IMG/VR virus record: IMGVR_UViG_3300031963_000037
Span: 45,380 to 109,379 of that record
Origin: a virus
DNA length: 64,000 nucleotides
Strand: one strand, 5' to 3'
The notes beneath the pieces were generated by a model that was given only the letters and a program-made list of their open reading frames with translations, did no database searches and had not been told where the DNA came from. Positions within the stretch are counted from its first letter, which is position 1. Each line of letters starts with the position of its first letter. The position numbers and the translations under genes are program-made. Shown in pieces: positions 1 through 64,000 of the stretch.

Positions 1-124
1 CAAAAAAATTACCACAGTCGATTACTTTTATTATTGAGTTCTCTTCAGTTGATATCTCAGAAAGAATGTAGTCTGAAAGTAAGTTTACAACGTAAGATTT
101 GCTACCTATTTTTTTTAATGTCAT
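1..124 (-). CDS. Partial hypothetical protein, N-terminal 41 residues
   Basis: An ATG on the minus strand at 124 opens a frame that runs off the left edge without a stop. It begins MTLKKIGSKSYVVNLLSDYI and continues with a Glu-rich stretch and IKVIDCGNFF. I do not recognise the family. It diverges from the collagen-like fibre gene, and the 100 bp between them is very AT-rich. Only the start is visible, so no function is proposed. Confidence 0.6.
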   Translation of the reverse strand, partial: MTLKKIGSKSYVVNLLSDYILSEISTEENSIIKVIDCGNFF

Positions 125-197
125 AAATTAATAATTATAATAGTGTCAATTATAAAATTTTCCAAAATAAAAATGAATACAAATTCTATTCAACTTG

Positions 198-204
198 TAT
201 TTAT
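198..204 (+). promoter_or_regulatory. TATTTAT box, candidate late promoter
   Basis: TATTTAT lies 20 nt upstream of the first fibre ATG. The same heptamer recurs just ahead of many start codons in this window. Confidence 0.4.
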
Positions 205-224
205 ATAAATAGAAAAAAACATTC

Positions 225-2849
225 ATGGGTGATATTTTAATAGTTCCGAGTAATTCCATTTCTAGAACACCAGACAGAGTCCCTTATATAAATTGGGTTA
301 ACAGTGGAACAAGTGTTTGGAGAGTTGTGCCAACGGGTAAGATTAATCTTAGCTCAGCATCAGTTACTAATCAATTAGTTATTGACCGTTCTAGCCAAAC
401 AATTGGTGTTGTAACGCTTAATGTTTCTGATTATTTTGCTATTGACTCAGTTCAAGTAATTGATGGAACTTTGGATTGGATTGGACCAACCACAGGTATT
501 GCAGGAGCTCAAGGGGCTCAGGGTCACCAAGGTGCGCAGGGCAATACAGGTGCACAGGGTGATACGGGTGCACAGGGAAATTTGGGTGCACAAGGGTTAC
601 AAGGAATACAAGGTGCACAAGGTGATACAGGTGCACAAGGTCAGGTTGGACCCCAAGGGGCACAGGGTGCTAAAGGCACAACCCAGGGTGCACAGGGTAA
701 TACAGGTGCACAAGGAGCCACGGGAAATACCGGTGCACAAGGAAATACAGGTGCACAGGGTAATACAGGTGCACAAGGAGCCACAGGTAACACAGGAGCG
801 CAAGGTAACACGGGAGCTCAAGGAAATGTTGGACCACAAGGGGCCACAGGTAATACAGGAGCACAAGGAAATACAGGTGCACAGGGTCATACAGGTGCTC
901 AAGGAGCTACAGGTAACACAGGAGCACAAGGTAATACAGGAGCACAAGGAAATGTTGGTCCACAAGGGGCCACAGGTAATACAGGAGCACAAGGTAATAC
1001 AGGAGCACAAGGAAATGTTGGACCACAAGGGGCCACAGGTAACACAGGGGCTCAGGGAGCTACCGGGGCTACAGGTAACGTAGGACCACAAGGAGCCACA
1101 GGTAACACAGGAGCACAAGGTAATACAGGAGCACAAGGAAATGTTGGCCCACAAGGAGCCACAGGTAATACAGGTGCACAAGGACCTACAGGTTCTACAG
1201 GTGCAGTAGGACCTCAAGGTGCTACAGGTCCTCAAGGGGCTCAAGGACCACAAGGTGCGACGGGTCATGCTGGTGCTCAGGGTGCTACAGGACCACAAGG
1301 AGCACAGGGACCAACAGGAAATACAGGTCATCCAGGTGCACAAGGTGCTACGGGGAATGCTGGTTCTACTGGGGCACAAGGTGCGACGGGTCATGCGGGT
1401 GCTCAAGGTGCTACAGGACCACAAGGTGCACAGGGGCCAACAGGAAACACAGGTCACCCTGGTGCTCAAGGTGCTACAGGTAATGCAGGTTCGACGGGTG
1501 CTCAAGGAGCCACAGGACATCCAGGAGCTCAAGGAGCAACAGGACCAACAGGACCTCAAGGTGCTCAAGGTGCCGTTGGTCATACAGGAGCACAAGGAGC
1601 CACAGGACCACAAGGTCCAACAGGTTCGGGTGGAGGAACAGGACATCCAGGAGCACAAGGAGCCACAGGACCACAAGGTCCTCAAGGTTCAGGTGGAGGA
1701 ACAGGACATCCAGGAGCACAGGGAGCCACAGGACCACAAGGTCCAACAGGTTCTGGTGGAGGAACAGGACATCCAGGAGCACAAGGTGCCACAGGACCAC
1801 AAGGTGCACAAGGTGCAGGGGGTAATACAGGTGCAATTGGTCCTCAGGGAGCAACAGGTGCTCAGGGTTCACAGGGTGGTAAGGGTGCTACAGGTCATCC
1901 AGGTGCACAAGGAGCAACAGGAAATCAAGGTGCTCAAGGTGCTCCAGGACCACAAGGTGGAACAGGAGGTCAGGGTGCTCAAGGTGCTCAAGGTCCTCAA
2001 GGTGGTGGGGGTGCTACGGGTAGCCAAGGGGCGCAAGGAGCTGCTGGACCGAAAGGTCCAAACGGAGGTCAAGGTGCTCAAGGTGCACCAGGTGTAACAG
2101 GACCTCAAGGTAACCAAGGTGCACAAGGACCAGGTGGTCCTACTGGTCCTACGGGTAACCAAGGTGCACAAGGGTCGGGTGGTCCTACGGGTCCTACGGG
2201 TCCTACGGGAGGACAAGGAGCCCAAGGTGCACAAGGTGCAACAGGACCTGGCTCGTTCACCTCTTGTTTTGTTCAGAATCTATGTGGTGATTCTTATTAC
2301 GCCATTTGTGTAAACGCGGGGGCATGTCAAAACAGAACAGTTTATTCCCAAGATATTAACTGGCAAGCAAATTTTAGCATCCAACTCGCTTCAGATGTTA
2401 CAACTTGTCAAAACTCAACATTTCAGTGGACCTATGGTTCAATTACGATTGGTGTTACATATTTGTATTATGGTTCTACTAACTTCAATGGTTATTTTAC
2501 ATACGGGGGCAGCTGCTCTGATAGAAGAGTCAAATATAATGTTAAATCACTTGATAATACACTTGAAAAAATTCTTGAACTTAGAGTCGTAGAATACGAT
2601 TGGAATGAAAAGTTGACGAAAAGCGATTACATTAAAAGATTAAACAATAACAAGCTTCACTCGATTGGTCTGATAGCTCAAAATGTTAAAGAATTTTTCC
2701 CGACAGTAGTTAAAATCGGTTCTGATGGTTTTTATACTGTTGAATATAATAGAATGAACGCCGTTTTGATTGAAGGTATTAAAGAGCAACAAGTATTTAT
2801 ATCAGATATCGAAAAACAAATAAATGAACTTGAAAACCTTCTTAATTAA
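225..2849 (+). CDS. Collagen-like tail fibre with C-terminal S74 chaperone domain (fibre 1)
   Basis: 874 aa. Residues 1 to about 92 form a unique, beta-rich N-terminal module, probably for virion attachment. About 600 residues of uninterrupted G-X-Y triplets follow, dominated by GAQ, GNT and GAT, then a Cys-containing globular part. The last 110 residues match the Peptidase_S74 intramolecular chaperone family (DRRVKYNV, then [19 protein letters not shown] and a final EGIKEQQ helix). In that family the domain trimerises the fibre and cuts itself off. It is the first of three fibres joined by a TAATG overlap. The collagen triplets contain little proline; Asn and Thr are abundant and could carry glycans. 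It is probably a receptor-binding or whisker-type fibre. Confidence 0.85.
501..2250 (+). repeat. Collagen-like G-X-Y coding repeat, fibre 1
   Basis: Nine-base units encoding G-A-Q, G-N-T, G-A-T and G-P-Q are repeated in register for about 1.75 kb. Larger units such as [15 protein letters not shown] recur several times. Open frames on other strands here are by-products of the repeat. Confidence 0.9.
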
Positions 2850-5278
2850 TGTCTGACGTTATAATATATCCCAATGGTAAAAGTGGTGGAAACCCTAACC
2901 CTCATATGGAATTTGAAGGGATTTCATCCGCGGACAAAATACAATTATCTGTTAATGGTTCTGGAAATATCCAAGTTTCATCAACAACAAAAAGTAACAT
3001 AGCAACTATCGGAGCTGAATTACTCGTTGATGGTGCAAAGGTCACCGGAGGAATATATGGATTGTATGTGGGTGGTATAGAAATGATTAATGAAGTTGGC
3101 GAATGGGTAGGACCTGCTGAGGGTATATCTGGATTTACCGGTGCTCAAGGAGCACAAGGTGCTTCAGGAACTACAGGCTCTCAGGGGTCAATAGGTGCTC
3201 AAGGAGCGCAAGGTTCTCAAGGTGCTAAGGGAGCAATAGGAAATGTAGGTGCTCAAGGTTCACAAGGTTCGATAGGACCTCAAGGAGCTCAAGGTGCTAC
3301 GGGTGGACAGGGAGCACAGGGAGCTCAAGGAGCGGATACGGGAGCTCAAGGTGGTCAAGGAGCTCAAGGTGGTCAAGGAGCTCAAGGTGCTCAAGGAGCT
3401 AACACAGGTGCTCAGGGTTCACAAGGTGCACAAGGAGGACAAGGTGCTCAAGGTGCTCAAGGTGGAACAATTGGTGCTCAAGGAGCTCAAGGAGCACAAG
3501 GAGGACAGGGTTCACAAGGAGCTCAGGGAGCTAATACAGGTGCTCAGGGTGCACAAGGAGCCCAAGGAGGACAAGGTGCACAAGGAGCCCAAGGAGGAAC
3601 AACAGGTGCTCAGGGTGCACAGGGGGCACAAGGAGGACAAGGAGCTCAAGGAGCTCAAGGAGGAACAACAGGTGCTCAGGGTTCAACTGGAGCACAAGGT
3701 GCACAAGGTTCTCAAGGAGCACAAGGAGGAACAACAGGAGCCCAAGGAGCTCAAGGTTCACAAGGAGGACAGGGTGCTCAAGGAGCCCAAGGGGGAACCA
3801 CGGGGGCACAAGGAGGTCAAGGAGCTCAAGGTGGAACAGGAGCACAAGGAGCCCAAGGAGGAACAACAGGTGCTCAAGGTGGTCAAGGCTCACAAGGAGG
3901 ACAGGGAGCGCAAGGTGCACAGGGTGCTTCAACAGGTGCACAAGGAAACCAAGGTGCACAAGGACCACAAGGTGCTCAAGGTGCACAAGGAGCCAATACA
4001 GGAGCTCAAGGTAATACAGGTGCTCAAGGAGCTCAAGGCTCTCAAGGAGCACAAGGAGCCAATACAGGTGCACAAGGAAACCAAGGTGCACAAGGACCAC
4101 AAGGTGCTCAAGGAGCACAAGGAGCCAATACAGGAGCTCAAGGTAATACTGGAGCACAAGGGGCACAAGGTTCACAGGGTGCTCAAGGTGGTTCAACAGG
4201 TGCCCAAGGTGCGACAGGTAATCAGGGTGCCCAAGGAGCCCAAGGAGCTCAAGGTGGTTCAACGGGAGCACAGGGAGCTCCTGGTGTTCAGGGCTCTCAA
4301 GGGGCTCAGGGAGCTCAAGGAGCTTCAACAGGTGCACAAGGTGCTCCTGGTGTCCAAGGTTCACAAGGAGCTCAAGGAGCCCAAGGAGGAAATACGGGTG
4401 CACAAGGTGCTCCTGGTGTCCAAGGTTCACAAGGAGCCCAAGGAGCTCAAGGTGGTAACCAAGGTGCACAAGGTAACCAAGGTGCTCAAGGACCAACAGG
4501 TGCTCAAGGAGCTCAAGGTGGAACTACAGGTGCTCAAGGAAGCCAAGGTGGAGGTGGTTCCACAGGTGCTCAAGGAGCACAGGGTGGTGCTCAGGGAGCT
4601 CAAGGCGCTCAGGGTCCTGTTGGGGCTCAAGGTGGAACAGGAGGGGGAGGTGCAACAGGATTCCAAGGAGCACAGGGACCAACAGGACCTACAGGAGGAA
4701 CAGGAGGACAAGGTGCCCAAGGAGCAGTGGGGCCTGGTGGAGGACCAGGAGCTACGGGAGCCCAAGGGGCTCAAGGCTCGGGTGGTGGTCAAGGGGGTCA
4801 AGGTGCCCAAGGTGCTACAGGTTCAGGTGGGGGCCAAGGTGGTCAAGGTGCTCAAGGTAACGTAGGACCTACAGGTCCTCAGGGTGGAACTGGTCCAACA
4901 GGAGGTCAAGGAGCTCAAGGAGCTCAGGGTCCACCTTCAGACCAAAGACTTAAAGATAATATTCAATCCTTAACAAATGTATTAGAAAAAGTTAAAGGTA
5001 TTGAGGGTGTTAGATTCGAATGGGTTGACCATCCTAAAATATCAATGAACCGTGCAATATCTCTTCCAAGTGCATTTACTGGTGAAACAATAGGTTTTAT
5101 TGCACAGCAAATTGAAGATATCGTCCCAGAAGTTGTTTGGACAGACGAGGAGGGCTTTAAATCAGTTGAATATGGTCTTATGGTAAGTTTGGGTATTGGT
5201 GCACTTCAAGAACAACAGAAAAGAATAATCTCAATAATGGAGAGAATAAAAATTTTAAAAGATAATTTAAGTGTCTGA
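2849..5278 (+). CDS. Collagen-like tail fibre with C-terminal S74 chaperone domain (fibre 2)
   Basis: 809 aa. The N-terminal 90 residues (starting [18 protein letters not shown]) differ in sequence from fibre 1. They are followed by about 600 residues of G-X-Y triplets, mostly GAQ-GAQ-GGQ, some interrupted by inserts such as GANTGAQ that shift the triplet register. The C-terminus is an S74 domain: [44 protein letters not shown]. Its ATG shares a base with the fibre 1 stop, so the genes are translationally coupled. The short breaks in periodicity may give kinks or flexible joints. Confidence 0.85.
3136..4938 (+). repeat. Collagen-like G-X-Y coding repeat, fibre 2
   Basis: Repeats of GAQGAQGGQ and [10 protein letters not shown]. 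The extra two-residue steps (NT, TT, ST before GAQ) break the strict triplet at regular intervals, unlike fibre 1. Confidence 0.9.
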
Positions 5279-7613
5279 AAATATAATAATATATCCTGAT
5301 TATGCGTTTCCCACGGTCGAATTCGTTGATTCTGGCTCAACCTCAACATATTTGAAGCTTGAAGACGATTCACCACTACTACATTTGCATTGGACAGATA
5401 ATAGTAATATTGTTTATCTTGCTTGGAGAAGTGATAAACCTTCATTTGTAACTTACAATAGTAACCTCAAGATAACAACTAGTTTAAAAAATTCAGCAGG
5501 AACACTTATCAACTCTACAGGATGGGTTGGTAATAGAGAACCAACTGGTGCTCAAGGTAGTATTGGTTTTCAAGGGGGACAAGGTGCTCAAGGAAATCAA
5601 GGTTCCCAGGGAGTGACAGGTGGTCAAGGTGCTCAAGGTTCACAAGGGGGTCAAGGAGCACAAGGTCCAACAGGGGCTCAAGGTATTACTGGCTCACAAG
5701 GTTCCCAAGGTGCTGTAGGTCCACAAGGCGCACAAGGTGGTCAAGGTGCTCAGGGTGCAATAGGTGCACAAGGCGATACTGGTTCTCAGGGTTCACAAGG
5801 AGGTCAAGGTGCTCAAGGTGCCACAGGTTCACAGGGAGCGGTCGGTTCTCAGGGTTCACAAGGTGGACAAGGTGCTCAAGGGCCGGTAGGGTCACAAGGT
5901 GCTACAGGTTCTCAGGGTTCACAAGGAGGTCAAGGTGCTCAAGGTGCCACAGGTTCTCAGGGAGCGGTTGGTTCCCAAGGGTCACAAGGAGGTCAAGGAG
6001 CACAAGGACCAGTTGGGTCACAAGGAGCTACAGGTTCCCAAGGTTCACAGGGAGGACAAGGAGCTCAAGGTGGACAAGGTTCACAAGGTGCCATAGGTTC
6101 ACAAGGTTCACAAGGTGGACAGGGAGCTCAGGGTCCCGTTGGTTCAGCAGGAGCCACAGGTTCCCAAGGTTCACAAGGTGGACAGGGAGCTCAAGGGCCA
6201 GTAGGTGCACAAGGGGCCACGGGCTCACAAGGTTCGCAGGGAGGCCAAGGAGCACAAGGTCCAGTAGGTTCTGCGGGTGCCACAGGTTCCCAAGGCTCAC
6301 AGGGTGGACAAGGAGCTCAAGGAGCGCAAGGTTCGGGTGGTAATCAAGGAGCTCAAGGACCAACAGGTGGACAAGGAGCTCAAGGAGGACAAGGTTCTCA
6401 AGGTGGTAAGGGTGCTACAGGACCAACAGGTGGACAAGGAGCTCAAGGAGCGCAAGGTTCGGGTGGTAATCAAGGAGCACAAGGACCAACAGGTGGACAA
6501 GGAGCTCAAGGAGGACAAGGTTCACAAGGTGCCAAAGGTGGTCAAGGTTCACAAGGTGGACAGGGAGCACAAGGAGCACAGGGGCCTGTAGGTGCCACAG
6601 GTTCACAAGGTTCTCAAGGAGGACAAGGTGCTCAAGGAGCACAAGGTGGTAAAGGTAACCAAGGAGCTCAGGGACCAACAGGAGGACAAGGTGCGCAAGG
6701 AGCTCAAGGCCCAGGAGGAGCCCAAGGAGCACAAGGACCGGCAGGAGGACAAGGTGCGCAAGGAGCTCAAGGTGGTAAAGGTAACCAAGGAGCACAAGGA
6801 CCGGCAGGAGGACAAGGTGCGCAAGGAGCTCAAGGCAGTGGTGGAAACCAAGGAGCCCAAGGTTCACAGGGAGGACAAGGTTCTCAAGGTGGTGGTGGTG
6901 CAACAGGAGCTCAAGGAGCTCAAGGTTCTCAAGGTGGACAAGGTGCTCAGGGTCCTGGCGGAGCACAAGGTGCTCAGGGTCCTGGCGGACCAACGGGTAA
7001 CCGAGGTCCACAGGGAGCTCAAGGTCACACAGGACCTCCTGGTGGAGGAGGTGGAACTGGTTCTCAAGGAGCCCAAGGTCCATCACAAGGTAATGGAAAC
7101 CAAGGTGCACAAGGTGCTCAAGGTCCTGGAGGACCAACCGGTCCTACGGGTAATCAAGGTGCTCAAGGGACTGGTGGTGGAACAGGAGGAACAGGTCCAC
7201 AAGGTGCTCAAGGTGGAGGTGGTGGAACTGGTCCACAAGGTGGCACAGGACCAACAGGGGCACAAGGTGCATCAGGTGCACCTGGACCATCGGATTTAAG
7301 GTTCAAAACTAATATCAGACCAATTACAGATAGTTTGGACAAAATATTAAAGACTAGAGGTGTTTCCTACCATCTAATAAAAGATGATGAAAGACCCGAG
7401 TTACTTCAGATAGGTTTTATTGCACAAGAGTTGCAGTTGGTATTTCCTGAACTCGTTTATGAAGACCCAGAAACCACAATGTTATCAATAAGATTTGAAA
7501 CGATTATATCAGCTTGTTTAGAGGCAATCAAAGAACAATCCACCCTTTTAGATTTCCATGAAAGGAAATTAGAAAAATTGGAAATGTTAGCAAGCGGAAA
7601 AAAAGGGATTTAA
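5271..7613 (+). CDS. Collagen-like tail fibre with C-terminal S74 chaperone domain (fibre 3)
   Basis: 780 aa, GTG start overlapping the fibre 2 stop by 8 bp. The N-terminal part ([18 protein letters not shown]) shares the IIIYP opening with fibre 2, suggesting the same attachment point. It is followed by about 570 residues of G-X-Y triplets rich in GSQGGQGAQ, then an S74 domain ([28 protein letters not shown], a C-terminal EAIKEQ helix). The three fibres may form a heteromeric or alternative adhesin set. A bidirectional terminator follows. Confidence 0.85.
5541..7290 (+). repeat. Collagen-like G-X-Y coding repeat, fibre 3
   Basis: Repeats based on [18 protein letters not shown] and [16 protein letters not shown]. 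The sequence is low-complexity and prone to slippage and recombination with the other two fibre genes. Confidence 0.9.
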
Positions 7614-7628
7614 AAATCCCTTTTTTTT
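7605..7628. terminator. Bidirectional intrinsic terminator
   Basis: GGGATTT and AAATCCC pair around a two-base centre, with A-runs on the left and eight T on the right. It lies between convergent genes and serves both strands. Confidence 0.85.
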
Positions 7629-8478
7629 ATTTATAGTTTTTGTTGATAATGTCTCTAATCTCGAAAGTTGTATTGTAGAACATACTTAGGAACTTTTTCC
7701 ATATTTCAGGATTAAATTTCTTAATCAATTCGACATAGTGTAAATAATATGGTTCCTCACCTCTTTCAGGAAGTAAGTCCGCCAAATGGGGCATATCTGC
7801 GGTCAGATTCTTAAGAACTTTGAATGAATCTTGTCCTACGTGTTCGTCATTGATTCTGAAAAGAATGTCTTGACTGAGCTTATTTAATGGCTCACCCTTG
7901 GCAAAATAGTTGAGAATATTTTTCAAAGACTTATCCAAAATCTCTTTGTTTTCAATTTTTCTTAATCTTTTTGCTCTTCTTTCAAATTCTCTTACAAGAC
8001 CTTCCAAGAACTCATTTGATATCGCAAAGAATTCTATTGGATGACCCCAATACTTTTCATCAGACTTTTCATCATAGCTCAACATATATTTTGGAGACCA
8101 AGAACTACTTTGAGTTGGGTCACTGGCGTGTATCATCTCATGATAGATTGTAAGATAAAGATTTTTCTTAGATTCGTAATATTTTGGATTTACCTCGATA
8201 TAAATGTCTGCGGGGTCATAAGATTTACTCGGTTTAGTTCCCATAAATCCCAAGTATTTCAATCTTGGATTAACAATCACTTTTACCAAACCGTCAACAC
8301 CATTTGCAGTTTTGAAGGGGATAACATCAACAACCTCTTTCTTATTACCGTAATTTTTGTTTCGGTCATTCCAAAGGTTTTCTACGACCGAATTAATTTT
8401 TTGTAGTAATTCAGGTGTGAATTTATATCTTTTAGCTTCAGATAAAATATCGGATAATATGTTGATGAATTTAGGCAT
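7627..8478 (-). CDS. Putative zinc metallopeptidase (HEMIH) with N-terminal tag
   Basis: 283 aa. Residues 113-117 are HEMIH inside YHEMIHASDP, the HExxH zinc site of gluzincin-like peptidases. The leader MPKFINILSDILSEAKRY ends in L-S-E, matching the tag shared by many proteins here and suggesting cleavage after residue 14. The start overlaps the end of the upstream HExxH gene by 8 bp. I cannot name the family. It could be a packaged protease or an inactive structural relative. Confidence 0.7.
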   Translation of the reverse strand: MPKFINILSDILSEAKRYKFTPELLQKINSVVENLWNDRNKNYGNKKEVVDVIPFKTANGVDGLVKVIVNPRLKYLGFMGTKPSKSYDPADIYIEVNPKYYESKKNLYLTIYHEMIHASDPTQSSSWSPKYMLSYDEKSDEKYWGHPIEFFAISNEFLEGLVREFERRAKRLRKIENKEILDKSLKNILNYFAKGEPLNKLSQDILFRINDEHVGQDSFKVLKNLTADMPHLADLLPERGEEPYYLHYVELIKKFNPEIWKKFLSMFYNTTFEIRDIINKNYK

Positions 8479-9253
8479 TCAAATCAGTCCTCCAATCTAT
8501 GTTTATTTTATTAGGTTTGATTTTACCTGTATAAGAATCAAATACTTGTTTGAAAGGTAATTGAGCTTGTTTGATGTTTTTGATTCTTGTCATGTTATCT
8601 CCTATCCCTGTAGATAAATAGGCTTGAATCTCATCATCTACCACATTTTCTCCATATCCCATACCAGTTATTTTTCTTGCTACCGATTCTCTTACATTTG
8701 GCTCGAGTCTTTCTATGTTTTTCATTTGTTTGTTCTTATAAATTGGAGATGAAAACCAAAGACCATGTGCTACTTCGTGAAAAATAAGTGAAGGGTCTTC
8801 ACCATTACTTTGGTCAATACCAATTAAATAGAAATCCTCTCCACCTACTAACGTTCTAATCGTATCTATTACACTAAACATTATCAAATCATAAAAATTT
8901 ACGTCTGGAATAACTTTCATACAAGATTCAATTGAGTTACAAGGGATATTATAACCTGCCCAATCTTCATGATAAGAGAAATAATCTTTCTTGGTCTTTT
9001 TCTTGTAATGTTTCACGTAGTCATACCATTTGAAACCTTTTCCTCTAAATGTCTCGGAATCTGACTCATAAAACTCCTGATACCTCATAAAAACTCTTGC
9101 TCTTAATTTGTCGTCTTTGATGACAAGAGCAAAAATCTTTGGATACATCTCGAAAAGTTCTATTTGGGATAAAATATTTTTGATGTTTGGTGGAGGAGTT
9201 TTTCTTGGAGTAAAGCCTCTTTGTTCAACTAATATGTATTTTACGTAAGCCAT
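8471..9253 (-). CDS. Putative zinc metallopeptidase (HEVAH) with N-terminal tag
   Basis: 260 aa. HEVAH at residues 159-163 (PSLIFHEVAHGLWF) is an HExxH zinc-binding motif. The first residues, MAYVKYILVEQRG, carry an L-V-E|Q candidate propeptide site. The ATG overlaps the preceding stop by one base and its own end overlaps the next gene by 8 bp, so the three minus-strand genes form one operon. The third zinc ligand is not obvious. Confidence 0.7.
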   Translation of the reverse strand: MAYVKYILVEQRGFTPRKTPPPNIKNILSQIELFEMYPKIFALVIKDDKLRARVFMRYQEFYESDSETFRGKGFKWYDYVKHYKKKTKKDYFSYHEDWAGYNIPCNSIESCMKVIPDVNFYDLIMFSVIDTIRTLVGGEDFYLIGIDQSNGEDPSLIFHEVAHGLWFSSPIYKNKQMKNIERLEPNVRESVARKITGMGYGENVVDDEIQAYLSTGIGDNMTRIKNIKQAQLPFKQVFDSYTGKIKPNKINIDWRTDLNA

Positions 9254-10263
9254 TAAAAATAATCAGAAAATATTTCATTTATGTTTTTGTCAAGCAATCT
9301 TGAGTCAGGGTAATCAGGAAACCACAATCTGAGACAATCCTTTTCTTCCCTAATTATTTCTATAAAACTTCCATGGTAATCAAGTGTTCCTGAATTTCCA
9401 TAACCTTTGTTAGAATGTAAAAAATCATTCACGATACCTTCGAAATCATATATTGGTATTTTGAATTTTTCAACCACAGTTTCTTTTTTGTATGGGTGGG
9501 GAACATTTATCCATTGTTTTTTTTCGGTGTTGAAATATTCATCCAATTTATTGAAAATGCTATTATATACCTCACTTTCGTAAGCAGAATTATATGAATT
9601 AGAATGAACAGAGTATAAATCAGATTTTACATCGGCAAGCTCATCTTTTAGTAAACTATTCATGGACTCCTCATCGTCGATTATTCTCGTCACATTTTCT
9701 GAATCTATAGTCCAATAATTTTCATGTCCTTGCTCAGTGGCTATTAACTCCATTTCTTCCGTATCAGGACTCAACTGTTGACCTGATAATTCTTTAACAA
9801 TCCTTTCTTTAAAAATTTCTAAATTCTCTTTGGTTAGTTCTTCAATGACATCTCTGTAAACATCATCGGTTGTGTCCCAATAAGGTTCGAAAACATCCTC
9901 ACCAACTAAAATACTTTCAATTGTATCTCTACTCGGACCGTCTCTTCTATCATCACAAAATAAAATTGCTAAATCAACTCTGTCACCTTGCCAATAAACA
10001 TCTTTACCTTCTATTACAACATCAGATAAAATCTCATTCATCCATTTGTAATATTTTTCTCTATCATTATCGTATAACCACAAAAGATATTCATTTTGCC
10101 AATCTTCGGAACCCGCAGCATTCTTCGGGTCGATTTCACCCATCAAACCTCTTTTCTTCAACACATTGAACCATGTTTCATAATCACCAAAATATTTTTT
10201 TACATCCAAGTCATTATTATTGAATGATTCCAAGAAACCACGTATAGAATATTCATTTTCCAT
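9253..10263 (-). CDS. Hypothetical acidic protein
   Basis: 336 aa from MENEYSIRGFLESFNN. An upstream in-frame ATG at 10290 would lie inside a terminator hairpin and upstream of a TATTTAT box at 10275-10269, so 10263 is the better start. The protein is rich in Asp, Glu, Trp and Tyr. No family recognised. It is first in the operon with the two HExxH genes. Confidence 0.7.
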   Translation of the reverse strand: MENEYSIRGFLESFNNNDLDVKKYFGDYETWFNVLKKRGLMGEIDPKNAAGSEDWQNEYLLWLYDNDREKYYKWMNEILSDVVIEGKDVYWQGDRVDLAILFCDDRRDGPSRDTIESILVGEDVFEPYWDTTDDVYRDVIEELTKENLEIFKERIVKELSGQQLSPDTEEMELIATEQGHENYWTIDSENVTRIIDDEESMNSLLKDELADVKSDLYSVHSNSYNSAYESEVYNSIFNKLDEYFNTEKKQWINVPHPYKKETVVEKFKIPIYDFEGIVNDFLHSNKGYGNSGTLDYHGSFIEIIREEKDCLRLWFPDYPDSRLLDKNINEIFSDYF

Positions 10264-10268
10264 ATCAT

Positions 10269-10275
10269 ATAAATA
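10269..10275 (-). promoter_or_regulatory. TATTTAT box, candidate late promoter
   Basis: Minus-strand TATTTAT five bases upstream of the chosen ATG at 10263, just below the terminator of the upstream small gene. Confidence 0.4.
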
Positions 10276-10302
10276 CAAAAAAAGGGACAAATTTTGTCCC
10301 TT
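10275..10302 (-). terminator. Intrinsic terminator
   Basis: AGGGACA and TGTCCCT pair around AATTT and are followed on the minus strand by a T-run. It ends the transcript of the small gene at 10330-10509. Confidence 0.75.
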
Positions 10303-10329
10303 GAATTATTTTTTTGTGAAGTGGACATA

Positions 10330-10509
10330 TTAGTCCCTAATGTATCCGTTAGTTTGTCCTTTGTTGGTGTTATAATATTTTTCAACAGTTTTTTTAACTG
10401 TTTCTTTCAATTCTTGATTTTTGGTCATAATTGTTTTTTGAACTGCCTCTTGAGCTAGCTTTTGAGCTTCAGGCGAGGTATTCTGTTTGTTTTTACATCC
10501 GCATCCCAT
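10330..10509 (-). CDS. Small protein starting MGCGCK
   Basis: 59 aa, too short for most gene callers. It starts MGCGCKNKQNTSPEAQKLAQ and continues as a charged, probably helical segment ending GYIRD. Two Cys at positions 3 and 5 could bind metal or be lipidated, though there is no signal peptide. A TATTTAT box lies at 10545-10539 and a terminator follows directly, so it is a monocistronic unit. Function unknown. Confidence 0.65.
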   Translation of the reverse strand: MGCGCKNKQNTSPEAQKLAQEAVQKTIMTKNQELKETVKKTVEKYYNTNKGQTNGYIRD

Positions 10510-10576
10510 GGTAAAAAGATTTTTTAGTTTTTATTTATATAAATATTACTTCCAACCAATTATAATTAAAAAAAGA

Positions 10577-10583
10577 TATTTAT
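10577..10583 (+). promoter_or_regulatory. TATTTAT box, candidate late promoter
   Basis: Thirteen bases upstream of the ATG at 10597. Confidence 0.4.
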
Positions 10584-10596
10584 TAAAGAAAACTTG

Positions 10597-12357
10597 ATGA
10601 AAATTTTAGAATTAATATTAGAAAACAAATCAGAAGAACTCAAAGCTAAGTATGGAACGAAATTTTCTGAGGAGCAATTGAAAAAAATCATTGATAACGT
10701 TCCTCAAAAATTTTGGGATTGGGTTGCCAAAAACTTTGAGGTGATGAACTTTGAATCTAACTTTCAAGACTTAGTCAGAAAACTTAGAGAATTTGATAAG
10801 ATTTCATCAAACCTACCTAAAACTGATATTAATTCATATAAAAGTGTTTCCGAACTCAGTGATGAATTACAAAAATATGCGAACAGACCAAGAAGAGATT
10901 ATAAACAAGTTGAGGGTGGTAAAGTTGTTTTCGATGATGGAAGATTTTTTGTTGTGAATCCTCAAACACATCAGGCTTCATGCTATTACGGTAAAGGAAC
11001 AAAGTGGTGCACCGTGGCAAGTTCAGACCACCAATTCAATTATTATAACACAGAGGGTAAATTGTTTTATATTTTAGATAGAAGTGCTGATTCATCTGAC
11101 CCATTCTACAAAGTAGCCTTGCTCAACAAATTTGACGGTAACAAAAGTTTTTTCACGGCCACAGACCAACAAACAAATATATATCCTGCTCATGTGGGCA
11201 CCGCTAAATACAATGAGATAATTAATCAGATAACTGAATACATGAACTCAGAGTATTCTGAACAAATAAAGATTTTTAATGACAAAGAAGCCGCGAAAAA
11301 AGAAAAAGAGAGACAAGAAGCACTAAGACAAGCAAGAATATTAAGGCAAATGAGAGACGATGCTGAGGAGAGAAGGATGGAAAATGAATGGGCTCTTGGT
11401 CCCGATTGTCCTGAAGAGGGTTTGAAAGCCCACGCCCTTTTAGATTGGTTGGTTGACACAAGTGACGTTTCAGCGTTGACAAATGAGGACAGAATAGAAA
11501 TTCAGAGACTTAAAGATGAAATCGAGAGACTTAAAAACCAATACGATAATAGTGAGGAAGTAGAAACAGACATTTTAGACGAAATCAGTGACTTAGAGGA
11601 TGAGTTGAATGAATTAGAGGAAAAAATTGATGTATACAACATAATACCCACAGGAGAGTATTATGATTGCACGGAATTTGAGGTAATAGATGCAGGTTTG
11701 AGTGATAGAAAATATGCGGTGGGAACGGAGGGTGAAATGCAATCAAGTTGTGAGGAAAGGGTGGATTCATTAATTGACGATATTGGTTATGGCGGTTTCA
11801 GTAGTGGGTTTGCGAGAGGTTTCATTGACGATGAACAAGTCGCGGACTATGCAAGAGACTACTTAGGGGACGATGTATATCAAAATCCTGAGGTTTATTT
11901 GGATGAAAGTGAGAGACAATTATCTTCCAAACAAAAAGAAGAAATCGAAATTCTCAAAATGAGAATAAAAAGAACCGAAGTAGAAATTGAGAGATTTGAG
12001 GAACTAATTGGGGACGGGGGAGATGATGATTCGATTCAAGATAAAATAGATGAACTAAGTGAATTGATAGTAGAATATCAGGATGAAATCGATGATATTG
12101 AGAACGACCCTGATGGAGAATTCCCTGATGATTTGGTTGAAGAAAAAGTTGATGAATTAGTTGATGATGTTATGAGAGACCCCGAAGGTTTTTTAAATGA
12201 GCATGGGATTGACTGGGAACAATTTATAGACAAAGATGAATTTATACAAGGGGTGATAGATGCTGATGGATTTGGGCAAACACTTAATTCTTACGATGGG
12301 AATGCTGATGAGGTGAAAATTCAAGACCAATGGTTTTACGTAATGAGAATTGATTAA
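10597..12357 (+). CDS. Large tagged protein with W-C motif domain and acidic coiled coil
   Basis: 586 aa. The TTG at 10594 is in frame but the ATG at 10597 is preferred. The leader MKILELILENKSEE has an I-L-E site. Around residues 125-170 lies GKGTKWCTVASSD followed by NYYNTEGKLFYIL, a pattern I associate with uncharacterised phage proteins. From about residue 210 the protein is a long Glu/Lys/Arg-rich helix with heptad-like repeats, and the C-terminal third is strongly acidic (Asp/Glu clusters). Possibly an internal head or scaffold-associated protein; function unknown. Confidence 0.65.
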   Translation: MKILELILENKSEELKAKYGTKFSEEQLKKIIDNVPQKFWDWVAKNFEVMNFESNFQDLVRKLREFDKISSNLPKTDINSYKSVSELSDELQKYANRPRRDYKQVEGGKVVFDDGRFFVVNPQTHQASCYYGKGTKWCTVASSDHQFNYYNTEGKLFYILDRSADSSDPFYKVALLNKFDGNKSFFTATDQQTNIYPAHVGTAKYNEIINQITEYMNSEYSEQIKIFNDKEAAKKEKERQEALRQARILRQMRDDAEERRMENEWALGPDCPEEGLKAHALLDWLVDTSDVSALTNEDRIEIQRLKDEIERLKNQYDNSEEVETDILDEISDLEDELNELEEKIDVYNIIPTGEYYDCTEFEVIDAGLSDRKYAVGTEGEMQSSCEERVDSLIDDIGYGGFSSGFARGFIDDEQVADYARDYLGDDVYQNPEVYLDESERQLSSKQKEEIEILKMRIKRTEVEIERFEELIGDGGDDDSIQDKIDELSELIVEYQDEIDDIENDPDGEFPDDLVEEKVDELVDDVMRDPEGFLNEHGIDWEQFIDKDEFIQGVIDADGFGQTLNSYDGNADEVKIQDQWFYVMRID

Positions 12358-12379
12358 TAGTTATAATAAATTATCTTTT
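12350..12379 (+). promoter_or_regulatory. Bacteroidota-type promoter, leaderless spacing
   Basis: TTG, 19 nt, TATCTTTT, then four bases and the ATG at 12384. The -7 element is one base off TAnnTTTG. Confidence 0.45.
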
Positions 12380-12383
12380 TGTT

Positions 12384-13163
12384 ATGGCTAGACAAAAGAA
12401 ACAACCGTTCAGATTGAAGCCCGATTGGATGTTGAAAAAACCTGTTGACTTCGAATACAACAAATATACTTTATTGGATTACCTTCAGAAGTGCGAAAAC
12501 AATTTCAACAATCTACAAATTTATCCTGACTTTGTAGAACTTTCACTTCATTTGGCTAACATACAATCACTTGTCAAAGAAAATAGGTTACTACTTACAA
12601 ATAAGACATTCGAGTCATGTGATGATGAGATTCTTCTTAAAGAATTGGTTCAAAAAAAACCAAGACAATTAAGTGATTCTGAATCCAATGAACTTGACAA
12701 GACAATCAAATATTCTGGTAACAAATTATTTGACGCCTTCAATATGGCTAAGTCAATTTGGAACATGGCTTACGACCACATGGACCTCAGTCTCAAAAGA
12801 AATAAAAATAATTTAGCCGCGGGGAAGGGGTATGTTTACTATTTCAAAAAATCCTTGAATGAAATTTTCATTTGGGAATATGAAATAAAAAAACCCGAGA
12901 ACGAGAATTTCAATAGTAAAATTTATTTAAACCTCATATACAACACATTACCAAGTGATGTAACGTTGAACTCAATTATAGAAACCTTCTCAACTTGGAA
13001 TGAAGAAGAACATTTTAAAGATTTACCTATTTTTGAATTGAAGTCCACGAATGATTTCCCAATGGAGGAAACTTTCTTACCCATAATGAAAAGAAAAATA
13101 ATGGCATACGTTTTTCAGATTGTTAATTTAGAAAAAATAAATAATTTTGACTCTGAACTATAA
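12384..13163 (+). CDS. Hypothetical protein
   Basis: 259 aa, basic N-terminus (MARQKKQPFRLKPDWMLKKP), otherwise mostly helical with a central NMAKSIWNMAYDHMDLSLKR stretch. It lacks the tag. It starts four bases after a promoter-like element and begins a run of small genes. No family recognised. Confidence 0.65.
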   Translation: MARQKKQPFRLKPDWMLKKPVDFEYNKYTLLDYLQKCENNFNNLQIYPDFVELSLHLANIQSLVKENRLLLTNKTFESCDDEILLKELVQKKPRQLSDSESNELDKTIKYSGNKLFDAFNMAKSIWNMAYDHMDLSLKRNKNNLAAGKGYVYYFKKSLNEIFIWEYEIKKPENENFNSKIYLNLIYNTLPSDVTLNSIIETFSTWNEEEHFKDLPIFELKSTNDFPMEETFLPIMKRKIMAYVFQIVNLEKINNFDSEL

Positions 13164-13177
13164 AATTATTATTTTTG
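13147..13177 (+). promoter_or_regulatory. Bacteroidota-type promoter, leaderless spacing
   Basis: TTG, 20 nt, TATTTTTG, then four bases and the ATG at 13182. Confidence 0.5.
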
Positions 13178-13181
13178 TTTT

Positions 13182-13394
13182 ATGGGATTCAACAAAAGAA
13201 TTATTTCAGCTGAATACACATTGAAAGCACTTGAAAACAATAGTCTTAAAGATTATTATGGAAAAAGTGATATGTTAATTTTTGAAGATGAACTGAGTTC
13301 AAAAGTTTATGAATATTACAAAAGTGGAAAAAACGAAAAAGAAATTCTATTAACTATAAAAAACATGGAGGAAAAAACCAATGAAGTGTATTAA
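13182..13394 (+). CDS. Small hypothetical protein
   Basis: 70 aa (MGFNKRIISAEYTLKALENN), charged and probably helical. It overlaps the next gene by 14 bp. Its ATG lies four bases after a TATTTTTG element, so the mRNA may be leaderless. Function unknown. Confidence 0.6.
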   Translation: MGFNKRIISAEYTLKALENNSLKDYYGKSDMLIFEDELSSKVYEYYKSGKNEKEILLTIKNMEEKTNEVY

Positions 13395-13614
13395 AGCTTT
13401 AAAAGCATCGAAAGACGTTGAGGTCGGTGACATCAAAAGAGTTGATGACAAAACCGCTTACAACATGGTTGGGAGTATGTGGGCATATATTCCCAAATCA
13501 GAATGGAAACTTGTAAACCGTAAAACTAAAACTACAGAGCAAGTAACCGAACAAGTAGAAAAGAAACCCTACAAGAAGGGTCAAAAATCTGAAAAACATA
13601 AAAACAAACAATAA
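13381..13614 (+). CDS. Small basic protein
   Basis: 77 aa. The N-terminal half (KALKASKDVEVGDIKRV, then MWAYIPKSEWKLV) looks like a small SH3-like beta fold. The C-terminal 25 residues are Lys-rich and disordered (KKPYKKGQKSEKHKNKQ), suggesting nucleic-acid contact. Its stop shares a base with the next ATG. Confidence 0.6.
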   Translation: MKCIKALKASKDVEVGDIKRVDDKTAYNMVGSMWAYIPKSEWKLVNRKTKTTEQVTEQVEKKPYKKGQKSEKHKNKQ

Positions 13615-13829
13615 TGGGAAACGTTAAGAATCATTTAATCGAAATGCTTCGTTTAGAAGCTGAAGCACAAAAAGCCAAAGCATTACTTACTTTGGAATTG
13701 TTATCAAATCATGCATCAGGAATTGGAGACCACTCTACAGGAGATTTCTATAAAAATGCTGAAGAAGCACTCCAAATGTTGGTGGATGCCGATGATAAAT
13801 TAGAAACATTACAAAAATACTTTTTATAA
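13614..13829 (+). CDS. Small helical hypothetical protein
   Basis: 71 aa, MGNVKNHLIEMLRLEAEAQK, predicted by eye to be two helices with Leu-rich faces. TAATG overlap with the previous gene. Function unknown. Confidence 0.6.
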   Translation: MGNVKNHLIEMLRLEAEAQKAKALLTLELLSNHASGIGDHSTGDFYKNAEEALQMLVDADDKLETLQKYFL

Positions 13830-13830
13830 T

Positions 13831-14019
13831 ATGAAAAGATTCACAATCGTAGGTGTGAGAACTATTGATGAATATGTCACCTACACCGTTGAAGCCGAGA
13901 CTGAAGATGAGGCAATCGAAATGGTTGAGAGTGGTGAGATTGATGACAATGACGACCATTGGCAAAAAGAAACATCAGGAGGTGAAGACTTTCACGTTCA
14001 AAACGTAGAAGAAATTTAA
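13831..14019 (+). CDS. Small DpnD/PcfM-like protein
   Basis: 62 aa. The pattern YVTYTVEAETEDEAIEMVESGE resembles the short beta-beta-alpha domain seen in DpnD/PcfM-like and related phage and plasmid proteins. Acidic. The role of that family is unknown. Assignment is by motif only. Confidence 0.6.
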   Translation: MKRFTIVGVRTIDEYVTYTVEAETEDEAIEMVESGEIDDNDDHWQKETSGGEDFHVQNVEEI

Positions 14020-14024
14020 TTACA

Positions 14025-14150
14025 TTGAAAAAAATATTAAAAAAAATAGATTGGTGGTTTGACTATTACATTGTATGGATGTTGTATAATGGAAATAAGA
14101 CTCATAGATATATTGAATACATGGAAAACAAATGGGGCTCAAAAAAATGA
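14025..14150 (+). CDS. Short Trp/Tyr-rich protein, TTG start
   Basis: 41 aa, beginning TTG AAA AAA ATA, with WWFDYYIVWMLYNG as its core and a basic C-terminus. Its TGA overlaps the ATG of the next gene (ATGA), which supports both this frame and that start. Possibly a peripheral membrane peptide. Confidence 0.5.
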   Translation: MKKILKKIDWWFDYYIVWMLYNGNKTHRYIEYMENKWGSKK

Positions 14151-14335
14151 ACAAATTAGATGATGGACTTAAAATATACTTGTCTATTTTGTTAGCTTCT
14201 TGGGTAACAATTATAATTTATTTGGTTAACTATGAAAATCAAAATCACATCCAAGAAGAGTTCATAAAAAAAGAATTGGATTCATATCCCACAAATCACA
14301 GTCAAATCTCAGATTCAACTTTAAATGCTAGATAA
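14147..14335 (+). CDS. Small single-pass membrane protein
   Basis: 62 aa from MNKLDDGLKIYLSILLASWV. A longer frame from 14132 exists, but the ATGA overlap with the upstream stop favours 14147. Residues 9-27 form a transmembrane segment and the rest is polar. Unknown function. Confidence 0.6.
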   Translation: MNKLDDGLKIYLSILLASWVTIIIYLVNYENQNHIQEEFIKKELDSYPTNHSQISDSTLNAR

Positions 14336-14562
14336 TGAGTAAAGAAATGGTAAACCACCCGAATCATTATGGTGGAGAAGAAAATCCTTACGAGGTGATT
14401 AAAGTTTGTGAGGCTTGGGAGTTACACAAAGATGCATATCTCTTCAATGTAGTCAAATACGTTGCAAGAGCCGGTAAAAAAGATTCTTCAAAAGAATTAG
14501 AAGACCTCAAAAAGGCTTCATTTTACTTAAACCGAAAAATACAAAATTTAGAAAATGAATAA
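14335..14562 (+). CDS. DUF3310 family protein
   Basis: 75 aa. VNHPNHYGGEENPYEVIKV, then LFNVVKYVARAGKKD and EDLKKASFYLNRKI match the DUF3310 pattern common in phages (related to T7 gp1.1). The biochemical role is not settled. It starts on the stop of the previous gene and overlaps the next by 8 bp. Confidence 0.85.
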   Translation: MSKEMVNHPNHYGGEENPYEVIKVCEAWELHKDAYLFNVVKYVARAGKKDSSKELEDLKKASFYLNRKIQNLENE

Positions 14563-14737
14563 ATTGAGTTTACTAGCAAAGACCTGTTTCTTGTTAGGTT
14601 TTATTGGTGTGATAGGTTCGATAATACTTTCTTTTATTGATGGTAAAGACTTTACTTGGCAGTTCATTACACTTCTTTGGATGGGTTCATCATTCGTTAA
14701 TGAATTGAGAATAAAACAATTGGAGGACAAAAAATGA
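14555..14737 (+). CDS. Small two-helix membrane protein
   Basis: 60 aa with hydrophobic stretches at residues 5-26 and 36-48, ending in a charged tail (RIKQLEDKK). It overlaps both neighbours by a few bases. Function unknown. Confidence 0.6.
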   Translation: MNKLSLLAKTCFLLGFIGVIGSIILSFIDGKDFTWQFITLLWMGSSFVNELRIKQLEDKK

Positions 14738-15183
14738 TATACTGGTTAACAGGACAGCCTGGTGCTGGCAAAACAACAATCTGTAACGAAATCTTGGACA
14801 TTAGAGACCATAGAATATTTCATATCGACGGTGATGACCTAAGAGATTTATTCGATAATAAAGATTATTCTGAAACAGGGAGAAGAAAGAACATAGAACT
14901 CGCACAACAAATCGCTCAATACCTTCACAACAAAGGTAAAGATGTATTAGTATCGTTGGTTTCCCCTTACAAAGACCAACGAGACAAGTTCAAACAGAAG
15001 ATGGGGGATAATATGGTTGAGGTTTATATTCATACAACAGAGGTAAGAGGAAGAGAAAGTTTCTTTGTTAAAGAATATGAGGCACCTACCGAAAGATATC
15101 TTAGTATCGACACCACAAATGAAAGTGTTGAGGTATCTGCAAAAAAAGTTTTAGACTATGCAAAAAATTCACGTAGAGGGTGA
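14734..15183 (+). CDS. APS-kinase-like P-loop kinase
   Basis: 149 aa. The Walker A GQPGAGKTT is at residues 7-15, HIDGDDLR near 35-42 corresponds to the DGDN-R motif of adenylylsulfate kinases (CysC), and VSPYKDQRDKF matches the SPYR-xxR signature. True CysC proteins are near 200 aa and have a VCE-RD-KGLY loop that is shortened and altered here. The substrate may therefore be APS, giving PAPS, or another hydroxyl group such as a modified nucleotide. It overlaps the nucleotidyltransferase by 26 bp, implying a shared pathway. Confidence 0.75.
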   Translation: MIYWLTGQPGAGKTTICNEILDIRDHRIFHIDGDDLRDLFDNKDYSETGRRKNIELAQQIAQYLHNKGKDVLVSLVSPYKDQRDKFKQKMGDNMVEVYIHTTEVRGRESFFVKEYEAPTERYLSIDTTNESVEVSAKKVLDYAKNSRRG

Positions 15184-15559
15184 CCCTAAGTTAAAAAACA
15201 CGGGGGCAAAACAGTATTCCATGTTTATCGGAAGATGGCAACCGTGGCATGCTGGACACAGATGGTTGATTGACCAAAGACTCAACGAAGGTAAAAATGT
15301 TTTGATTTGTATTAGGGATATTGCCCCTGATGAAAAAAATCCTTTTTCCGCTCAAGAAGTTGAGGCGAACATAAAAAAAGAATTATGGCAATTGCTCAGT
15401 GACCAAACGGTAAAAGTAATTGTCATACCCGATATTGAATCTGTCAATTTTGGAAGAGGAGTAGGTTATGATATTATTGAACATGTTCCACCTCAGGACA
15501 TTCATGATATCTCTGCAACAAAGATTAGAGAACAAATGAAACAAGAGGGAAAGTTGTAA
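15158..15559 (+). CDS. HxGH nucleotidyltransferase (cytidylyltransferase/NMNAT-like)
   Basis: 133 aa. GRWQPWHAGHRWLI carries the HxGH motif and ISATKIR the C-terminal ISxTxIR motif of the nucleotidylyltransferase superfamily (NadM, FAD synthetase, PPAT; ATP sulfurylase is a distant member). An internal Met before FIGRWQP is an alternative start. Paired with the APS-kinase-like gene it could supply APS, but by sequence it looks closer to NMN adenylyltransferase. The Nudix gene at 20584 would also fit NAD metabolism. Confidence 0.75.
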   Translation: MQKIHVEGDPKLKNTGAKQYSMFIGRWQPWHAGHRWLIDQRLNEGKNVLICIRDIAPDEKNPFSAQEVEANIKKELWQLLSDQTVKVIVIPDIESVNFGRGVGYDIIEHVPPQDIHDISATKIREQMKQEGKL

Positions 15560-16422
15560 TGGAAAATTATATAAGAAAAATAACTCAAGGAGATTGTGTT
15601 GAAGTCATGAAGACCCTACCTGAGAAATCAATTGATTTAATTGTAACATCACCACCGTATGGTGTTGGAATCGAATACGATGTTCATGACGACGACGTTC
15701 AATTTGAAGATTACAAGGAATTTTCAAAAAAATGGTTGACCCAAGCTTTCAGACTTTTGAAAGACGACGGAAGAATTGCCCTGAACATACCTTATGAAAT
15801 CAATAGACAAGATAAAGGTGGGAGAATTTTCATGGTTTCGGAATTATGGTCAATCATGCAAAAAATTGGTTATAAGTTTTACGGACTGGTTGACCTGAAT
15901 GAAAACTCACCACATAGAAGTAAGACCACTGCTTGGGGCTCATGGATGTCACCGTCCTCTCCTTATATCTACAATCCGAAAGAATGTGTGATTTTAGCAT
16001 ATAAAAAAGATAGAATCAAAAAGATTAAGGGGGAGCCGCAATGGGTTGGAGTTGTTGAGGAAATCGAGAGTGAGGATGGAAAAAAAAGAAATAAGACAAT
16101 GTATACTGAGGAGCAAAAACGTGAGTTTATGGATTTAGTATATGGTCAATGGGACTATTTCGCTGATACAAAACAACTTACCAAGGCAACCTTCTCAATG
16201 GATATTCCAGCGAAAGCCATAAAAATATTAACCTATAAGAACGATTTGGTTCTTGACCCATTCATGGGAAGTGGAACAAGTGCATGTGCGGCAGAGATAT
16301 TAGATAGAAGGTGGATAGGGATTGAACTCAGTCCTAATTATGCGGAAGTCGCTCGAAAAAGAGTTCAACATTTTATAGATAAAAAAAATCAACCAGAACT
16401 TGATTTTGAAAAGGAGGTCTAA
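15559..16422 (+). CDS. DNA methyltransferase, beta class (N6-adenine or N4-cytosine)
   Basis: 287 aa. The catalytic motif TSPPYGVG (motif IV) comes first, and the AdoMet motif DPFMGSGTSACAAEI followed by RRWIGIELSPNYAEVA comes near the C-terminus. That is the beta-class order. Catalysis at an exocyclic amino group is implied; adenine versus cytosine cannot be told by eye. No cognate nuclease is adjacent, so it is an orphan, probably protecting phage DNA from host restriction. Confidence 0.9.
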   Translation: MENYIRKITQGDCVEVMKTLPEKSIDLIVTSPPYGVGIEYDVHDDDVQFEDYKEFSKKWLTQAFRLLKDDGRIALNIPYEINRQDKGGRIFMVSELWSIMQKIGYKFYGLVDLNENSPHRSKTTAWGSWMSPSSPYIYNPKECVILAYKKDRIKKIKGEPQWVGVVEEIESEDGKKRNKTMYTEEQKREFMDLVYGQWDYFADTKQLTKATFSMDIPAKAIKILTYKNDLVLDPFMGSGTSACAAEILDRRWIGIELSPNYAEVARKRVQHFIDKKNQPELDFEKEV

Positions 16423-16434
16423 CCTCCTTTTTTT
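16411..16434 (+). terminator. Intrinsic terminator
   Basis: AAGGAGGT and ACCTCCTT around CTA, then a T-run; it overlaps the end of the methyltransferase gene. Confidence 0.85.
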
Positions 16435-16446
16435 ATATCCGAGGGA

Positions 16447-16453
16447 TATTTAT
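16447..16453 (+). promoter_or_regulatory. TATTTAT box, candidate late promoter
   Basis: Fourteen bases upstream of the ATG at 16468, directly after a terminator. Confidence 0.5.
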
Positions 16454-16467
16454 AAGAAAAAGTATCC

Positions 16468-17682
16468 ATGGCAGAATTTATAATTTCTGAAAAACAACTC
16501 CAACTTTTGAATTTAGAAATTCTCAAGCAAGACAATTATAGGCTTGCCGAAGAAAGTTGGTCAAAGTTTTCCAAAGAGGAAAAAAAACAAATCGTCGAAA
16601 CACTGTGTGTTCTATATCCATCAAAGGGTAAATTAGTAAACGAAGCAAAGTGGTATAACACCCTTGGTGATATCGTTGGAATTTTTGACCCAACAGGGGT
16701 AGTTGATTTAGTAAACGGTATCTCTTATTTGAAACAAGGAGATAAATTATTCGGATTATTATCAATCATTTCAGCTTTACCATATGCTGGAGACATCGTT
16801 GCCAAACCTATGATGGCAGCCCTCAAAATTGGTGGTCCTGGCGTGAAGAATTTGAGAAAAGTTACCGCCTTGGTTGAAGCAGGAAAAACAGCCGAAGCGG
16901 CTAAAATGCTTGATAATATAACCGCGATGGGTGGTGTGACAGGAAGATTTGTTTCAGCTTTCAGTAAAATCGCTGGTAAGTTAAGAGGATATATCGAAAG
17001 AGTTCCGATGCCATTGATGGGAGGGTTAAAGAAAACTGTTTTACAATGGTTTGATTTATTCGCTAATTATAATAAAGCAACAGCACCTTTGAGAAAAACA
17101 GGTCAAGAAATAGTGAGGGGTATGACAGGATTGAAAACTGCAACTACATCTGTTGGAGTATGGTCAAAAGCTAAACAACTAGCGGCACTCGAAGAACTTA
17201 CCAAACTAGCTAAAGAAGCACCAGGTTTATTTTCAGGTTATAGAACAACCAAAGGAATTTTGTCTTGGAAAAGTGTTTTCAGAGGAATGCCTCAACTATT
17301 GAATAGAAATGCATCCGTAAGAAGTTTAATGAGACAAACAAAATGGTGGATGGGATTATTAGATTATATGAATATTGCAAATTTTGTCGGACCCGATGAA
17401 TTGGCGGCTAAAATTGGTGAAGACGAACTTCTGAAAAATATGGAAAACTATAATAAAACAGAAGAAGCTCAAAATAATTTTGAGTCGGACTTTAACCAAG
17501 CAATAAACGCTGATGCAGGTCAAGATGGTGGTTCAGGTAAAGTAGGGTATGGGCAAATTCAACCTCTTTTTGGTTCTGGTGCTTACAAACCTCAAAGTTC
17601 ATCTGAAAAACCGAAAGAAAATAATCCAGTTCAAAACATGTTTAGTAATATGTTTTCGGGTTCGTTAAATCCTTTACCTTAG
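16468..17682 (+). CDS. Tagged protein with pretoxin-like hydrophobic helices
   Basis: 404 aa. The leader MAEFIISEKQLQLL contains I-S-E and resembles the shared tag. Residues about 65-115 (DIVGIFDPTGVVDLVNGISY, then SIISALPYAGDIVAKP) follow the pattern of pretoxin TG-like or glycine-zipper domains, with two amphipathic Gly/Pro/Ala helices. The middle is basic and helical, and the C-terminus is disordered (Gly/Ser/Asn/Pro). The same hydrophobic module recurs in the gene at 62074. Possibly a membrane-active protein carried in the virion. Confidence 0.65.
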   Translation: MAEFIISEKQLQLLNLEILKQDNYRLAEESWSKFSKEEKKQIVETLCVLYPSKGKLVNEAKWYNTLGDIVGIFDPTGVVDLVNGISYLKQGDKLFGLLSIISALPYAGDIVAKPMMAALKIGGPGVKNLRKVTALVEAGKTAEAAKMLDNITAMGGVTGRFVSAFSKIAGKLRGYIERVPMPLMGGLKKTVLQWFDLFANYNKATAPLRKTGQEIVRGMTGLKTATTSVGVWSKAKQLAALEELTKLAKEAPGLFSGYRTTKGILSWKSVFRGMPQLLNRNASVRSLMRQTKWWMGLLDYMNIANFVGPDELAAKIGEDELLKNMENYNKTEEAQNNFESDFNQAINADAGQDGGSGKVGYGQIQPLFGSGAYKPQSSSEKPKENNPVQNMFSNMFSGSLNPLP

Positions 17683-17697
17683 TAATATTTAAATTAT

Positions 17698-18069
17698 ATG
17701 AAAGAAGAATTGATAAAAAAATTAGTCCAAATCCAAATTCAATGGAGATTTTTACACTGGCAGACGTTTGGTGATGCAAAACATAAAACCTACGGTGCAA
17801 TTTATGAGGGATTAGATGGTCTCATTGATGAGTTCACTGAAACCATGATGGGAAAGTATGGTAGACCTGAATTTGAACCTGAGTTTGGATTGATGTTTCA
17901 AGACATCAGTAAGTTAAGTATTCAGAATTTCATGGACGGAATCACAGAATTTTTAGTTGGAATCTCTGACCAATTGGACTCGAGATATGATACAGATTTA
18001 TTGAATCTAAGAGATGAAATGTTAGGTTTGATTAATAAATCGAAATACTTGTTGACTCTGAAATATTAA
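17698..18069 (+). CDS. Ferritin/Dps-like helical protein
   Basis: 123 aa, all-helical. WRFLHWQTFGDAKHKTYGAIYEGLDGLIDEFTE has the spacing of Dps/ferritin-like four-helix proteins, and such small proteins occur in T4-like marine phages. Only some of the usual metal ligands can be placed. Start chosen by the ATG after a short gap; its stop overlaps the next start. Confidence 0.6.
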   Translation: MKEELIKKLVQIQIQWRFLHWQTFGDAKHKTYGAIYEGLDGLIDEFTETMMGKYGRPEFEPEFGLMFQDISKLSIQNFMDGITEFLVGISDQLDSRYDTDLLNLRDEMLGLINKSKYLLTLKY

Positions 18070-20225
18070 TGAAGAACCTAATAACTGAGACAGGTTTAAG
18101 AGATATTTCCGCATTAAGAAAAAGATACCCGAAGGCTGAAATATATTTCCACCAAGATTTAGATGGTGTAACTACTGCTATTGCGATGAAAAAATACCTT
18201 GAGAACAATGGTATTGATGTGGTAGATGTTCACGTAATACAATATGGGGAAAAAGAATTTGCGGTTAAGAAGAATGACGCTAAGGGTGATACCATGCCTG
18301 TTTTGGTTGACTTTGCTCATGGTAAACCAATGTTCGTTATCCACACGGACCATCATGACAAACAAATAGGTGCGGAAAAAGGTGCTTCGAAATCATTTAG
18401 ACAAGCACGTTCAAACGTGGAAACAATCTCACAAATAATTTCACCCAAAGATTTATTTCCCTCATCTGACGTTTTATTGATTAACACTGTTGACTCCGCA
18501 GATTTCGCTAGACAAGATATAAGTCCCGAGGAGGTAGTCAATTATCTTTTTAGATTAGATAAAGAAAAGCCGTTACAAAGAAACAAAATGTTATTGGGTT
18601 TCGTTATAAACAAACTCATTTTAGCATTCAAAAACAAGAAAGGATTTTTGGAGCGACTTGTAATGAATTCAGAACCATCTTTGATGAATATACTTAGTAA
18701 CATCAAAACATGGATGAAAGATACAAATGCACCAAAACCAGAAGAACTACAAAAACACGCACAAGATTATGCAAAACAAATGAAAGGATTTCCCCATGTT
18801 GAAGATAATATCATTTACCAATATGGTGGAGGTAGTATGGTTAAGCCTGGCTCTTATGACAGGTATACCCCATTTAGAAATAACCCTGAAGCAGACTTTC
18901 TCATCATGGCATGGCCGATGGGATTACTTCAAGTATCATGCAATCCTTTTAAAAAGGAAAGGAAGCTCAAAGGTGTTAATCTCGGAGAGATTGCTAAAGA
19001 GGTCATTGCAAAGTATGAAGCTCAACTCAAGGAAAGAAAAGTCCCGTTATCAACGATAAAATGGATTAGTGAAACAGGTGTTAACCCTGAAAGTGTTGGG
19101 TTTACATTCGAGGATTTTAATGCGGTTTATGGTGAAAAATTTGCAGAACAAGAAAGAGGAGAAGAGGCTTTGAATAGACTTAAAGAAATGATGTCAAAAC
19201 CATTTACATCATTAACAGATGAAGAAAAAAGTATCTTAGATAATATTAATGTAAGTGCTTGGGAATTAATCAACGCAAACTCTGGAGGTCACAAGTGTAT
19301 CACGAATATAAGTGGATTGAACTATCTTGGTAGGTCCAAAAGACCACCCGAAGGTCAATATAGATATGACCCTGAAAGAGAAGATGCACCATATGTAAAA
19401 TTTACAAAAATGTTGGCTTCAGATTTCTTCAGAAAGTTAAAGGAAAAAATTTCTCAATCTGAGTCAAAATTGGAGGAACAGTACAATCCCTCTTCGGGGG
19501 ACATTAGAGTACCAAGTTTATCAATTGCAAGACAGAAGGATGATTTTGTTTTTAAGTCACTTCAACCCATAGACAAAAATCAATCAGGTTTTTTTATGTT
19601 CTTTGTTTTTCCGAAATATAGACCTTCAATGACAGATTCTTGGATTGCTCGCATATTAGCATTCCACGGAAGAGCATTGGAGTGGGTAGAGGATTATTTA
19701 GGTTTGAATGAACAAGTTGGAAAGAGAGAAATCAAAATATATGCCACTGGACATGGAGGTTGTATTTTAGTTGACCATACAGGTATTGTAAAATTATATG
19801 AGTTTGGACCTTACGATAACGATGGAAACGGAAAGGTTTTGAAAACTGAAATGGGGAAAATTGCGACTATAGATTCACAAGGAAACTTCACAAATGCTGG
19901 TGATGTTGCAAGAACTTGTAAAGCCAAAACTTTCAAAGACGGTCCAAATCTAACAATGTGGACAAATGTTATGAGATTACCTAATTTCACAGACTCTGTG
20001 AACGAGGCTAGTAAACCAAGAAGTTACTCATTCATAGATTTGACAGAGGGTGGTGATTCGAATTGTGCAACCTTTGCAGTAGATGTTGCTAAAGCAGGTG
20101 GTATTTCAGATATTAGTATAGGTTCAACCACAATACCATTTTTTGGAACAGTGCCTGAGAAACCAAAAACAATATTTTTGAGAATGAGGTCAAGTAAATT
20201 TTTTGTGAGAGATTTCACAGTTTAG
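18069..20225 (+). CDS. DHH phosphoesterase fused to a papain-like (NlpC-like) C-terminal domain
   Basis: 718 aa. The first residues MKNLITETG carry the I-T-E tag. Residues 28-33 (HQDLDG), 81-85 (DFAHG), 92-97 (HTDHHD) and 139-146 (NTVDSADF) are the metal-binding motifs of the DHH superfamily (RecJ, nano-RNase, c-di-AMP phosphodiesterase). From about residue 555 comes GHGGCILVDHTG with YEFGPYD, and near 664 NCATFAVDVAK. This His-then-Cys order is that of circularly permuted papain-like/NlpC-P60 hydrolases. The middle region is unrecognised. The fusion suggests one protein acting on a nucleotide or nucleic acid and on peptidoglycan or another amide. Confidence 0.75.
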   Translation: MKNLITETGLRDISALRKRYPKAEIYFHQDLDGVTTAIAMKKYLENNGIDVVDVHVIQYGEKEFAVKKNDAKGDTMPVLVDFAHGKPMFVIHTDHHDKQIGAEKGASKSFRQARSNVETISQIISPKDLFPSSDVLLINTVDSADFARQDISPEEVVNYLFRLDKEKPLQRNKMLLGFVINKLILAFKNKKGFLERLVMNSEPSLMNILSNIKTWMKDTNAPKPEELQKHAQDYAKQMKGFPHVEDNIIYQYGGGSMVKPGSYDRYTPFRNNPEADFLIMAWPMGLLQVSCNPFKKERKLKGVNLGEIAKEVIAKYEAQLKERKVPLSTIKWISETGVNPESVGFTFEDFNAVYGEKFAEQERGEEALNRLKEMMSKPFTSLTDEEKSILDNINVSAWELINANSGGHKCITNISGLNYLGRSKRPPEGQYRYDPEREDAPYVKFTKMLASDFFRKLKEKISQSESKLEEQYNPSSGDIRVPSLSIARQKDDFVFKSLQPIDKNQSGFFMFFVFPKYRPSMTDSWIARILAFHGRALEWVEDYLGLNEQVGKREIKIYATGHGGCILVDHTGIVKLYEFGPYDNDGNGKVLKTEMGKIATIDSQGNFTNAGDVARTCKAKTFKDGPNLTMWTNVMRLPNFTDSVNEASKPRSYSFIDLTEGGDSNCATFAVDVAKAGGISDISIGSTTIPFFGTVPEKPKTIFLRMRSSKFFVRDFTV

Positions 20226-20569
20226 AAGATATATTCTACCGTATCTCCAGCTTCAATCCCTAACATTTCACAGGTCCCACCCTCGAGTTCTAATACGATA
20301 TTTCCATTTCCACAATAACTCGGACAAGGTTCCTCTAAACAAGGAGGACAGTCGTGATGTATATTGACAATAACATTATTTTTTATCATTATTATATCAA
20401 GTGGGATGATACAATTTTTCATCCAAAAACATTGTTTTTTACCACCCATTAAAAATAATAAACCATTGAATGAATCATCGAATTTTCTTCTCATCATCCC
20501 AATAGCTTGGGATTTTGGGTCAACCAATGTTTTAACATTAAAATAATTTTCATTAATTTCAACAATCAT
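20222..20569 (-). CDS. DUF192 family protein
   Basis: 115 aa from MIVEINENYFNVKTLVD; a longer frame would need a TTG start, and a TATTTAT box at 20581-20575 sits just upstream of this ATG. GMMRRKFDDSFNGLLFL, CFWMKNCIIPLDIIMI and IVLELEGGTCEMLGI follow the DUF192 consensus. An extra Cys-rich insert (CPPCLEEPCPSYC) could bind metal. Convergent with the DHH fusion, the stops overlapping. Confidence 0.85.
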   Translation of the reverse strand: MIVEINENYFNVKTLVDPKSQAIGMMRRKFDDSFNGLLFLMGGKKQCFWMKNCIIPLDIIMIKNNVIVNIHHDCPPCLEEPCPSYCGNGNIVLELEGGTCEMLGIEAGDTVEYIF

Positions 20570-20583
20570 ATTTAATAAATACA

Positions 20584-21003
20584 ATGAAACAACAAAGCTA
20601 TGTAGGAATTATGGTAAAATGTAAGGATAAAGTTTTACTATGTAAAAGAAACAATCTCGGTTCTTTCCCAGGTATGTGGTCGATTCCAGGTGGAAAACTC
20701 GAAGAAAATGAAACAACACAAGAAGGTGCCAAACGCGAATTTTTCGAAGAAACAGCGGTTAGTATCGATGACCAAGAAATTACTTTTATTGGACTCATTC
20801 CAAGACACACTCGTGACGGTAAAAAAGTTAAAGGGTTGATGTATGTGTATTTGTTAATTGTTGAAGAATGTATTGAACCAGATTTCGAGAAAGCCATTGA
20901 CGGAGAAGAACATACTGATTGGAAGTATTTCAGTTTCGATGAAATCCGTGCTGAAAACACAGGTGACTATATGTATAAATTAGCTGAAATTATTTTACAA
21001 TGA
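20584..21003 (+). CDS. Nudix hydrolase
   Basis: 139 aa. The Nudix box reads G-KLEEN-E-TTQEGAK-REFFEETAV, complete except for Ala in place of the last Gly. MutT-like length. It would hydrolyse a nucleoside diphosphate derivative (oxidised NTP, NAD-type or sugar nucleotide); the substrate cannot be predicted. It is divergent from DUF192, with starts only 15 bp apart, and its stop overlaps the next small gene (ATGA). Confidence 0.9.
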   Translation: MKQQSYVGIMVKCKDKVLLCKRNNLGSFPGMWSIPGGKLEENETTQEGAKREFFEETAVSIDDQEITFIGLIPRHTRDGKKVKGLMYVYLLIVEECIEPDFEKAIDGEEHTDWKYFSFDEIRAENTGDYMYKLAEIILQ

Positions 21004-21104
21004 TTGTATTAGGTTTAATTATGTTTGTCATCGTTATAGGAATCATAGGATGGTTCGATATGATGAGACAACTCAGAAGAATGGTTGACGATTTGGACCA
21101 CTAA
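21000..21104 (+). CDS. 34-residue membrane peptide
   Basis: ATGA overlap with the Nudix stop. MIVLGLIMFVIVIGIIGWFD forms one transmembrane helix, followed by a charged tail (MMRQLRRMVDDLDH). Too short for most callers. Function unknown. Confidence 0.6.
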   Translation: MIVLGLIMFVIVIGIIGWFDMMRQLRRMVDDLDH

Positions 21105-21223
21105 AAAAAAATATTTTTTCTTAGGGTTACTTTTTGAACTTTTCGGAATATTTATATGTTCATGTCCGAGAGGACGAACACCCCAAACACTCGAGATGAA
21201 TAAAAGAGTAATCTCGAAATAAT

Positions 21224-21273
21224 AGTCCCACGAATTTGGTTATTTGAGAAAATCTCCGTATATTTGTGGGACT
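21224..21273 (+). repeat. Inverted repeat bracketing a promoter
   Basis: AGTCCCAC at 21224-21231 and GTGGGACT at 21266-21273 are perfect inverted copies flanking the promoter at 21236-21266; a T-rich stretch follows. It could be an operator or a terminator-like hairpin. Confidence 0.5.
21236..21266 (+). promoter_or_regulatory. Bacteroidota-type promoter ahead of the tRNA-like region
   Basis: TTG, 20 nt, TATATTTG. It would start an RNA about 40 nt before the first folded element at 21311. Confidence 0.6.
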
Positions 21274-21310
21274 TCTTTTTCAAAACAACATAGTTCTTAA
21301 AAATATTGAA

Positions 21311-21382
21311 ATGATGACTCCTGCTGGTTCAACCAGCGCATGACGTGGATAGGTGACCGAGGGGTAAGTAGGAGTTAATCAT
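21311..21382 (+). ncRNA. Structured RNA element of unknown class
   Basis: ATGAT-ACTCCT pairs with AGGAGT-ATCAT (11 bp with a small bulge), enclosing a perfect GCTGG/CCAGC hairpin with loop TTCAA and about 30 unpaired bases. It has the size of a tRNA but not its cloverleaf. It lies directly before the tRNA-Met-like sequence. Confidence 0.45.
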
Positions 21383-21386
21383 TATA

Positions 21387-21462
21387 TTGCGGGCGGGGGG
21401 CAAGGTGTTCCATGGGTCTCATAAGCCCACTTAGCTTGGTTCGATTCCAAGGCGACGCAACA
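21387..21462 (+). tRNA. tRNA-Met-like (anticodon CAT), degenerate acceptor stem
   Basis: The T arm (CTTGG, TTCGATT, CCAAG) is perfect. The anticodon arm TGGGT-CTCATAA-GCCCA gives anticodon CAT at 21420-21422, and a D arm with GG in the loop can be drawn. The acceptor pairs only TTGCG/CGCAA, with mismatches below, and no CCA is encoded. It may be a diverged phage tRNA (Met, or Ile after lysidine modification), a pseudo-tRNA, or a tRNA mimic. Confidence 0.5.
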
Positions 21463-21472
21463 AAAAAAAGAT

Positions 21473-21503
21473 TTGAGAGTTTAAAAAAACCTTCTTATCT
21501 TTG
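21473..21503 (+). promoter_or_regulatory. Bacteroidota-type promoter (upstream of a pair)
   Basis: TTG, 20 nt, TATCTTTG, a consensus match. The flanking sequence (AAAGATTTGAGAGTT) is nearly repeated at the second promoter, pointing to a duplication. Confidence 0.7.
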
Positions 21504-21526
21504 TAAAACACACGATGAGAGTCGTA

Positions 21527-21538
21527 TGTTCTTTGACA
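21527..21538 (+). promoter_or_regulatory. boxA-like antitermination motif
   Basis: TGTTCTTTGACA matches the bacterial rRNA boxA (TGYTCTTTRA). It sits about 20 nt into the transcript, after a small ACGA/TCGT hairpin at 21512-21524, a boxB-boxA-like order. A weaker copy (AGTTCTTTGAA) lies at 21732-21742. Confidence 0.55.
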
Positions 21539-21621
21539 AAGACTGAATTTGAACCTGTCCCATTAAGAGTGGGGGGTATTAGAATCGAATCAGAAAAAGT
21601 CAAAAAAAGTTTCAAAAAGAT

Positions 21622-21652
21622 TTGACAGTTCCAAAAACGTGTCTTAACTTTG
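21622..21652 (+). promoter_or_regulatory. Bacteroidota-type promoter for the large ncRNA
   Basis: TTG, 20 nt, TAACTTTG. The predicted start is near 21657, just ahead of the first strong helix of the structured region. Confidence 0.7.
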
Positions 21653-21656
21653 TGAA

Positions 21657-22655
21657 ACAATTGAAGGGGAGGAGTTGTAAGTGTTCCAACTTCGGATGGT
21701 CGTCAAGATTCTTCTTCCCTTTAAATTTGAAAGTTCTTTGAATTAAGATATTATCTTCACAGTTAGTTGATGATGAAACCTTCGGGTTTATTCTGAGACA
21801 TTCTGTTCAAGATATTGGCCGCCTATGGTCATTAAATAAACTATGAAAATAGTATAAAGTGGAACTCCCTGGTTTGGGAGGTCTGCGGTTTCCGAAAGGG
21901 AACTCGAGTAGGCAATCAGGATATTATCTGACCTTTAGTACTGAGGGTGACACTGTAGGGAACGTGGTTGGGTAATCAAGCGATACGGGTCGTTTGATTG
22001 AGGTGGGAACACCAATAAGAATAACCTGAAGGATTAATGTAAGAAACTATGGCATCCACCATAGTAATTGCGTGATTCAATATTAGAGTTGGCTTAACAC
22101 CGAACAAGGTAAGTTTCATAACAGGTGGTGCTGATGGAACCTTAACTTTCTCTCTACCAAGAGGTTAGTTATGAAGTTGACTCAAAATATGGAGGTCGGG
22201 AGACTTCAGAGAGTAGCTTAGTATCGTGTCGTCCAAAAGATGGCATGGCTTCAGACGGGCCGCTACTTTCATCATCCGTAAACCAACTTTGTTAATTAAG
22301 GTTTAACAAACTCAAAATTAAACAAGGAAAAGTGCTCGTCAGTTGTGTGCGACAGGTCACTACATAGTTAAGAGATGTTCTTAGCCTTGAAGGGTCCCAA
22401 GCCCGACAGGATTTTCTTGAAAGTTCTCTAATCCCGCAAGGATTAATTGGGGTGGCAACCTCGAAGAGTGATGAGTAACGAGAGAGTGGTACACAACTTA
22501 AGGATTGGTTAATCTAATTGACCGTGACTGAGGATTACTTCTCAAAAGGAAGTGGAAACGAAGGGAAATCATAATCCTTCCAAAGATTCTCACCAAAACT
22601 TGTATTCTCAGAGTTTTTTGCCAACCCCGTCAGTTTCTACTGGTGGGGTTTTTTG
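21657..22655 (+). ncRNA. Large structured non-coding RNA, about 1 kb
   Basis: No convincing gene on either strand. It runs from a consensus promoter to a strong terminator. Helices read by eye: 21664-21674 with 21711-21721 (11 bp), 21776-21789 (UUCG loop), 21865-21880, 21887-21904 (GAAA loop), 21974-21999 (10 bp), 22002-22013 (GGAA loop), 22036-22055 (7 bp), 22143-22171, 22192-22207 (GGGA loop), 22212-22217 with 22262-22267, 22429-22445 and 22507-22523. The density of GNRA/UUCG-capped stems is that of an ornate folded RNA. Size, phage context and tRNA-like neighbour recall GOLLD/ROOL-type RNAs, but I cannot confirm homology. Confidence 0.7.
22624..22655 (+). terminator. Strong intrinsic terminator of the large RNA
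   Basis: ACCCCGTCAGT and ACTGGTGGGGT form an 11-bp stem with a TTCT loop, followed by T6 and a second T-run. Its polarity shows a plus-strand transcript over the gene-free region. Confidence 0.9.
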
Positions 22656-22660
22656 TTTTT

Positions 22661-24796
22661 TTAACAACCGTAGCTATCAGTTATTGAACCATTCGTTGCG
22701 ATTCTATACCAATCGGAGGAACCTAAAGTGTTGTTGGTATAATACAAGTCATTACCATTGTATGGTGTTGTTAGGTTTGAATCTGAATAAAATTTGGTAA
22801 TTGTATACCAACTTGATTCTGCGGCATATAAGGTCTGAGTTAAAACAACAGGATTACAATCTATCGATACAAAAGTTTGTCCTGAGGTAACTGAATAAGG
22901 GTAAAATACAAATGATTGCGTAGGTGTTTGAGATGGTGTTACAGACTGTGTAACTGTTGGTTCTGTTTGTGTTGGTGTAGGAGTTTGAGTTACAGAGGCC
23001 GTCGGAGTCTGTGTAAGCGTTGGTGTAGGTGAGTTGGTAGTTGTTGGTGAGTTAGTTGGTGTACTAGTAGTTGTTGGAGTTGGAGTATTAGAAGCGGTCA
23101 ATGTTGGTGTGTTAGTAGTTGTTGGAGTTGGAGTATTAGAGGCTGTCAATGTTGGTGTGGGTGTCGGACACGCACAAGGTGAATTATAATACAAATTATT
23201 GAACTCACCTGAAATAACAGTTACTGAACCATATTCTATACAACCCTCGGGTGCACCCCAAGAATCAACACCAGCTTCAACGCTCAGGATATTTACTTCT
23301 CCACTACAACAATCTGTGTAACTGAAAAAAGTTTCAGTTAATGTTACATCGAAATAAATTTTTTGATAACAATCGGCAAGTCTCGTTTGTGTTGGTGTAG
23401 GAGTAAGTGTGCCTGTGACTGTCGGACTGGTTGTTGGTGTTGGTGTAGAGGTCGAGGTCGATGTAGGAGTTAATGTAGGAGTTGAGGTCAATGTAGGGGT
23501 TAGAGATGGTGTCGTGGTCGGTGTTGGTGTTGAGGTCGGGTTTATTGTAGGAGTTGGGGATGGTGTTGGACAAAGTCCCTGACAACACTCACAACTATCG
23601 AAACATTCTAAAACATCATTCGAATTCACGACAACCGAAGGGCTTACATTATCAAAACATTGAGGAACTCCCCCACATTCAGTATGAGGTGCCTCATCAC
23701 AATAACCGTAAATTACAGAACAACTGTCGGTTAAATTTGGATTCGACGAACGGAAATATCTCAAGAAAGATGGGTCCCCACATAGAAGAGCTGAATAATA
23801 GTAAACAGGAGGGGTCTGTGTAGGTGTTTGAGTGTTGGTAGGTGTTTGAGTGTTGGTAGGTGTTTGAGTGTTAGTTGGCGTTGGAGTCGGGGTAGAGGTG
23901 TTGGTAGGTGTTTGAGTGTTAGTTGGCGTTGGAGTTTGTGTAGAAGTATTTGTTGGTGTTTGAGTGTTGGTTGGTGTTTGTGTAACGGTCGATGTTGGAG
24001 TTGGGGTAGTGCAGTTGGTTATGTTTCCTGGAGGAGATTTCAATACCATCCAAACATCTTGAGCGAAGGGAATTTGGGATGGTTCAAATAAATAAATCGA
24101 AATACCATCTATAGAACAACCAGAAAATAATAAGTCCCAAATTCTAGGTATTGAATTGATGTTACAAGGGTCCTCTCCAGGTCCGAAACAGGTTTCAGGG
24201 TAAATAATGTAATAGTAATTCAATCTATTGTCAGATAAGTCCCTCACTCTATATTGGATAGCCAAAGAAGGAGAAGAGATATAAACAGTTCCTGCTAAGT
24301 TATAATTGGGACACTCACCAACTTGAAAATTCGTTACTAAATTTGTCCAAGGAATACCGTTGAACACTGTTGGGTCGATGTAAGGAGGATTGTATGTTGC
24401 AATTCTATAATCTATATTAACGTTGGGTGGTAAGGCATATTCACTTGAAATTCTTAAAGTGACTGGAAACGGATATGGGTATTCATATACATAACAAGAT
24501 TCGGTGTTGACATTCACAACATCCCCCAAAGAATATGTCTGTATCATGTTTAATATATCTCCGTCATCTTGACTAACTAAATTCTCAGAAAAGTAATTTG
24601 GAATTTGTATTGATGATGGAACAGCCCAAATCCTTTTGGATTGTTGAGGTAGTATTTCGTCTTGGTAAACCCACTGAAAATTCGAACTCTTCTGATAATT
24701 TATTGTTATGACAGAGTCAGTAGGATTGGAAAAAGAAATTTTCTCAGTTTTTTTTACAATTCTTTGTTGACCAATAATTATAACGGGATTTGACAT
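22661..24796 (-). CDS. Mucin-like Thr/Pro-rich virion protein
   Basis: 711 aa from MSNPVIIIGQQRIVKK; the ATG at 24823 is rejected because a TATTTAT box lies at 24809-24803. Residues 1 to about 270 are a beta-rich head domain. Three low-complexity linkers of TPTPT/TQTPTNT repeats then alternate with Cys-rich domains, one with DSCECCQGLC, and with a C-terminal beta domain ending SYGC. The architecture suggests an extended, Cys-stabilised fibre or baseplate protein whose Thr/Ser linkers could be O-glycosylated. No signal peptide, consistent with a virion protein. Confidence 0.75.
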   Translation of the reverse strand: MSNPVIIIGQQRIVKKTEKISFSNPTDSVITINYQKSSNFQWVYQDEILPQQSKRIWAVPSSIQIPNYFSENLVSQDDGDILNMIQTYSLGDVVNVNTESCYVYEYPYPFPVTLRISSEYALPPNVNIDYRIATYNPPYIDPTVFNGIPWTNLVTNFQVGECPNYNLAGTVYISSPSLAIQYRVRDLSDNRLNYYYIIYPETCFGPGEDPCNINSIPRIWDLLFSGCSIDGISIYLFEPSQIPFAQDVWMVLKSPPGNITNCTTPTPTSTVTQTPTNTQTPTNTSTQTPTPTNTQTPTNTSTPTPTPTNTQTPTNTQTPTNTQTPTQTPPVYYYSALLCGDPSFLRYFRSSNPNLTDSCSVIYGYCDEAPHTECGGVPQCFDNVSPSVVVNSNDVLECFDSCECCQGLCPTPSPTPTINPTSTPTPTTTPSLTPTLTSTPTLTPTSTSTSTPTPTTSPTVTGTLTPTPTQTRLADCYQKIYFDVTLTETFFSYTDCCSGEVNILSVEAGVDSWGAPEGCIEYGSVTVISGEFNNLYYNSPCACPTPTPTLTASNTPTPTTTNTPTLTASNTPTPTTTSTPTNSPTTTNSPTPTLTQTPTASVTQTPTPTQTEPTVTQSVTPSQTPTQSFVFYPYSVTSGQTFVSIDCNPVVLTQTLYAAESSWYTITKFYSDSNLTTPYNGNDLYYTNNTLGSSDWYRIATNGSITDSYGC

Positions 24797-24802
24797 ACTT
24801 AG

Positions 24803-24809
24803 ATAAATA
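24803..24809 (-). promoter_or_regulatory. TATTTAT box, candidate late promoter
   Basis: Minus-strand copy six bases upstream of the ATG at 24796. Confidence 0.45.
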
Positions 24810-24859
24810 CAAACAAGTTTCATTCAGGATTGAAAAACGGAGCCAAAATGTAATTTTTT

Positions 24860-24889
24860 TTGGTAATTGAATTTAAAAGTTTATCTTTG
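24860..24889 (+). promoter_or_regulatory. Bacteroidota-type promoter
   Basis: TTG, 19 nt, TATCTTTG, 15 nt before the ATG at 24905. Confidence 0.7.
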
Positions 24890-24904
24890 TAGAAATTAAA
24901 GAAT

Positions 24905-25186
24905 ATGAACATGTCAGGTCTCAACATCAAAATTCTACATGAAACTTTCGGAACCCTTTTGGATGAAACTTTTGTTAATCAAATTCAGTTCAAACTTTTT
25001 CTTAAAATGGTTCAAAGTTCAATTGAGATGAAAACTGATTTAACCTTCTTCAATGGTGTGGATTTCTTGGTTCATATCCCACACAAACATTTGGTTAATT
25101 CAATTGTTATGACTAAACTTGATTTCTATTCTTTAACTGACCATCTTATTAATAAATCTAAAATCGAAGCGGAGGTAACAAAATGA
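24905..25186 (+). CDS. Hypothetical protein
   Basis: 93 aa (MNMSGLNIKILHETFGTLLD); Met3 is an equally good start. Mixed alpha/beta by eye, with no recognised motif. First gene of a three-gene operon (ATGA overlaps) driven by a consensus host-type promoter, so probably early. Confidence 0.65.
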   Translation: MNMSGLNIKILHETFGTLLDETFVNQIQFKLFLKMVQSSIEMKTDLTFFNGVDFLVHIPHKHLVNSIVMTKLDFYSLTDHLINKSKIEAEVTK

Positions 25187-25467
25187 AATTCAGTGATTTA
25201 GTAAAAATAGTAGCAGTTGGTGCCTTGGTTTATGGTGCCTATAAATTGGGTGAGAAAAAAGGGCAAAAAAGCTCCTTACCTTACACACCTGCAGATGAAC
25301 CTATGGGTGACATACAGGACGCCGAAGTGGTTCAAGAGAAAAGTGAATCTGATTTTATACAGGAACTCATAGATTCGTTAAGGAAAAAACCAAATAAAAC
25401 CGCAAAGGATAAGAACACATTAGAACTTTTAGAAATCAAATTAAGACAATTACTCAAAGGATTATGA
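25183..25467 (+). CDS. Membrane-anchored small protein
   Basis: 94 aa. One N-terminal transmembrane helix (LVKIVAVGALVYGAYKLG), then a soluble acidic/basic region with a predicted helix (EKSESDFIQELIDSLRKKP). Second gene of the operon, overlapping both neighbours by 4 bp. Unknown function. Confidence 0.65.
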   Translation: MKFSDLVKIVAVGALVYGAYKLGEKKGQKSSLPYTPADEPMGDIQDAEVVQEKSESDFIQELIDSLRKKPNKTAKDKNTLELLEIKLRQLLKGL

Positions 25468-25763
25468 TAACGATTGAAAATATTATAGAACACTCCAAAC
25501 CCCATAGAAATATGGTTGAGGGTGCACGTCAGACATATATGACTGATGGAAAAATTGGACTCTCAATTGTTGGGGGTGCTCAAGGGTTGTATGGTGATTT
25601 CAAAGATGATTTCGAAATTGCAATTATGGACAGTGAGACTGGTGATTTCGTGACAAAATATTACTTACCTGAAGCTAACGATGATGTTGTTGGATATTTA
25701 AGTTCTGAGGCTCTTACCTCTTTAGCCAACACATTATTTCCAAAAGGTTTCCAAGTTCGTTAA
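25464..25763 (+). CDS. Hypothetical protein
   Basis: 99 aa, compact alpha/beta (SIVGGAQGLYGDFKDDFEIAIMD). Small proteins of this type recur in T4-like phages but I cannot name the family. Last gene before a strong terminator. Confidence 0.65.
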   Translation: MITIENIIEHSKPHRNMVEGARQTYMTDGKIGLSIVGGAQGLYGDFKDDFEIAIMDSETGDFVTKYYLPEANDDVVGYLSSEALTSLANTLFPKGFQVR

Positions 25764-25805
25764 ACTTGGTGGTGGAGTGGCTGGCAAAACCGTTCAGCCC
25801 CTATT

Positions 25806-25834
25806 GGGAGACTTCGGTCTCCCCTTTTTTTTTT
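25806..25834 (+). terminator. Intrinsic terminator with UUCG loop
   Basis: GGGAGAC-TTCG-GTCTCCC followed by ten T. A second stem, GGCTG/CAGCC, lies just upstream. Confidence 0.9.
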
Positions 25835-26312
25835 ATTCCCACCAAACACCGAAACCACAGTTTTGGAATACTATGTTGTAGGCTTGTTCTTTGATGTGGT
25901 CCAATAACTCGTCCAAGTCACTCCAACCACCCATGTCTGTATTGTCGATTACTACTTGAATTGTAAAGTAGCTCTCATCACCTGTTTCTGGGTCTGAACT
26001 CAATATGTTTGAATCGCCCCAACTACTTTTAGCAATCACATCATTTTCCGATTCCCTCTCGTCGTAGTATTGTGGAAATATTTTTATGTAACAATATTCG
26101 TCTCCACCCAAGTCAACCCTGACTCCATCTTCACCTTGCAATTTATTTATTGCTTTTTCACAAAAATCGATTACACCTTCCTCACCAACTCTGTCTCTTA
26201 TACCAAGGAGAAAATAATCTAAGTTGTATCCAACCATCTTGGCAATAGATTGAATGTCAGGATTTGGATAACCCTCTTTTTCTAATACCTTTAAAAAATA
26301 TTTTACATCCAT
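25833..26312 (-). CDS. Hypothetical acidic protein
   Basis: 159 aa. N-terminal helical part (MDVKYFLKVLEKEGYPNPDI), then an acidic beta part ending in a Trp-rich tail (GFGVWWE). No family recognised. It follows the Zn-finger gene by 10 bp and shares its transcript. Confidence 0.65.
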   Translation of the reverse strand: MDVKYFLKVLEKEGYPNPDIQSIAKMVGYNLDYFLLGIRDRVGEEGVIDFCEKAINKLQGEDGVRVDLGGDEYCYIKIFPQYYDERESENDVIAKSSWGDSNILSSDPETGDESYFTIQVVIDNTDMGGWSDLDELLDHIKEQAYNIVFQNCGFGVWWE

Positions 26313-26322
26313 TCTATATAAA

Positions 26323-27180
26323 TTATTGGAGATGGCTTATGTCCCAACTTGGTGTTGTGAAGAATTTAGGTTTTCTCGGTTCAAATCTAACATTTGGAAG
26401 TTGATTATAAAGTCCCAAACAATATATTTGGTCTGGGGTTACTTCATCAGAAAGTTCAGCGTGTTCTTGTGTCACTTCTCCGAGTATAATTATAGATTTA
26501 CTATTATAGAATCTATCTGTTGGTATAACTTCTTCAAATTCTTCCTCTTTGATTTCGAATAAGTCGTAAAGGTTTCTATTCCAACAAACTATAAATTGAA
26601 TGTCAAATAGTTTTTCATCGGTTTCGAGATTTCCATCACCATTACAATCATCACAATATACATCCCCATCACCACCACATATGTGACATGTAACCTTACC
26701 TGTTCCATTACATTCGTCACACTCCCTTTGTCCTTTACCTTCGCACTCATCACAGTCCTCAGGTCCGTCATCTCCATCTATTTTACCATCACCATCACAA
26801 AAATGACAAGTGACTTCAAGGTCACCCTCACACTCATCACATTCCAAATCACCTATTCCATTACAGTTATCACATCGTACATGTCCTCCTCCATCACACA
26901 TACCACATTCATCGTAGTAGGTTTCGTCTTCCGTTGAAAAGACTGTTGCAAAAAAGACTTTATCATACCATTCTTCTATTTGTTCTTGGGGTATGTTTTG
27001 TGAAACACCCCAAGTGGCAATACATAATTTAATGAAGTTGTCAGGACCCATATACTTAAAGTAATCCCAATAGTTTTTTTCTCCCGTCAATGTGTTGTAA
27101 ACATCATTTGGAGTCTGAGGTGGTTTAGTAAAGTCACTAAACATCCTTTTGGCTAATCTATAAATCTTACTGTTGGTCAT
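26323..27180 (-). CDS. DnaJ-type zinc-finger protein without J domain
   Basis: 285 aa. Roughly residues 95-190 hold eight CxxCxGxG-like repeats (CGMCDGGG, CDNCNGIG, CDECEGDL, CHFCDGDG, CDECEGKG, CDECNGTG, CHICGGDG, CDDCNGDG). That is enough for four zinc sites, twice the number in DnaJ itself. There is no J domain and no DnaJ C-terminal domain. The flanks are Trp/Asp-rich. Probably a protein-folding or protein-binding module. It overlaps the upstream gene by 14 bp. Confidence 0.8.
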   Translation of the reverse strand: MTNSKIYRLAKRMFSDFTKPPQTPNDVYNTLTGEKNYWDYFKYMGPDNFIKLCIATWGVSQNIPQEQIEEWYDKVFFATVFSTEDETYYDECGMCDGGGHVRCDNCNGIGDLECDECEGDLEVTCHFCDGDGKIDGDDGPEDCDECEGKGQRECDECNGTGKVTCHICGGDGDVYCDDCNGDGNLETDEKLFDIQFIVCWNRNLYDLFEIKEEEFEEVIPTDRFYNSKSIIILGEVTQEHAELSDEVTPDQIYCLGLYNQLPNVRFEPRKPKFFTTPSWDISHLQ

Positions 27181-27580
27181 AGTTCATCGTTATGTATAAA
27201 AGAACTTTATGTAGTTCATCTAATTTGTAATGGAATTCTAATATCATAGGGTCATTAATAATTAAACCATCAACATCACCTCCTTTAAACTTAAAGGTTA
27301 CTGGGTCGATTTGGTGTTTGAAAAAAAATTCATGCACTTGGTTTGAGATTATTGATAACATATGTCCAACACTGTGTGCGTCTCCGTCACAAGCGCCCTG
27401 ATAATCAATTTCGACATCAACATCCATTCCCTCCATTACATCACCATTATATGAAATGTCTGTCACTTGGAGGTTTATCAACTCAAAGTGTTTGTGCATT
27501 TCACTTAGGAAAAGATACTTGAACTTTTCCGTAAGCGTTTCTTTGTATCTATATTTCCATTCTTTAGAAAATTTTTCCAT
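27167..27580 (-). CDS. Hypothetical protein
   Basis: 137 aa from MEKFSKEWKYRYKETLTEKF, the first ATG after a TATTTAT box at 27593-27587; the longer frame to 27640 is less likely. It contains acidic stretches and FKFKGGDVDGLIIND. Unknown function; first gene of the minus-strand trio. Confidence 0.65.
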   Translation of the reverse strand: MEKFSKEWKYRYKETLTEKFKYLFLSEMHKHFELINLQVTDISYNGDVMEGMDVDVEIDYQGACDGDAHSVGHMLSIISNQVHEFFFKHQIDPVTFKFKGGDVDGLIINDPMILEFHYKLDELHKVLLYITMNYDQQ

Positions 27581-27586
27581 ATTAAT

Positions 27587-27593
27587 ATAAATA
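27587..27593 (-). promoter_or_regulatory. TATTTAT box, candidate late promoter
   Basis: Minus-strand copy six bases upstream of the ATG at 27580. Confidence 0.45.
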
Positions 27594-27640
27594 GATTTGT
27601 CTTTTGAATATTTTCCTTTAGTTTTTAAAAAACAAATCAT

Positions 27641-28063
27641 ATGGGAATCACTGTAACACTAACAGCAGAAGAAATCCTAAACACACCTAACGACTTCGAA
27701 CTTGGTGGTCTTGCAAGAAACAAATACTGGCAAGAAAGAAGAAACCTTGAGGGTCCTCCTCAAGATGATGAACATTTCATGATGGAAATTGCTCCTGATG
27801 GAAGTGTAAAGAAAATCATTCGACCTTGGACTTGTTCAATCTGTGGTAAAGATACTTCTGAAGTTGAATATGATTATCTTGTAGGATATGACCATTTGGG
27901 ATGTGTTCTCCAAGGAGACCCAAAGATGGATGAGAAAGACAGATGTGTAATCTGTGGACAAGAATCACCATACCTTCGTTCAACAAATATAAATGAAAGA
28001 ATTGGATATGTGGAAGGTGGGGGACAAGCTTGTTTCCAACCACACATTTGTGATAAAGTTTAA
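27641..28063 (+). CDS. Zinc-binding protein with two CxxC pairs
   Basis: 140 aa. TCSICGKD and RCVICGQE are the knuckles of two small zinc ribbons, with further Cys/His residues (DHLGC, ACFQPHIC) as likely partners. The N-terminal 55 residues are mixed and charged. Perhaps a regulator or nucleic-acid-binding protein; no family named. Confidence 0.65.
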   Translation: MGITVTLTAEEILNTPNDFELGGLARNKYWQERRNLEGPPQDDEHFMMEIAPDGSVKKIIRPWTCSICGKDTSEVEYDYLVGYDHLGCVLQGDPKMDEKDRCVICGQESPYLRSTNINERIGYVEGGGQACFQPHICDKV

Positions 28064-28070
28064 AATATAT

Positions 28071-28101
28071 TTGGCTGGTAAATTGTGGTTCCCTATCTTT
28101 G
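28071..28101 (+). promoter_or_regulatory. Bacteroidota-type promoter
   Basis: TTG, 20 nt, TATCTTTG, 19 nt before the ATG at 28121. Confidence 0.75.
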
Positions 28102-28120
28102 TGTAACAAAACACAACAAT

Positions 28121-28576
28121 ATGACACAAACCACTACCCTTCCCGCAGTAAACATCAACACCAACAACGCCTATTCTTCTGACGTTTTTTACGGTTCATT
28201 CAGAACTTTCGTTAAAGGTAAATCTCTCGACGTTTCAGTTTCAAACCACCTGAAAGATATCAACAAAGAATATGAATTCCGCATCGCAGGCAAATGCAAA
28301 GCTGGGTTTATCAACATCCACGACACCAAAGGAACTGTTGATGTAATCCGTGGATATGGCAAGAATTCTTTGGTCAACATTCAAGTTAAGAACGAATACG
28401 GTCAGTGGATGAACGTTTACACTACAAAAGGTGGTAAGTGGTATTCAATCGACCTTGGTTTCTTAAAGGTAATCACCGTTGGAACCATGAGAACTTGTTT
28501 CCCTGACATGTGTGATATGAACTTGTGGACATTGGTTGGAGCAAAGACTTGGGCAGATAAAGCATTCGCGAAATGA
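28121..28576 (+). CDS. Hypothetical protein, probably early
   Basis: 151 aa from MTQTTTLPAVNINTNNAY, the first ATG after the promoter. Beta-rich, with many Lys and aromatic residues. It uses more C-ending codons than its neighbours, as highly expressed genes often do. It heads the operon containing the phage UvrC. Confidence 0.65.
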   Translation: MTQTTTLPAVNINTNNAYSSDVFYGSFRTFVKGKSLDVSVSNHLKDINKEYEFRIAGKCKAGFINIHDTKGTVDVIRGYGKNSLVNIQVKNEYGQWMNVYTTKGGKWYSIDLGFLKVITVGTMRTCFPDMCDMNLWTLVGAKTWADKAFAK

Positions 28577-28803
28577 TGTGGGAAATATATGGATATATCG
28601 GGAGCGTCCTCATTTTAGGTTCATTCCTAATTGAGGACGTTTTCCGTCTTAGAGCGGTCAACACGGTTGGCGCAATTTTTTGGTTAGTTTATGGATTCGG
28701 AATTTCGGCAGGTCCGACAATTGTTGTAAATTCGTGCGTTATCATCATTCACTCCTATTGGTTTTACAAACACAGAAAAGAATGGACATCAAAGAAAAAA
28801 TAA
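28573..28803 (+). CDS. Small YgjV-like membrane protein
   Basis: 76 aa with two or three transmembrane helices (YIGSVLILGSFLIED, then VGAIFWLVYGFGISAG and IVVNSCVIIIHSYWF). The pattern resembles the inner-membrane YgjV-type family of short bacterial proteins. ATGA overlap with the previous gene; its end overlaps the UvrC start. Confidence 0.55.
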   Translation: MMWEIYGYIGSVLILGSFLIEDVFRLRAVNTVGAIFWLVYGFGISAGPTIVVNSCVIIIHSYWFYKHRKEWTSKKK

Positions 28804-30047
28804 AATCAGCTCCCAAATACCCTGGTTGTTACATCTACAAAGATGGCAAAGACCAGGTAATATATGTGGGGATGTCCAAGTTCCTTCCCAAACGTGTTGC
28901 GTCTTATTTCAATAAGAAACACGATGACAAGAAGACAAGGACCCTTGTTGAACAAATACGTGACGTTGAGTATCAGATTGCTTCATCTGAGGCTGAGGCT
29001 CTCATCATGGAGGAAGAACTCATCAAAATTTACAAACCCAAGTTCAACATCAAAGGTAAAGATGATAAGTCAAGAACTTGGCATTTGTCTTTGACTGGTG
29101 GACCATACTCCAAACTTCAAATAACTCATGGGAAAGGTGAGGACACCTGTGGAATCAACTTCACCTCAGGTCAAAGGGCGTATGAAGTTATGGAACTTAT
29201 CAACGACATCCTTCCACTTAGAACTTGTTCCTATACTTTGAATCAAGAAAACATCGGGGCAGGTAAATTCAAACCATGTCTTGAGTATCATATTGGTCGT
29301 TGTAACGCACCCTGCATTGCCTTGGAATCGAACCTTGAATATCTGAAGTATCAATTAATTGTTCGAAAGATATTCGAACTTGATTATAAGATGTTAAAGG
29401 TGTTTCTCACAGGAAAAATGCATGAGTTTGCCAAGAACTTGGAGTTCGAAAAGGCGGACAACTACCTCAACAGGGTTAATCAAATCAAAAAACTTGAAGA
29501 GAAACTCGAACCCATCCGTGTAAGGAAATATAACAAGATTGCCTTTGGTATAAAAAAGGTTTTGGGTCTTAAAAATCTTCCTTTGATTATCGAGGCGTTT
29601 GACAACTCACACAATCAGGGTGACTCAAATGTTGCGGCCTCTGTAAGATATGTGAATAACAAACCTCTCAAGAGTGAATACCGTAAGTATATCATTCGTG
29701 AGGAGTCAAACAATGGTAATGATTGTCTGTCATTCGAGGAAGTGGTTTACAGACGTTTTAAGAGACTCTTGGATGAAAAGGGTCAACTACCTGACCTTGT
29801 TCTAATTGATGGGGGAATTGGTCAATTAAACGTTGCAAAGAAGGTATTTGAGTCTCTTGGACTTACCAACAGGATTGATTTGATATCAATTTCGAAAGAC
29901 CAAAAACACAGGTCACAGACCGTTCATACAACTGATGGTAAACAACATCCAATGGATTGGTCCGTTCTCGGAGTTATTCAAGAAGAGGTTCACAGGTTTG
30001 CAATAAAGTTTCATAGAGAAAGAGCAGGAAAAAAACTTTTGGCATAA
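28782..30047 (+). CDS. uvrC: UvrC-like excinuclease subunit
   Basis: 421 aa from MDIKEKIKSAPKYPGCYIY. N-terminal GIY-YIG nuclease (GCYIYKD, VIYVGMS, LPKRV, catalytic Glu in EALIMEEELIK), then the RTCSYTL and CLEYHIGRCNAPC signatures, a UvrB-binding UVR-like stretch (FAKNLEFEKADNYLNRV) and the RNase-H-like C-terminal nuclease (EAFDNSH, DLVLIDGGIGQLNVA, EEVHRFAIKFHR). Both active sites look intact. Cellular UvrC is about 600 aa; here the C-terminal helix-hairpin-helix is missing. It would cut on either side of a lesion with host UvrB, or serve recombination. Confidence 0.9.
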   Translation: MDIKEKIKSAPKYPGCYIYKDGKDQVIYVGMSKFLPKRVASYFNKKHDDKKTRTLVEQIRDVEYQIASSEAEALIMEEELIKIYKPKFNIKGKDDKSRTWHLSLTGGPYSKLQITHGKGEDTCGINFTSGQRAYEVMELINDILPLRTCSYTLNQENIGAGKFKPCLEYHIGRCNAPCIALESNLEYLKYQLIVRKIFELDYKMLKVFLTGKMHEFAKNLEFEKADNYLNRVNQIKKLEEKLEPIRVRKYNKIAFGIKKVLGLKNLPLIIEAFDNSHNQGDSNVAASVRYVNNKPLKSEYRKYIIREESNNGNDCLSFEEVVYRRFKRLLDEKGQLPDLVLIDGGIGQLNVAKKVFESLGLTNRIDLISISKDQKHRSQTVHTTDGKQHPMDWSVLGVIQEEVHRFAIKFHRERAGKKLLA

Positions 30048-30069
30048 TAGGGTTTGTGTCTTATATTTG
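30039..30069 (+). promoter_or_regulatory. Bacteroidota-type promoter
   Basis: TTG, 20 nt, TATATTTG ahead of the methyltransferase. A TATTTAT box follows at 30076-30082, so the gene may be read both early and late. Confidence 0.6.
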
Positions 30070-30086
30070 CACAAATATTTATAGAT

Positions 30087-31571
30087 ATGATGTCCAAAAG
30101 TTTGGCAATAGCCCTCAATGAAAAAGATGTTGAAAATTCCTACCGACACGAATTCAAAAAGAAATTCAAGGATATGGAAATCACATCTCCTTTTGGATGC
30201 GATGGATTCGGAGTTTCCAAATCTCACAAGGTCAGAACTCTTATGGAGTTCAAAGATGATTTGAATTTGTCAAACAAATCTGAACTTGTAAAAGTTCTTG
30301 CTCAATCTGTTTTCTATGTAAAGCGTTTCTACGATAAAGGAATTGTTCCTCCATCTACAATTTTCATCGGGGATAGAAACGAGTGCTTAACATTACATGT
30401 CAATGATATCATTAAGTATTTAGAAATGGATTTGGATTGGAGTGTTCCACCCTCATCTGCTCATTCAATTACTGATTTAGTATTAACCATGATGAAGGAC
30501 GAATCAATCAAACCATTCGTCTATGATTCTCATCATTTTCCTGAGTGTATTCAAAAGGTTAAAGACCTCACTGATAATGTTCAAAGAAAAGTTCTCGTTA
30601 CGGACAAAAACATTACAGAGGTATTCCGTTATTTTGATGAAAAAGTTCTTGTAAAAAATAAGTTCACTACCAATGAAAGAGCGAATCTATTTGTTCAAAT
30701 TTTGGTGAACAAGGACGACAACTATCTTCACCCTGTCAAGAAAAGAAAGACAGTTGTTTCAAAGGCGTTAGGTGAGGTTCCTGTAGTATCTCGTGAAGCC
30801 TTCGAATCATTCTTCGGACACTTTTCGTCTTCTTATACGCCATCTCAGAAACATAAGTTAGCCGCTGTTGTTGACCGCATTGTTGAAGATACTGTTCGTC
30901 GTAAACAAGGTGAGTTCTTCACACCTTCAATTTGGGTAGACAAAGCCCACGAATATATCACATCAGTGTTCGGTGAAGATTGGAAAGAAAAATATATTGT
31001 TTGGGACCCTGCTTGGGGGACGGGGAATCTTACCCGTGATTATAAGTTCAAAGAACTTTATTGTTCAACTTTAATTCAGGCAGATATTGATACTGCAAAT
31101 CAAATGGGATATAACCCTGAAGCGGTTAAGTTTCAATATGACTTCTTGAATGATGATTATGAGAAACTCCCTATTGGTTTGAGAAATGCGATTGAGGGAG
31201 GTAAGGAGATTATTGTATTGATGAATCCACCCTACACCACGGGTTCGAAAAAAACATCTTATAAAGAAGAGGGACATGATAGGGCGGGTGCAAGTAAAAC
31301 TAAGATAAATGAAATCATGGTTAAAGAAAAAATGGGAAATTCGGCTCAACAACTCTACCTTCAATTCATATATAGAATTCAAAAAGAGTTCAAAACGAAT
31401 ATTGCAATATTCTCTCCATTAACATGGATTTCAGGACCATCTTCCGAAACATTTAGAAAACTTTTTTTTGGTGAATATTCATTTTCAGGAGGTTACATAA
31501 TGGATTCATCCAACTTCGCGGATGTGTCTTCTTGGGCACTTTCATTTTCAATTTTCTCAAATAAAAAATAA
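30087..31571 (+). CDS. N6-adenine DNA methyltransferase, catalytic protein
   Basis: 494 aa from MMSKSLAIALNEKDVENSYR. About residues 275-295 give EDTVRRKQGEFFTP, the usual entry to type I/IIG-like methylase domains. DPAWGTGNL is motif I (normally DPACGTGN) and LMNPPYTTG is motif IV (NPPY, adenine N6). A C-terminal part (IAIFSPLTWISGP) continues the fold. The first 250 residues are unrecognised and could be a helical or nuclease domain. The next gene looks like its target-recognition partner. Confidence 0.8.
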   Translation: MMSKSLAIALNEKDVENSYRHEFKKKFKDMEITSPFGCDGFGVSKSHKVRTLMEFKDDLNLSNKSELVKVLAQSVFYVKRFYDKGIVPPSTIFIGDRNECLTLHVNDIIKYLEMDLDWSVPPSSAHSITDLVLTMMKDESIKPFVYDSHHFPECIQKVKDLTDNVQRKVLVTDKNITEVFRYFDEKVLVKNKFTTNERANLFVQILVNKDDNYLHPVKKRKTVVSKALGEVPVVSREAFESFFGHFSSSYTPSQKHKLAAVVDRIVEDTVRRKQGEFFTPSIWVDKAHEYITSVFGEDWKEKYIVWDPAWGTGNLTRDYKFKELYCSTLIQADIDTANQMGYNPEAVKFQYDFLNDDYEKLPIGLRNAIEGGKEIIVLMNPPYTTGSKKTSYKEEGHDRAGASKTKINEIMVKEKMGNSAQQLYLQFIYRIQKEFKTNIAIFSPLTWISGPSSETFRKLFFGEYSFSGGYIMDSSNFADVSSWALSFSIFSNKK

Positions 31572-31596
31572 GTCCTATCTTTACAAAAAAAACAAA

Positions 31597-32508
31597 ATGT
31601 TTACATACGATTTACTTGAATTAAATAAAGATTTTCAAATAGAAAATAAATCAACCAAATTTGTTTATAATACAGACCAACTCAAGTCACTAAAAGATTA
31701 TGCGAAAGGTCAAATAAAAGGGGCGAAAGATGCTCCTCAACTTTCTTCATCTCTGAAAGTGAAACAAAAAGGGTATGGTTCACTATTACCTAATAGTTTT
31801 GGTTATTTACTTTCTACCGCCAACAATGTAGGAAAGAGCATGGAAGATGTCGCTTTGTTTACAAGCACCTGTAGTGTTGGTCATGGATTTTCAGTTACTC
31901 AAAAAAATTTTATAGAGTCTTTATTATTATTTTCAGTTCGAAGAATGATTACTGCAGATTGGAAAAACGAAAAGGACGAATATCTCGCTCCAAATGAACA
32001 ACATGAATTGTTCAATCAATTCAAGTATGATTCTGTTGTTTATTCTTTATTCGAGTCTAAATCAAATCAATCTTCTCTTCGTCAAGTTGAATACAAAGAC
32101 CAATTATGGGATATAAAAAACGAATTCTTTTGGATGTCCTTAGACAAGATGAAAGAACTTGCGGACCAAAACGGATATGATGAACTTTACAACGACGCAA
32201 GGACATCTTCAGACCGTTATGTTCACAAAATTCTATTTGGTGAAGAAAGAATCTACGACAAACTTTCTCCTGATGCAAAAGCAGTATTAGATAAAGCAAC
32301 AGAACTTGTTGAAAGGTCTATGGAACTTCGTCAAGTTATGGCAAACGATGAAAATCATCTCAACTCTTGGGATGCAGGGTATGCTCAACTTAAACTTGTG
32401 TGGAAAGAATATTTCCAAGAAGAGTTCAAAGAGTTTCGTCAGTTATATAAGAACTTGGAAGATAGAATGAGACCATTAGTATATGAACTTGGTTTTTTAA
32501 AAAAATAA
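31597..32508 (+). CDS. Probable specificity partner of the adenine methyltransferase
   Basis: 303 aa from MFTYDLLELNKDFQIENK. SVGHGFSVTQKNFIESLLLF and the following DEYLAPN and SVVYSLFESKSNQSSL are typical of the region that follows the methylase core in single-chain enzymes. A TATCTTTA element precedes the ATG, so it can be transcribed separately. Whether it is a natural split gene or an old frameshift cannot be told. Assignment by position and residual motifs. Confidence 0.55.
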   Translation: MFTYDLLELNKDFQIENKSTKFVYNTDQLKSLKDYAKGQIKGAKDAPQLSSSLKVKQKGYGSLLPNSFGYLLSTANNVGKSMEDVALFTSTCSVGHGFSVTQKNFIESLLLFSVRRMITADWKNEKDEYLAPNEQHELFNQFKYDSVVYSLFESKSNQSSLRQVEYKDQLWDIKNEFFWMSLDKMKELADQNGYDELYNDARTSSDRYVHKILFGEERIYDKLSPDAKAVLDKATELVERSMELRQVMANDENHLNSWDAGYAQLKLVWKEYFQEEFKEFRQLYKNLEDRMRPLVYELGFLKK

Positions 32509-32510
32509 TT

Positions 32511-32540
32511 TTGGTGAATTGTGTGAAATGATTATCTTTG
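32511..32540 (+). promoter_or_regulatory. Bacteroidota-type promoter
   Basis: TTG, 19 nt, TATCTTTG, 21 nt before the ATG at 32562. Confidence 0.75.
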
Positions 32541-32561
32541 TATTCACAAAACACATCCACC

Positions 32562-33311
32562 ATGACTACCACAACCCAAGTTTCAGTTCAAGACAAAGTT
32601 CGTAACTACCAAGGTCAAAACCGTTTCATCCTCAACATGAAAGACGCTCTCAAGAAGTGGGGAGGTTTAACCCCAAAGCAACTCGAAGCCACCGAGAAGG
32701 CTCTTAACTCTGAAGTTAAGGTTATCAACAAGGAAGAGCTTCCTGAGGATGTGAAGCGTATCGTTGACTACAAGGGCGAGAACCCTTTCGTAAAGGACAT
32801 CGCCTCCAAATTTCAGAAGTGGGGTACACTTACCTCAAAGCAAATCTCAGCCGCTGTGGCTCAGATTCAGAAGGAAGAAGATAAGGAGAAGACCATTCGT
32901 ATGAACTGGCCTACCGAAGGTGAGACCATTAAACTTGGTCGTAAAAAGGGTATGGAACTCAAAGAGACCTACGGTCTTCAGTTTAACCCCATCCTTATCG
33001 ACATCACTCGTGTGAAGGCGGTGTCACCAAAGGCGGTACAGTTCACAGGTAAGTTGACTATCAAGCGTGGTAAGGTTTGTACATGTTGCATGAAGACTCT
33101 CACAGATGAGTTCTCTATGTTGACTGGTCTCGGTAAGATTTGTGCGGGTCATATGGGTGTGGAATATATCAAGGACGCTTCAGAAGCAGAAAGATTCCGT
33201 CAAGATTATCTTCGTCGGGTGGAAGAAATTGGTGAATTGACTTTTTGGGTTCCTAAATCCCAAATCAAAAAGTGGGATGGTGAGACTGAAGCAATCCTTC
33301 GAGCAATGTAA
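32562..33311 (+). CDS. Zinc-ribbon protein, probably highly expressed
   Basis: 249 aa from MTTTTQVSVQDKVRNYQGQN. Two helical repeats around NRFILNMKDALKKWGGLTPKQ and NPFVKDIASKFQKWGTLTSKQ precede a treble-clef-like ribbon, CTCCMKTLTDEFSMLTGLGKICAGH, similar to DUF6011-type zinc ribbons. Codon use is C/G-enriched compared with its neighbours. Own promoter and terminator: a monocistronic, probably abundant early protein. Likely binds nucleic acid; function unknown. Confidence 0.7.
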   Translation: MTTTTQVSVQDKVRNYQGQNRFILNMKDALKKWGGLTPKQLEATEKALNSEVKVINKEELPEDVKRIVDYKGENPFVKDIASKFQKWGTLTSKQISAAVAQIQKEEDKEKTIRMNWPTEGETIKLGRKKGMELKETYGLQFNPILIDITRVKAVSPKAVQFTGKLTIKRGKVCTCCMKTLTDEFSMLTGLGKICAGHMGVEYIKDASEAERFRQDYLRRVEEIGELTFWVPKSQIKKWDGETEAILRAM

Positions 33312-33315
33312 TAAG

Positions 33316-33343
33316 AACCCCTCCAATAAGGAGGGGTTTTTTT
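33316..33343 (+). terminator. Intrinsic terminator
   Basis: AACCCCTCC and GGAGGGGTT around AATAA, then a T-run. Confidence 0.9.
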
Positions 33344-33382
33344 ATTTGGTTTATTTGAAATAATTTTTTATAATTTTAAACT

Positions 33383-33541
33383 ATGACAAAACAAGAAGTA
33401 AAAGATGCGATTTTTTCTTTAGACTACGTCTCAGGGCAATTGAAAGTTTATGGTGAGAAAAACGATTATGACCACGAGCTTTTACTAAGACACCTCAAAG
33501 ACGTTGTTAATAAAATCGAATCAGACAAACCATCCAATTAA
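33383..33541 (+). CDS. Small charged protein
   Basis: 52 aa (MTKQEVKDAIFSLDYVSGQL), helical and acidic/basic mixed, enclosed between two terminators as its own unit. Not in usual length limits; accepted because it fills the space between the terminators exactly. Function unknown. Confidence 0.55.
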   Translation: MTKQEVKDAIFSLDYVSGQLKVYGEKNDYDHELLLRHLKDVVNKIESDKPSN

Positions 33542-33546
33542 TTTCA

Positions 33547-33572
33547 AACCTCTCCAATCAGGAGGGGTTTTT
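33547..33572 (+). terminator. Intrinsic terminator
   Basis: AACCTCTCC and GGAGGGGTT around AATCA (one G-T pair), then T6. Confidence 0.85.
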
Positions 33573-33584
33573 TATTTTGTTTTG

Positions 33585-33591
33585 TATTTAT
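33585..33591 (+). promoter_or_regulatory. TATTTAT box, candidate late promoter
   Basis: Four bases upstream of the ATG at 33596; it starts a five-gene tagged operon. Confidence 0.5.
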
Positions 33592-33595
33592 AATC

Positions 33596-34024
33596 ATGAG
33601 AGAACTCATCAAAAAAATATTAAGGGAGGCAATTGTTTTGACATCAGACACACCTGATTGGGTGGAGAAGTTTCATGAACTTTCAAAAGAGGAGAGAATT
33701 CAATTTATTAAGGACTACAAAGTTCGTATCGAACGTATACTTCCAAAGATTATAGAATTTTTTAAAGTTAAGTTTGGGGATGAGTTGGTGAAGATTGAGA
33801 TTGGGGAGAAAGGAACTCATTATGGAAATGAAGGTTTCTCCATTCAAAGACCAAACATCAAATTTTACTTTGACTTCAGCAAACAAAAGAAGGATAGGAA
33901 TTGGTCTTTACTTGCCAAGAGGGAAGTATATAAGGACCTCAAATCTTATTTCAATTTGGATATTGCCTATTATGGAACACCACTCGAATATGAGGTTTTT
34001 GAAATGACCTGGACAAAAGTATGA
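33596..34024 (+). CDS. Tagged small protein
   Basis: 142 aa. The leader MRELIKKILREAIV has an L-R-E site. The body (DWVEKFHELSKEERIQFIKD, then a beta part ending FEMTWTKV) is unrecognised. First of five consecutive genes whose products share short leaders; overlaps the next gene by 4 bp. Confidence 0.65.
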   Translation: MRELIKKILREAIVLTSDTPDWVEKFHELSKEERIQFIKDYKVRIERILPKIIEFFKVKFGDELVKIEIGEKGTHYGNEGFSIQRPNIKFYFDFSKQKKDRNWSLLAKREVYKDLKSYFNLDIAYYGTPLEYEVFEMTWTKV

Positions 34025-34338
34025 TGAAAAGATATATTATTACAGAACAACAAAACGATAGGATAAAAGAAATTATCAAACAGGTTGCTGAGACTTTCAC
34101 AAACAACTCTGTTATGAAAACTGAGGTTGCGATTGAAGAAGGTAAAGCAATGATGGGTGGAACCTATTATATTCTTCATCCAATATTTTATGTTACCGAA
34201 AGAACTATGGGTCCTGATTTTCATTTTTTTAAACACCAACTTGCACAGTTCGTTGAGGATATGGTTGGAGTTCCCGTTCATTCAGCCACCGCAACAATAA
34301 GAAATATTAACCATGAAGTACGTAATAACAGAAAATAG
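34021..34338 (+). CDS. Tagged small protein (KRYIITE leader)
   Basis: 105 aa. Leader MMKRYIITEQQNDRIKEI with I-T-E. The body is mixed (YYILHPIFYVTERTMGPDFH). ATG either at 34021 or 34024; the ATGA overlap favours the first. Overlaps the next gene by 26 bp. Function unknown. Confidence 0.65.
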   Translation: MMKRYIITEQQNDRIKEIIKQVAETFTNNSVMKTEVAIEEGKAMMGGTYYILHPIFYVTERTMGPDFHFFKHQLAQFVEDMVGVPVHSATATIRNINHEVRNNRK

Positions 34339-34666
34339 GTTAAAAAATTTGATATTATCTTATCTTGATTCAATCGATTGGTGGGAGTGGGATATTGGTG
34401 ATGGTGAGTTTAATCTTGCAGACGGACAGTATAATACAAGCAAAATTCTTTACAGAATTCAATATTCAAGTATGCATCCACACAGAGAGTTTGAAGTGAT
34501 TTACCTTAGTGATGGATTAGTTACTCAATTAACTAAACTTTTTTCAATTCCTAATCTCGACGCCATCAAAACCATAATAAATTGGTTCAATGAGAGATAT
34601 GATAAATCCCTCACAATGGATAATTTTGAGTGGATGCATGAAGAAGACCAAAATGAAGACGAGTAA
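34313..34666 (+). CDS. Tagged small protein (KYVITENRL leader), paralogue family
   Basis: 117 aa. Leader MKYVITENRLKNLI, then DSIDWWEWDIGDGEFN and a C-terminal helix-turn region (LTKLFSIPNLDAIKTIINWF). The same layout occurs in the two genes that follow and at 53134. Possibly packaged head proteins; no known family. Confidence 0.65.
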   Translation: MKYVITENRLKNLILSYLDSIDWWEWDIGDGEFNLADGQYNTSKILYRIQYSSMHPHREFEVIYLSDGLVTQLTKLFSIPNLDAIKTIINWFNERYDKSLTMDNFEWMHEEDQNEDE

Positions 34667-34667
34667 T

Positions 34668-34976
34668 ATGAAATACATTATTTCTGAAAATAGGTTGAAT
34701 CAGTTTATTATCGACTACCTTAACAATTTGATTGAAAGGAAGGTTGTTAACCGACTTCATCCTTATATTGTAGTATCTCACCAAATTGGGGATGGTGAAG
34801 ACGATTGGGAGGACATTATGGAATTTGACCACACAGATGGAAGATTATGGGTTAACCGCCACTTCCAAAAAAATATGACCGATATGTTTGCTTTGAGTGA
34901 AGAAAAAATGAAACTCTTAATTAAACTATGGTTCGAAAATAAATTCAATGTTAAGGTGGAATTCGTAGAGCCATGA
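34668..34976 (+). CDS. Tagged small protein (KYIISENRL leader), paralogue family
   Basis: 102 aa from MKYIISENRLNQFI; the longer frame from 34590 is rejected because the leader aligns with its paralogues and the ATG is one base past the previous stop. It contains GDGEDDWEDIMEFDHTDG and a C-terminal MFALSEEKMKLLIKLWFENK, parallel to its neighbours. Confidence 0.65.
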   Translation: MKYIISENRLNQFIIDYLNNLIERKVVNRLHPYIVVSHQIGDGEDDWEDIMEFDHTDGRLWVNRHFQKNMTDMFALSEEKMKLLIKLWFENKFNVKVEFVEP

Positions 34977-35290
34977 AATACATCATCACAGAAAATAGAT
35001 TAAACAAGTTCCTTGGAATTGTTGGAGAATCTAAAATAAATGACAAGATTTTTTTATTTCTTGACAGTTACCTTGAGGACTATTCTCCTGAGGAAACTAA
35101 CAACCTAGTCTTGTTCGGAAAAGGTAAGGAAAACAAGATGGCATATGAGAAAGGTGACCAAATTTTATTCGTTACTGACCAACTTTTCGAACTCGTAAAA
35201 ATCATGTTTAACCTATCCAAAACAGGAACAAAAGAGGTTTTCAAGGATTACTTGGGTAACATGGGTTACAGGGTCAAAAGGTTCATGTAA
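34973..35290 (+). CDS. Tagged small protein (KYIITENRL leader), paralogue family
   Basis: 105 aa. Leader MKYIITENRLNKFLG with I-T-E, body with LVKIMFNLSKTGTKEVFKDY near the C-terminus as in its paralogues. ATGA overlap with the preceding gene. Last gene of the tagged operon. Confidence 0.65.
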   Translation: MKYIITENRLNKFLGIVGESKINDKIFLFLDSYLEDYSPEETNNLVLFGKGKENKMAYEKGDQILFVTDQLFELVKIMFNLSKTGTKEVFKDYLGNMGYRVKRFM

Positions 35291-35313
35291 GACGATTTTC
35301 GGATTTTCAAAGA

Positions 35314-35377
35314 TATTTATAAGAGAATATAAATCCCATCCCATCTCAACTTAGTTGTAGGTGAAGATGGGTTTTTT
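35314..35377 (+). ncRNA. Possible short RNA between a TATTTAT box and a terminator
   Basis: A TATTTAT box at 35314-35320 is followed within 20 nt by a hairpin (CCCATCT/AGATGGG, inner CAAC/GTTG) and a T-run at 35340-35377. No frame fits between them. Either a very short RNA or the end of the previous operon with a chance box. Confidence 0.35.
35340..35377 (+). terminator. Intrinsic terminator
   Basis: CCCATCT pairs with AGATGGG, extended inside by CAAC-TTA-GTTG, followed by T6. Confidence 0.75.
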
Positions 35378-35383
35378 ATTTAT
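35377..35383 (+). promoter_or_regulatory. TATTTAT box, candidate late promoter
   Basis: 21 nt upstream of the ATG at 35405, overlapping the T-run of the terminator. Confidence 0.4.
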
Positions 35384-35404
35384 AAACCGTTAAATAAAAC
35401 GAAA

Positions 35405-35851
35405 ATGAAGAAACAATTTTTGTTATTTTTTGCTCTCGTATGTTCGCTAGTAACATTTGCACAAGATAAAAAGGGATGGGATATCTCTGTTGGTGCAACT
35501 GTGAACGCTCCGTTAGCAGGAAATGTTGGTTGGGATTCCAAAGCATGGGGTCAGAAAGTTAACTTTCATAAAAAGAATTTGAATGTATCTTTCCAGTTCA
35601 TGCAAGACAAGGCGTCTTTTGTAAGAATGCCTGTTTTAGTTGGATACCGTAAGCACCTTAAGAAGAACCTTTATGTTGGTCTTGACGGGGGTGTTACTTT
35701 GTTCGATGGACAAAAAGGGCAATTTACTTATGTCCCTACCATTGGATACAAGATAAACAAGAAGTGGTGCTTAGAACAATCAATTCTAAGAACTGTAAAA
35801 GATGGTAAGCATTCCAACCTTGTAGGTTTGGGTCTGAACTATCATTTATAG
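35405..35851 (+). CDS. Outer-membrane beta-barrel-like protein with signal peptide
   Basis: 148 aa. Signal peptide MKKQFLLFFALVCSLVTFAQ, cleaved after FAQ or just before it in Bacteroidota style. The mature part has alternating amphipathic strands (WDISVGATVNAPLAG, YVGLDGGVTLFDG, VPTIGYKINKKW) and ends in an aromatic/hydrophobic strand (LVGLGLNYHL), as outer-membrane barrels do. It is small for a full barrel, perhaps eight short strands. A phage-encoded surface protein could block superinfection or alter the envelope; it could also be a captured host gene. Confidence 0.7.
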   Translation: MKKQFLLFFALVCSLVTFAQDKKGWDISVGATVNAPLAGNVGWDSKAWGQKVNFHKKNLNVSFQFMQDKASFVRMPVLVGYRKHLKKNLYVGLDGGVTLFDGQKGQFTYVPTIGYKINKKWCLEQSILRTVKDGKHSNLVGLGLNYHL

Positions 35852-35881
35852 TCTAAACAAAATTAAACCTTTTAAAAAACT

Positions 35882-35989
35882 ATGGAACAATTAGAATTTT
35901 TATGGCATTGGCACTTTTTATTAGGTGTCGTTGTCGGAGTTGTGGTGGGACCACATATTCTAAAGCTTGTTTCTAAAATCAAGAAATAA
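35882..35989 (+). CDS. 35-residue membrane peptide
   Basis: MEQLEFLWHWHFLLGVVVGV, a single transmembrane helix with a basic tail (LKLVSKIKK). It lies between the barrel gene and a terminator. Too short for most callers. Confidence 0.55.
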   Translation: MEQLEFLWHWHFLLGVVVGVVVGPHILKLVSKIKK

Positions 35990-35996
35990 GTAAAGG

Positions 35997-36021
35997 CCCC
36001 CGAGAAATCGGGGGTTTTTTT
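35997..36021 (+). terminator. Intrinsic terminator with GAAA loop
   Basis: CCCCCGA-GAAA-TCGGGGG followed by T7. Confidence 0.9.
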
Positions 36022-36031
36022 ATGTCCAAAG

Positions 36032-36038
36032 TATTTAT
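36032..36038 (+). promoter_or_regulatory. TATTTAT box, candidate late promoter
   Basis: Five bases upstream of the ATG at 36044. Confidence 0.5.
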
Positions 36039-36043
36039 AAAAC

Positions 36044-37609
36044 ATGGAACTACGCTCCCTCATTTGGAAAGTATTAAAAGAACAAGTTGACCAAAATGTT
36101 CTCAATCTCAAAAACAAATATGTAGGTGAGGGAAAGCCCATTTCAGAAGATGACTTCAATAAAATAGTTGAAGTTACGGGTAACAAATTTTATTTATTGA
36201 GTTGGCTCACAAAGAAGGTGGGAACTGGTATTATCAAAGCCGAGGATGTATACAAGTATAAAGAATACTTCGACCTATACGAGAAAAATAAGAAAAAGTT
36301 TGAATACAAGGACATTCACCTGTATAGGACCGCCGAAGATGTTAAGAAATTTTTGCAAGAGATTGTTAAACTTAGAGAAGGAAATATTGTCTATGATGAA
36401 ATACAGGGTAAAGATAACTTTGTTTCACAAAATGATATCGAGAAGTTGGAATCCTCAGGTGGAATAAAATACTTGGGGATATATGACAATGGCGACTACA
36501 AGTATCAGGTATTCGAAGTTTTTGGTGTAAACAAAGATGTTTGGAAGTTATATAGAGACATTCTAGGAAGATGCAAAGGAAGAGACAAAGGTGCTAAAAT
36601 TGATATATGTACCATAGGTCAATATAGTTACTTCAAAAATTATCTGACTGACCCAAAGGGTTCAAGTTATTTTTTACTTTTTAATTTGGATGATAGGAGG
36701 TCTCCTTATCAATTACATCATGAGTCAGGTCAGTTTATGGACAAAAATGACTATGAAACGCATAAGATAAAACAAATAGATTTTTTCAAATTTGTTGGTG
36801 ATAGGGTTCCAAAATATAGTATCGAAGCTGAAAATTTTCCAAGCCAATTTGAAATCCCCGTTAAAGATAAAGGTTTCGAAGACGACAATGGTAGAAAGCA
36901 GGGTGTGTGGAAATACTTTTACGGTGGAGGACAACTTGCGGGAATTAAGACTTATAAAAATGGTGAAGAAGAAGGGCCTTTTGTTCAATACTATTCCGAC
37001 GGAAAAATTGAGAAAAAGGGAACCACTTTAAGTGGAGGTTTAGTAGGTGAATATGAAGAGAATTTCAAAAACGGAAAAATTTACAGAAAAGGCACATATA
37101 ATAATAACGGAAAACGAATAGGTATATGGATGATGGGTGATTGGGACGGAGTTTATAAGAATATGAATTATTCAGATATGACTCAAACGGGCTATACTGG
37201 TACAGGTAAAATTAGATATGTTTCCAACATGAGAGACGAACGGGATTCTTACCCATATGGTAAAACTATTTTTTTCGGAAGAACAGGAAAAGTTGAAGCC
37301 ATGGGTAAAATCGGAGCTACTAAGTCTTACTTAGGTAAATGGACTTATTATTTTCCAAATGGAGCTATTCGCTCCCAAGGTAGTTTTCGAGGGGGTTACC
37401 GAAGTGGTCTTTGGACTGACGTGGTCAAATCGAAAGATGGAAACATGTATATTTTCGAGGCTGATTTCTCATTAGGGACGCCATCAGACAAAGTAAACGT
37501 TTATGATATCAATGGTGAGTTTTTGAAAAAAGTAAGTCCAAAAAAAATTAATCCACCTTATTGGGAAAATACTTATTTAAGTACAGAAAAATTTAAAGCA
37601 ATAACATGA
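36044..37609 (+). CDS. Tagged MORN-repeat protein
   Basis: 521 aa. Leader MELRSLIWKVLKEQ with L-K-E|Q. The N-terminal 240 residues are unrecognised and basic/aromatic. From about residue 280 come repeats of the MORN-2/YwqK type (GVWKYFYGGGQLAG, EGPFVQYYSDGKIEKKG, GKWTYYFPNGAIRSQG, SGLW). Such repeats form open beta sheets used for binding proteins or lipids. Probably a virion-packaged or virion-associated protein. It overlaps the next gene by 4 bp. Confidence 0.7.
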   Translation: MELRSLIWKVLKEQVDQNVLNLKNKYVGEGKPISEDDFNKIVEVTGNKFYLLSWLTKKVGTGIIKAEDVYKYKEYFDLYEKNKKKFEYKDIHLYRTAEDVKKFLQEIVKLREGNIVYDEIQGKDNFVSQNDIEKLESSGGIKYLGIYDNGDYKYQVFEVFGVNKDVWKLYRDILGRCKGRDKGAKIDICTIGQYSYFKNYLTDPKGSSYFLLFNLDDRRSPYQLHHESGQFMDKNDYETHKIKQIDFFKFVGDRVPKYSIEAENFPSQFEIPVKDKGFEDDNGRKQGVWKYFYGGGQLAGIKTYKNGEEEGPFVQYYSDGKIEKKGTTLSGGLVGEYEENFKNGKIYRKGTYNNNGKRIGIWMMGDWDGVYKNMNYSDMTQTGYTGTGKIRYVSNMRDERDSYPYGKTIFFGRTGKVEAMGKIGATKSYLGKWTYYFPNGAIRSQGSFRGGYRSGLWTDVVKSKDGNMYIFEADFSLGTPSDKVNVYDINGEFLKKVSPKKINPPYWENTYLSTEKFKAIT

Positions 37610-37926
37610 AAAAAATCACATTAATTCTGCTCGGTGTATTTGCCACACTTACACTAGCAGCTCAACCGCCTATGAGACCACAAGGCCAAAGACCTCTTCC
37701 TAATCAATTTAGAGACTTTATAGACCATCGACAAAGATGGGAAATGGAAAGACCTCAGATTGAAAAGAAAGACGGTAAAGTCATTATAACAATGTCTGAA
37801 GAACAATTCAAAAGAATGCAACAAATGAGAGCGGCTCAAAGAATTAGAATGGCTCAACATAAACCACAACCTGTGTGTTCCAAATGTCAAAGACATCATG
37901 GTAAACCACACAGAAGAAAAGTTTAA
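37606..37926 (+). CDS. Small secreted basic protein
   Basis: 106 aa. Signal peptide MKKITLILLGVFATLTLAAQ, then a Pro/Arg/Gln-rich segment, a helix (SEEQFKRMQQMRAAQRIRM) and a basic tail with CSKCQRHHGKPH that could bind metal. Probably exported to the periplasm or surface. Unknown function. Confidence 0.65.
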   Translation: MKKITLILLGVFATLTLAAQPPMRPQGQRPLPNQFRDFIDHRQRWEMERPQIEKKDGKVIITMSEEQFKRMQQMRAAQRIRMAQHKPQPVCSKCQRHHGKPHRRKV

Positions 37927-37932
37927 TAAATC

Positions 37933-38004
37933 ATGAAACAAATCTGTAATTTCATCACGAAAATAACTTTTGGTAAAGTATGTTTCGGATGGTGTAAAAA
38001 GTAA
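37933..38004 (+). CDS. Possible 23-residue Cys-containing peptide
   Basis: MKQICNFITKITFGKVCFGW then CKK, immediately followed by a terminator. Three Cys and a basic end. Very short; real only if translated with the upstream genes. Confidence 0.35.
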   Translation: MKQICNFITKITFGKVCFGWCKK

Positions 38005-38009
38005 AAGAG

Positions 38010-38033
38010 CCCCTCATTAGAGGGGTTTTTTTT
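38010..38033 (+). terminator. Intrinsic terminator
   Basis: CCCCTC-ATTA-GAGGGG followed by T8. Confidence 0.9.
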
Positions 38034-38072
38034 GTCACAAAATTTTCCTATATTTGTGAAAATATAAATAAT

Positions 38073-38288
38073 ATGAAAATAGATTTTGACTCACCGAAAA
38101 CAACTTCCAAAACTGTTTGGTTTAATGGAGAAACTGATGATGAAAGAAAATTCACAATCGTTGCCACTTGGGATGAGTGGGATGATTGGACTGCGGACTC
38201 ATCTGAAATTATGTGGGACGATGAAGCTGGTAATGAAGATGAGTGTCAAGAAATAATCCATGAGTTCCTTTCACAAATGAATTCATAA
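38073..38288 (+). CDS. Small acidic Trp-rich protein
   Basis: 71 aa. TVWFNGETDDERKFTIVATW followed by DEWDDWTADSSEIMWDDEAG: strongly acidic with five Trp, reminiscent of small DNA-mimic or inhibitor proteins. A TATATTTG element lies at 38049-38056. Function unknown. Confidence 0.6.
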   Translation: MKIDFDSPKTTSKTVWFNGETDDERKFTIVATWDEWDDWTADSSEIMWDDEAGNEDECQEIIHEFLSQMNS

Positions 38289-38348
38289 TATCGGAATACT
38301 TTACTTGTTCAGGGTTTCAGGTTATAATCCCATAATAAATTAATCATT

Positions 38349-38687
38349 ATGAGTATTATCGCAATTATCGGGTGGGTTCTTTCAGTTGTCACCTCTCTTT
38401 TTTTAGGTAAAGGAGCAATTGAAAAAATCGTTGGAACCCAAGAAATGGTTGGAAATTTTGCTTACATGAAACTCGAAAAGTATAGAGTTATTACAGGCGT
38501 AGGTGAACTTATTGGAGCAATCCTCCTTTCAGTTCCAATGACATCTGTTATCGGTGCTTTTATTATTTGTTGTTTCATGAGTGCGGCTGTTGTTTTACAC
38601 TTATCTTTGATGGGTGGAAACAAAACAGAAATGCCAGCTCTTGTTGGCTTAGCTGCAGTTATAAGTTATCTCCTTAGACTTTTCTAA
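38349..38687 (+). CDS. DoxX-like membrane protein
   Basis: 112 aa with four hydrophobic segments; LFLGKGAIEKIVGTQEMVGN and VITGVGELIGAILL follow the DoxX-like pattern. Members are integral membrane proteins of poorly known role. Ends in a terminator. Confidence 0.6.
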   Translation: MSIIAIIGWVLSVVTSLFLGKGAIEKIVGTQEMVGNFAYMKLEKYRVITGVGELIGAILLSVPMTSVIGAFIICCFMSAAVVLHLSLMGGNKTEMPALVGLAAVISYLLRLF

Positions 38688-38705
38688 AACGAAACGTAAA
38701 ATTCA

Positions 38706-38732
38706 AACCCCTCCTTAGTGAGGGGTTTTTTT
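38706..38732 (+). terminator. Intrinsic terminator
   Basis: AACCCCTC and GAGGGGTT around CTTAGT, then T7. Confidence 0.9.
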
Positions 38733-38743
38733 GTTAATAAAGG

Positions 38744-38750
38744 TATTTAT
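38744..38750 (+). promoter_or_regulatory. TATTTAT box, candidate late promoter
   Basis: Four bases upstream of the ATG at 38755. Confidence 0.5.
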
Positions 38751-38754
38751 TTTT

Positions 38755-39426
38755 ATGAAGTATATCATAACCAAATCACAGTTGGCGAAGTTACAAGAAC
38801 AAAAGGCTTGGTATAAACCGAGCACTTGGTTTGATGATGAAGAAGAGAAACCAAAGGTTACCGATTGTAGTCCTGAAATAATTGAAGCTGAAGATTGGAA
38901 AGAACTTTATTCTGAATTGGTTGAAAAGGGAATGATAAAACAGGGAGAAAAACTTCTGATAGTTTGGGGACCTGAACAAAGAATGTATTACACACAAGAC
39001 GGTAAAACCGCAATCAAAACTGTTATTGTATCAACTGGTGCGAATGGTTTTAACAATCGTCCTGATAATAAGGAAACACCAACAGGTTTGTTACAAGTAA
39101 AAGGAAAAGTTGAGGCAAAACCATATGAGGTGATTGTGGCTAAAACTCCAACAGGTAAAATTTTGGGTCCTGACAAAGACTCGATGAGAGTGGATGAGAA
39201 GGGACAAAGACACGTGGCTGAGGTTCTCACAGGTATTTTGGAACTCGATGGGTTAGAGCCATGTAACAAAAACGCATTTTCAAGGAACATATATTTCCAC
39301 GGAACAAACAAAGAGAAAAACTTAGGAACTCCTCGTTCCAACGGTTGTATTAGAGTTTCAAACAATGCAATTCAATGGATGTTGAACTCAATTCCTTCAG
39401 GCACCAAGGTATACATAAAACCGTAA
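38755..39426 (+). CDS. Tagged L,D-transpeptidase (YkuD domain)
   Basis: 223 aa from MKYIITKSQLAKLQEQ; a frame from 38731 exists but the leader and box support 38755. The leader ends L-Q-E|Q. The C-terminal half is a YkuD catalytic domain: NIYFHGTN (His182), then PRSNGCIRVSN with nucleophile Cys198 and Arg200. It would cross-link or exchange peptidoglycan stem peptides in the periplasm. No signal peptide is present, so delivery with the virion or release at lysis is likely. Confidence 0.85.
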   Translation: MKYIITKSQLAKLQEQKAWYKPSTWFDDEEEKPKVTDCSPEIIEAEDWKELYSELVEKGMIKQGEKLLIVWGPEQRMYYTQDGKTAIKTVIVSTGANGFNNRPDNKETPTGLLQVKGKVEAKPYEVIVAKTPTGKILGPDKDSMRVDEKGQRHVAEVLTGILELDGLEPCNKNAFSRNIYFHGTNKEKNLGTPRSNGCIRVSNNAIQWMLNSIPSGTKVYIKP

Positions 39427-39463
39427 TTTTCCTTTATAAATTTTATTTTTTATTATTCTTCTC

Positions 39464-39796
39464 ATGAGTAACAAAATCATTGAGCAAGAAAACAAAATGA
39501 TTGCCGAGATTCTCGACAATTTCGATTTCCGTAAATGTGAAATCGCTATGAAGACTCTTCGATGGACTTGGGCTTTTGATTCAAATACACCCACAATCGA
39601 AATGTTGAAATCATCTGCTGTCGGTAGGCTGAGAGATGCTATGGAATTGGCAAAAAAAGGGAAATGTTCGAAAGCAACTTACTTTTCTTCGAGTGGTGGA
39701 CTCAAGGGAAATGCTTGGGTAAATAGGTATGGACATATCGAGGCAGTTAGATTAGAATTCGTATTAACAGATTGGGATTCAGATGGAGATGTTTAA
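39464..39796 (+). CDS. Hypothetical protein
   Basis: 110 aa (MSNKIIEQENKMIAEILDNF), alpha/beta, ending in VLTDWDSDGDV. No family recognised; overlaps the next gene by 14 bp. Confidence 0.6.
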   Translation: MSNKIIEQENKMIAEILDNFDFRKCEIAMKTLRWTWAFDSNTPTIEMLKSSAVGRLRDAMELAKKGKCSKATYFSSSGGLKGNAWVNRYGHIEAVRLEFVLTDWDSDGDV

Positions 39797-40103
39797 AAAA
39801 GGTGATAAATTCATTCACTTCACAAAATATGGTGGAATCAACAAAGGAGAGGTTCAAGGACTTCATTCCACAACGGTATGGGACTTCGATAATTTATGTA
39901 GATATGAATCAATTTCCATCTTTACAACCGAAGGTGTAAGATTAAATTTAGATGGAACGGATGGTCGAATTTACAAAATTGATTCTGAAATGGTCAAAGA
40001 CCAAGCAAGACAGTTTGAAAAAATGATGAAAAAAGCTTCAGATAAAAAGAATAGACCATCCAAAGAAACAATTCACCACTTAGATGAAGACAAAAAAACC
40101 TAG
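39783..40103 (+). CDS. Hypothetical protein, basic C-terminus
   Basis: 106 aa. The N-terminal half looks like a small beta barrel (KGDKFIHFTKYGGINKGEVQ); the C-terminal half is a Lys-rich helix. Overlaps the glycosyltransferase start by 20 bp. Function unknown. Confidence 0.6.
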   Translation: MEMFKKGDKFIHFTKYGGINKGEVQGLHSTTVWDFDNLCRYESISIFTTEGVRLNLDGTDGRIYKIDSEMVKDQARQFEKMMKKASDKKNRPSKETIHHLDEDKKT

Positions 40104-41331
40104 TGCGATAGTTTACGGTTGGGTTTCCACAGGGAAATTCATTTTAGAATCTGATATTTACTTCGAGGAAAGACTTTATGATGAAGTCACCATTTATGCA
40201 TTACCCTATACCAATGATGTGGCGGGGGATTATACGAAATATCAACCTGATGTTATCCTGTCCTTTATAGATGAAATCGAAGTTCCTCATTATTTCTTAA
40301 AACAAAAACATGTTCATTACGAATTCTTACCTCAGGATAACGTTTTAGCAAACATAGTTGTTTGTCAAACGGTATTCAAAAATACTGACTATCAAAGACC
40401 GAGATTCTCAATTTTTACACCAACATATAAAACAGGAGAGAGAATAAGGAGAACTTATGAAAGTTTGAAGAATCAAACATTCACAAATTGGGAATGGGTT
40501 GTTGTTGATGATTCGCCAGATGACGAGACTTGGAACTTGTTGAAGGAATTTTCGAACATTGATTACAGAGTAAAGATACACAAAATATATCCCACTTCAG
40601 GGGGTAATGTAGGGTTAGCTAAAAACAGGGCGGCTATGTTGTGTGATGGAGATTGGCTTTGTGAATTGGACCACGATGATGCACTCATAAGTGATTGTTT
40701 GGAGGTTTGTAATGACGCAATCGAAAAATACCCTGATGCTGGTTTCTTGTATACTGATGTATGTGAGTTATACGATGATGGTGAAATGAAGTCTTATGAC
40801 CATGATTGGTCAGGTAATTGGTATGCTAGACCTGATAACTTTTTTGACTTCGGTTATGCAGGACACTCGTGGGTTTATGCTGATGGACAAAAGTATCTGG
40901 CACATTGGTATCCAGATATCAATCCATTGACAATCCGTTTCAACATCTCAATGCCCGACCACATAAGAATGTGGGAAAGAAAGCTCTATCATGAACTCGG
41001 TGGTCACAACAAACTAACCCCGGTAGCCGATGACTTTGAAATGATTGTCAGAACATTCTTACATACAAGGTTTATTCACGTGAAAAGAATGTTATACTTA
41101 CAATACAACAATCGTAATAGCACTGTTGATAACAATGCTTATGATATAAACAGAAGGGCGAGATTAATCAGAGACCACTACGACAAAAGGATTCATGATA
41201 GAATCAAAGAGCTTGGTTTCGATGATTGGTATTGGAATGAAGAGAGAGGACACTCCCACAAATTTCAAAACCACGTTCCAATAAAAAAATACTTCGACGA
41301 AGAAGGAGTAATGAACTACACTTATGAATAA
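40084..41331 (+). CDS. Family 2 glycosyltransferase
   Basis: 415 aa. After about 110 N-terminal residues, a GT-A domain starts at FSIFTPTYKTGERIRRTYES, with WVVVDDSPDD, NRAAMLCDGDWL and the metal-binding ELDHDDAL (DxD-like). The C-terminal part is unrecognised. It is coupled to the next glycosyltransferase (8 bp overlap) and to UDP-galactopyranose mutase. It could build a glycan on virion proteins, on phage DNA or on the host surface. Confidence 0.85.
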   Translation: MKTKKPSAIVYGWVSTGKFILESDIYFEERLYDEVTIYALPYTNDVAGDYTKYQPDVILSFIDEIEVPHYFLKQKHVHYEFLPQDNVLANIVVCQTVFKNTDYQRPRFSIFTPTYKTGERIRRTYESLKNQTFTNWEWVVVDDSPDDETWNLLKEFSNIDYRVKIHKIYPTSGGNVGLAKNRAAMLCDGDWLCELDHDDALISDCLEVCNDAIEKYPDAGFLYTDVCELYDDGEMKSYDHDWSGNWYARPDNFFDFGYAGHSWVYADGQKYLAHWYPDINPLTIRFNISMPDHIRMWERKLYHELGGHNKLTPVADDFEMIVRTFLHTRFIHVKRMLYLQYNNRNSTVDNNAYDINRRARLIRDHYDKRIHDRIKELGFDDWYWNEERGHSHKFQNHVPIKKYFDEEGVMNYTYE

Positions 41332-42478
41332 GAAAGCAAAAATTGTATTGAACTCGATGGTTGGAAATGAATCCAAAACCATCATGAGAATGTTAGAATC
41401 AGTGGCACCTTATATTGATTACTATGTAATCCAATGTAATGGAAACGATGACACAGAGTCCAAAATTAATGTTTTTTTTCAAACCAAAAACATTCCAGGT
41501 TTCACTTATAAAATCGATTGGAATTTTCCTGGTTGGAATAGAGACCATACCCTACAAAAATGTCTTTCATCAGAACATGGTTGTGACTGGGTTTTGAGGA
41601 TGGATGCGGATGAGACCCTTCATGTTGATTCAGATTTCGATTGGTCAATTTTAGAAAACACACAAATACAAAGTTACAATATTGCAGCACAAGCCGGCGA
41701 TACAAATTATTTCAGAACTTGGTTTTGGAATGCTAAATTACCTTGGTTTTTTGCACACGACAAAAGACACGAAACAATTCATCTTCCTGAAATTGGTGAA
41801 GATTTTCAAAGAATTAACATGCCCTATGGGCTCAGACACATCGTTTCACAAGATGGTGATACTTGGGCGGCACCAAGAAAGTTTTTAAGAGATGCACTCG
41901 AACTGGAAATTGATAAAGTTGTAGGAAACAAGGTTCATGAAGATTACTATCACCTTTGGTATATTGCTAAGAGTTATGCTGATTGTTATGGGAACTCGAG
42001 CGAATTACCTTTCGGAAGAAAACACTCAGAAGAATATGCTAGAAGGTCTTTGTGGTATTATGAAAGATTCATGGAATTGACACATGTTTGGGGTGTTGAG
42101 AAAAAACCAAAATATGAAGATGAGATGGCTTACTTTGGTTTGATTGTTATGGGATGGTCTTATGATTTCTTGGGTGAACATGCGAAAGCCGAGGAGGTTT
42201 TCAAGTTAGCGAGCGAGTTTAGTAAAGATAGAAATGAAAACTTACTTTATCTTGCATTCCATTATGATTCATTAGGTAAAACTCAAGAAGCAATTCAGGT
42301 AATCGACAAGATGATGGAACCTGAAAGAAAAAACCCTTTCCCTGTCAAATCCTTTTTAATTGAAAGTAGGGCTTATACCAACACAGGGAATTTTCTTGTT
42401 GAATACAAAGAGAGATTGACAAGAAAAACTGAGGAACATGTTATTGATTCTGAAAGTTTCAATTTTGATTTCAAATGA
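41324..42478 (+). CDS. Glycosyltransferase-like protein with TPR-like C-terminus
   Basis: 384 aa. IVLNSMVGNESKTIMRML and YVIQCNGNDDTE open a GT-A fold, with WVLRMDADETLH as the DxD motif. The C-terminal 100 residues look like two or three TPR helices (YFGLIVMGWSYDFLGEHAKA, then ALVYLAFHYDSLG-like pattern), often used to hold protein acceptors. That would suit a protein glycosyltransferase. Overlaps glf by 4 bp. Confidence 0.8.
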   Translation: MNKKAKIVLNSMVGNESKTIMRMLESVAPYIDYYVIQCNGNDDTESKINVFFQTKNIPGFTYKIDWNFPGWNRDHTLQKCLSSEHGCDWVLRMDADETLHVDSDFDWSILENTQIQSYNIAAQAGDTNYFRTWFWNAKLPWFFAHDKRHETIHLPEIGEDFQRINMPYGLRHIVSQDGDTWAAPRKFLRDALELEIDKVVGNKVHEDYYHLWYIAKSYADCYGNSSELPFGRKHSEEYARRSLWYYERFMELTHVWGVEKKPKYEDEMAYFGLIVMGWSYDFLGEHAKAEEVFKLASEFSKDRNENLLYLAFHYDSLGKTQEAIQVIDKMMEPERKNPFPVKSFLIESRAYTNTGNFLVEYKERLTRKTEEHVIDSESFNFDFK

Positions 42479-43581
42479 TTTTATTGAATTTTCCAAAATA
42501 TGATTATTTGATAGTAGGGGCGGGACCATTCGGTTCCGTTTGTGCTTACGAACTAACTAAGAAAGGAAAAAAATGTTTGGTAATTGATAAAAGACCTGTA
42601 ATAGGTGGAAACTGTTATACTGAAAACGTGGACGGTATTCACGTTCACAAATATGGTGCACATATTTTCCATACCAACGACAAACATATTTGGGATTACG
42701 TGAATCAATTTGCCGAGTTTAGACAATACACACATAATGTAATTGCGAACTACAAGGGCGAAATGTTTACATTACCATTCAACATGTGGACATTCAATCA
42801 ACTTTGGAAAGTCAACGAACCTGAAAGAGCGAAACAAATTATTGAGGAGATTAAATATAAGGGAAAGATAACCAATCTCGAAGAACAGGCAATGTCAATG
42901 GTGGGTGATGAAATTTATCAGAAACTCATCAAGGGATATACTGAAAAACAATGGAACAAAAACTGTCAGGAACTACCCCCGTCAATTATCAAAAGATTAC
43001 CTTTAAGGTTTACTTGGGATAGTAATTACTTCAATGACAAATATACAGGGATGCCAATTGGAGGTTATACTCAAATATTTGAAAAGATGTTACAGAAATG
43101 TGATGTTGAATTAGGGGTAGACTACTTCGAATCGAAGTTATATCATGATTCGCTAGCTCAAAAGGTAATCTACACAGGTCCCATAGATAGATTTTTTGAC
43201 TACCTTTATGGAAATTTAGAATATAGAAGTTTGGAATGGGAAACAAAACGTTTGGAAAAAGATAATTTTCAAGGGGTTCCCGTGGTTAACTATACTGACC
43301 GAGAAACACCATACACAAGAATATTAGAACATAAGTGGTTTGACCCACAAAATCAAAAAGGAACAATTATTAGTTATGAATTCCCTGCAGATTATAATGG
43401 TGAGAATGAACCTTACTATCCAATAAGAGACGATAGAAATACCCTAATTTACGAAAAGTATAAAGAATTGACGAATGATTTACCAAATTATTATTTTGGT
43501 GGTAGATTAGCAACATACGTTTATTACGACATGCACCAAATAATTGCACAAGCGTTAAATTTGGTTAAGCAACTTGACTAA
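42475..43581 (+). CDS. glf: UDP-galactopyranose mutase
   Basis: 368 aa, the normal size. FAD-binding YLIVGAGPFGSVCAYEL, the signatures VIGGNCYTE and KYGAHIFHTNDK, FTLPFNMWTF, and the late TRILEHKWF with the substrate-contacting Arg. It converts UDP-galactopyranose to UDP-galactofuranose. With two coupled glycosyltransferases it forms a three-gene unit for adding galactofuranose. Rare in phages. Confidence 0.93.
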   Translation: MILLNFPKYDYLIVGAGPFGSVCAYELTKKGKKCLVIDKRPVIGGNCYTENVDGIHVHKYGAHIFHTNDKHIWDYVNQFAEFRQYTHNVIANYKGEMFTLPFNMWTFNQLWKVNEPERAKQIIEEIKYKGKITNLEEQAMSMVGDEIYQKLIKGYTEKQWNKNCQELPPSIIKRLPLRFTWDSNYFNDKYTGMPIGGYTQIFEKMLQKCDVELGVDYFESKLYHDSLAQKVIYTGPIDRFFDYLYGNLEYRSLEWETKRLEKDNFQGVPVVNYTDRETPYTRILEHKWFDPQNQKGTIISYEFPADYNGENEPYYPIRDDRNTLIYEKYKELTNDLPNYYFGGRLATYVYYDMHQIIAQALNLVKQLD

Positions 43582-43622
43582 GATGTCTTTATACACTATA
43601 CTTCTGAACTAAATACAAATTT

Positions 43623-44051
43623 ATGAATATTAAACAAGCATTGAAATACAAGAACAAACTTGTAAAAAAAATCGGAGACGCGTTTCAAAAAGTGTATACA
43701 TACAATACTGTTACCGATGGTCAGAACAGACCGTATGATGTTAACGATGCGCTTATGGAATATTTCAAATTGTCTTCAGAGTTGGTAAGTCTAAAAGAAA
43801 AAATACACCTTGCCAACCAACCAATATATGGTAAGATTTTTTTGATGTCCGAACTCAAGTCTCAGGCTCAAAAACTAGCCGCTCTAAGTTGTGAAGAGGG
43901 TAAAAGTAAAAACCGATACAGCGATGAGACTGAATATAAGACAAGTGTCATCAATATTATCTCAAGGGATAATATGATAAAAAATATCGAGGACCAAATC
44001 GAAATGTTACAGGATGAGTTAGATGCTCACAACGCAACAACTCAGATATAA
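43623..44051 (+). CDS. Coiled-coil protein, DIP1984-like
   Basis: 142 aa. MNIKQALKYKNKLVKKIGDA, then long charged helices, ending EDQIEMLQDELDAHN. The helical pattern resembles DIP1984/septicolysin-like proteins, but the match is weak. Followed by about 220 bp in which I see nothing. Confidence 0.5.
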   Translation: MNIKQALKYKNKLVKKIGDAFQKVYTYNTVTDGQNRPYDVNDALMEYFKLSSELVSLKEKIHLANQPIYGKIFLMSELKSQAQKLAALSCEEGKSKNRYSDETEYKTSVINIISRDNMIKNIEDQIEMLQDELDAHNATTQI

Positions 44052-44262
44052 GTTATAAGGTCGGGTGGGATTGTGATAAAATCAGAGAGATAGTTGGCTT
44101 CATGTCAACCAGCAACAATTATAGTATGTGATATCCGATGAAGATTTTGTTTAATCAAGATTCAAATCTCAAGTATTCAAAAACAGACCAACCCTCATCC
44201 AATCAAAATTCATATAACTTTTTGATTTTTGAACTTTCTCCCTGACCTTTCCCTTTCATGGA

Positions 44263-44269
44263 TATTTAT
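44263..44269 (+). promoter_or_regulatory. TATTTAT box, candidate late promoter
   Basis: Four bases upstream of the ATG at 44274. Confidence 0.5.
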
Positions 44270-44273
44270 TTAC

Positions 44274-44675
44274 ATGAAAGTTTGTCTCAAAAACATATCA
44301 AAATCAAATTTATCGGATTCAATTGATGTAATTAAGGATTTTTGTCAGTTATTACAAGATGAATTGAAATTAAAAAAAGACGTTCATATTCATTTTGAAA
44401 ATGAGAGAAATGAAAATATGACAACAGGTGTTAGAATGCCCGAAAGTGAGATTTTTGTTCTTTGTAAAGGTAGACTTTTAATTGATATTTTAAGGACGTT
44501 AGCCCATGAATGGGTTCACGAATATCAACATCAGTCAATGGGTGTTCCTGAGGATGAACCTATACAAGATATTGGAGGTCCTGAAGAAAATATGGCGAGT
44601 GTTCTATCATCCGTCTTTTTGAAAAAGTTTCAAAAACAATTTCCTCAACATATAAAAAAAATATTCGGAGAGTGA
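44274..44675 (+). CDS. Putative zinc metallopeptidase (HEWVH)
   Basis: 133 aa from MKVCLKNISKSNLSDSIDVI; the longer frame to 44229 would start upstream of the box. LAHEWVHEYQHQ gives His78, Glu79 and His82; PEENMASVLSS may supply the third ligand (Glu), as in gluzincins. Small, like SprT or ImmA-type domains. GTGA overlap with the next gene. Confidence 0.7.
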   Translation: MKVCLKNISKSNLSDSIDVIKDFCQLLQDELKLKKDVHIHFENERNENMTTGVRMPESEIFVLCKGRLLIDILRTLAHEWVHEYQHQSMGVPEDEPIQDIGGPEENMASVLSSVFLKKFQKQFPQHIKKIFGE

Positions 44676-45289
44676 TTTTACGTGAACAAATATTAAGAAT
44701 TAAAAGACTCATAAATGAGTTATCACCTGATTCTTCAGGTGTTCAGGAATTTCTTGATGACGTGAAAAAACATCCTGAGCTCCTCAAACATTTGAAATTT
44801 AACAAATTCAAAGACTTAGAAGATTACGTCTATGATGCTGGCATTTCAGATTTTGATGACCTAAGAAATGAGGTCAACTATTTTATGGAGAGAAGGAAAA
44901 GATACTTGAAGTCAGAAATGGACGAAATAGAAAGAGTAGTTCAAGATTTGAATAGAGACGAAAATATCGATATATCTGTCGAAGATGTTTATCGTGCATT
45001 AGACAACGCCATCGAAGTTAAAATACCCGACGAGGTTTGGAACAATCTTGAAAATACGGAATGTAATCAAATCAAAAAAGGTGAGATGAAAAAAGTAATG
45101 GCTCTTGCAAAAAAGTATAACAAACAAGACCCACGAGAGTTGAAAAAAGCCCTTCAAAGTGGTGACTACAAAAGACCACTAATACTCAAATTTGGTGACA
45201 GATTCCATTTAGTTGCTGGTAACACAAGACTTTGCACTGCAGCTGCGATGGGAATCAAACCACAAGTTCTCATAGGAGAGATATTTTAA
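44672..45289 (+). CDS. Tagged protein with ParB-like fold
   Basis: 205 aa, GTG start. Leader MILREQILRIKRLINELSPD with L-R-E|Q and I-N-E sites. The C-terminal part KRPLILKFGDRFHLVAGNTR followed by LCTAAAMGIKPQVLIGE follows the ParB/sulfiredoxin nuclease pattern (V-x-G-N-x-R-x-x-A). The middle is helical and charged. Might bind nucleotides or DNA; carried in the head if the tag is functional. Confidence 0.65.
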   Translation: MILREQILRIKRLINELSPDSSGVQEFLDDVKKHPELLKHLKFNKFKDLEDYVYDAGISDFDDLRNEVNYFMERRKRYLKSEMDEIERVVQDLNRDENIDISVEDVYRALDNAIEVKIPDEVWNNLENTECNQIKKGEMKKVMALAKKYNKQDPRELKKALQSGDYKRPLILKFGDRFHLVAGNTRLCTAAAMGIKPQVLIGEIF

Positions 45290-45301
45290 TAGACAATATA
45301 T

Positions 45302-45331
45302 TTGAAGATACAAAATATTTTACTATTTTTG
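45302..45331 (+). promoter_or_regulatory. Bacteroidota-type promoter, leaderless spacing
   Basis: TTG, 19 nt, TATTTTTG, then four bases and the GTG at 45336. Confidence 0.6.
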
Positions 45332-45335
45332 TATC

Positions 45336-45653
45336 GTGAATACAACTGCGAAAGAGTTAAATATTAAGTCAAGAACAACAGGATTTGCATCTCCCGCCGA
45401 ATCTTATGTAGACAAACGTTTAGACCTCAATGATTTAATCATTCAGAACACGTATACGACCTTTTATTTCCGTTATATGGGTCCAAACACACTTGGAGTC
45501 AAGACAGGAAATATCCTCGTCATAGACCGTTCTATTGACCCTACAGAAGGTGAGTTAGTTGTCCTCACAGAGAAAGACCATTTTAAAATTAGAAAATACG
45601 AAGGACAAGAGAATGTTTGGGGGAGAGTCTCTTGGATTTTAAACAAGTTATAA
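45336..45653 (+). CDS. UmuD-like protein without the catalytic dyad
   Basis: 105 aa, GTG start four bases after a promoter element. TTGFASPAESYVDKRLDLND and GNILVIDRSIDPTEGELVVL align with UmuD/LexA S24 peptidases, including the cleavage region at TGF. The nucleophile position (GDSM in UmuD) reads GPNT, so Ser is Asn51, and the general-base Lys is Arg86. It is therefore probably unable to cleave itself. It heads the operon that contains umuC. Confidence 0.75.
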   Translation: MNTTAKELNIKSRTTGFASPAESYVDKRLDLNDLIIQNTYTTFYFRYMGPNTLGVKTGNILVIDRSIDPTEGELVVLTEKDHFKIRKYEGQENVWGRVSWILNKL

Positions 45654-45654
45654 G

Positions 45655-46224
45655 ATGAAGAATTTAATTATCATTGCACATCCTGACAAACAGAGTTTTT
45701 GTTACAACGGAATACAAAAAACAATTGCAGATACCTTAGAATCTAATAAAGAAGATTTCTATATTGTAGACCTCTATGCGGAAAACAAGACATTTGATTT
45801 TGGTAAAGATAAAGTTAGGGAATATAAAGACTTAATTACATGGACAGATAGAATATATTTCATATCTCCTGTTTGGTGGTTTAGGACAACACCAATGTTA
45901 GAGGCGTTCTTTGACCAAATATTCACACCAGGGTTTGCATACAAGTTCATACCAGTCACAAAAAAATACGGATATCCAAAACCTTTGTTGAAGGATAAAA
46001 AGGTTCGAACTTATTTGACTCATGGTGCACCATCATTACCCGTCCTTACTTTATATCTAAACTCAGTTAAACTAAGATTAGTAATGGGGGTTTATTCATT
46101 TGTTTTTGGTTGGTTCAGAACAAAGACACGTCAGTTTTGGAGTGTTCCATTCGTGAGTCAAAATGAGAGATTGGTCTATCTCGATAAAGTAAAATCAGAT
46201 GTAAGAGGAGATTTAAAAAAATGA
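45655..46224 (+). CDS. NAD(P)H-dependent flavodoxin-fold oxidoreductase
   Basis: 189 aa. LIIIAHPDKQSFCYNGI binds the flavin phosphate; FISPVWWFRTTPMLEAFFDQ followed by IFTPGFAYKF is the signature of NQO/MdaB/KefF-type quinone reductases. It lies inside the umuD-umuC operon with no obvious link to DNA repair, perhaps against redox stress. Confidence 0.85.
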   Translation: MKNLIIIAHPDKQSFCYNGIQKTIADTLESNKEDFYIVDLYAENKTFDFGKDKVREYKDLITWTDRIYFISPVWWFRTTPMLEAFFDQIFTPGFAYKFIPVTKKYGYPKPLLKDKKVRTYLTHGAPSLPVLTLYLNSVKLRLVMGVYSFVFGWFRTKTRQFWSVPFVSQNERLVYLDKVKSDVRGDLKK

Positions 46225-46601
46225 AATATAGAACAAGAAAGTTAATTAAACCGAGTGATTTGAATGCTAGGGGAACATTATTTGGAGGACAAGTTTTAAA
46301 GTGGATTGACGAAGAGGCTGCAATATTTGCTGTCTGTCAATTAGGAGAAAGAAACATTGTAACCAAAGCGATGAGTGAAATAAATTTTGTTTCAACCGCA
46401 GTGGTAGGTGATATAGTGGAATTTGGTATGGAACTGATTAATGTTGGAAATACCTCAATTACAATTGCGTGTGATGTTAGAAACAAAATGACAAAACAAT
46501 CTGTAATCAAAATTGACAAAATTGTTTTTGTTAATTTAGATGAGAATGGAAAACCAAAACCACACGGAAAACCTAAAATAGATAAAAATGCAGTCCAATA
46601 A
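46221..46601 (+). CDS. Hotdog-fold acyl-CoA thioesterase
   Basis: 126 aa. [20 protein letters not shown] and DEEAAIFA carry the hotdog signature of YciA/acyl-CoA hydrolases (N-x-x-G-x-x-F-G-G, catalytic Asp in IDE). Overlaps both neighbours by 4 and 14 bp. Substrate unknown; unusual in a phage. Confidence 0.85.
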
Positions 46602-47796
46602 AAAAATCGGTATTGTAGATTGTAACAATTTTTACGTTAGTTGTGAAAGAGTTTTCAATCCAATCTCCATTGGGAGACCTACAGTTGTTTTATCTAACAA
46701 CGATGGTTGTGTTATTGCCCGCTCTCAAGAAGCCAAAGCCCTTGGAATCAAAATGGGTGAACCTTTCTTTATGAAAAAAGACTTCATGGAAGAACATAGA
46801 TTCTGTGTTTATTCATCAAACTATAACTTGTATGGAGATATGTCAGACAGAGTCATGACAACCATAAAGAAGTATGCTAAAGAAGTTGAGGTCTATTCTA
46901 TTGATGAGTGTTTTGTGGATTTTTCTAATATACCCGATGATGAACTTTTAGATAGATTACATCTTATTCGTAATGAGGTTAAAAGACTTACAGGAGTTCC
47001 TGTTTCAATAGGTGTCGGTCCAAATAAGACATTAGCCAAACTTACATCACATATAGCCAAACAACAACAATCATACGATGGTGTTTGTTCATATTGGAGT
47101 TTGCATGATTTTAGGGAATCACTTTACACAATATCTGTAGATGAGGTTTGGGGTATTGGTAGACAGTGGAATAAAAAATTAAAAAACTTAGGAGTTGAGA
47201 GTGTTGGTCAATTTGTTATGATGTCTGATAGTATTGTCAGAAAAATGATGAATGTAAATGGACTTAGAACAAAGTGTGAACTTCTTGGTATGTATTGTCA
47301 TCCTGTAAAACCATTACCAAAGTTAAAAAAGAACATAGCATCAACAAGGTCATTCGGACAAGACGTAAATGATTTTAATCAATTATCTGAGGCCATGTAT
47401 ACATATATTAAAAACGGGGTGAAAAAACTTATTGATAATGAAATATCACCAAACCGAGCAACCATATTTTTAAGTGGAAATGTTCATAAAGGTGAAAAAC
47501 ATTACTCGAGTAAACAGATTACATTTCAAAAACAAACAAGAGATGTGGATGAAATATGGAGCCAGGTATATCCACACTTAAAGAAAATTTATAACTCAAG
47601 TAAGAATTATAAAAAATGTGGAATTATATTTAATGAACTTATGCCCGAGAATATAGAACAACCCACTTTATTTACAACTTCAATACAGTTAGTTCAGGCA
47701 CCCATAAACAAAAAAAAAGAGTGGGAGATGAGACAAGATTTCATGTCCCAAAAGTATACCACATCTTGGGATGAAATACCCAAAGTTTTCGTATGA
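46588..47796 (+). CDS. umuC: Y-family DNA polymerase, UmuC-like
   Basis: 402 aa. [31 protein letters not shown], the catalytic [26 protein letters not shown] and the little-finger region [10 protein letters not shown] are UmuC hallmarks; all acidic active-site residues are present. Slightly shorter than E. coli UmuC. It would perform translesion synthesis, with the upstream UmuD-like protein or host UmuD. Confidence 0.92.
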
Positions 47797-48377
47797 ACAT
47801 ATCAGAAATTAATAAATCATTTGTTTGGTTACAAGCTAGAACAGGTTCGGTTCATTGTGTAAAAGTTTTGAAAAACTACGGATTTTCAACTTACAAAAAA
47901 ACGCCTGATGGTTTGAAAGTAATCCCGTTAAACAATAACCATTCCTTCGATTATCCAAGCGGACACAAAGATTATATTTTTTTATCTACGGCTCGAAATC
48001 CATTTTCAAGAATTTTATCTTTTTATAAATTTAATCACAAAAATCCGAATATTTGGAGTCCTGAAAGTTTTCAGAACTATTTTTATATGAACTTTCCTAA
48101 AACAACATTGAGATGTATAATTTGGCCATTTAAGGAAAGGACTCCGGATTATTTTATCAGAATCGAAAATCTTTATGATGATTACAATAAAATACCTTTC
48201 ATAGCAAATTCCGATTTCGATAAATTAGTTCAAATTAGAAATTTATGTTCTATTAAAGATAATGATACCGATGTCATAAATGACGTTGACAAATATTTCA
48301 CTCAGGAAATCAAAGATATTATTTTTTCCTGTTCTCAAGACTACTGTAGTATGTTAAACTATGATTATCCATTCTGA
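47793..48377 (+). CDS. Sulfotransferase-like protein A
   Basis: 194 aa. [20 protein letters not shown] resembles the 5'-phosphosulfate-binding loop and [18 protein letters not shown] the 3'-phosphate-binding motif (xxRNPxxRxxSxY) of PAPS-dependent sulfotransferases. The C-terminus ([15 protein letters not shown]) fits the carbohydrate sulfotransferase layout. Paralogue of the next gene. Acceptor unknown; a glycan or fibre protein is plausible given the upstream glycosyltransferases. Confidence 0.7.
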
Positions 48378-48379
48378 CA

Positions 48380-48997
48380 ATGAGAACAACTAAATTGTTA
48401 AATATATCTGAGGAAATGAAATCATTTCTTTGGACACCACCCAAAACAGGTTCACACCATGCGGTAACAGTATTCAGTTGTCTACCTTTCACTTTCATGG
48501 AGTGCAGTTCAGATAGGTCTGAAGTTAAGAGGAAATCCAATTTTCCAGGTCATTTCCACAACACGGATTTGTTTGACGGTCACGAAAACTACTCTCTCAT
48601 TTGCACGGCTAGAAACCCACTCACAAGATTGGTCTCAGCCTACAAATTCCAAAACCAAGTTAAGGAAATCAGTCCAAAAGGATTCAAGGAATTTTTTTCG
48701 AATTACATCAGGAGCACATCATTTGATTATTTTCTTTCAGGGACTGTCGAAGTTCCTAGAGTTCCTGATTTTTATGTCAGAACCGAGAGTTTATATGAAG
48801 ATTACGTAAAAATTCCATTCATATCAGATAGTAATCTTTCCAAATCAGGTTTATTGAAAGAGCTTTGTGGAAAACTCAAAAATGAGTCCCACAGGGAGTT
48901 GGATTTAAAAGAATGTTATACAGATGATATGATTGAATACTTATACGAAAAAAATCGTTGGTATTTTGATAAATTGGGTTATGAACCAAAAATATGA
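48380..48997 (+). CDS. Sulfotransferase-like protein B
   Basis: 205 aa. FLWTPPKTGSHHAVTVFSCL (PSB-like loop) and ICTARNPLTRLVSAYKFQ (3'-PB motif) as in its upstream paralogue, with matching C-terminal YFDKLGYEPKI. Tandem duplication followed by divergence. It overlaps the next small gene by 4 bp. Confidence 0.7.
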   Translation: MRTTKLLNISEEMKSFLWTPPKTGSHHAVTVFSCLPFTFMECSSDRSEVKRKSNFPGHFHNTDLFDGHENYSLICTARNPLTRLVSAYKFQNQVKEISPKGFKEFFSNYIRSTSFDYFLSGTVEVPRVPDFYVRTESLYEDYVKIPFISDSNLSKSGLLKELCGKLKNESHRELDLKECYTDDMIEYLYEKNRWYFDKLGYEPKI

Positions 48998-49179
48998 GTG
49001 ATAAGAAACAAACAGGAATTTTTATTCCGATTAAGGTTGGTGATATAATTTACACGGGTAGATTTAGAAATAGAAGAACCACGGTCAAGACAATCGGTGT
49101 TGATGAATTTGGTATGCCAACAATCAATGGAAAGCGGGTTTGTAATTTCAAAATTACGAATAAGGAGAAAAAAGATTAG
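48994..49179 (+). CDS. Small beta-rich protein
   Basis: 61 aa, IFIPIKVGDIIYTGRFRNRR: a small basic beta barrel by pattern. Ends against the convergent gene. Unknown function. Confidence 0.6.
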   Translation: MSDKKQTGIFIPIKVGDIIYTGRFRNRRTTVKTIGVDEFGMPTINGKRVCNFKITNKEKKD

Positions 49180-49925
49180 ATTTTTTTGTGATAAATCGAT
49201 GCAACAAAGTAATCGATATCTCCACCTGATTTTTTGAATTCCTCCTCAGGATTTATTTTTACAAAATCGTTTTTGGATTTACCAGTATCACTTGAACTAT
49301 CCTTATACCAAACATTCGAATATTTTGGTAAAACTTTCGACCATATTCTGAATGAACCTGTGAACAACACCGAACTACTCATAAGGTAATCACAGTTCTC
49401 AAGTATCGAAAGATACATTTTAAGACCATAACCCATCCCGATTAATTTTCTCTCGGCTGCAGATGTTTGAACAGTTAATGAATTACCTTTCATATTCGCC
49501 TCATCTGTCGAAATTTTACCTACAAAAATTTGAAACATTGGGTCAAAAAAATAAAACTCTTTCTCACTCCCGTTTTTATTGATAAAATAACTCAAACCTA
49601 ATCCTGCTGATTTGAGATTGAATATTTTTTTTGCTAAGTAGTAAGCGAAACCCGTTAATGAGTCGTATCGAGTAAGTTCTCTTGGCTTGGTTTGTTGCCT
49701 TAATCCGAAGTAATTGTATAAGTCGAGGAGTTTGTAATCGGTGATTTTTGTAGGCTGATAACCCAATTTATCAATGTAATATTTTTTTGCTAATTTGGAA
49801 AATTCTTTGAACTTCAATTTCTCACTCATCATCTTTAAAAAATCCTCTAATGGTTGAGTTTCGAAATGGCCTCTAGACCTGTGAAGTTCATTTATTTCTA
49901 TATCTTTTTTTTCGTAAATTAACAT
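49176..49925 (-). CDS. GNAT-like acyltransferase
   Basis: 249 aa. AERKLIGMGYGLKMYLSILE resembles the acetyl-CoA-binding motif A, and the following YLMSSSVLFTGSFRIWSKVL with the SD/T-x-x-A-x-x-W pattern is common in phage GNAT-like proteins. The N-terminal half is unrecognised. The acceptor is unknown. Confidence 0.55.
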   Translation of the reverse strand: MLIYEKKDIEINELHRSRGHFETQPLEDFLKMMSEKLKFKEFSKLAKKYYIDKLGYQPTKITDYKLLDLYNYFGLRQQTKPRELTRYDSLTGFAYYLAKKIFNLKSAGLGLSYFINKNGSEKEFYFFDPMFQIFVGKISTDEANMKGNSLTVQTSAAERKLIGMGYGLKMYLSILENCDYLMSSSVLFTGSFRIWSKVLPKYSNVWYKDSSSDTGKSKNDFVKINPEEEFKKSGGDIDYFVASIYHKKI

Positions 49926-49933
49926 ATCAATAC

Positions 49934-50209
49934 TTATTCGTCACACTTTTTTGCCGTAGAACCGACCATCACATCAATTCCCGTAAAATTTTTTATAGAT
50001 TCTTTGACACCGTTTCTCATTCTCTTTGCAACAAATTCAGGTTTTGTTTGAATTGATTGGACAAAGTCGATGTTCAGAATAATGTATACCCAAATATTAT
50101 CGTGCTCATCAAGTTCCTTATCAATGAAGAAACCACATATCCCTTCAACATCCCATTGATTGAGGAAGTTTTCGAGAACCGAAACAATTTTATCATGTTT
50201 GTTTTCCAT
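49934..50209 (-). CDS. Small hypothetical protein
   Basis: 91 aa from MENKHDKIVSVLENFLNQWD, chosen because a TATTTAT box at 50221-50215 lies just upstream and the frame to 50239 would start before it. Alpha/beta; its layout resembles the genes at 53520 and 53834. Unknown function. Confidence 0.6.
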   Translation of the reverse strand: MENKHDKIVSVLENFLNQWDVEGICGFFIDKELDEHDNIWVYIILNIDFVQSIQTKPEFVAKRMRNGVKESIKNFTGIDVMVGSTAKKCDE

Positions 50210-50214
50210 TATTA

Positions 50215-50221
50215 ATAAATA
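50215..50221 (-). promoter_or_regulatory. TATTTAT box, candidate late promoter (minus)
   Basis: Five bases upstream of the ATG at 50209; forms a divergent pair with the box at 50261-50267. Confidence 0.5.
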
Positions 50222-50260
50222 TAACAAAGAAATATTCAAAACAATTGTTTGGACCTCAGA

Positions 50261-50267
50261 TATTTAT
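50261..50267 (+). promoter_or_regulatory. TATTTAT box, candidate late promoter (plus)
   Basis: Six bases upstream of the ATG at 50274. Confidence 0.5.
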
Positions 50268-50273
50268 TTTTGG

Positions 50274-51611
50274 ATGAATCTGCAAGAAAACATACGAAGA
50301 ATCAGAGTTCTCATGGGGGAAGCGGTCGAAGACGAAAGTTTCGAAATATCCTATGACGTTGACCCTAAAATTAAGGATTTACAAAATTTCTTAACATCAA
50401 AGAAATATTACATTGGAAAGTTTGGTCCGAACAAGGATGGTGTTGACGGGAAGTATGGTCCATTCACAAAGGCGGCACACGAGGCATTTAAAGCTGGAAT
50501 GAAACCAGAGGTTTTCAACAATCGAAGAGAACAAATTGCGCAGAAATATATTGGTGATGTAAAAGATGAGACACTCAGTAAAGAGTTCAATTTTCACTTG
50601 ATTCCTGATGGGAAAAATAATTACCGTTCTGCACAGATACCTGTAACACTTAATGGTAAAGATTATTTGTCAGAGCTTATCGACAAATACCGAATAAAAA
50701 CTATCATCAGATTCAACGGAGACGGTCGTGATTCAAGACATTACTCGACACACCCGATGACAACAATACAATCAGAAAAGAATTTAGCAGAATCAAAAGG
50801 GGTTAAATTCTTTAAACTTTCATCTACTAAAGACCAAGATAAAGTTAATTCATTACTTAGCCAAGGTAATGTTCTCATACACTGTGCTCACGGTGCCGAT
50901 AGAACAGGTGGAAATGTTGGAGGTTACCTTTACCAAAACGGTTGGGGTGACACTAAAAAAATATGGGATTATACAACTAACTACAATGGTTGGAACCGAA
51001 TGCTAATGTCTAATCCAAAACTTTTTGTCATGACAGGGTTTTTACCACAAGCACAAAAATTCGGTGTGAAGGATTTAGAACAAGCCATAGACTTAGCCAA
51101 TAACAAAAAGACGATAACTAAAGGTAAGAATACTATTTCTCAAGGTAAAAATATCATTATTGGGGATTCACAAGTCCCATATGTTGATATGAATACAACT
51201 AAAGCGTCGAGGTTGACCAAATCAGGTGGAATTGATGGTCTTTGGGAAGGTGGAAAAACTGTTTCATGGTTGACAGACGCAGTTTCACAATATCCCAAGA
51301 GTAATGACGTTTCCAATGTAATTATAGTAATTGGGACTAATGGGGGATTTGGTAAATTTACCAAGGATGATATACCCAGATTGTTTAGCGTTCTGAAATC
51401 AAAGTTTCCAAACGCTAACTTTTACGTCGTTCAAGGTTCTTGGGGATGGGGTGGATTGAAAAACATAACAGAAAAAGAAGTGAGAAATTACTATAAACAA
51501 TTTAAACAACAGGGGGCAACCTTGATTGAACCACCGATAGGTAAAATTGAGCCACATTCGAATCATCCTATTTATCAATCTATTGGTTCGAGTATTGATG
51601 GTATGTTATAA
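50274..51611 (+). CDS. Tagged three-domain protein: PG-binding, Cys-phosphatase, SGNH hydrolase
   Basis: 445 aa from MNLQENIRRIRVLMGEAVED (L-Q-E and M-G-E sites). Residues 29-73 follow the peptidoglycan-binding PG_binding_1 pattern (IKDLQNFL, GVDGKYGPFTKAAHEAF). Residues 125-245 are a dual-specificity-like phosphatase with the P-loop HCAHGADRTGG (Cys204, Arg210). Residues 290-445 are an SGNH esterase: GDS at 297-299, GTN at 354-356 and HSNH at 428-431. The combination suggests attack on wall or lipopolysaccharide substituents after delivery. The longer frame from 50160 is rejected because of the box. Confidence 0.75.
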   Translation: MNLQENIRRIRVLMGEAVEDESFEISYDVDPKIKDLQNFLTSKKYYIGKFGPNKDGVDGKYGPFTKAAHEAFKAGMKPEVFNNRREQIAQKYIGDVKDETLSKEFNFHLIPDGKNNYRSAQIPVTLNGKDYLSELIDKYRIKTIIRFNGDGRDSRHYSTHPMTTIQSEKNLAESKGVKFFKLSSTKDQDKVNSLLSQGNVLIHCAHGADRTGGNVGGYLYQNGWGDTKKIWDYTTNYNGWNRMLMSNPKLFVMTGFLPQAQKFGVKDLEQAIDLANNKKTITKGKNTISQGKNIIIGDSQVPYVDMNTTKASRLTKSGGIDGLWEGGKTVSWLTDAVSQYPKSNDVSNVIIVIGTNGGFGKFTKDDIPRLFSVLKSKFPNANFYVVQGSWGWGGLKNITEKEVRNYYKQFKQQGATLIEPPIGKIEPHSNHPIYQSIGSSIDGML

Positions 51612-51621
51612 ATAAAAAGGA

Positions 51622-52296
51622 ATGAAGATAAGATTAACTGAAGAAAAATTAGTCCAAATTATAACTGAAATTGTTGAACAAGTTAATCAACAACCAACAA
51701 AGTTATTGGAGGTTCCTCATTTTTTGCAATCAGATGATAGCACCTGTGGACCCGCATCACTCAGGATGGTATTTGGTTACTACGGAAAAAACATGAGTGA
51801 AAAAGATATTGCGGAGATTTGTGACCATACCTATGAATTGGGGTGTAAAAGTGAAGATATGGCATGTGCTGCAGAGGCACTCGGATTTGATGTTTATCTT
51901 AAAAATAATTCTACAATTGATGAAGTTATTAAGTTGGTTGATGCTAACGTCCCTGTAATTGTTGATTGGTTTTGTGGTGACCCACCTGAAGGTCACTCTT
52001 CAGTTGTTATAGGGTATAATGATGATAACTTATTCATACTTGACCCTTACTTAGAAGAAATGAGGGTTGTCAGTAAAACTGACTTCAGAAGATGTTGGTT
52101 TGACTTTTACGAAACGCCAATCAATCCACAAAACTTATACGTCGGACAAATAATTGTCATAAGACCTAAGTCGGGTCAAAAGATGGAACAAACAGAAGGA
52201 GAACTGAAAGAGAGATGCTGGAAAGGATACACCCAAAAGGGTATGAAAACGATGTTTGGGAAAAGATACCCAAACTGTGTAAAAATAAAAAAATAA
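51622..52296 (+). CDS. Tagged C39-like cysteine peptidase
   Basis: 224 aa. Leader MKIRLTEEKLVQIITEIVEQ with several [I/L]-x-E sites, the last I-V-E|Q. The papain-like domain has DDSTCGPASLRMVFGYYG (Cys42), GHSSVVIGYNDD (His125) and ILDPY (Asp141), as in bacteriocin-processing C39 peptidases. The C-terminal CWKGYTQKGMKTMFGKRYPN then CVKIKK is a short Cys motif I have seen at the ends of phage structural proteins. Cleaves an unknown peptide, possibly in the periplasm. Confidence 0.8.
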   Translation: MKIRLTEEKLVQIITEIVEQVNQQPTKLLEVPHFLQSDDSTCGPASLRMVFGYYGKNMSEKDIAEICDHTYELGCKSEDMACAAEALGFDVYLKNNSTIDEVIKLVDANVPVIVDWFCGDPPEGHSSVVIGYNDDNLFILDPYLEEMRVVSKTDFRRCWFDFYETPINPQNLYVGQIIVIRPKSGQKMEQTEGELKERCWKGYTQKGMKTMFGKRYPNCVKIKK

Positions 52297-52403
52297 TGGC
52301 ACAGAAAAAGAAAAAACCGAGACCTATGAGAAGCAAACGCTCAGGGATTAAAACGATGAAAAGAATAAACAAGAACCATGAGGTTCTAAAAAACTTTAAA
52401 TAA
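52296..52403 (+). CDS. Very basic small protein
   Basis: 35 aa, MAQKKKKPRPMRSKRSGIKT and continuing basic. TAATG junction with the peptidase gene. Half the residues are Lys or Arg; it may bind DNA or pack in the head. Confidence 0.6.
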   Translation: MAQKKKKPRPMRSKRSGIKTMKRINKNHEVLKNFK

Positions 52404-52404
52404 T

Positions 52405-52779
52405 ATGTGGCAAGCAAATGTAACAATTCAAAACAACACCGAATATAATTTAACCATAGACGGTGTGGGTCTTGGTAATACAACCATCGGAGCAAACTCA
52501 GAGACACAATGGTCATCTCAGGAAGTTCATAATACCAAATCATTATTGTTTTGGGTGGAACCAAACGTATGGTATATGCAAGGGAATCTTTCATTTGGTC
52601 CTGAGGCGGGAGTCTATGTCGATAGAGGATGGATGGCTGATGGAGTTCAAACACTTAAAATGACAGCAACTGCAAATGGCAAGTCGTGGACCCAAACATC
52701 AAACGGCGGGGAAACACTATTAGCGTGGAATGAATTCGAAGATGGGGGTGATATAACTCTTACTTTCGAACATCAATAA
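52405..52779 (+). CDS. Beta-rich protein, unrecognised
   Basis: 124 aa (MWQANVTIQNNTEYNLTIDG), all-beta with many Trp, Asn and Gly. The layout recalls aegerolysin or lectin-like sandwiches but no signature is clear. No signal peptide. Ends in a terminator. Confidence 0.6.
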   Translation: MWQANVTIQNNTEYNLTIDGVGLGNTTIGANSETQWSSQEVHNTKSLLFWVEPNVWYMQGNLSFGPEAGVYVDRGWMADGVQTLKMTATANGKSWTQTSNGGETLLAWNEFEDGGDITLTFEHQ

Positions 52780-52783
52780 AATT

Positions 52784-52815
52784 AACCCTCACAGAAATGT
52801 GGGGGTTTTCTTTTT
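52784..52815 (+). terminator. Intrinsic terminator with GAAA loop
   Basis: AACCCTCACA-GAAA-TGTGGGGGTT followed by a T-rich run. Confidence 0.85.
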
Positions 52816-52840
52816 CATATTCAATATTAGATTTGAACAT

Positions 52841-53137
52841 ATGAAAAACATTCCATTATTTAGAACCGTAAAACACACTTATTATGAAAGGTGTGATGTC
52901 CAAAAAGAACAATATACCATACAAGTTAAGAAGAAGTTTTTATTCTTTTGGGAAAGATGGTATACAATCAAAGAAATGGTTTGTGGATGGGGTGATTGTC
53001 ACACCACAGCAATTGTATTCAAAACAGAATCGGAAGCAATATATGCAATCAAGAATTTGAAAAACGGTTATCTTGCCGATGGATGGACAGGAGAAGTCTC
53101 TACGGTATTAGATTTTAATAAGAAGTTAGAATATTAG
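52841..53137 (+). CDS. Hypothetical protein
   Basis: 98 aa from MKNIPLFRTVKHTYYERCDV. WERWYTIKEMVCGWGDCHTT contains two close Cys. A TAGATTTG sequence lies just ahead of the ATG but has no -33 partner. Convergent with the next gene, stops overlapping. Confidence 0.6.
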   Translation: MKNIPLFRTVKHTYYERCDVQKEQYTIQVKKKFLFFWERWYTIKEMVCGWGDCHTTAIVFKTESEAIYAIKNLKNGYLADGWTGEVSTVLDFNKKLEY

Positions 53138-53517
53138 TTTTTGGTGGGGTAAATGTCAATCTCATCAATATCACCACCCAAAGTCTCACTAACCCAATCA
53201 GCAACGATATCAAGAACCTTGCTTTCTCTAATGGAGAATGTCTTTTTCAGTGCATCAACAATTCTGTGGTGGATGTGAAGACTACCAACACCATTGTGTG
53301 GAGGAGTATCTTCGTCGTCGTCCCAAGAATTACCTGGCCCAAACCAAAAATAGTTCATGAGTTCATTACCATCATTATCAAACATATTAATCCTCCATGT
53401 ATTACCGTCTTTTACATATGGATTAATTTCTTTTCTAAAGTCTTTGTTAGAGAACATTTCATTCAAGTATCTGTATATCAAAGAATGAAGTTGTGTTTGT
53501 GTTATAATATATCTCAT
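53134..53517 (-). CDS. Tagged small protein (RYIITQTQL leader), paralogue of the 34 kb family
   Basis: 127 aa. Leader MRYIITQTQLHSLIYRYLNE with L-N-E. The C-terminal DALKKTFSIRESKVLDIVAD followed by WV matches the layout of the genes at 34313-35290. Acidic patch DDDEDTPPHNG. Function unknown. Confidence 0.65.
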   Translation of the reverse strand: MRYIITQTQLHSLIYRYLNEMFSNKDFRKEINPYVKDGNTWRINMFDNDGNELMNYFWFGPGNSWDDDEDTPPHNGVGSLHIHHRIVDALKKTFSIRESKVLDIVADWVSETLGGDIDEIDIYPTKN

Positions 53518-53519
53518 GA

Positions 53520-53837
53520 TTATTTATTTACATAGGTTACAACGATTGTTATAGGGTGTTCTTCGTGTGGGGAAAAATAATCATTTGGTTGCAGTCCCGT
53601 GGTTTTGATTCCGAAGAAGTTATATATTTGGTCTCTAATTTCGCGTTTAAACATGTTGGCTTTATGTTGTTTTTGGTCCTTATGCTGCGGATTAACAATA
53701 TACCTGTCGTCGATTTCCTCGAAGTAAAATATGATACTATACTTACCCATTTTACTGCCCTGAACATAAACATCATAGGGGGAATATAATTCCTTAACAA
53801 ATTTAACAATCCTATTTACTTCTTGTTCGACGGTCAT
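53520..53837 (-). CDS. Small hypothetical protein
   Basis: 105 aa (MTVEQEVNRIVKFVKELYSP), mixed alpha/beta with YSIIFYFEEIDDRYIVNP; similar in size and layout to the gene at 49934. ATGA overlap with the gene upstream. Confidence 0.6.
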   Translation of the reverse strand: MTVEQEVNRIVKFVKELYSPYDVYVQGSKMGKYSIIFYFEEIDDRYIVNPQHKDQKQHKANMFKREIRDQIYNFFGIKTTGLQPNDYFSPHEEHPITIVVTYVNK

Positions 53838-54082
53838 TTATCCTCAACTTTTTTAAAATCAACGATTATGTCTCCCTTACCACTCGGACCAAGCATTTTA
53901 TATAAAGTCGCGGTCTCTTCCATAATCTCAATAGCATCTTTATGCTCAAGTGGTGGATTAAAATAATAAGTAATTCTATACCAATCCTCATTCATATAAA
54001 AGTTAGAAACATCCACTCCAATAAGTGAATTATACTTCTTTACAATCAATTGTTCTAATATCTTCTGAAGTGCTTCTCCCAT
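53834..54082 (-). CDS. Small hypothetical protein
   Basis: 82 aa from MGEALQKILEQLIVKKYNSL; the ATG at 54088 is inside a TATTTAT box (54093-54087), so the later Met is chosen. Alpha/beta, related in layout to 49934 and 53520. First gene of the minus-strand trio. Confidence 0.6.
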   Translation of the reverse strand: MGEALQKILEQLIVKKYNSLIGVDVSNFYMNEDWYRITYYFNPPLEHKDAIEIMEETATLYKMLGPSGKGDIIVDFKKVEDK

Positions 54083-54104
54083 ATCCATAAATATAGTAAA
54101 AAAA

Positions 54105-54205
54105 GATTATCCAATTAATTCGTTCAGTTCATATCGGACACAAATACATTCCTCACCTTCGGTTCGGAAGTGTCCTCATTCACTTCACTCTTTAATTGTA
54201 TAATC
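54105..54205. repeat. Nested inverted-repeat element, copy 1
   Basis: Outer arms GATTATCCAATTA and TAATTGTATAATC (12 of 13 paired), inner arms GGACAC (54136) and GTGTCC (54170) around a conserved TTCCTCACC-GGTTCGGAAG core. A second copy lies at 55096-55189. The pair flanks a GIY-YIG gene. Confidence 0.75.
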
Positions 54206-54299
54206 GAACTGTTAAGTAATCCTTGTTGATTCATACAAGATTAAAGATAACCCCCCACCTAATAAACCCCCCGCATAAGTGAGGGGGTAAAATAATTTT

Positions 54300-54329
54300 T
54301 TGTAAGAAGAAAAATATTTTTTATTTTAG
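54300..54329 (+). promoter_or_regulatory. Bacteroidota-type promoter
   Basis: TTG, 19 nt, TATTTTAG (one mismatch), 15 nt before the ATG at 54345. Confidence 0.5.
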
Positions 54330-54344
54330 CTCATAAAATAATTT

Positions 54345-55097
54345 ATGAGTCAAGGTTATTGTTACATTGGAAGAATGGTTGACCATCTTGGTAATTTTAT
54401 AACGAATTATTATAAGTTAGGTCGGTCCATAGATTATAAATCCCGAGAAACCGCGTTAAATTCTACACACATGCCTGTGGACGTTGTGTTTATACGTATA
54501 TTCCAAACTAATCACATGAGTTCCTTAGAAAAGGCCCTCCACGCATGTTTCGAAGAATATAGAGTTACTAAAGAATATAACGATAGAAAAAGTATTACCA
54601 CTGAATGGTTTGATTGTGATGATGAGGATTTATTACACAAAAAAATTACTAAACTTACCAATTATTTTCCCGAAACACTTGAACTTGATTTAACTGAATC
54701 AATTGTCTCAGATTCAGGGACCACTCAAACTCAAAAAATTGAGATTTTAGAAAATATCAAAAAAGTCAGGTCTTCAATCAAAATCTTTATTGATAATACT
54801 GAATTTGTCGCGGATACAACTATTGATAGATATGTTCTTCTTGGTCAGTATCTCTCAACCAATTTCTCACCTGAAGTTTTACTTACCAAGTTACCCAATT
54901 ACTTCAAAAAGACAAAAGATGAACTCCCTTCGTCTATGACTTCAGACCCAAAAAAAATGAACAGAAATAGCTTCATTCAGTTAGAAAATGGTCTTTTCTT
55001 CATTACATGGGGAAATGTTAAACAAAGAACGGGCATGATTGATAACATCAAACAATCACTATCTATCCCTATCTCATATGAAGTTTATCAAGTTTAG
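54345..55097 (+). CDS. GIY-YIG-like nuclease (T5orf172/MUG113 type)
   Basis: 250 aa. GYCYIGRMVDHLGNFITNYY then KLGRSIDYKSRETALNST and MSSLEKALHACFEEYRV, TEWFDCDDEDL follow the T5orf172-like branch of the GIY-YIG fold (YKLGRS-x-R, E in the later helix). The C-terminal half has no recognised domain. It is bracketed by two copies of a hairpin element, as a mobile or homing unit might be. Confidence 0.7.
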   Translation: MSQGYCYIGRMVDHLGNFITNYYKLGRSIDYKSRETALNSTHMPVDVVFIRIFQTNHMSSLEKALHACFEEYRVTKEYNDRKSITTEWFDCDDEDLLHKKITKLTNYFPETLELDLTESIVSDSGTTQTQKIEILENIKKVRSSIKIFIDNTEFVADTTIDRYVLLGQYLSTNFSPEVLLTKLPNYFKKTKDELPSSMTSDPKKMNRNSFIQLENGLFFITWGNVKQRTGMIDNIKQSLSIPISYEVYQV

Positions 55098-55189
55098 ATT
55101 ATACAACAAGTTCATTCACTACGGACACAATACATCCCTCACCTAAAGGTTCGGGAGTGTCCTTCATTCACTCACTTGTTGTATAATCT
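55096..55189. repeat. Nested inverted-repeat element, copy 2
   Basis: A perfect 16-bp outer inverted repeat, AGATTATACAACAAGT and ACTTGTTGTATAATCT, with inner GGACAC (55123) and GTGTCC (55157), and the direct repeat TTCATTCACT on both sides of the inner stem. It begins at the stop codon of the GIY-YIG gene and ends at the next gene's stop, so it may also terminate both. Confidence 0.8.
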
Positions 55190-55647
55190 TATTTCGGCGA
55201 GAAAACTATAGTAACATCATAACCAATAGCATCAAGATATGACCTAAGGTTTTTGATTGTTATATTACCATATTCGTATCTCTTTTCGATATCTGAAACA
55301 GCTTGTTTACTTATCTTCATTTTTTTACCAACTTCTTCCATACTCATCTTCTTCTGTTTTCTTAGACTAGCTAAATTACCGTGTTGTTTGTTATCTGACT
55401 TATATGGGGGGAACTGACTGATATAGTCAATCAATTCTTTATTAGGATTAAACCACTCTCCTCTGGTATGGTAATCGTTAAATTTAATATGTAATTCTTT
55501 TTCGGTTTTATCATTTCCTTCACAAACCGCTAACACTTTTAACTCATATGGTGAAGATGTCTGTAAGTTACTTAGTCTATTTTTAATATCTGTAGTGAAA
55601 CCAATTTTAATGTGTTTGGTTTCTAAATTTTCTATAAAGTATATCAT
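55189..55647 (-). CDS. GIY-YIG (MUG113-like) protein with C-terminal HTH
   Basis: 152 aa from MIYFIENLETKHIKIGFTTD. IKIGFTTDIKNRLSNLQTSS, EKELHIKFNDYHTRGEWF is a compact MUG113/T5orf172 GIY-YIG domain. Residues 92-150 (LASLRKQKKMSMEEVGKKMK, ISKQAVSDIEKR) are an XRE-type helix-turn-helix. A 20-bp palindrome sits 23 bp upstream, suggesting autoregulation. The frame to 55758 is rejected as it crosses the palindrome. Confidence 0.8.
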   Translation of the reverse strand: MIYFIENLETKHIKIGFTTDIKNRLSNLQTSSPYELKVLAVCEGNDKTEKELHIKFNDYHTRGEWFNPNKELIDYISQFPPYKSDNKQHGNLASLRKQKKMSMEEVGKKMKISKQAVSDIEKRYEYGNITIKNLRSYLDAIGYDVTIVFSPK

Positions 55648-55669
55648 AGTAATAAGTATCACCCATTTA

Positions 55670-55689
55670 AGTAAAGTTATAACTTTACT
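55670..55689. promoter_or_regulatory. 20-bp palindromic operator
   Basis: AGTAAAGTTATAACTTTACT is a perfect palindrome just upstream of the HTH gene. A further half-site-like AAAGTAAG lies at 55700. Confidence 0.65.
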
Positions 55690-55785
55690 TTTACATAAAA
55701 AAGTAAGACTACACAGTATATGAACTTGACTTTTCCCCCACCCATAAGTTCCCCCCACTCAGTGAGGGGACAGATGAGATGGTGA

Positions 55786-55935
55786 TTACATAATCGTCTA
55801 ATGAAACGATATTATAGACAATCGTATATTCACACGATATAATGACATATCGTATAACGAAACGATATATGATAAGTTATAAACATGATTACAATATACA
55901 ACACTATCGTGATAAACTATAATCATATCTATAAC
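55786..55935. repeat. Iterated ATCGT/ACGAT motifs, AT-rich
   Basis: Within 150 bp, ATCGT or its complement ACGAT occurs at least eight times (for example AACGATAT, AATCGTAT, CACGATAT, ATATCGTAT, AACGATATAT), in AT-rich sequence without a gene. Could be iterons or operator clusters. Confidence 0.5.
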
Positions 55936-56276
55936 TTTTTACCTCCACATTTTACCACCATATACTACTTGTCCATCGCTACAGGGAGACAAAATGTCCC
56001 TCTCGTTGAAGGTTAATTAATACACATTAAAGGTTCACTACGTTCACTCCCCCCGTCTCATACTTAATCTTCCTTTTTTTGCTAAGAAACATACATATTA
56101 AAAAACTGGTCTTCCTGATACCGTGAGAGGGGAAAAAGTGGTCTTTACACTATCTACATGACCATAAGTGGTGGGAAAATGTGGGAATGAGTGGTGGGGA
56201 AAAGTGGGGGAAAATGGGTCGAGGGGATTATCCCCTATGCAACGCTCCCCTGACATTATGACAAAATCAAAAAAAG
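55936..56276. other. Gene-free stretch with G-rich repeats
   Basis: No convincing gene. Between 56162 and 56220 the plus strand has repeated GTGGTGGGAAAA, GTGGGAATGA and GTGGGGGAAAA units, and 56226-56236 carries the small inverted repeat GGGGATTATCCCC. A short minus frame here has no support. Confidence 0.5.
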
Positions 56277-56352
56277 TTATCCACATTTACCCCCAACGAA
56301 AGAAAAGTTTTCCACACTGACATAGCGTCAGGACCAAAAGAAGTTTTCCACA
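56277..56352 (+). other. Cluster of DnaA-box-like sites, possible replication origin
   Basis: TTATCCACA at 56277-56285 is the consensus DnaA box; TTTTCCACA at 56308-56316 and 56344-56352 differ by one base. All three are in the same orientation, 31 and 36 bp apart, each preceded by AAAGT or GAAGT. The AT-rich iterated region lies upstream. Confidence 0.6.
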
Positions 56353-56379
56353 TTCTTTATTTTTATATGTTCCTAAACT

Positions 56380-56661
56380 ATGTTTAATGGGACCATGGAC
56401 AAACTGTCATTTGATATCACACTGATTACCCCTGACCGAATATCGGTGGAGGTAAGTTTCAAGCTCGGGGACCTGAGGGAACACTTAGGGATTTTATATT
56501 TCGAGAAGGCAAAGACGGGGTTTGTAAGAAAACCTATCGGACTAAACGCATGGGCATGCGTGGATGCAAAAGTGGAGGGACTCTATACGAAAGACGAGTC
56601 CATTACCCCAACTCAGATAATAGAGAAGTGTAGGGAGTTAATAAGAGGGGCGGGGCTCTAA
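56380..56661 (+). CDS. Hypothetical protein
   Basis: 93 aa (MFNGTMDKLSFDITLITPDR), beta then alpha, ending in a helix CRELIRGAG. Its codons are richer in G and C (CTCGGGGACCTGAGG) than most of the window, possibly from another source. Unknown function. Confidence 0.55.
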   Translation: MFNGTMDKLSFDITLITPDRISVEVSFKLGDLREHLGILYFEKAKTGFVRKPIGLNAWACVDAKVEGLYTKDESITPTQIIEKCRELIRGAGL

Positions 56662-56741
56662 GGTTTCTTTTTTCCAAAGAGAATATCCCACACACCAAGG
56701 ATAATGTAGCCAACAAGAAGGGCTTTTAAAAATCGTCTCAT
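56658..56741 (-). CDS. 27-residue membrane peptide
   Basis: MRRFLKALLVGYIILGVWDI then LFGKKKP: one transmembrane helix with basic ends. One base separates it from the next small gene upstream, and its stop overlaps the convergent gene. Confidence 0.45.
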   Translation of the reverse strand: MRRFLKALLVGYIILGVWDILFGKKKP

Positions 56742-56873
56742 TTAATCTTTTGTTTGTTTGATGAAAAATGCAACAAGGGCTCCCACGAAAAGGTAAGCCA
56801 TAAAGTTCGGGATATGATTCCAACCCCAAACAAACAGAAACCCAAGAATAAGAAAATAAATAATTCTTAACAT
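56742..56873 (-). CDS. 43-residue membrane protein
   Basis: MLRIIYFLILGFLFVWGWNH, then FMAYLFVGALVAFFIKQTKD: two transmembrane helices. It overlaps the metallopeptidase stop by 7 bp, which supports the start. Possibly a holin-like or accessory membrane protein, but nothing proves it. Confidence 0.55.
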   Translation of the reverse strand: MLRIIYFLILGFLFVWGWNHIPNFMAYLFVGALVAFFIKQTKD

Positions 56874-57265
56874 AAGTTATTTTTTATATCGGTCCAACAT
56901 TTCGAAAACAATTTTTCATTCCCCCTCGCCTCAACTTCTTGTGGGTGTCTTCTATATCCAACTTCCCTTAATACCTTCGAATATCCACGAAGGTCCTGAA
57001 GAAAATGGGTATACTCATGAATGACAACCTTCACCACATCTCTCACCGACTGACACATATTTCTGTGGACGATGATGGTATTCTTTTTGGGGTCATACAT
57101 CCCATAACAATTTTCCCCATGGGTCTGAGTCAGAACCCTAAACTTAAGTTTGGTCCTCTTCCTTTTTTTTCCCATGTTCTTCTCACACCACATAATGGTC
57201 TCACCAACCACGTCCCTAATATATGGGGTGGTCATCGTGATGGTCGGGGTTTTAAGATATAACAT
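56867..57265 (-). CDS. Putative zinc metallopeptidase (HEYTH)
   Basis: 132 aa. VKVVIHEYTHFLQDLRGYSK contains HEYTH, as in SprT and ImmA/IrrE-like domains, and the later HPQEVEARGNEKLF may give the third ligand. The start at 57265 is four bases after a minus-strand TATCTTTG; an internal ATG at 57235 is the alternative. First gene of a three-gene operon with the two membrane peptides. Confidence 0.7.
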   Translation of the reverse strand: MLYLKTPTITMTTPYIRDVVGETIMWCEKNMGKKRKRTKLKFRVLTQTHGENCYGMYDPKKNTIIVHRNMCQSVRDVVKVVIHEYTHFLQDLRGYSKVLREVGYRRHPQEVEARGNEKLFSKCWTDIKNNLC

Positions 57266-57269
57266 AAGG

Positions 57270-57300
57270 CAAAGATACGACAATTATTTCATTCCACCAA
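57270..57300 (-). promoter_or_regulatory. Bacteroidota-type promoter, leaderless spacing (minus)
   Basis: On the minus strand TTG (57300-57298), 20 nt, TATCTTTG (57277-57270), four bases, ATG at 57265. Confidence 0.6.
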
Positions 57301-57408
57301 AAGAAATCTTATCCATGGGGTATAAGCAAGCTACCTCTGATTCAGCTCCAAGGGTTATTCCCCAGCCCGTCCATACACTCCCGCTTCAGACATAACAAAG
57401 GTCCGAAG

Positions 57409-57415
57409 TATTTAT
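57409..57415 (+). promoter_or_regulatory. TATTTAT box, candidate late promoter
   Basis: 25 nt upstream of the ATG at 57441. Confidence 0.35.
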
Positions 57416-57440
57416 GATATAACCAAATTTATTTTTTTTA

Positions 57441-57935
57441 ATGCCTGTCGAACAACATAACTATGTAACCAAAGATGAAGTGGAAAGCTCCTATGAGTAT
57501 AAGTTAATCAAAAGGATTCTTAAAAGGGAATACCCATGGATTATAGATATCAGGGTCCCAAGTGATGAGGAGATAAACCAATATAACCTCATCTTCCTCG
57601 ACGTGTTCGTGGACCCCTTCATCCTACAAAAACAAACGGGGTGGCCAATGGTATCATACCTAAGATATTATTTGGATAAAAGACTTGGTCATCACCTCCC
57701 AAACACTTATGAAACCTCATACCTCGCCACAATGTTTAATGTGGATAGAGAACAGACACAAGATATACAAGCCGACGTGGAGAAGACAATGAAATCTGTA
57801 TCCACATCTAACGCAATCCCCGAAGACCTTAAGATACGTAAAGGTAGAAGCTTCGTGGTGGGGTCATGGATTATCCCCGAGATAAAAGAGATACCATCTG
57901 ACGCAGTATTCACTGAACGAAATCGGACATTCTGA
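57441..57935 (+). CDS. Hypothetical protein beside the origin-like region
   Basis: 164 aa (MPVEQHNYVTKDEVESSYEY). It contains KLIKRILKREYPWIIDIRVP and a helical middle with GHHLPNTYETSYLATMFNVD. It is rich in Asp/Glu/Arg. No family recognised. It lies between the two groups of DnaA-box-like sites, so a replication or partition role is possible but unproven. Confidence 0.6.
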   Translation: MPVEQHNYVTKDEVESSYEYKLIKRILKREYPWIIDIRVPSDEEINQYNLIFLDVFVDPFILQKQTGWPMVSYLRYYLDKRLGHHLPNTYETSYLATMFNVDREQTQDIQADVEKTMKSVSTSNAIPEDLKIRKGRSFVVGSWIIPEIKEIPSDAVFTERNRTF

Positions 57936-57950
57936 CAAAACCAAATTAAC

Positions 57951-58009
57951 TTTTCCACATCCTATCTGTTGATAAATGTATAGGGGGTGGGAATAACTAT
58001 TTATCCACA
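57951..58009 (+). other. Second pair of DnaA-box-like sites
   Basis: TTTTCCACA at 57951-57959 and the consensus TTATCCACA at 58001-58009, same orientation as the first cluster. Confidence 0.55.
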
Positions 58010-58102
58010 ACACCCCCCTTCGGCATGGGGGCATACCCCCCTATGGGGGCCCCCCTCCCCCCGTATCCCCCCTTATGTAGGTCAAAATGTCAGTTTTGGG
58101 GG
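58010..58102. repeat. C-tract/G-tract cluster
   Basis: Runs of five or six C or G alternate for 90 bp (CACCCCCCTT, ATGGGGGCATACCCCCC, ATGGGGGCCCCCC, TCCCCCCGTATCCCCCC, TTTTGGGGGGGA). Several hairpins are possible, and the C-tracts could form a G-quadruplex on the minus strand. Unlike anything else in this AT-rich window. Confidence 0.7.
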
Positions 58103-58160
58103 GGATAATACCTTGAATAACGCAAAAAAAATTTTTGGGAAAAATTGTCCTTTTTCGGTA

Positions 58161-58167
58161 TATTTAT
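58161..58167 (+). promoter_or_regulatory. TATTTAT box, cassette 1
   Basis: Preceded by TTTTTGGGAAAAATTGTCC and TTTTTCGG; 15 nt before the ATG at 58183. Confidence 0.55.
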
Positions 58168-58182
58168 AATAAAATTATTTAT

Positions 58183-58566
58183 ATGTCAAAAGTTATAAAA
58201 CTTACAGAACAAGATTTGGTTCGTTTGGCGAAAAGAGTAATTCAAGAACAATCAGAGACTTTAGAATCTTTTTTACAAATGGTAAAAAAAGATTTTTTAA
58301 AGAAAGGATTCAAACTTATTAAAAGCAATTATTCACTTTTATCAATGTACAAGAGACCTTACACGGTTGATTTTTATGATGAAGGAGGTCAAAAAAAATT
58401 GATTTTAAGTGACACGGGGACAAGTCCAGAATCTACAATAATTTATTTGAATAACTATAGTATGTTCGGACCTTTCGTTGTAGAATATTTTAAAGGTGGA
58501 AAAAAAATCAAAACAGAAAAATTGGATGGATATAAAATTGGGCAACTTCTCCAAAACTTTGGGTAA
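58183..58566 (+). CDS. Cassette 1: tagged protein
   Basis: 127 aa from MSKVIKLTEQDLVRLAKRVI, then QEQ (I-Q-E|Q site at residues 20-22). The body ends FGPFVVEYFKGGKKIKTEKL and IGQLLQNFG, homologous in layout to cassette 4 at 60000. Unknown fold. The frame from 58135 is rejected since it starts before the box. Confidence 0.7.
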   Translation: MSKVIKLTEQDLVRLAKRVIQEQSETLESFLQMVKKDFLKKGFKLIKSNYSLLSMYKRPYTVDFYDEGGQKKLILSDTGTSPESTIIYLNNYSMFGPFVVEYFKGGKKIKTEKLDGYKIGQLLQNFG

Positions 58567-58590
58567 TAAAGAAATTTAACTATAAACATG

Positions 58591-58619
58591 ACCCTCTTCC
58601 GAAACGAAGGGGGTTTTTT
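58591..58619 (+). terminator. Cassette terminator 1
   Basis: ACCCTCTTC and GAAGGGGGT around CGAAAC, then T6. Confidence 0.9.
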
Positions 58620-58631
58620 AATTTGAAATTT

Positions 58632-58662
58632 TTGGGAAAAAAAAGAACATTTCTTATTTTTG
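58632..58662 (+). promoter_or_regulatory. Bacteroidota-type promoter, leaderless spacing
   Basis: TTG, 20 nt, TATTTTTG, four bases, ATG at 58667. Sits inside the otherwise late-type cassette array. Confidence 0.6.
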
Positions 58663-58666
58663 TGTT

Positions 58667-58918
58667 ATGGAAAATTTATGGATAAAATCACATCAGTTTA
58701 TTTTGGATTGTAATGTTGGGGACCATTATATGAATGGGAGTAATAAGGTCTCGGTTGTTAGAAGGTCACCGAAAAGAATATATTTTTCAAATGGGGAACT
58801 TATAACAATCAAAAAAAGTAAACATGGGTTTTATCATTTGTCGGGTAGGAATGTAAACCAAGTATTGAGAGATATTGAAGGTTATATTCTTTTTCTAAAA
58901 CACGACCATTTGATTTAA
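58667..58918 (+). CDS. Untagged small protein in the cassette array
   Basis: 83 aa, MENLWIKSHQFILDCNVGDH, a small beta-rich protein (KVSVVRRSPKRIYFSNGELI). Unlike its neighbours it has no leader and a host-type promoter, so it is probably expressed earlier. Confidence 0.65.
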   Translation: MENLWIKSHQFILDCNVGDHYMNGSNKVSVVRRSPKRIYFSNGELITIKKSKHGFYHLSGRNVNQVLRDIEGYILFLKHDHLI

Positions 58919-58952
58919 TTTATCCTTCAACTGAGAAAAAAATTTTTGGGAG

Positions 58953-58959
58953 TATTTAT
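58953..58959 (+). promoter_or_regulatory. TATTTAT box, cassette 2
   Basis: After AAATTTTTGGGA; 14 nt before the ATG at 58974. Confidence 0.55.
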
Positions 58960-58973
58960 TGGAAACATATTTT

Positions 58974-59270
58974 ATGAATAGAAGTTTCAGTAAAATAAGA
59001 CATATTCAGGAATCAAATTTAATGTTGGAAAAAAGATTATTGAAGGAACAACCTGAAAGTAGATTTGGTATGCACAATCTTTCTGAACAATCAACTCCTC
59101 AAACAATAAAATCAGACCCTAATGCGGTTAAATCAACTGAAGAACTAATAAAAAATATTAAATCAGGTTTTTGTATTCCCTCATATGAGTATGGTTCTAG
59201 AACAAGAATAGATTGTAAGGATAAAAGATATTATGAAATAAGATACTACAGACGATTCGGTCAAAGTTAA
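58974..59270 (+). CDS. Cassette 2: tagged protein
   Basis: 98 aa. Leader MNRSFSKIRHIQESNLMLEK followed by RLLKEQ (L-K-E|Q at residues 23-25). This leader type (NRS-x-SKIRHIQE) is shared only with cassette 6. The short body ends RYYEIRYYRRFGQS. The function is unknown. Confidence 0.65.
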   Translation: MNRSFSKIRHIQESNLMLEKRLLKEQPESRFGMHNLSEQSTPQTIKSDPNAVKSTEELIKNIKSGFCIPSYEYGSRTRIDCKDKRYYEIRYYRRFGQS

Positions 59271-59281
59271 TCTGAAATAAG

Positions 59282-59310
59282 ACCCTCTTCAATTACGAAG
59301 GGGGTTTTTT
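59282..59310 (+). terminator. Cassette terminator 2
   Basis: ACCCTCTTC-AATTAC-GAAGGGGGT, then T6. Confidence 0.9.
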
Positions 59311-59351
59311 CTTAAAAAAATTTTTTGGGAAAAAATTGTCCTTTTTGGGTC

Positions 59352-59358
59352 TATTTAT
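59352..59358 (+). promoter_or_regulatory. TATTTAT box, cassette 3
   Basis: Preceded by TTTTTTGGGAAAAAATTG and CTTTTTGGG; 15 nt before the ATG at 59374. Confidence 0.55.
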
Positions 59359-59373
59359 AGTAAAATAAGTTAT

Positions 59374-59889
59374 ATGTCGAAAATTATAAAATTAACTGAA
59401 TCCGACTTGTTGAATTTGGTTAAGAGAGTTATAAAAGAACAAGCACCTATGGCTCAAGTTCCTTTGTTAACTGTTCTTGCAACTCCAGCTTTGGTTAATG
59501 CTTCAAGCGACGGAACTGGTACAATTTATCTTTCACAAAGAGACAACAAAGGACAGAACATTCCAAACACAACTTACAAATACAGTGTAAAAGGGGTGTA
59601 TGACCCAGGTTCATTTTTACCTAACGTGCCTTTTAATGTAATTTTGAGAAATGTTAGAAGAGACAGACAAGGAACATTACTGGGAGAAGCTCAACCATCA
59701 GGTAATGCTATGAAAAAAATCATGAAAGAATTAATTCCTACCGACGCTCTGACCTCCGATGGATGGATGAAATTTAGAGTACCTCAAGACAAACTAAATG
59801 CGGGATTACAATCTTTGGCTGGTAATCAAGGAAAAAGTGCAACTATTGACGCGGGTAATGGTGTAAAAATTAAGCTCTCTTTAATTTAA
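59374..59889 (+). CDS. Cassette 3: tagged beta-rich protein
   Basis: 171 aa. Leader MSKIIKLTESDLLNLVKRVI then KEQ (I-K-E|Q at 20-22). The body is all-beta (TIYLSQRDNKGQNIPNTTYK, YSVKGVYDPGSFLPNVPFNV) and ends VKIKLSLI. Unrecognised. Confidence 0.7.
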   Translation: MSKIIKLTESDLLNLVKRVIKEQAPMAQVPLLTVLATPALVNASSDGTGTIYLSQRDNKGQNIPNTTYKYSVKGVYDPGSFLPNVPFNVILRNVRRDRQGTLLGEAQPSGNAMKKIMKELIPTDALTSDGWMKFRVPQDKLNAGLQSLAGNQGKSATIDAGNGVKIKLSLI

Positions 59890-59909
59890 TTATATTTTTT
59901 TAAAACAAG

Positions 59910-59938
59910 ACCCTCTTCTGAAAAGAAGGGGGTTTTTT
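59910..59938 (+). terminator. Cassette terminator 3
   Basis: ACCCTCTTC-TGAAAA-GAAGGGGGT, then T6. Confidence 0.9.
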
Positions 59939-59977
59939 ATTTTAAAATTTTTGGGAAAAAATTCTCCTTTTTTGGTA

Positions 59978-59984
59978 TATTTAT
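59978..59984 (+). promoter_or_regulatory. TATTTAT box, cassette 4
   Basis: Preceded by AATTTTTGGGAAAAAATTC and CCTTTTTTGG; 15 nt before the ATG at 60000. Confidence 0.55.
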
Positions 59985-59999
59985 TGGAAAATAAATTCT

Positions 60000-60440
60000 A
60001 TGTCAAAGATTATAAGATTAACAGAAAACGATTTGATTCGTTTGGTTAATAAAGTTATTAAAGAACAAAATACAAAGACTGATGGTGAAAATGATATATA
60101 TGGTGGTTTTTTAAATAAAATTAAAAATATACTTAGAGAAAAGGGATATAATAATGTAAAAAAACAGAAACTAAATATCTATACCGAGAACCTTATTAGT
60201 ATGGCAAAAGGAAACAACAAAGTTGAAAATTTTTCGGATGATGAAGGGGATTTTATACAATTGAGTAAAAATAATCACCCTAATTATGAATTCAAAAAAA
60301 TATATTTTAGTGGACTAAAAGACATTAATGGACCATACAAAGTTGAATATTATACAAGGGTTGGGGACGAGAAACCCAAATTAATTAAAACTGAAAATAT
60401 GAATAGGGGTCAAGTATTCAAATTGATACAAAGTTTGTAA
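60000..60440 (+). CDS. Cassette 4: tagged protein, paralogue of cassette 1
   Basis: 146 aa. Leader MSKIIRLTENDLIRLVNKVI then KEQ (I-K-E|Q). The C-terminal half, IYFSGLKDINGPYKVEYYTR and NRGQVFKLIQSL, parallels cassette 1. Basic. Unknown fold. Confidence 0.7.
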   Translation: MSKIIRLTENDLIRLVNKVIKEQNTKTDGENDIYGGFLNKIKNILREKGYNNVKKQKLNIYTENLISMAKGNNKVENFSDDEGDFIQLSKNNHPNYEFKKIYFSGLKDINGPYKVEYYTRVGDEKPKLIKTENMNRGQVFKLIQSL

Positions 60441-60470
60441 GATACTAATAATCTTAATTTATAGAACAAA

Positions 60471-60499
60471 ACCCTCTTCAATTACGAAGGGGGTTTTTT
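60471..60499 (+). terminator. Cassette terminator 4
   Basis: ACCCTCTTC-AATTAC-GAAGGGGGT, then T6. Confidence 0.9.
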
Positions 60500-60518
60500 C
60501 ATTTTAAAATTTTTGGGA

Positions 60519-60525
60519 TATTTAT
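60519..60525 (+). promoter_or_regulatory. TATTTAT box, cassette 5
   Basis: Directly after AAAATTTTTGGGA; five bases before the ATG at 60531. Confidence 0.55.
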
Positions 60526-60530
60526 TTCAT

Positions 60531-60830
60531 ATGAAAAAGATAGTAAAACTCACAGAATCTGACTTAACAAGATTGGTTAATAAGATAGTAAAGGAACAAA
60601 GAAGAGAGGATGACCCTACTGAAGATTATTTTAAAGTAATTGATATGGTTGCAAATCACGCAATGGATGAGGAGGAGGATTTGGATGAGGTTGAAAGATG
60701 TATTAATGAAATTTATAAAATAATGCATGAGGCTTATCAAGACGACGATTTGACTGATGAACAAGCCGATGAGATTATTGATTATGCAAAGGAGGTTGTT
60801 AAAGAATTGGAATCAATGTTTGATGAATAA
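60531..60830 (+). CDS. Cassette 5: tagged acidic protein
   Basis: 99 aa from MKKIVKLTESDLTRLVNKIV then KEQ (V-K-E|Q, the only Val at this site). The rest is strongly acidic and helical (DEEEDLDEVERCINEIYKIM, DDDLTDEQADEIIDYAKEVV). Possibly a DNA-mimic or scaffold-like head protein. Start chosen by box and leader; the frame to 60513 is rejected. Confidence 0.7.
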   Translation: MKKIVKLTESDLTRLVNKIVKEQRREDDPTEDYFKVIDMVANHAMDEEEDLDEVERCINEIYKIMHEAYQDDDLTDEQADEIIDYAKEVVKELESMFDE

Positions 60831-60854
60831 CATCATTGTGAATTATAGAACAAG

Positions 60855-60883
60855 ACCCTCTTCAATTTCGAAGGGGGTTTTTT
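60855..60883 (+). terminator. Cassette terminator 5
   Basis: ACCCTCTTC-AATTTC-GAAGGGGGT, then T6. Confidence 0.9.
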
Positions 60884-60910
60884 CATTTAAAAATTTTTGG
60901 GAAAATTTTG

Positions 60911-60917
60911 TATTTAT
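60911..60917 (+). promoter_or_regulatory. TATTTAT box, cassette 6
   Basis: After AAAATTTTTGGGAAAATTTTG; 14 nt before the ATG at 60932. Confidence 0.55.
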
Positions 60918-60931
60918 TATAAAATCAAATT

Positions 60932-61438
60932 ATGAATAGAAGTTATAGTAAAATCAGACACATACAAGAAGCCAACATCAGATTGGAAAAGAGATTATTG
61001 AAAGAAGATGAATCTCAAGTTCTTGACGTGATTAATAATGAACTATCAACAGTTGGGGAAGAACCCGTATCGACTGAAGATATTGAATTTGCGTTGAACG
61101 ATTGTCCACTTGAAACTCCTCCAACTGCGGATGAGAAACAAAAGACAATGCTTCAGAAAATCAAAGAACAAATCGATGGTCTGACTTCAGCCAAAGATGT
61201 TAAGGAGTTAATCAAAAAGGTTAAATCAATTTTCAAAAGAAAAACTCAAAGTGAACAAGTGGGAGAGATTGTAACAATTGGTGCAATGGCAATCCCTGTT
61301 GTTTTCATTCAGGTGTTTGCAGGTATTATCATTTTAATGTTGGTTGTTAAACTAATCAAATTGATTGGTGGCAACACAAGAACGAGTAAGGAATGTAGAC
61401 AAGCATCAAGAAGAATGAGAAAATATGGTCCGCTCTAA
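60932..61438 (+). CDS. Cassette 6: tagged single-pass membrane protein
   Basis: 168 aa. Leader MNRSYSKIRHIQEANIRLEK then RLLKED (L-K-E). It continues with an acidic helix, a Lys-rich helix (DVKELIKKVKSIFKRK) and a transmembrane segment at about residues 111-146 (GAMAIPVVFIQVFAGIIILM), then a basic tail. A cleavable leader plus a membrane helix suggests a protein that enters the host envelope on ejection. Confidence 0.7.
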   Translation: MNRSYSKIRHIQEANIRLEKRLLKEDESQVLDVINNELSTVGEEPVSTEDIEFALNDCPLETPPTADEKQKTMLQKIKEQIDGLTSAKDVKELIKKVKSIFKRKTQSEQVGEIVTIGAMAIPVVFIQVFAGIIILMLVVKLIKLIGGNTRTSKECRQASRRMRKYGPL

Positions 61439-61460
61439 TAAAACATTTCAAAATAACAAG

Positions 61461-61489
61461 ACCCTCTTCAATTACGAAGGGGGTTTTTT
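61461..61489 (+). terminator. Cassette terminator 6
   Basis: ACCCTCTTC-AATTAC-GAAGGGGGT, then T6. Confidence 0.9.
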
Positions 61490-61500
61490 ATTTCCGAATA

Positions 61501-61507
61501 TATTTAT
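61501..61507 (+). promoter_or_regulatory. TATTTAT box, cassette 7
   Basis: 15 nt before the ATG at 61523. Confidence 0.55.
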
Positions 61508-61522
61508 AATAAAATTAAAATT

Positions 61523-61996
61523 ATGAAACACATTTTAAACAATATTTCTGAAGAAGAAAAAAACGCCATCCGTGAACAACATAAAGGTGGAATGAGAGTT
61601 TACAACGAGAAGTTCAAACAATTGGTTGAAACTAAACAAGGTGATGTAAAACCATATTTGACCGAATCAGCTGAAGCACAATCAATGATTGATGCGGCAA
61701 TACAAAAATTTGAAAGTGGTGCAAAACCTGACCCTAAAATACAGGAAAAAATCAAAAAATGTATCACATCAAAACAACTCACAAGTTTAATGTTTTTAAC
61801 TACAAGTGCTGGAGCTTATGCTCTTGGAATCGTTGCTATGTTAATTGCAAACCCTGTTGGATTGGTTGCTGGAGGTGTGTTGGCATTATCTTCACTAATT
61901 GTAATCTTTTTAACAGGATTACCTGAAGACCAAGGTGGTTTAGGTTCTGACCCAGCGAAAGATGTAAAAGCATTGTTAAGTTGTATTGGGATTTAA
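61523..61996 (+). CDS. Cassette 7: tagged two-helix membrane protein
   Basis: 157 aa. Leader MKHILNNISEEEKNAIREQH (I-R-E|Q at residues 16-18). After a polar helical part, two hydrophobic helices follow (LMFLTTSAGAYALGIVAMLI, VGLVAGGVLALSSLIVIFL). Gly/Ala-rich, as in small pore-forming or membrane-spanning ejection proteins. Function unknown. Confidence 0.7.
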   Translation: MKHILNNISEEEKNAIREQHKGGMRVYNEKFKQLVETKQGDVKPYLTESAEAQSMIDAAIQKFESGAKPDPKIQEKIKKCITSKQLTSLMFLTTSAGAYALGIVAMLIANPVGLVAGGVLALSSLIVIFLTGLPEDQGGLGSDPAKDVKALLSCIGI

Positions 61997-62020
61997 AAAA
62001 AAAATAATTTCTATAACAAG

Positions 62021-62050
62021 ACCCTCTTCATTCACGAAGGGGGTTTTTTA
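62021..62050 (+). terminator. Cassette terminator 7
   Basis: ACCCTCTTC-ATTCAC-GAAGGGGGT, then T6. Confidence 0.9.
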
Positions 62051-62060
62051 TTTCCCAAAG

Positions 62061-62067
62061 TATTTAT
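62061..62067 (+). promoter_or_regulatory. TATTTAT box, cassette 8
   Basis: Six bases before the ATG at 62074. Confidence 0.55.
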
Positions 62068-62073
62068 TGTAAT

Positions 62074-62724
62074 ATGAAATACATTATCACAGAATCTCAA
62101 TTGAAGACCATCATGATGGAACAAGGTTATTCAACAGATTACGAAAGACGTGAATTAAAGAAGGTTGATAATCAAGTCGCAGCTCAGAATAAATTGGGTA
62201 AGTTGGGTCCAAATTTGGATGCTGATGATTATGCTGATATTGTTTCAGGTTTGGTTGATGCTGTACCAGGAATTGGTAATCTAATATCAATTGGTATTGA
62301 TGTTACACATGCTCTCACATATGTTGTTAGGTATTTCTTTGCAAAGACAACTGAAGAAAAAATTGAAATGTCTTTATTGGCGGTTGTTACATTTGCTTCG
62401 TCACTAATTCCTGTTGGAGGTAATGCCTCAAACATTGCTGCGAGAGTGGAAGTAAAATCTTTATTAAAAAAGACACCGTTTGAACTTCGTGTGATTATGA
62501 AAAACATGGGTATAATAAAATCTGCAGGTTTCAACTTAGCAAAAGAACCTTGGAAATATTCCTTCATGATTGCTCTTGTAAAAATATTCAAATCAAAAGC
62601 CGCAGATGCTCTCGCTATTGTCTCAAGCAAACTCGCAGCTTTATCAAATAAATCAAAAGAGTTGAAACCTTATATTGATGACTTCAATACACAAATCAAA
62701 GATGTTCAAACAATGTTGGCATAG
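62074..62724 (+). CDS. Cassette 8: tagged protein with pretoxin-like hydrophobic module
   Basis: 216 aa. Leader MKYIITESQLKTIMMEQGYS (I-T-E and M-M-E|Q). Residues about 50-115 contain DIVSGLVDAVPGIGNLISIG and MSLLAVVTFASSLIPVGGN, two Gly/Pro-hinged hydrophobic helices like those in the gene at 16468 and in pretoxin TG-type domains. The C-terminal part is basic and helical. May insert into membranes. Confidence 0.7.
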   Translation: MKYIITESQLKTIMMEQGYSTDYERRELKKVDNQVAAQNKLGKLGPNLDADDYADIVSGLVDAVPGIGNLISIGIDVTHALTYVVRYFFAKTTEEKIEMSLLAVVTFASSLIPVGGNASNIAARVEVKSLLKKTPFELRVIMKNMGIIKSAGFNLAKEPWKYSFMIALVKIFKSKAADALAIVSSKLAALSNKSKELKPYIDDFNTQIKDVQTMLA

Positions 62725-62745
62725 TAAAAACAATTATACTTATTA

Positions 62746-62776
62746 AACCCCTCCTTCATACAGAGGGGTTTTTTAT
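62746..62776 (+). terminator. Cassette terminator 8
   Basis: AACCCCTC and GAGGGGTT around a nine-base loop, then T6. Related in form to, but distinct from, the other seven. Confidence 0.85.
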
Positions 62777-62911
62777 TTATGGGATTGGAAGTATATTTCC
62801 AATTGTTTAAAAATGGGGTGGGTTGGGACCCACCATTATGTAAGATTAGAAATATATTTCTAAAACACGACCCCCTCTTATAAATCATCCTCAATAGTCA
62901 AAAAAAAAATT

Positions 62912-62942
62912 TTGGAAAATTTTATGGAAATGTTTATGTTTG
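62912..62942 (+). promoter_or_regulatory. Bacteroidota-type promoter
   Basis: TTG, 20 nt, TATGTTTG, 26 nt before the ATG at 62969. Confidence 0.6.
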
Positions 62943-62968
62943 TAAATAACCTATAAAACAGAAACAAT

Positions 62969-63145
62969 ATGAAACAAATATTTTTTAGAGCAATGTCCTA
63001 TCTATCAATCTTTATGATGGGTGCATATGCAACGAGCCACTTTAGATATAATGAACCGATTGAGGTGTATAGATGGGCAATAACAATTTTTTTCTTTTTC
63101 TTTTGGATAACATTATTAAACGATAAACCAAAAAAAATAACCTAA
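62969..63145 (+). CDS. Small two-helix membrane protein
   Basis: 58 aa (MKQIFFRAMSYLSIFMMGAY), two hydrophobic segments and a Lys-rich end (NDKPKKIT). It opens a run of small early-type genes. Unknown function. Confidence 0.6.
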   Translation: MKQIFFRAMSYLSIFMMGAYATSHFRYNEPIEVYRWAITIFFFFFWITLLNDKPKKIT

Positions 63146-63146
63146 C

Positions 63147-63290
63147 ATGGAAATATTGGAATACATTATGGTTGCTCTTGTGATGGGAATAATTAGTTAC
63201 ATCATATGGGACCGAGAAGACAGGGGGGTTATTTCTCGTGGGGAGGAATGGGACACACAAGATAAAATAAATGAAAATGAAATTTCCTAA
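63147..63290 (+). CDS. Small single-pass membrane protein
   Basis: 47 aa (MEILEYIMVALVMGIISYII), one N-terminal transmembrane helix, then an acidic tail. It shares the MEIL start and the YIIW motif with the gene at 63476, so the two are probably paralogues. Overlaps the next gene. Confidence 0.6.
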   Translation: MEILEYIMVALVMGIISYIIWDREDRGVISRGEEWDTQDKINENEIS

Positions 63291-63474
63291 GAAAATGTAC
63301 CCCTATCTTCATGAGTTGGAGGAGATGGAATTCTCTAATCCAAGGAAAAGTAGTTGGGTATTCAGAAGTGCATTTAAAGAACTCTTACATAAAGAATATA
63401 ATCATAGGTCAGAGTTGATTCATTATAGGGTTGTTGAACTTGGGGGGAATAAGGGAGTTCATAAAATAGATTAG
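63271..63474 (+). CDS. Small basic protein
   Basis: 67 aa (MKMKFPKKMYPYLHELEEME); the Met at codon 3 is an alternative start. Contains SSWVFRSAFKELLHKEYNHR. Unknown function. Confidence 0.55.
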   Translation: MKMKFPKKMYPYLHELEEMEFSNPRKSSWVFRSAFKELLHKEYNHRSELIHYRVVELGGNKGVHKID

Positions 63475-63475
63475 T

Positions 63476-63580
63476 ATGGAAATTTTATATACATTAATTG
63501 GGGTTGCATGTTTTGTTGTTGTTGGAGGGATTTTTTATATCATATGGAAAATGAAAACTCATGAAGGAAAGGATTTATAA
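63476..63580 (+). CDS. 34-residue membrane peptide
   Basis: MEILYTLIGVACFVVVGGIF then YIIWKMKTHEGKDL: one transmembrane helix, similar to the gene at 63147. Overlaps the next gene by 20 bp. Confidence 0.55.
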   Translation: MEILYTLIGVACFVVVGGIFYIIWKMKTHEGKDL

Positions 63581-63896
63581 ATTTTTGGATTTTTATGTTG
63601 GGAAGGGTGCGAGAGTTTCCCCAATGTATAGTGAGTTTAGGACCTTCGCTGATAGGTATGAAGTGACCTCAGATAATGGGACCCTTATTTTATGGTTTAC
63701 CGTAAGAGGGGACCACGTTAAGATATTTCGAAATGATAATTTATCCAAGAAGATATCTTCGTATTTTTCTCTCCCCGATGAAGGGGAAGGTTGTTCTTGG
63801 ATGTATATTAGAGATTGGTTTGGAGATAGACATAATATCCAACGAATTAGTGATTTATTGAAATTAATTGTTAAAAAGGAATATGAAACCACGTAA
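63561..63896 (+). CDS. Small protein resembling the 34 kb tagged family, without leader
   Basis: 111 aa (MKERIYKFLDFYVGKGARVS). TLILWFTVRGDHVKIFRNDN, KKISSYFSLPDEGEGCSWMY and the C-terminal helix have the order seen in the tagged paralogues at 34313-35290, but the I-T-E leader is missing. An untagged relative would be useful for comparison. Confidence 0.55.
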   Translation: MKERIYKFLDFYVGKGARVSPMYSEFRTFADRYEVTSDNGTLILWFTVRGDHVKIFRNDNLSKKISSYFSLPDEGEGCSWMYIRDWFGDRHNIQRISDLLKLIVKKEYETT

Positions 63897-64000
63897 TGAT
63901 GTACCCGTTGTTGAACTCTATTTAAGTCTTTCTAAATGTAAAAATGAAGTCAAGCGTGTATCGGAGTTACTTACAAGTTTTCTTCCCGTGGCTAGAAAAG
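63884..64000 (+). CDS. Partial hypothetical protein
   Basis: Open from ATG at 63884 to the right edge (MKPRNDVPVVELYLSLSKCK). It overlaps the previous gene by 13 bp in another frame. Only 39 residues are visible; helical and basic. Confidence 0.45.

What the first reader, a model, noticed from the sequence alone, without database searches (positions are those of the whole stretch)
7627..62724. A shared cleavable leader on more than twenty unrelated proteins: a candidate capsid-cargo system
Seen: genes at 7627, 8471, 10597, 16468, 18069, 33596, 34021, 34313, 34668, 34973, 36044, 38755, 44672, 50274, 51622, 53134, 58183, 58974, 59374, 60000, 60531, 60932, 61523 and 62074 start with a 10-26 residue amphipathic leader containing [I/L]-x-E, very often [I/L]-x-E-Q. 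Bodies differ completely: metallopeptidase, L,D-transpeptidase, C39 peptidase, phosphatase/SGNH, MORN, DHH fusion, membrane helices. Known: T4 prohead protease gp21 cuts after [L/I]-x-E, and T4 internal proteins (IPI-III, Alt) use such N-terminal capsid-targeting sequences. Inference: this phage packs a large protein cargo in its head with these leaders, covering enzymes for wall and envelope work as well as membrane proteins.
Basis: partly seen in the sequence, partly recalled or inferred. Interest (0 to 1): 0.92.

Follow-up and report, generated by a model that had tools for sequence, protein, structure and literature searches.

The report
Exchangeable capsid-packing tags on phage proteins
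A giant lake phage of Bacteroidetes carries the same few short, apparently removable tags on roughly fifty mostly unrelated proteins, which very probably load them into the virus head for delivery into the next cell, as phage T4 does with a handful of proteins.

Summary
The leaders are real and far beyond chance. The window is part of a 321-kb record (G001) that carries the predicted T4 gp21-type prohead protease and T4-type portal and capsid protein; it fits the published bS21 jumbo phages of Bacteroidetes. In G001, 50 of 353 proteins fall into leader clusters; in four related genomes one N-terminal cluster joins 170 proteins, while internal segments hardly cluster. The commonest leader is conserved as protein (pN/pS 0.57, against 1.03 downstream) and ends in [I/L]-x-E, usually before Q: the recorded gp21 motif. 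T4 gp23's FLTE|A aligns with this capsid protein's INE|A. Leader genes share a TATTTAT element with head genes and turn over fast. That leader type sits on 42 body families in 79 metagenomic frames, one a thioredoxin starting right behind it. T4 shows this on a small scale; crAss001 and a Microcystis T4-like phage do not. Corrections: 4 of the 24 listed genes are paralogs of one small family, 6 rest on the motif alone, and the bare motif is uninformative. Packing, cleavage and injection are inferred; no virion data were available.

The parts
58183..58566 (+). type A leader MSKVIKLTEQDLVRLAKRVIQE|Q on unknown body
   Evidence: cluster member, TATTTAT upstream
59374..59889 (+). type A leader MSKIIKLTESDLLNLVKRVIKE|Q on unknown body
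   Evidence: cluster member, TATTTAT upstream
60000..60440 (+). type A leader MSKIIRLTENDLIRLVNKVIKE|Q on unknown body
   Evidence: cluster member, TATTTAT upstream; relatives
60531..60830 (+). type A leader MKKIVKLTESDLTRLVNKIVKE|Q on unknown body
   Evidence: cluster member, TATTTAT upstream
51622..52296 (+). type A-like leader MKIRLTEEKLVQIITEIVE|Q, then C39-like peptidase domain at residues 29-143
   Evidence: cluster; Pfam PF13529 E 1.2e-18
38755..39426 (+). type B leader MKYIITKSQLAKLQE|Q, then L,D-transpeptidase (YkuD) domain at 68-221
   Evidence: cluster, TATTTAT; PF03734 E 9.8e-21
62074..62724 (+). type B leader MKYIITESQLKTIMME|Q on a body with no family over cut-off
   Evidence: cluster, TATTTAT
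34021..34338 (+). type B-like leader MMKRYIITEQQ... on small protein
   Evidence: cluster
34313..34666 (+). type B leader MKYVITENRL...; member of small paralog family
   Evidence: cluster; body group of 24
34668..34976 (+). type B leader MKYIISENRL...; same small paralog family
34973..35290 (+). type B leader MKYIITENRL...; same small paralog family
53134..53517 (-). type B leader MRYIITQTQL...LNE; same small paralog family
   Evidence: ortholog G008_040
50274..51611 (+). type C leader MNLQENIRRIRVLMGE|A; weak phosphatase similarity
   Evidence: cluster, TATTTAT; PF00782 E 0.003, below cut-off
33596..34024 (+). type D leader MRELIKKILRE|A
   Evidence: second leader cluster, TATTTAT
36044..37609 (+). 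leader MELRSLIWKVLKE|Q, MORN-repeat body
   Evidence: cluster, TATTTAT; PF07661
58974..59270 (+). type E leader MNRSFSKIRHIQESNLMLEKRLLKE|Q
   Evidence: cluster, TATTTAT
60932..61438 (+). type E leader MNRSYSKIRHIQEANIRLEKRLLKE|D; hydrophobic segment in body by eye
   Evidence: cluster, TATTTAT
61523..61996 (+). type F leader MKHILNNISEEEKNAIRE|Q; hydrophobic segments in body by eye
   Evidence: cluster, TATTTAT
7627..8478 (-). leader-like MPKFINILSDILSE|A; weak metallopeptidase-like body
   Evidence: pairs with gene 42 leader; SprT-like E 0.0027, below cut-off
8471..9253 (-). leader-like MAYVKYILVE|Q
   Evidence: motif only
10597..12357 (+). leader-like MKILELILE|N
   Evidence: motif and TATTTAT
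16468..17682 (+). leader-like MAEFIISEKQL...; weak phiKZ internal head protein similarity
   Evidence: motif and TATTTAT; PF12699 E 0.0013, below cut-off
18069..20225 (+). leader-like MKNLITE|T on protein with TseH-like and weak DHH similarity
   Evidence: PF25218 E 5.6e-8, DHH E 0.00035 below cut-off; motif only
44672..45289 (+). leader-like VILREQILRIKRLINE|L, GTG start uncertain
   Evidence: motif only

Best explanation
The leaders are capsid-targeting propeptides of the T4 kind. Late in infection the leader genes are switched on together with head genes (a shared TATTTAT element: shown as sequence, promoter role inferred). The leader, a short segment with an amphipathic helix (moment computed, helix inferred), docks the protein onto the scaffold core of the growing prohead (inferred from T4). 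The phage's own gp21-type serine protease cuts after the Glu of [I/L]-x-E, usually before Gln (enzyme and motif shown, cutting inferred). The released bodies stay with the DNA and enter the next cell with it (inferred). The leader works as an exchangeable passport: unrelated bodies carry the same leader, and some orthologous bodies carry different ones, so cargo can be swapped quickly.
For: Same genome holds S77 protease, T4-type portal and gp23-type capsid protein. T4 gp23 FLTE|A aligns with this protein's INE|A. Leader similarity between unrelated bodies: 104 of 53,909 pairs against 0 internal; five genomes together 1059 against 50 pairs (internal test limited to proteins of 72 residues or more), largest cluster 173 proteins in 124 body families; with a stricter test for body homology 788 of 913 within-cluster pairs remain. 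[ILVMF]xE[QAS] early in 120 of 173 cluster members against 190 of 1206 others. Protein-level conservation: pN/pS 0.57 against 1.03 and 1.04 downstream. One leader type on 42 body families in 79 of 80 loci, Glu22 in 78 of 80, Gln23 in 66 of 79; a thioredoxin domain begins at residue 25 behind it. TATTTAT upstream in 35/50 leader against 63/303 other genes in G001, similar in three relatives; also before portal, protease, scaffold and sheath genes, and before none of five DNA/RNA-metabolism genes. S77 in 10 of 14 leader-bearing records. Different leaders on orthologous bodies: 173/117, 176/307, 279/169.
Against: No virion or cleavage data. Gln at P1' is not among the T4 head-protein starts I looked at (Ala, Ser, Asp by eye); whether the enzyme accepts it is untested. 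Not all leaders have a clean site: 38 of 49 G001 cluster members have [ILVMF]xE[QASGTN] early, against 81 of 304 others. 24 proteins in the strict cluster form one body group, so their shared N-termini may be plain homology. Orthologs of leader genes keep a clustered leader in only 7 of 10, 7 of 10 and 8 of 12 cases. The capsid gene itself has no TATTTAT in 45 nt, and the G008 protease lacks the early site seen in the other three. Mel-JY01 has an annotated prohead protease but no such leaders. Two leader-bearing records of 183 and 163 kb (G010, G013, fragments) gave no S77 hit.
Confidence: 0.8

Rival explanations
1. The leaders are uncleaved docking tags: they bind a virion or replication-site component (tail, core, membrane) and stay on the mature protein.
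For: Nothing computed here shows cleavage; some type B leaders lack a clear [IL]xE|Q at the end. Maximum helical moment is raised in the leader, 0.62 against 0.46 downstream, which fits any docking helix.
Against: The leader end carries the protease's motif with near-invariant Glu (33 of 34 in type A; the 78 of 80 is partly selected for by the search patterns). The known domains with a confident match start after the putative cut.
Confidence: 0.1
2. The leaders are translation-start cassettes: late promoter, start region and first codons spread together because they help initiation (for example with the phage's own bS21), with no role as protein.
For: Leader genes share TATTTAT close to the start codon; bS21 is present in the head module and was proposed in print to favour phage transcripts (PMC9723584, abstract and passages).
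Against: Synonymous sites are near saturation while amino acids are conserved, pN/pS 0.57 in type A; upstream 40 nt are only 31-37% identical between leader genes of one type; many non-leader genes have TATTTAT too (63 of 303).
Confidence: 0.04
3. The leaders are secretion signals for export to the host envelope.
For: Several cargo domains act on or bind cell wall.
Against: A hydrophobic core (10-residue mean KD >=2.0) in 1% of 169 leader-cluster proteins against all 14 of a separate Sec-like cluster in the same genomes. Cargo also includes PPK2 and thioredoxin.
Confidence: 0.02
4. Ordinary remote homology: the proteins are one or a few fast-evolving families whose N-terminus happens to be the conserved part.
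For: True for one group of 24 proteins (94-206 aa), including window genes 34313, 34668, 34973, 53134.
Against: Proteins range from 88 to over 500 aa and include YkuD, C39, MORN, PPK2, thioredoxin and PG_binding_1; 89 body groups remain in the strict cluster of 145.
Confidence: 0.04

Closest known systems
T4 capsid targeting sequence (CTS) of internal proteins IPI-III (and the Alt propeptide), cut by gp21
   Same: Short N-terminal leader shared by unrelated proteins, [L/I]-x-E at the cut, same protease family, same capsid protein family (PMC9026906 and PMC3012670, passages).
   Different: In T4 the leader is 10 residues and IPII and IPIII share it; by the same test T4 gives 5 N-terminal pairs, internal control 4. 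Here about 50 proteins, at least six leader families of up to about 25 residues, Gln usual at P1' in type A.
phiKZ, 201phi2-1 and SPN3US head maturation by gp21-like proteases
   Same: Large phages with many head proteins cut after Glu; 201phi2-1 has 19 processed proteins (PMC9026906, passage), SPN3US 9 substrates (PMC10052503, passage).
   Different: Motifs are S/A-x-E (phiKZ) and A-x-E (SPN3US), and most SPN3US propeptides are long; here [I/L]-x-E with short leaders repeated on unrelated proteins.
bS21-encoding Bacteroidetes jumbo myoviruses (Chen et al. 2022, PMC9723584)
   Same: bS21 on the reverse strand between terminase/portal and protease/capsid genes, genome size; very likely the same lineage.
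   Different: That paper (abstract, sections 7, 11, 13 and term passages seen) does not speak of leaders: 0 hits for leader, capsid targeting, cleav, injected in its main text; it does suggest that bS21 itself might be encapsulated. Its supplements were not seen.
Flavobacterium phage vB_FspM_immuto (MW353175)
   Same: Cultured, T4-type head module with annotated prohead protease, leaders shared between unrelated genes.
   Different: Fewer genes and mostly its own leader types (MENFDLKKFLVENKLT...; MKKQILSEQFKRMQ...); 3 of its proteins join the big cluster.

Membership tests
T4-type CTS / gp21 system | gp21-type (S77) prohead protease in the same genome | tested here: met
   PF03420 in G001 and all 8 records over 300 kb; 5jbl match E 3.7e-13; none in the window's own fragment G000
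T4-type CTS / gp21 system | gp23-type capsid protein with [L/I]-x-E maturation site | tested here: met
   phrog_138 E 7.2e-65; INE|A aligned to T4 FLTE|A
T4-type CTS / gp21 system | short N-terminal leader shared by proteins with unrelated bodies | tested here: met
T4-type CTS / gp21 system | [L/I]-x-E at the leader end | tested here: met
   type A: Glu 33 of 34, I/L at P3 28 of 34; less uniform overall, 38 of 49 in G001 with a site of the wider form
T4-type CTS / gp21 system | proteins found cleaved inside virions | not testable with these tools
   no virion proteome available
T4-type CTS / gp21 system | leader alone sufficient to pack a foreign protein | not testable with these tools
   bench test proposed
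phiKZ-type head maturation | S/A-x-E cleavage motif | tested here: not met
   type A P3 position is I/L in 28 of 34; capsid protein site is I-N-E
Sec signal peptides | hydrophobic core | tested here: not met
   1% of 169 against 14 of 14 in a Sec-like cluster
bS21 jumbo phage lineage | bS21 on reverse strand within the terminase-portal-protease-capsid region | tested here: met
   PF01165 E 1.7e-10; gene order
bS21 jumbo phage lineage | terminase similarity to published members | not tested
   published genomes not compared

The most novel reading that the evidence does not exclude
These phages run the largest known protein-delivery cargo of any virus head: about 50 different proteins (some 14% of the genes) per genome enter the next cell with the DNA, selected by a small set of portable passports. 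The several leader families would be distinct addresses inside the prohead (for example core, shell or portal region), so that a cargo's position or order of ejection is coded in its leader. The cargo pool is a fast-exchanged arsenal whose members can be recognised in raw metagenomes by the leader alone.
Probability: 0.3. Interest if true: 0.86.

Novelty: new variant of a known kind. Interest (0 to 1): 0.73.

Why it matters
Most phage genes are of unknown function, and which proteins a phage injects is known for very few phages. If the leaders are passports, they turn sequence into a direct list of injected proteins for a widespread group of aquatic phages. They would expose hundreds of candidate effectors (wall enzymes, kinases, thioredoxin, many unknowns) and offer new packing tags for delivering chosen proteins. 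A cultured relative (immuto) makes the idea testable now.

Tried and rejected
The bare motif as evidence: rejected, since half of the window's genes have [IL]xE early. The protease in the window's own record: not found; that record is a fragment. A 24-residue leader as tblastn query against cultured phages gave nothing; too short to conclude from. megablast of window 1-25000 against cultured phages: none. Secretion signal, translation cassette and plain homology were tested and mostly rejected. Defence-system models: 0 of 40 leader or leader-like proteins match PADLOC. Cargo functions stay largely unknown: of the 20 listed window genes scanned (20 of 24), 4 have a Pfam family over its curated cut-off; of 40 leader or leader-like G001 proteins, 34 have none at E 0.001 (counted; the one Glucosaminidase match was not traced to its gene); of 39 type A proteins from metagenomic loci (39 of 80) only a few match anything. 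Gene calls outside annotated records come from my own simple finder, which missed the start of some leader genes at first (starts extended). A few cluster members look spurious by eye (for example G001rc 246, 299, 219), so 50 is approximate. Single-linkage clusters can chain; the strict re-test is. RM378 was examined in a 50-kb piece and crAss001 in 98 of 102.7 kb only.

Literature, so that 'not in print' can be judged: searches; only open-licence full texts are held there, and no supplements were read.
Full report
What was checked. Every frame is open, all have [IL]xE in the first 32 residues and 11 of 24 have [IL]xEQ. That alone means little, because 39 of 78 genes in the same window also have [IL]xE there.

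Where the window lies. The window is part of a 109-kb virus record, G000. Its gp46-like protein finds 221 relatives in IMG/VR, of which 80 loci were kept. The 321-kb record behind L005 (G001) is the same virus: window 1-62867 matches it at 99.6-100% on the reverse strand; the last 1.1 kb matches only at 66-70% in two pieces. G001 holds a T4-type terminase, a T4-type portal (PF07230 E 3.5e-76), ribosomal protein S21 on the opposite strand (PF01165 E 1.7e-10), the protease and the capsid protein in one module. This is the arrangement described for the bS21 jumbo phages of freshwater Bacteroidetes (PMC9723584: abstract, sections 7, 11, 13 and term passages seen). My host statement rests on that paper.

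More than chance. In G001, [IL]xEQ occurs near the N-terminus of 35 of 353 proteins; 1000 shuffles gave a mean of 5.7 and a maximum of 14; in the relative G008 it is 22 of 307 against 4.7, maximum 13. A test that does not use the motif compared N-terminal segments (residues 2-32) of all pairs of proteins (72 residues or more) whose bodies show no similarity. G001: 104 of 53,909 pairs score at least 45, against 0 for residues 41-71. G003: 67 against 1. G006: 53 against 2. G008: 74 against 2. Flavobacterium phage immuto: 11 against 0. T4: 5 against 4. Microcystis phage Mel-JY01: 6 against 1, not of leader type by eye. crAss001 (98 of 102.7 kb): 0 against 0. A 50-kb piece of RM378: 0 against 0. 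Over G001, G003, G006, G008 and immuto together (1585 proteins) there are 1059 N-terminal against 50 internal pairs (the internal test on proteins of 72 residues or more), and one cluster holds 173 proteins in 124 body families: 49 of G001, 43 of G006, 40 of G008, 38 of G003, 3 of immuto. Some of these counts include Sec-like signal peptides and other small clusters. Adding the small type D cluster gives 50 of 353 proteins in G001. [ILVMF]xE[QAS] is early in 120 of the 173 against 190 of 1206 others.

Hidden homology. I repeated the within-cluster test with a stricter relation between bodies (phmmer E<1 or profile E<0.1), on the 169 members long enough and outside immuto. Of 913 pairs 788 remain. 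The largest strict cluster has 145 proteins in 89 body groups. One group of 24 proteins (94-206 aa), including window genes 34313, 34668, 34973 and 53134, is a true paralog family, so these four should not be counted as unrelated bodies.

Leader anatomy. Type A is M-x-K-[IV]-[IV]-[KR]-L-T-E-S-D-L-x-R-L-V-K-R-V-I-x-E-Q. Of 34 type A proteins in 28 body families, the first Glu is present in 34, the last in 33, and Gln follows in 20. Other types are MKYIITESQL..LLEQ (B), MNLNENISRIKELMG..VEQ (C)..IKKILRE[AEQ] (D), MNRSxSKIRHIQEANxxLEKRLLKE (E) and MKHILNNISEEEKNxIREQ (F). Between unrelated bodies the type A leader has pN 0.375 and pS 0.661 (ratio 0.57); the same calculation 30 and 60 codons further gives 1.03 and 1.04. 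The leader is thus conserved as protein while its synonymous sites are near saturation. The upstream 40 nt are 37% identical between type A genes. Maximum helical moment is 0.62 in the leader against 0.46 downstream, and hydrophobicity is low, unlike a Sec-like cluster in the same genomes.

The protease and its motif. Peptidase_S77 is over the cut-off in 10 of 14 related records and in all 8 longer than 300 kb, three of which share an identical gp46. The G001 enzyme matches solved structure 5jbl at E 3.7e-13 (its letters are those of T4 gp21) and phrog_207, head maturation protease, at E 6.1e-43. T4 gp21 cuts after L/I-X-E (PMC9026906, passage). In a MAFFT alignment T4 gp23's FLTE|A lies over LINE|A of this phage's capsid protein, and the same residues are kept in G003, G006, G008 and, as IVSE|A, in immuto (that the T4 cut is at this Glu I recall). 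Head-module neighbours carry the motif early as well: IKE|Q in gene 266 of three genomes, and IVE/ILE/IME/ITE|Q in gene 338 of four; but G008's gene 266 and protease lack the early site of the other three.

Exchange of leaders. Some orthologous bodies carry different leaders. Gene 279 begins MKKRFINE|A in G001 and MLSEIIKKVLRE|A in G008; genes 173/117 and 176/307 differ likewise. Others keep theirs, for example genes 42 and 280. Leader genes are poorly conserved as bodies: 10 of 49 have a reciprocal best hit in G003 against 178 of 304 other genes, 10 of 49 against 152 in G006, 12 of 49 against 123 in G008; of those orthologs 7 of 10, 7 of 10 and 8 of 12 are in the leader cluster too. This resembles the T-even internal proteins, a diverse set with only the targeting sequence conserved (PMC3012670, passage; PMC12373910, passage).

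Late expression. TATTTAT lies within 45 nt upstream of 35 of 50 leader genes against 63 of 303 others in G001 (p 1.5e-11), 20/38 against 61/318 in G003, 21/43 against 59/321 in G006 and 27/43 against 70/264 in G008; the T4-like TATAAATA shows no such excess in G001, G003 or G008 (weak in G006, p 0.02). In immuto there is none to speak of (2 of 7 against 27 of 198). Non-leader genes with the element include portal, protease, scaffold and sheath; the capsid gene, next to the scaffold gene, has none. Ten named controls (bS21, primase, gp46-like, sigma factor, Y-family polymerase, thymidylate synthase, terminase, portal, sheath, baseplate J) are all outside the leader set, and the five DNA/RNA-metabolism genes among them lack the element. 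That the element is a promoter is inference.

Breadth. A scan of IMG/VR with four type A leaders of the window gave 600 pattern matches (limit reached), 281 confirmed, 80 kept. Of the 80 open frames 79 are long enough to compare and fall into 42 body families; Glu22 in 78 of 80 and Gln23 in 66 of 79 (the search patterns contained the Glu but not the Gln); TATTTAT upstream in 57 of 80. Some of the 80 come from the same virus. Of 14 records bearing the leader that I searched, 10 have the protease, including all 8 of at least 120 kb; two further leader-bearing records, G010 (183 kb) and G013 (163 kb), had none. All these are possibly fragments.

Cargo. In the window: L,D-transpeptidase (38755), C39-like peptidase starting at residue 29 (51622), TseH-like with weak DHH similarity (18069), MORN repeats (36044). 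Elsewhere in G001: PPK2 kinase (gene 203, E 1.4e-70), PG_binding_1 (genes 176 and, below cut-off, 327), one Glucosaminidase not traced to its gene. In a relative, a thioredoxin whose domain match begins at residue 25, two residues behind the leader's Glu-Gln (L250, profile 4-103 of 103). Most bodies match nothing, and 0 of 40 match PADLOC.

Judgement. The system works like the T4 capsid-targeting system and meets the four defining features that could be tested from sequence. It differs in scale (about 50 genes, against at least 10 internal proteins reported over T-even relatives, PMC12373910 passage, and 19 processed proteins in 201phi2-1, PMC9026906 passage), in leader sequences, in Gln as usual P1' residue of type A and in leader exchange. 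No description was found in print. Shown: shared leaders, protein-level conservation, protease, motif at the capsid maturation site, shared upstream element. Inferred: docking on the core, cutting, packing, injection.

Noticed in passing
window 225-7613: Three consecutive long Gly-x-x (collagen-like) repeat proteins with similar C-terminal segments, read by eye as tail-fibre-like with a chaperone end; GC is 48-50% here against 32-39% in the rest.
   Followed up: no
window 62868-64000: The end of the window departs from G001 (66-70% identity in two pieces) although the rest is 99.6-100% identical: a strain difference or recombination point.
   Followed up: partly
window 18069-20225: TseH-like domain (Pfam E 5.6e-8) behind a weakly DHH-like part; the G008 ortholog is 468 aa, against 718 aa here, and aligns only with residues 1-464.
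   Followed up: partly
window 16468-17682: Weak similarity (E 0.0013, below cut-off) to phiKZ-like internal head proteins.
   Followed up: no
G001, reverse-complement coordinates 154618-155724: A polyphosphate kinase 2 domain (E 1.4e-70) behind a type C-like leader: a candidate head-packed kinase.
   Followed up: partly
G001, upstream of leader and other genes: TATTTAT starts mostly 11-13 or 19-23 nt before the start codon of leader genes; if it is a -10 element many late mRNAs would be nearly leaderless.
   Followed up: partly
G008, several genes: A separate cluster of Sec-like signal peptides (such as MKNFIITILFSLLTLISFSQ) on unrelated proteins.
   Followed up: no
window 47793-48997: Two adjacent genes share a TARNPxxRxxSxYKF segment (sulfotransferase-like by eye).
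   Followed up: no
PP395634.1 (Mel-JY01): Has an annotated prohead protease and T4-type capsid protein but no shared leaders: the protease alone does not imply the cargo system.
   Followed up: yes
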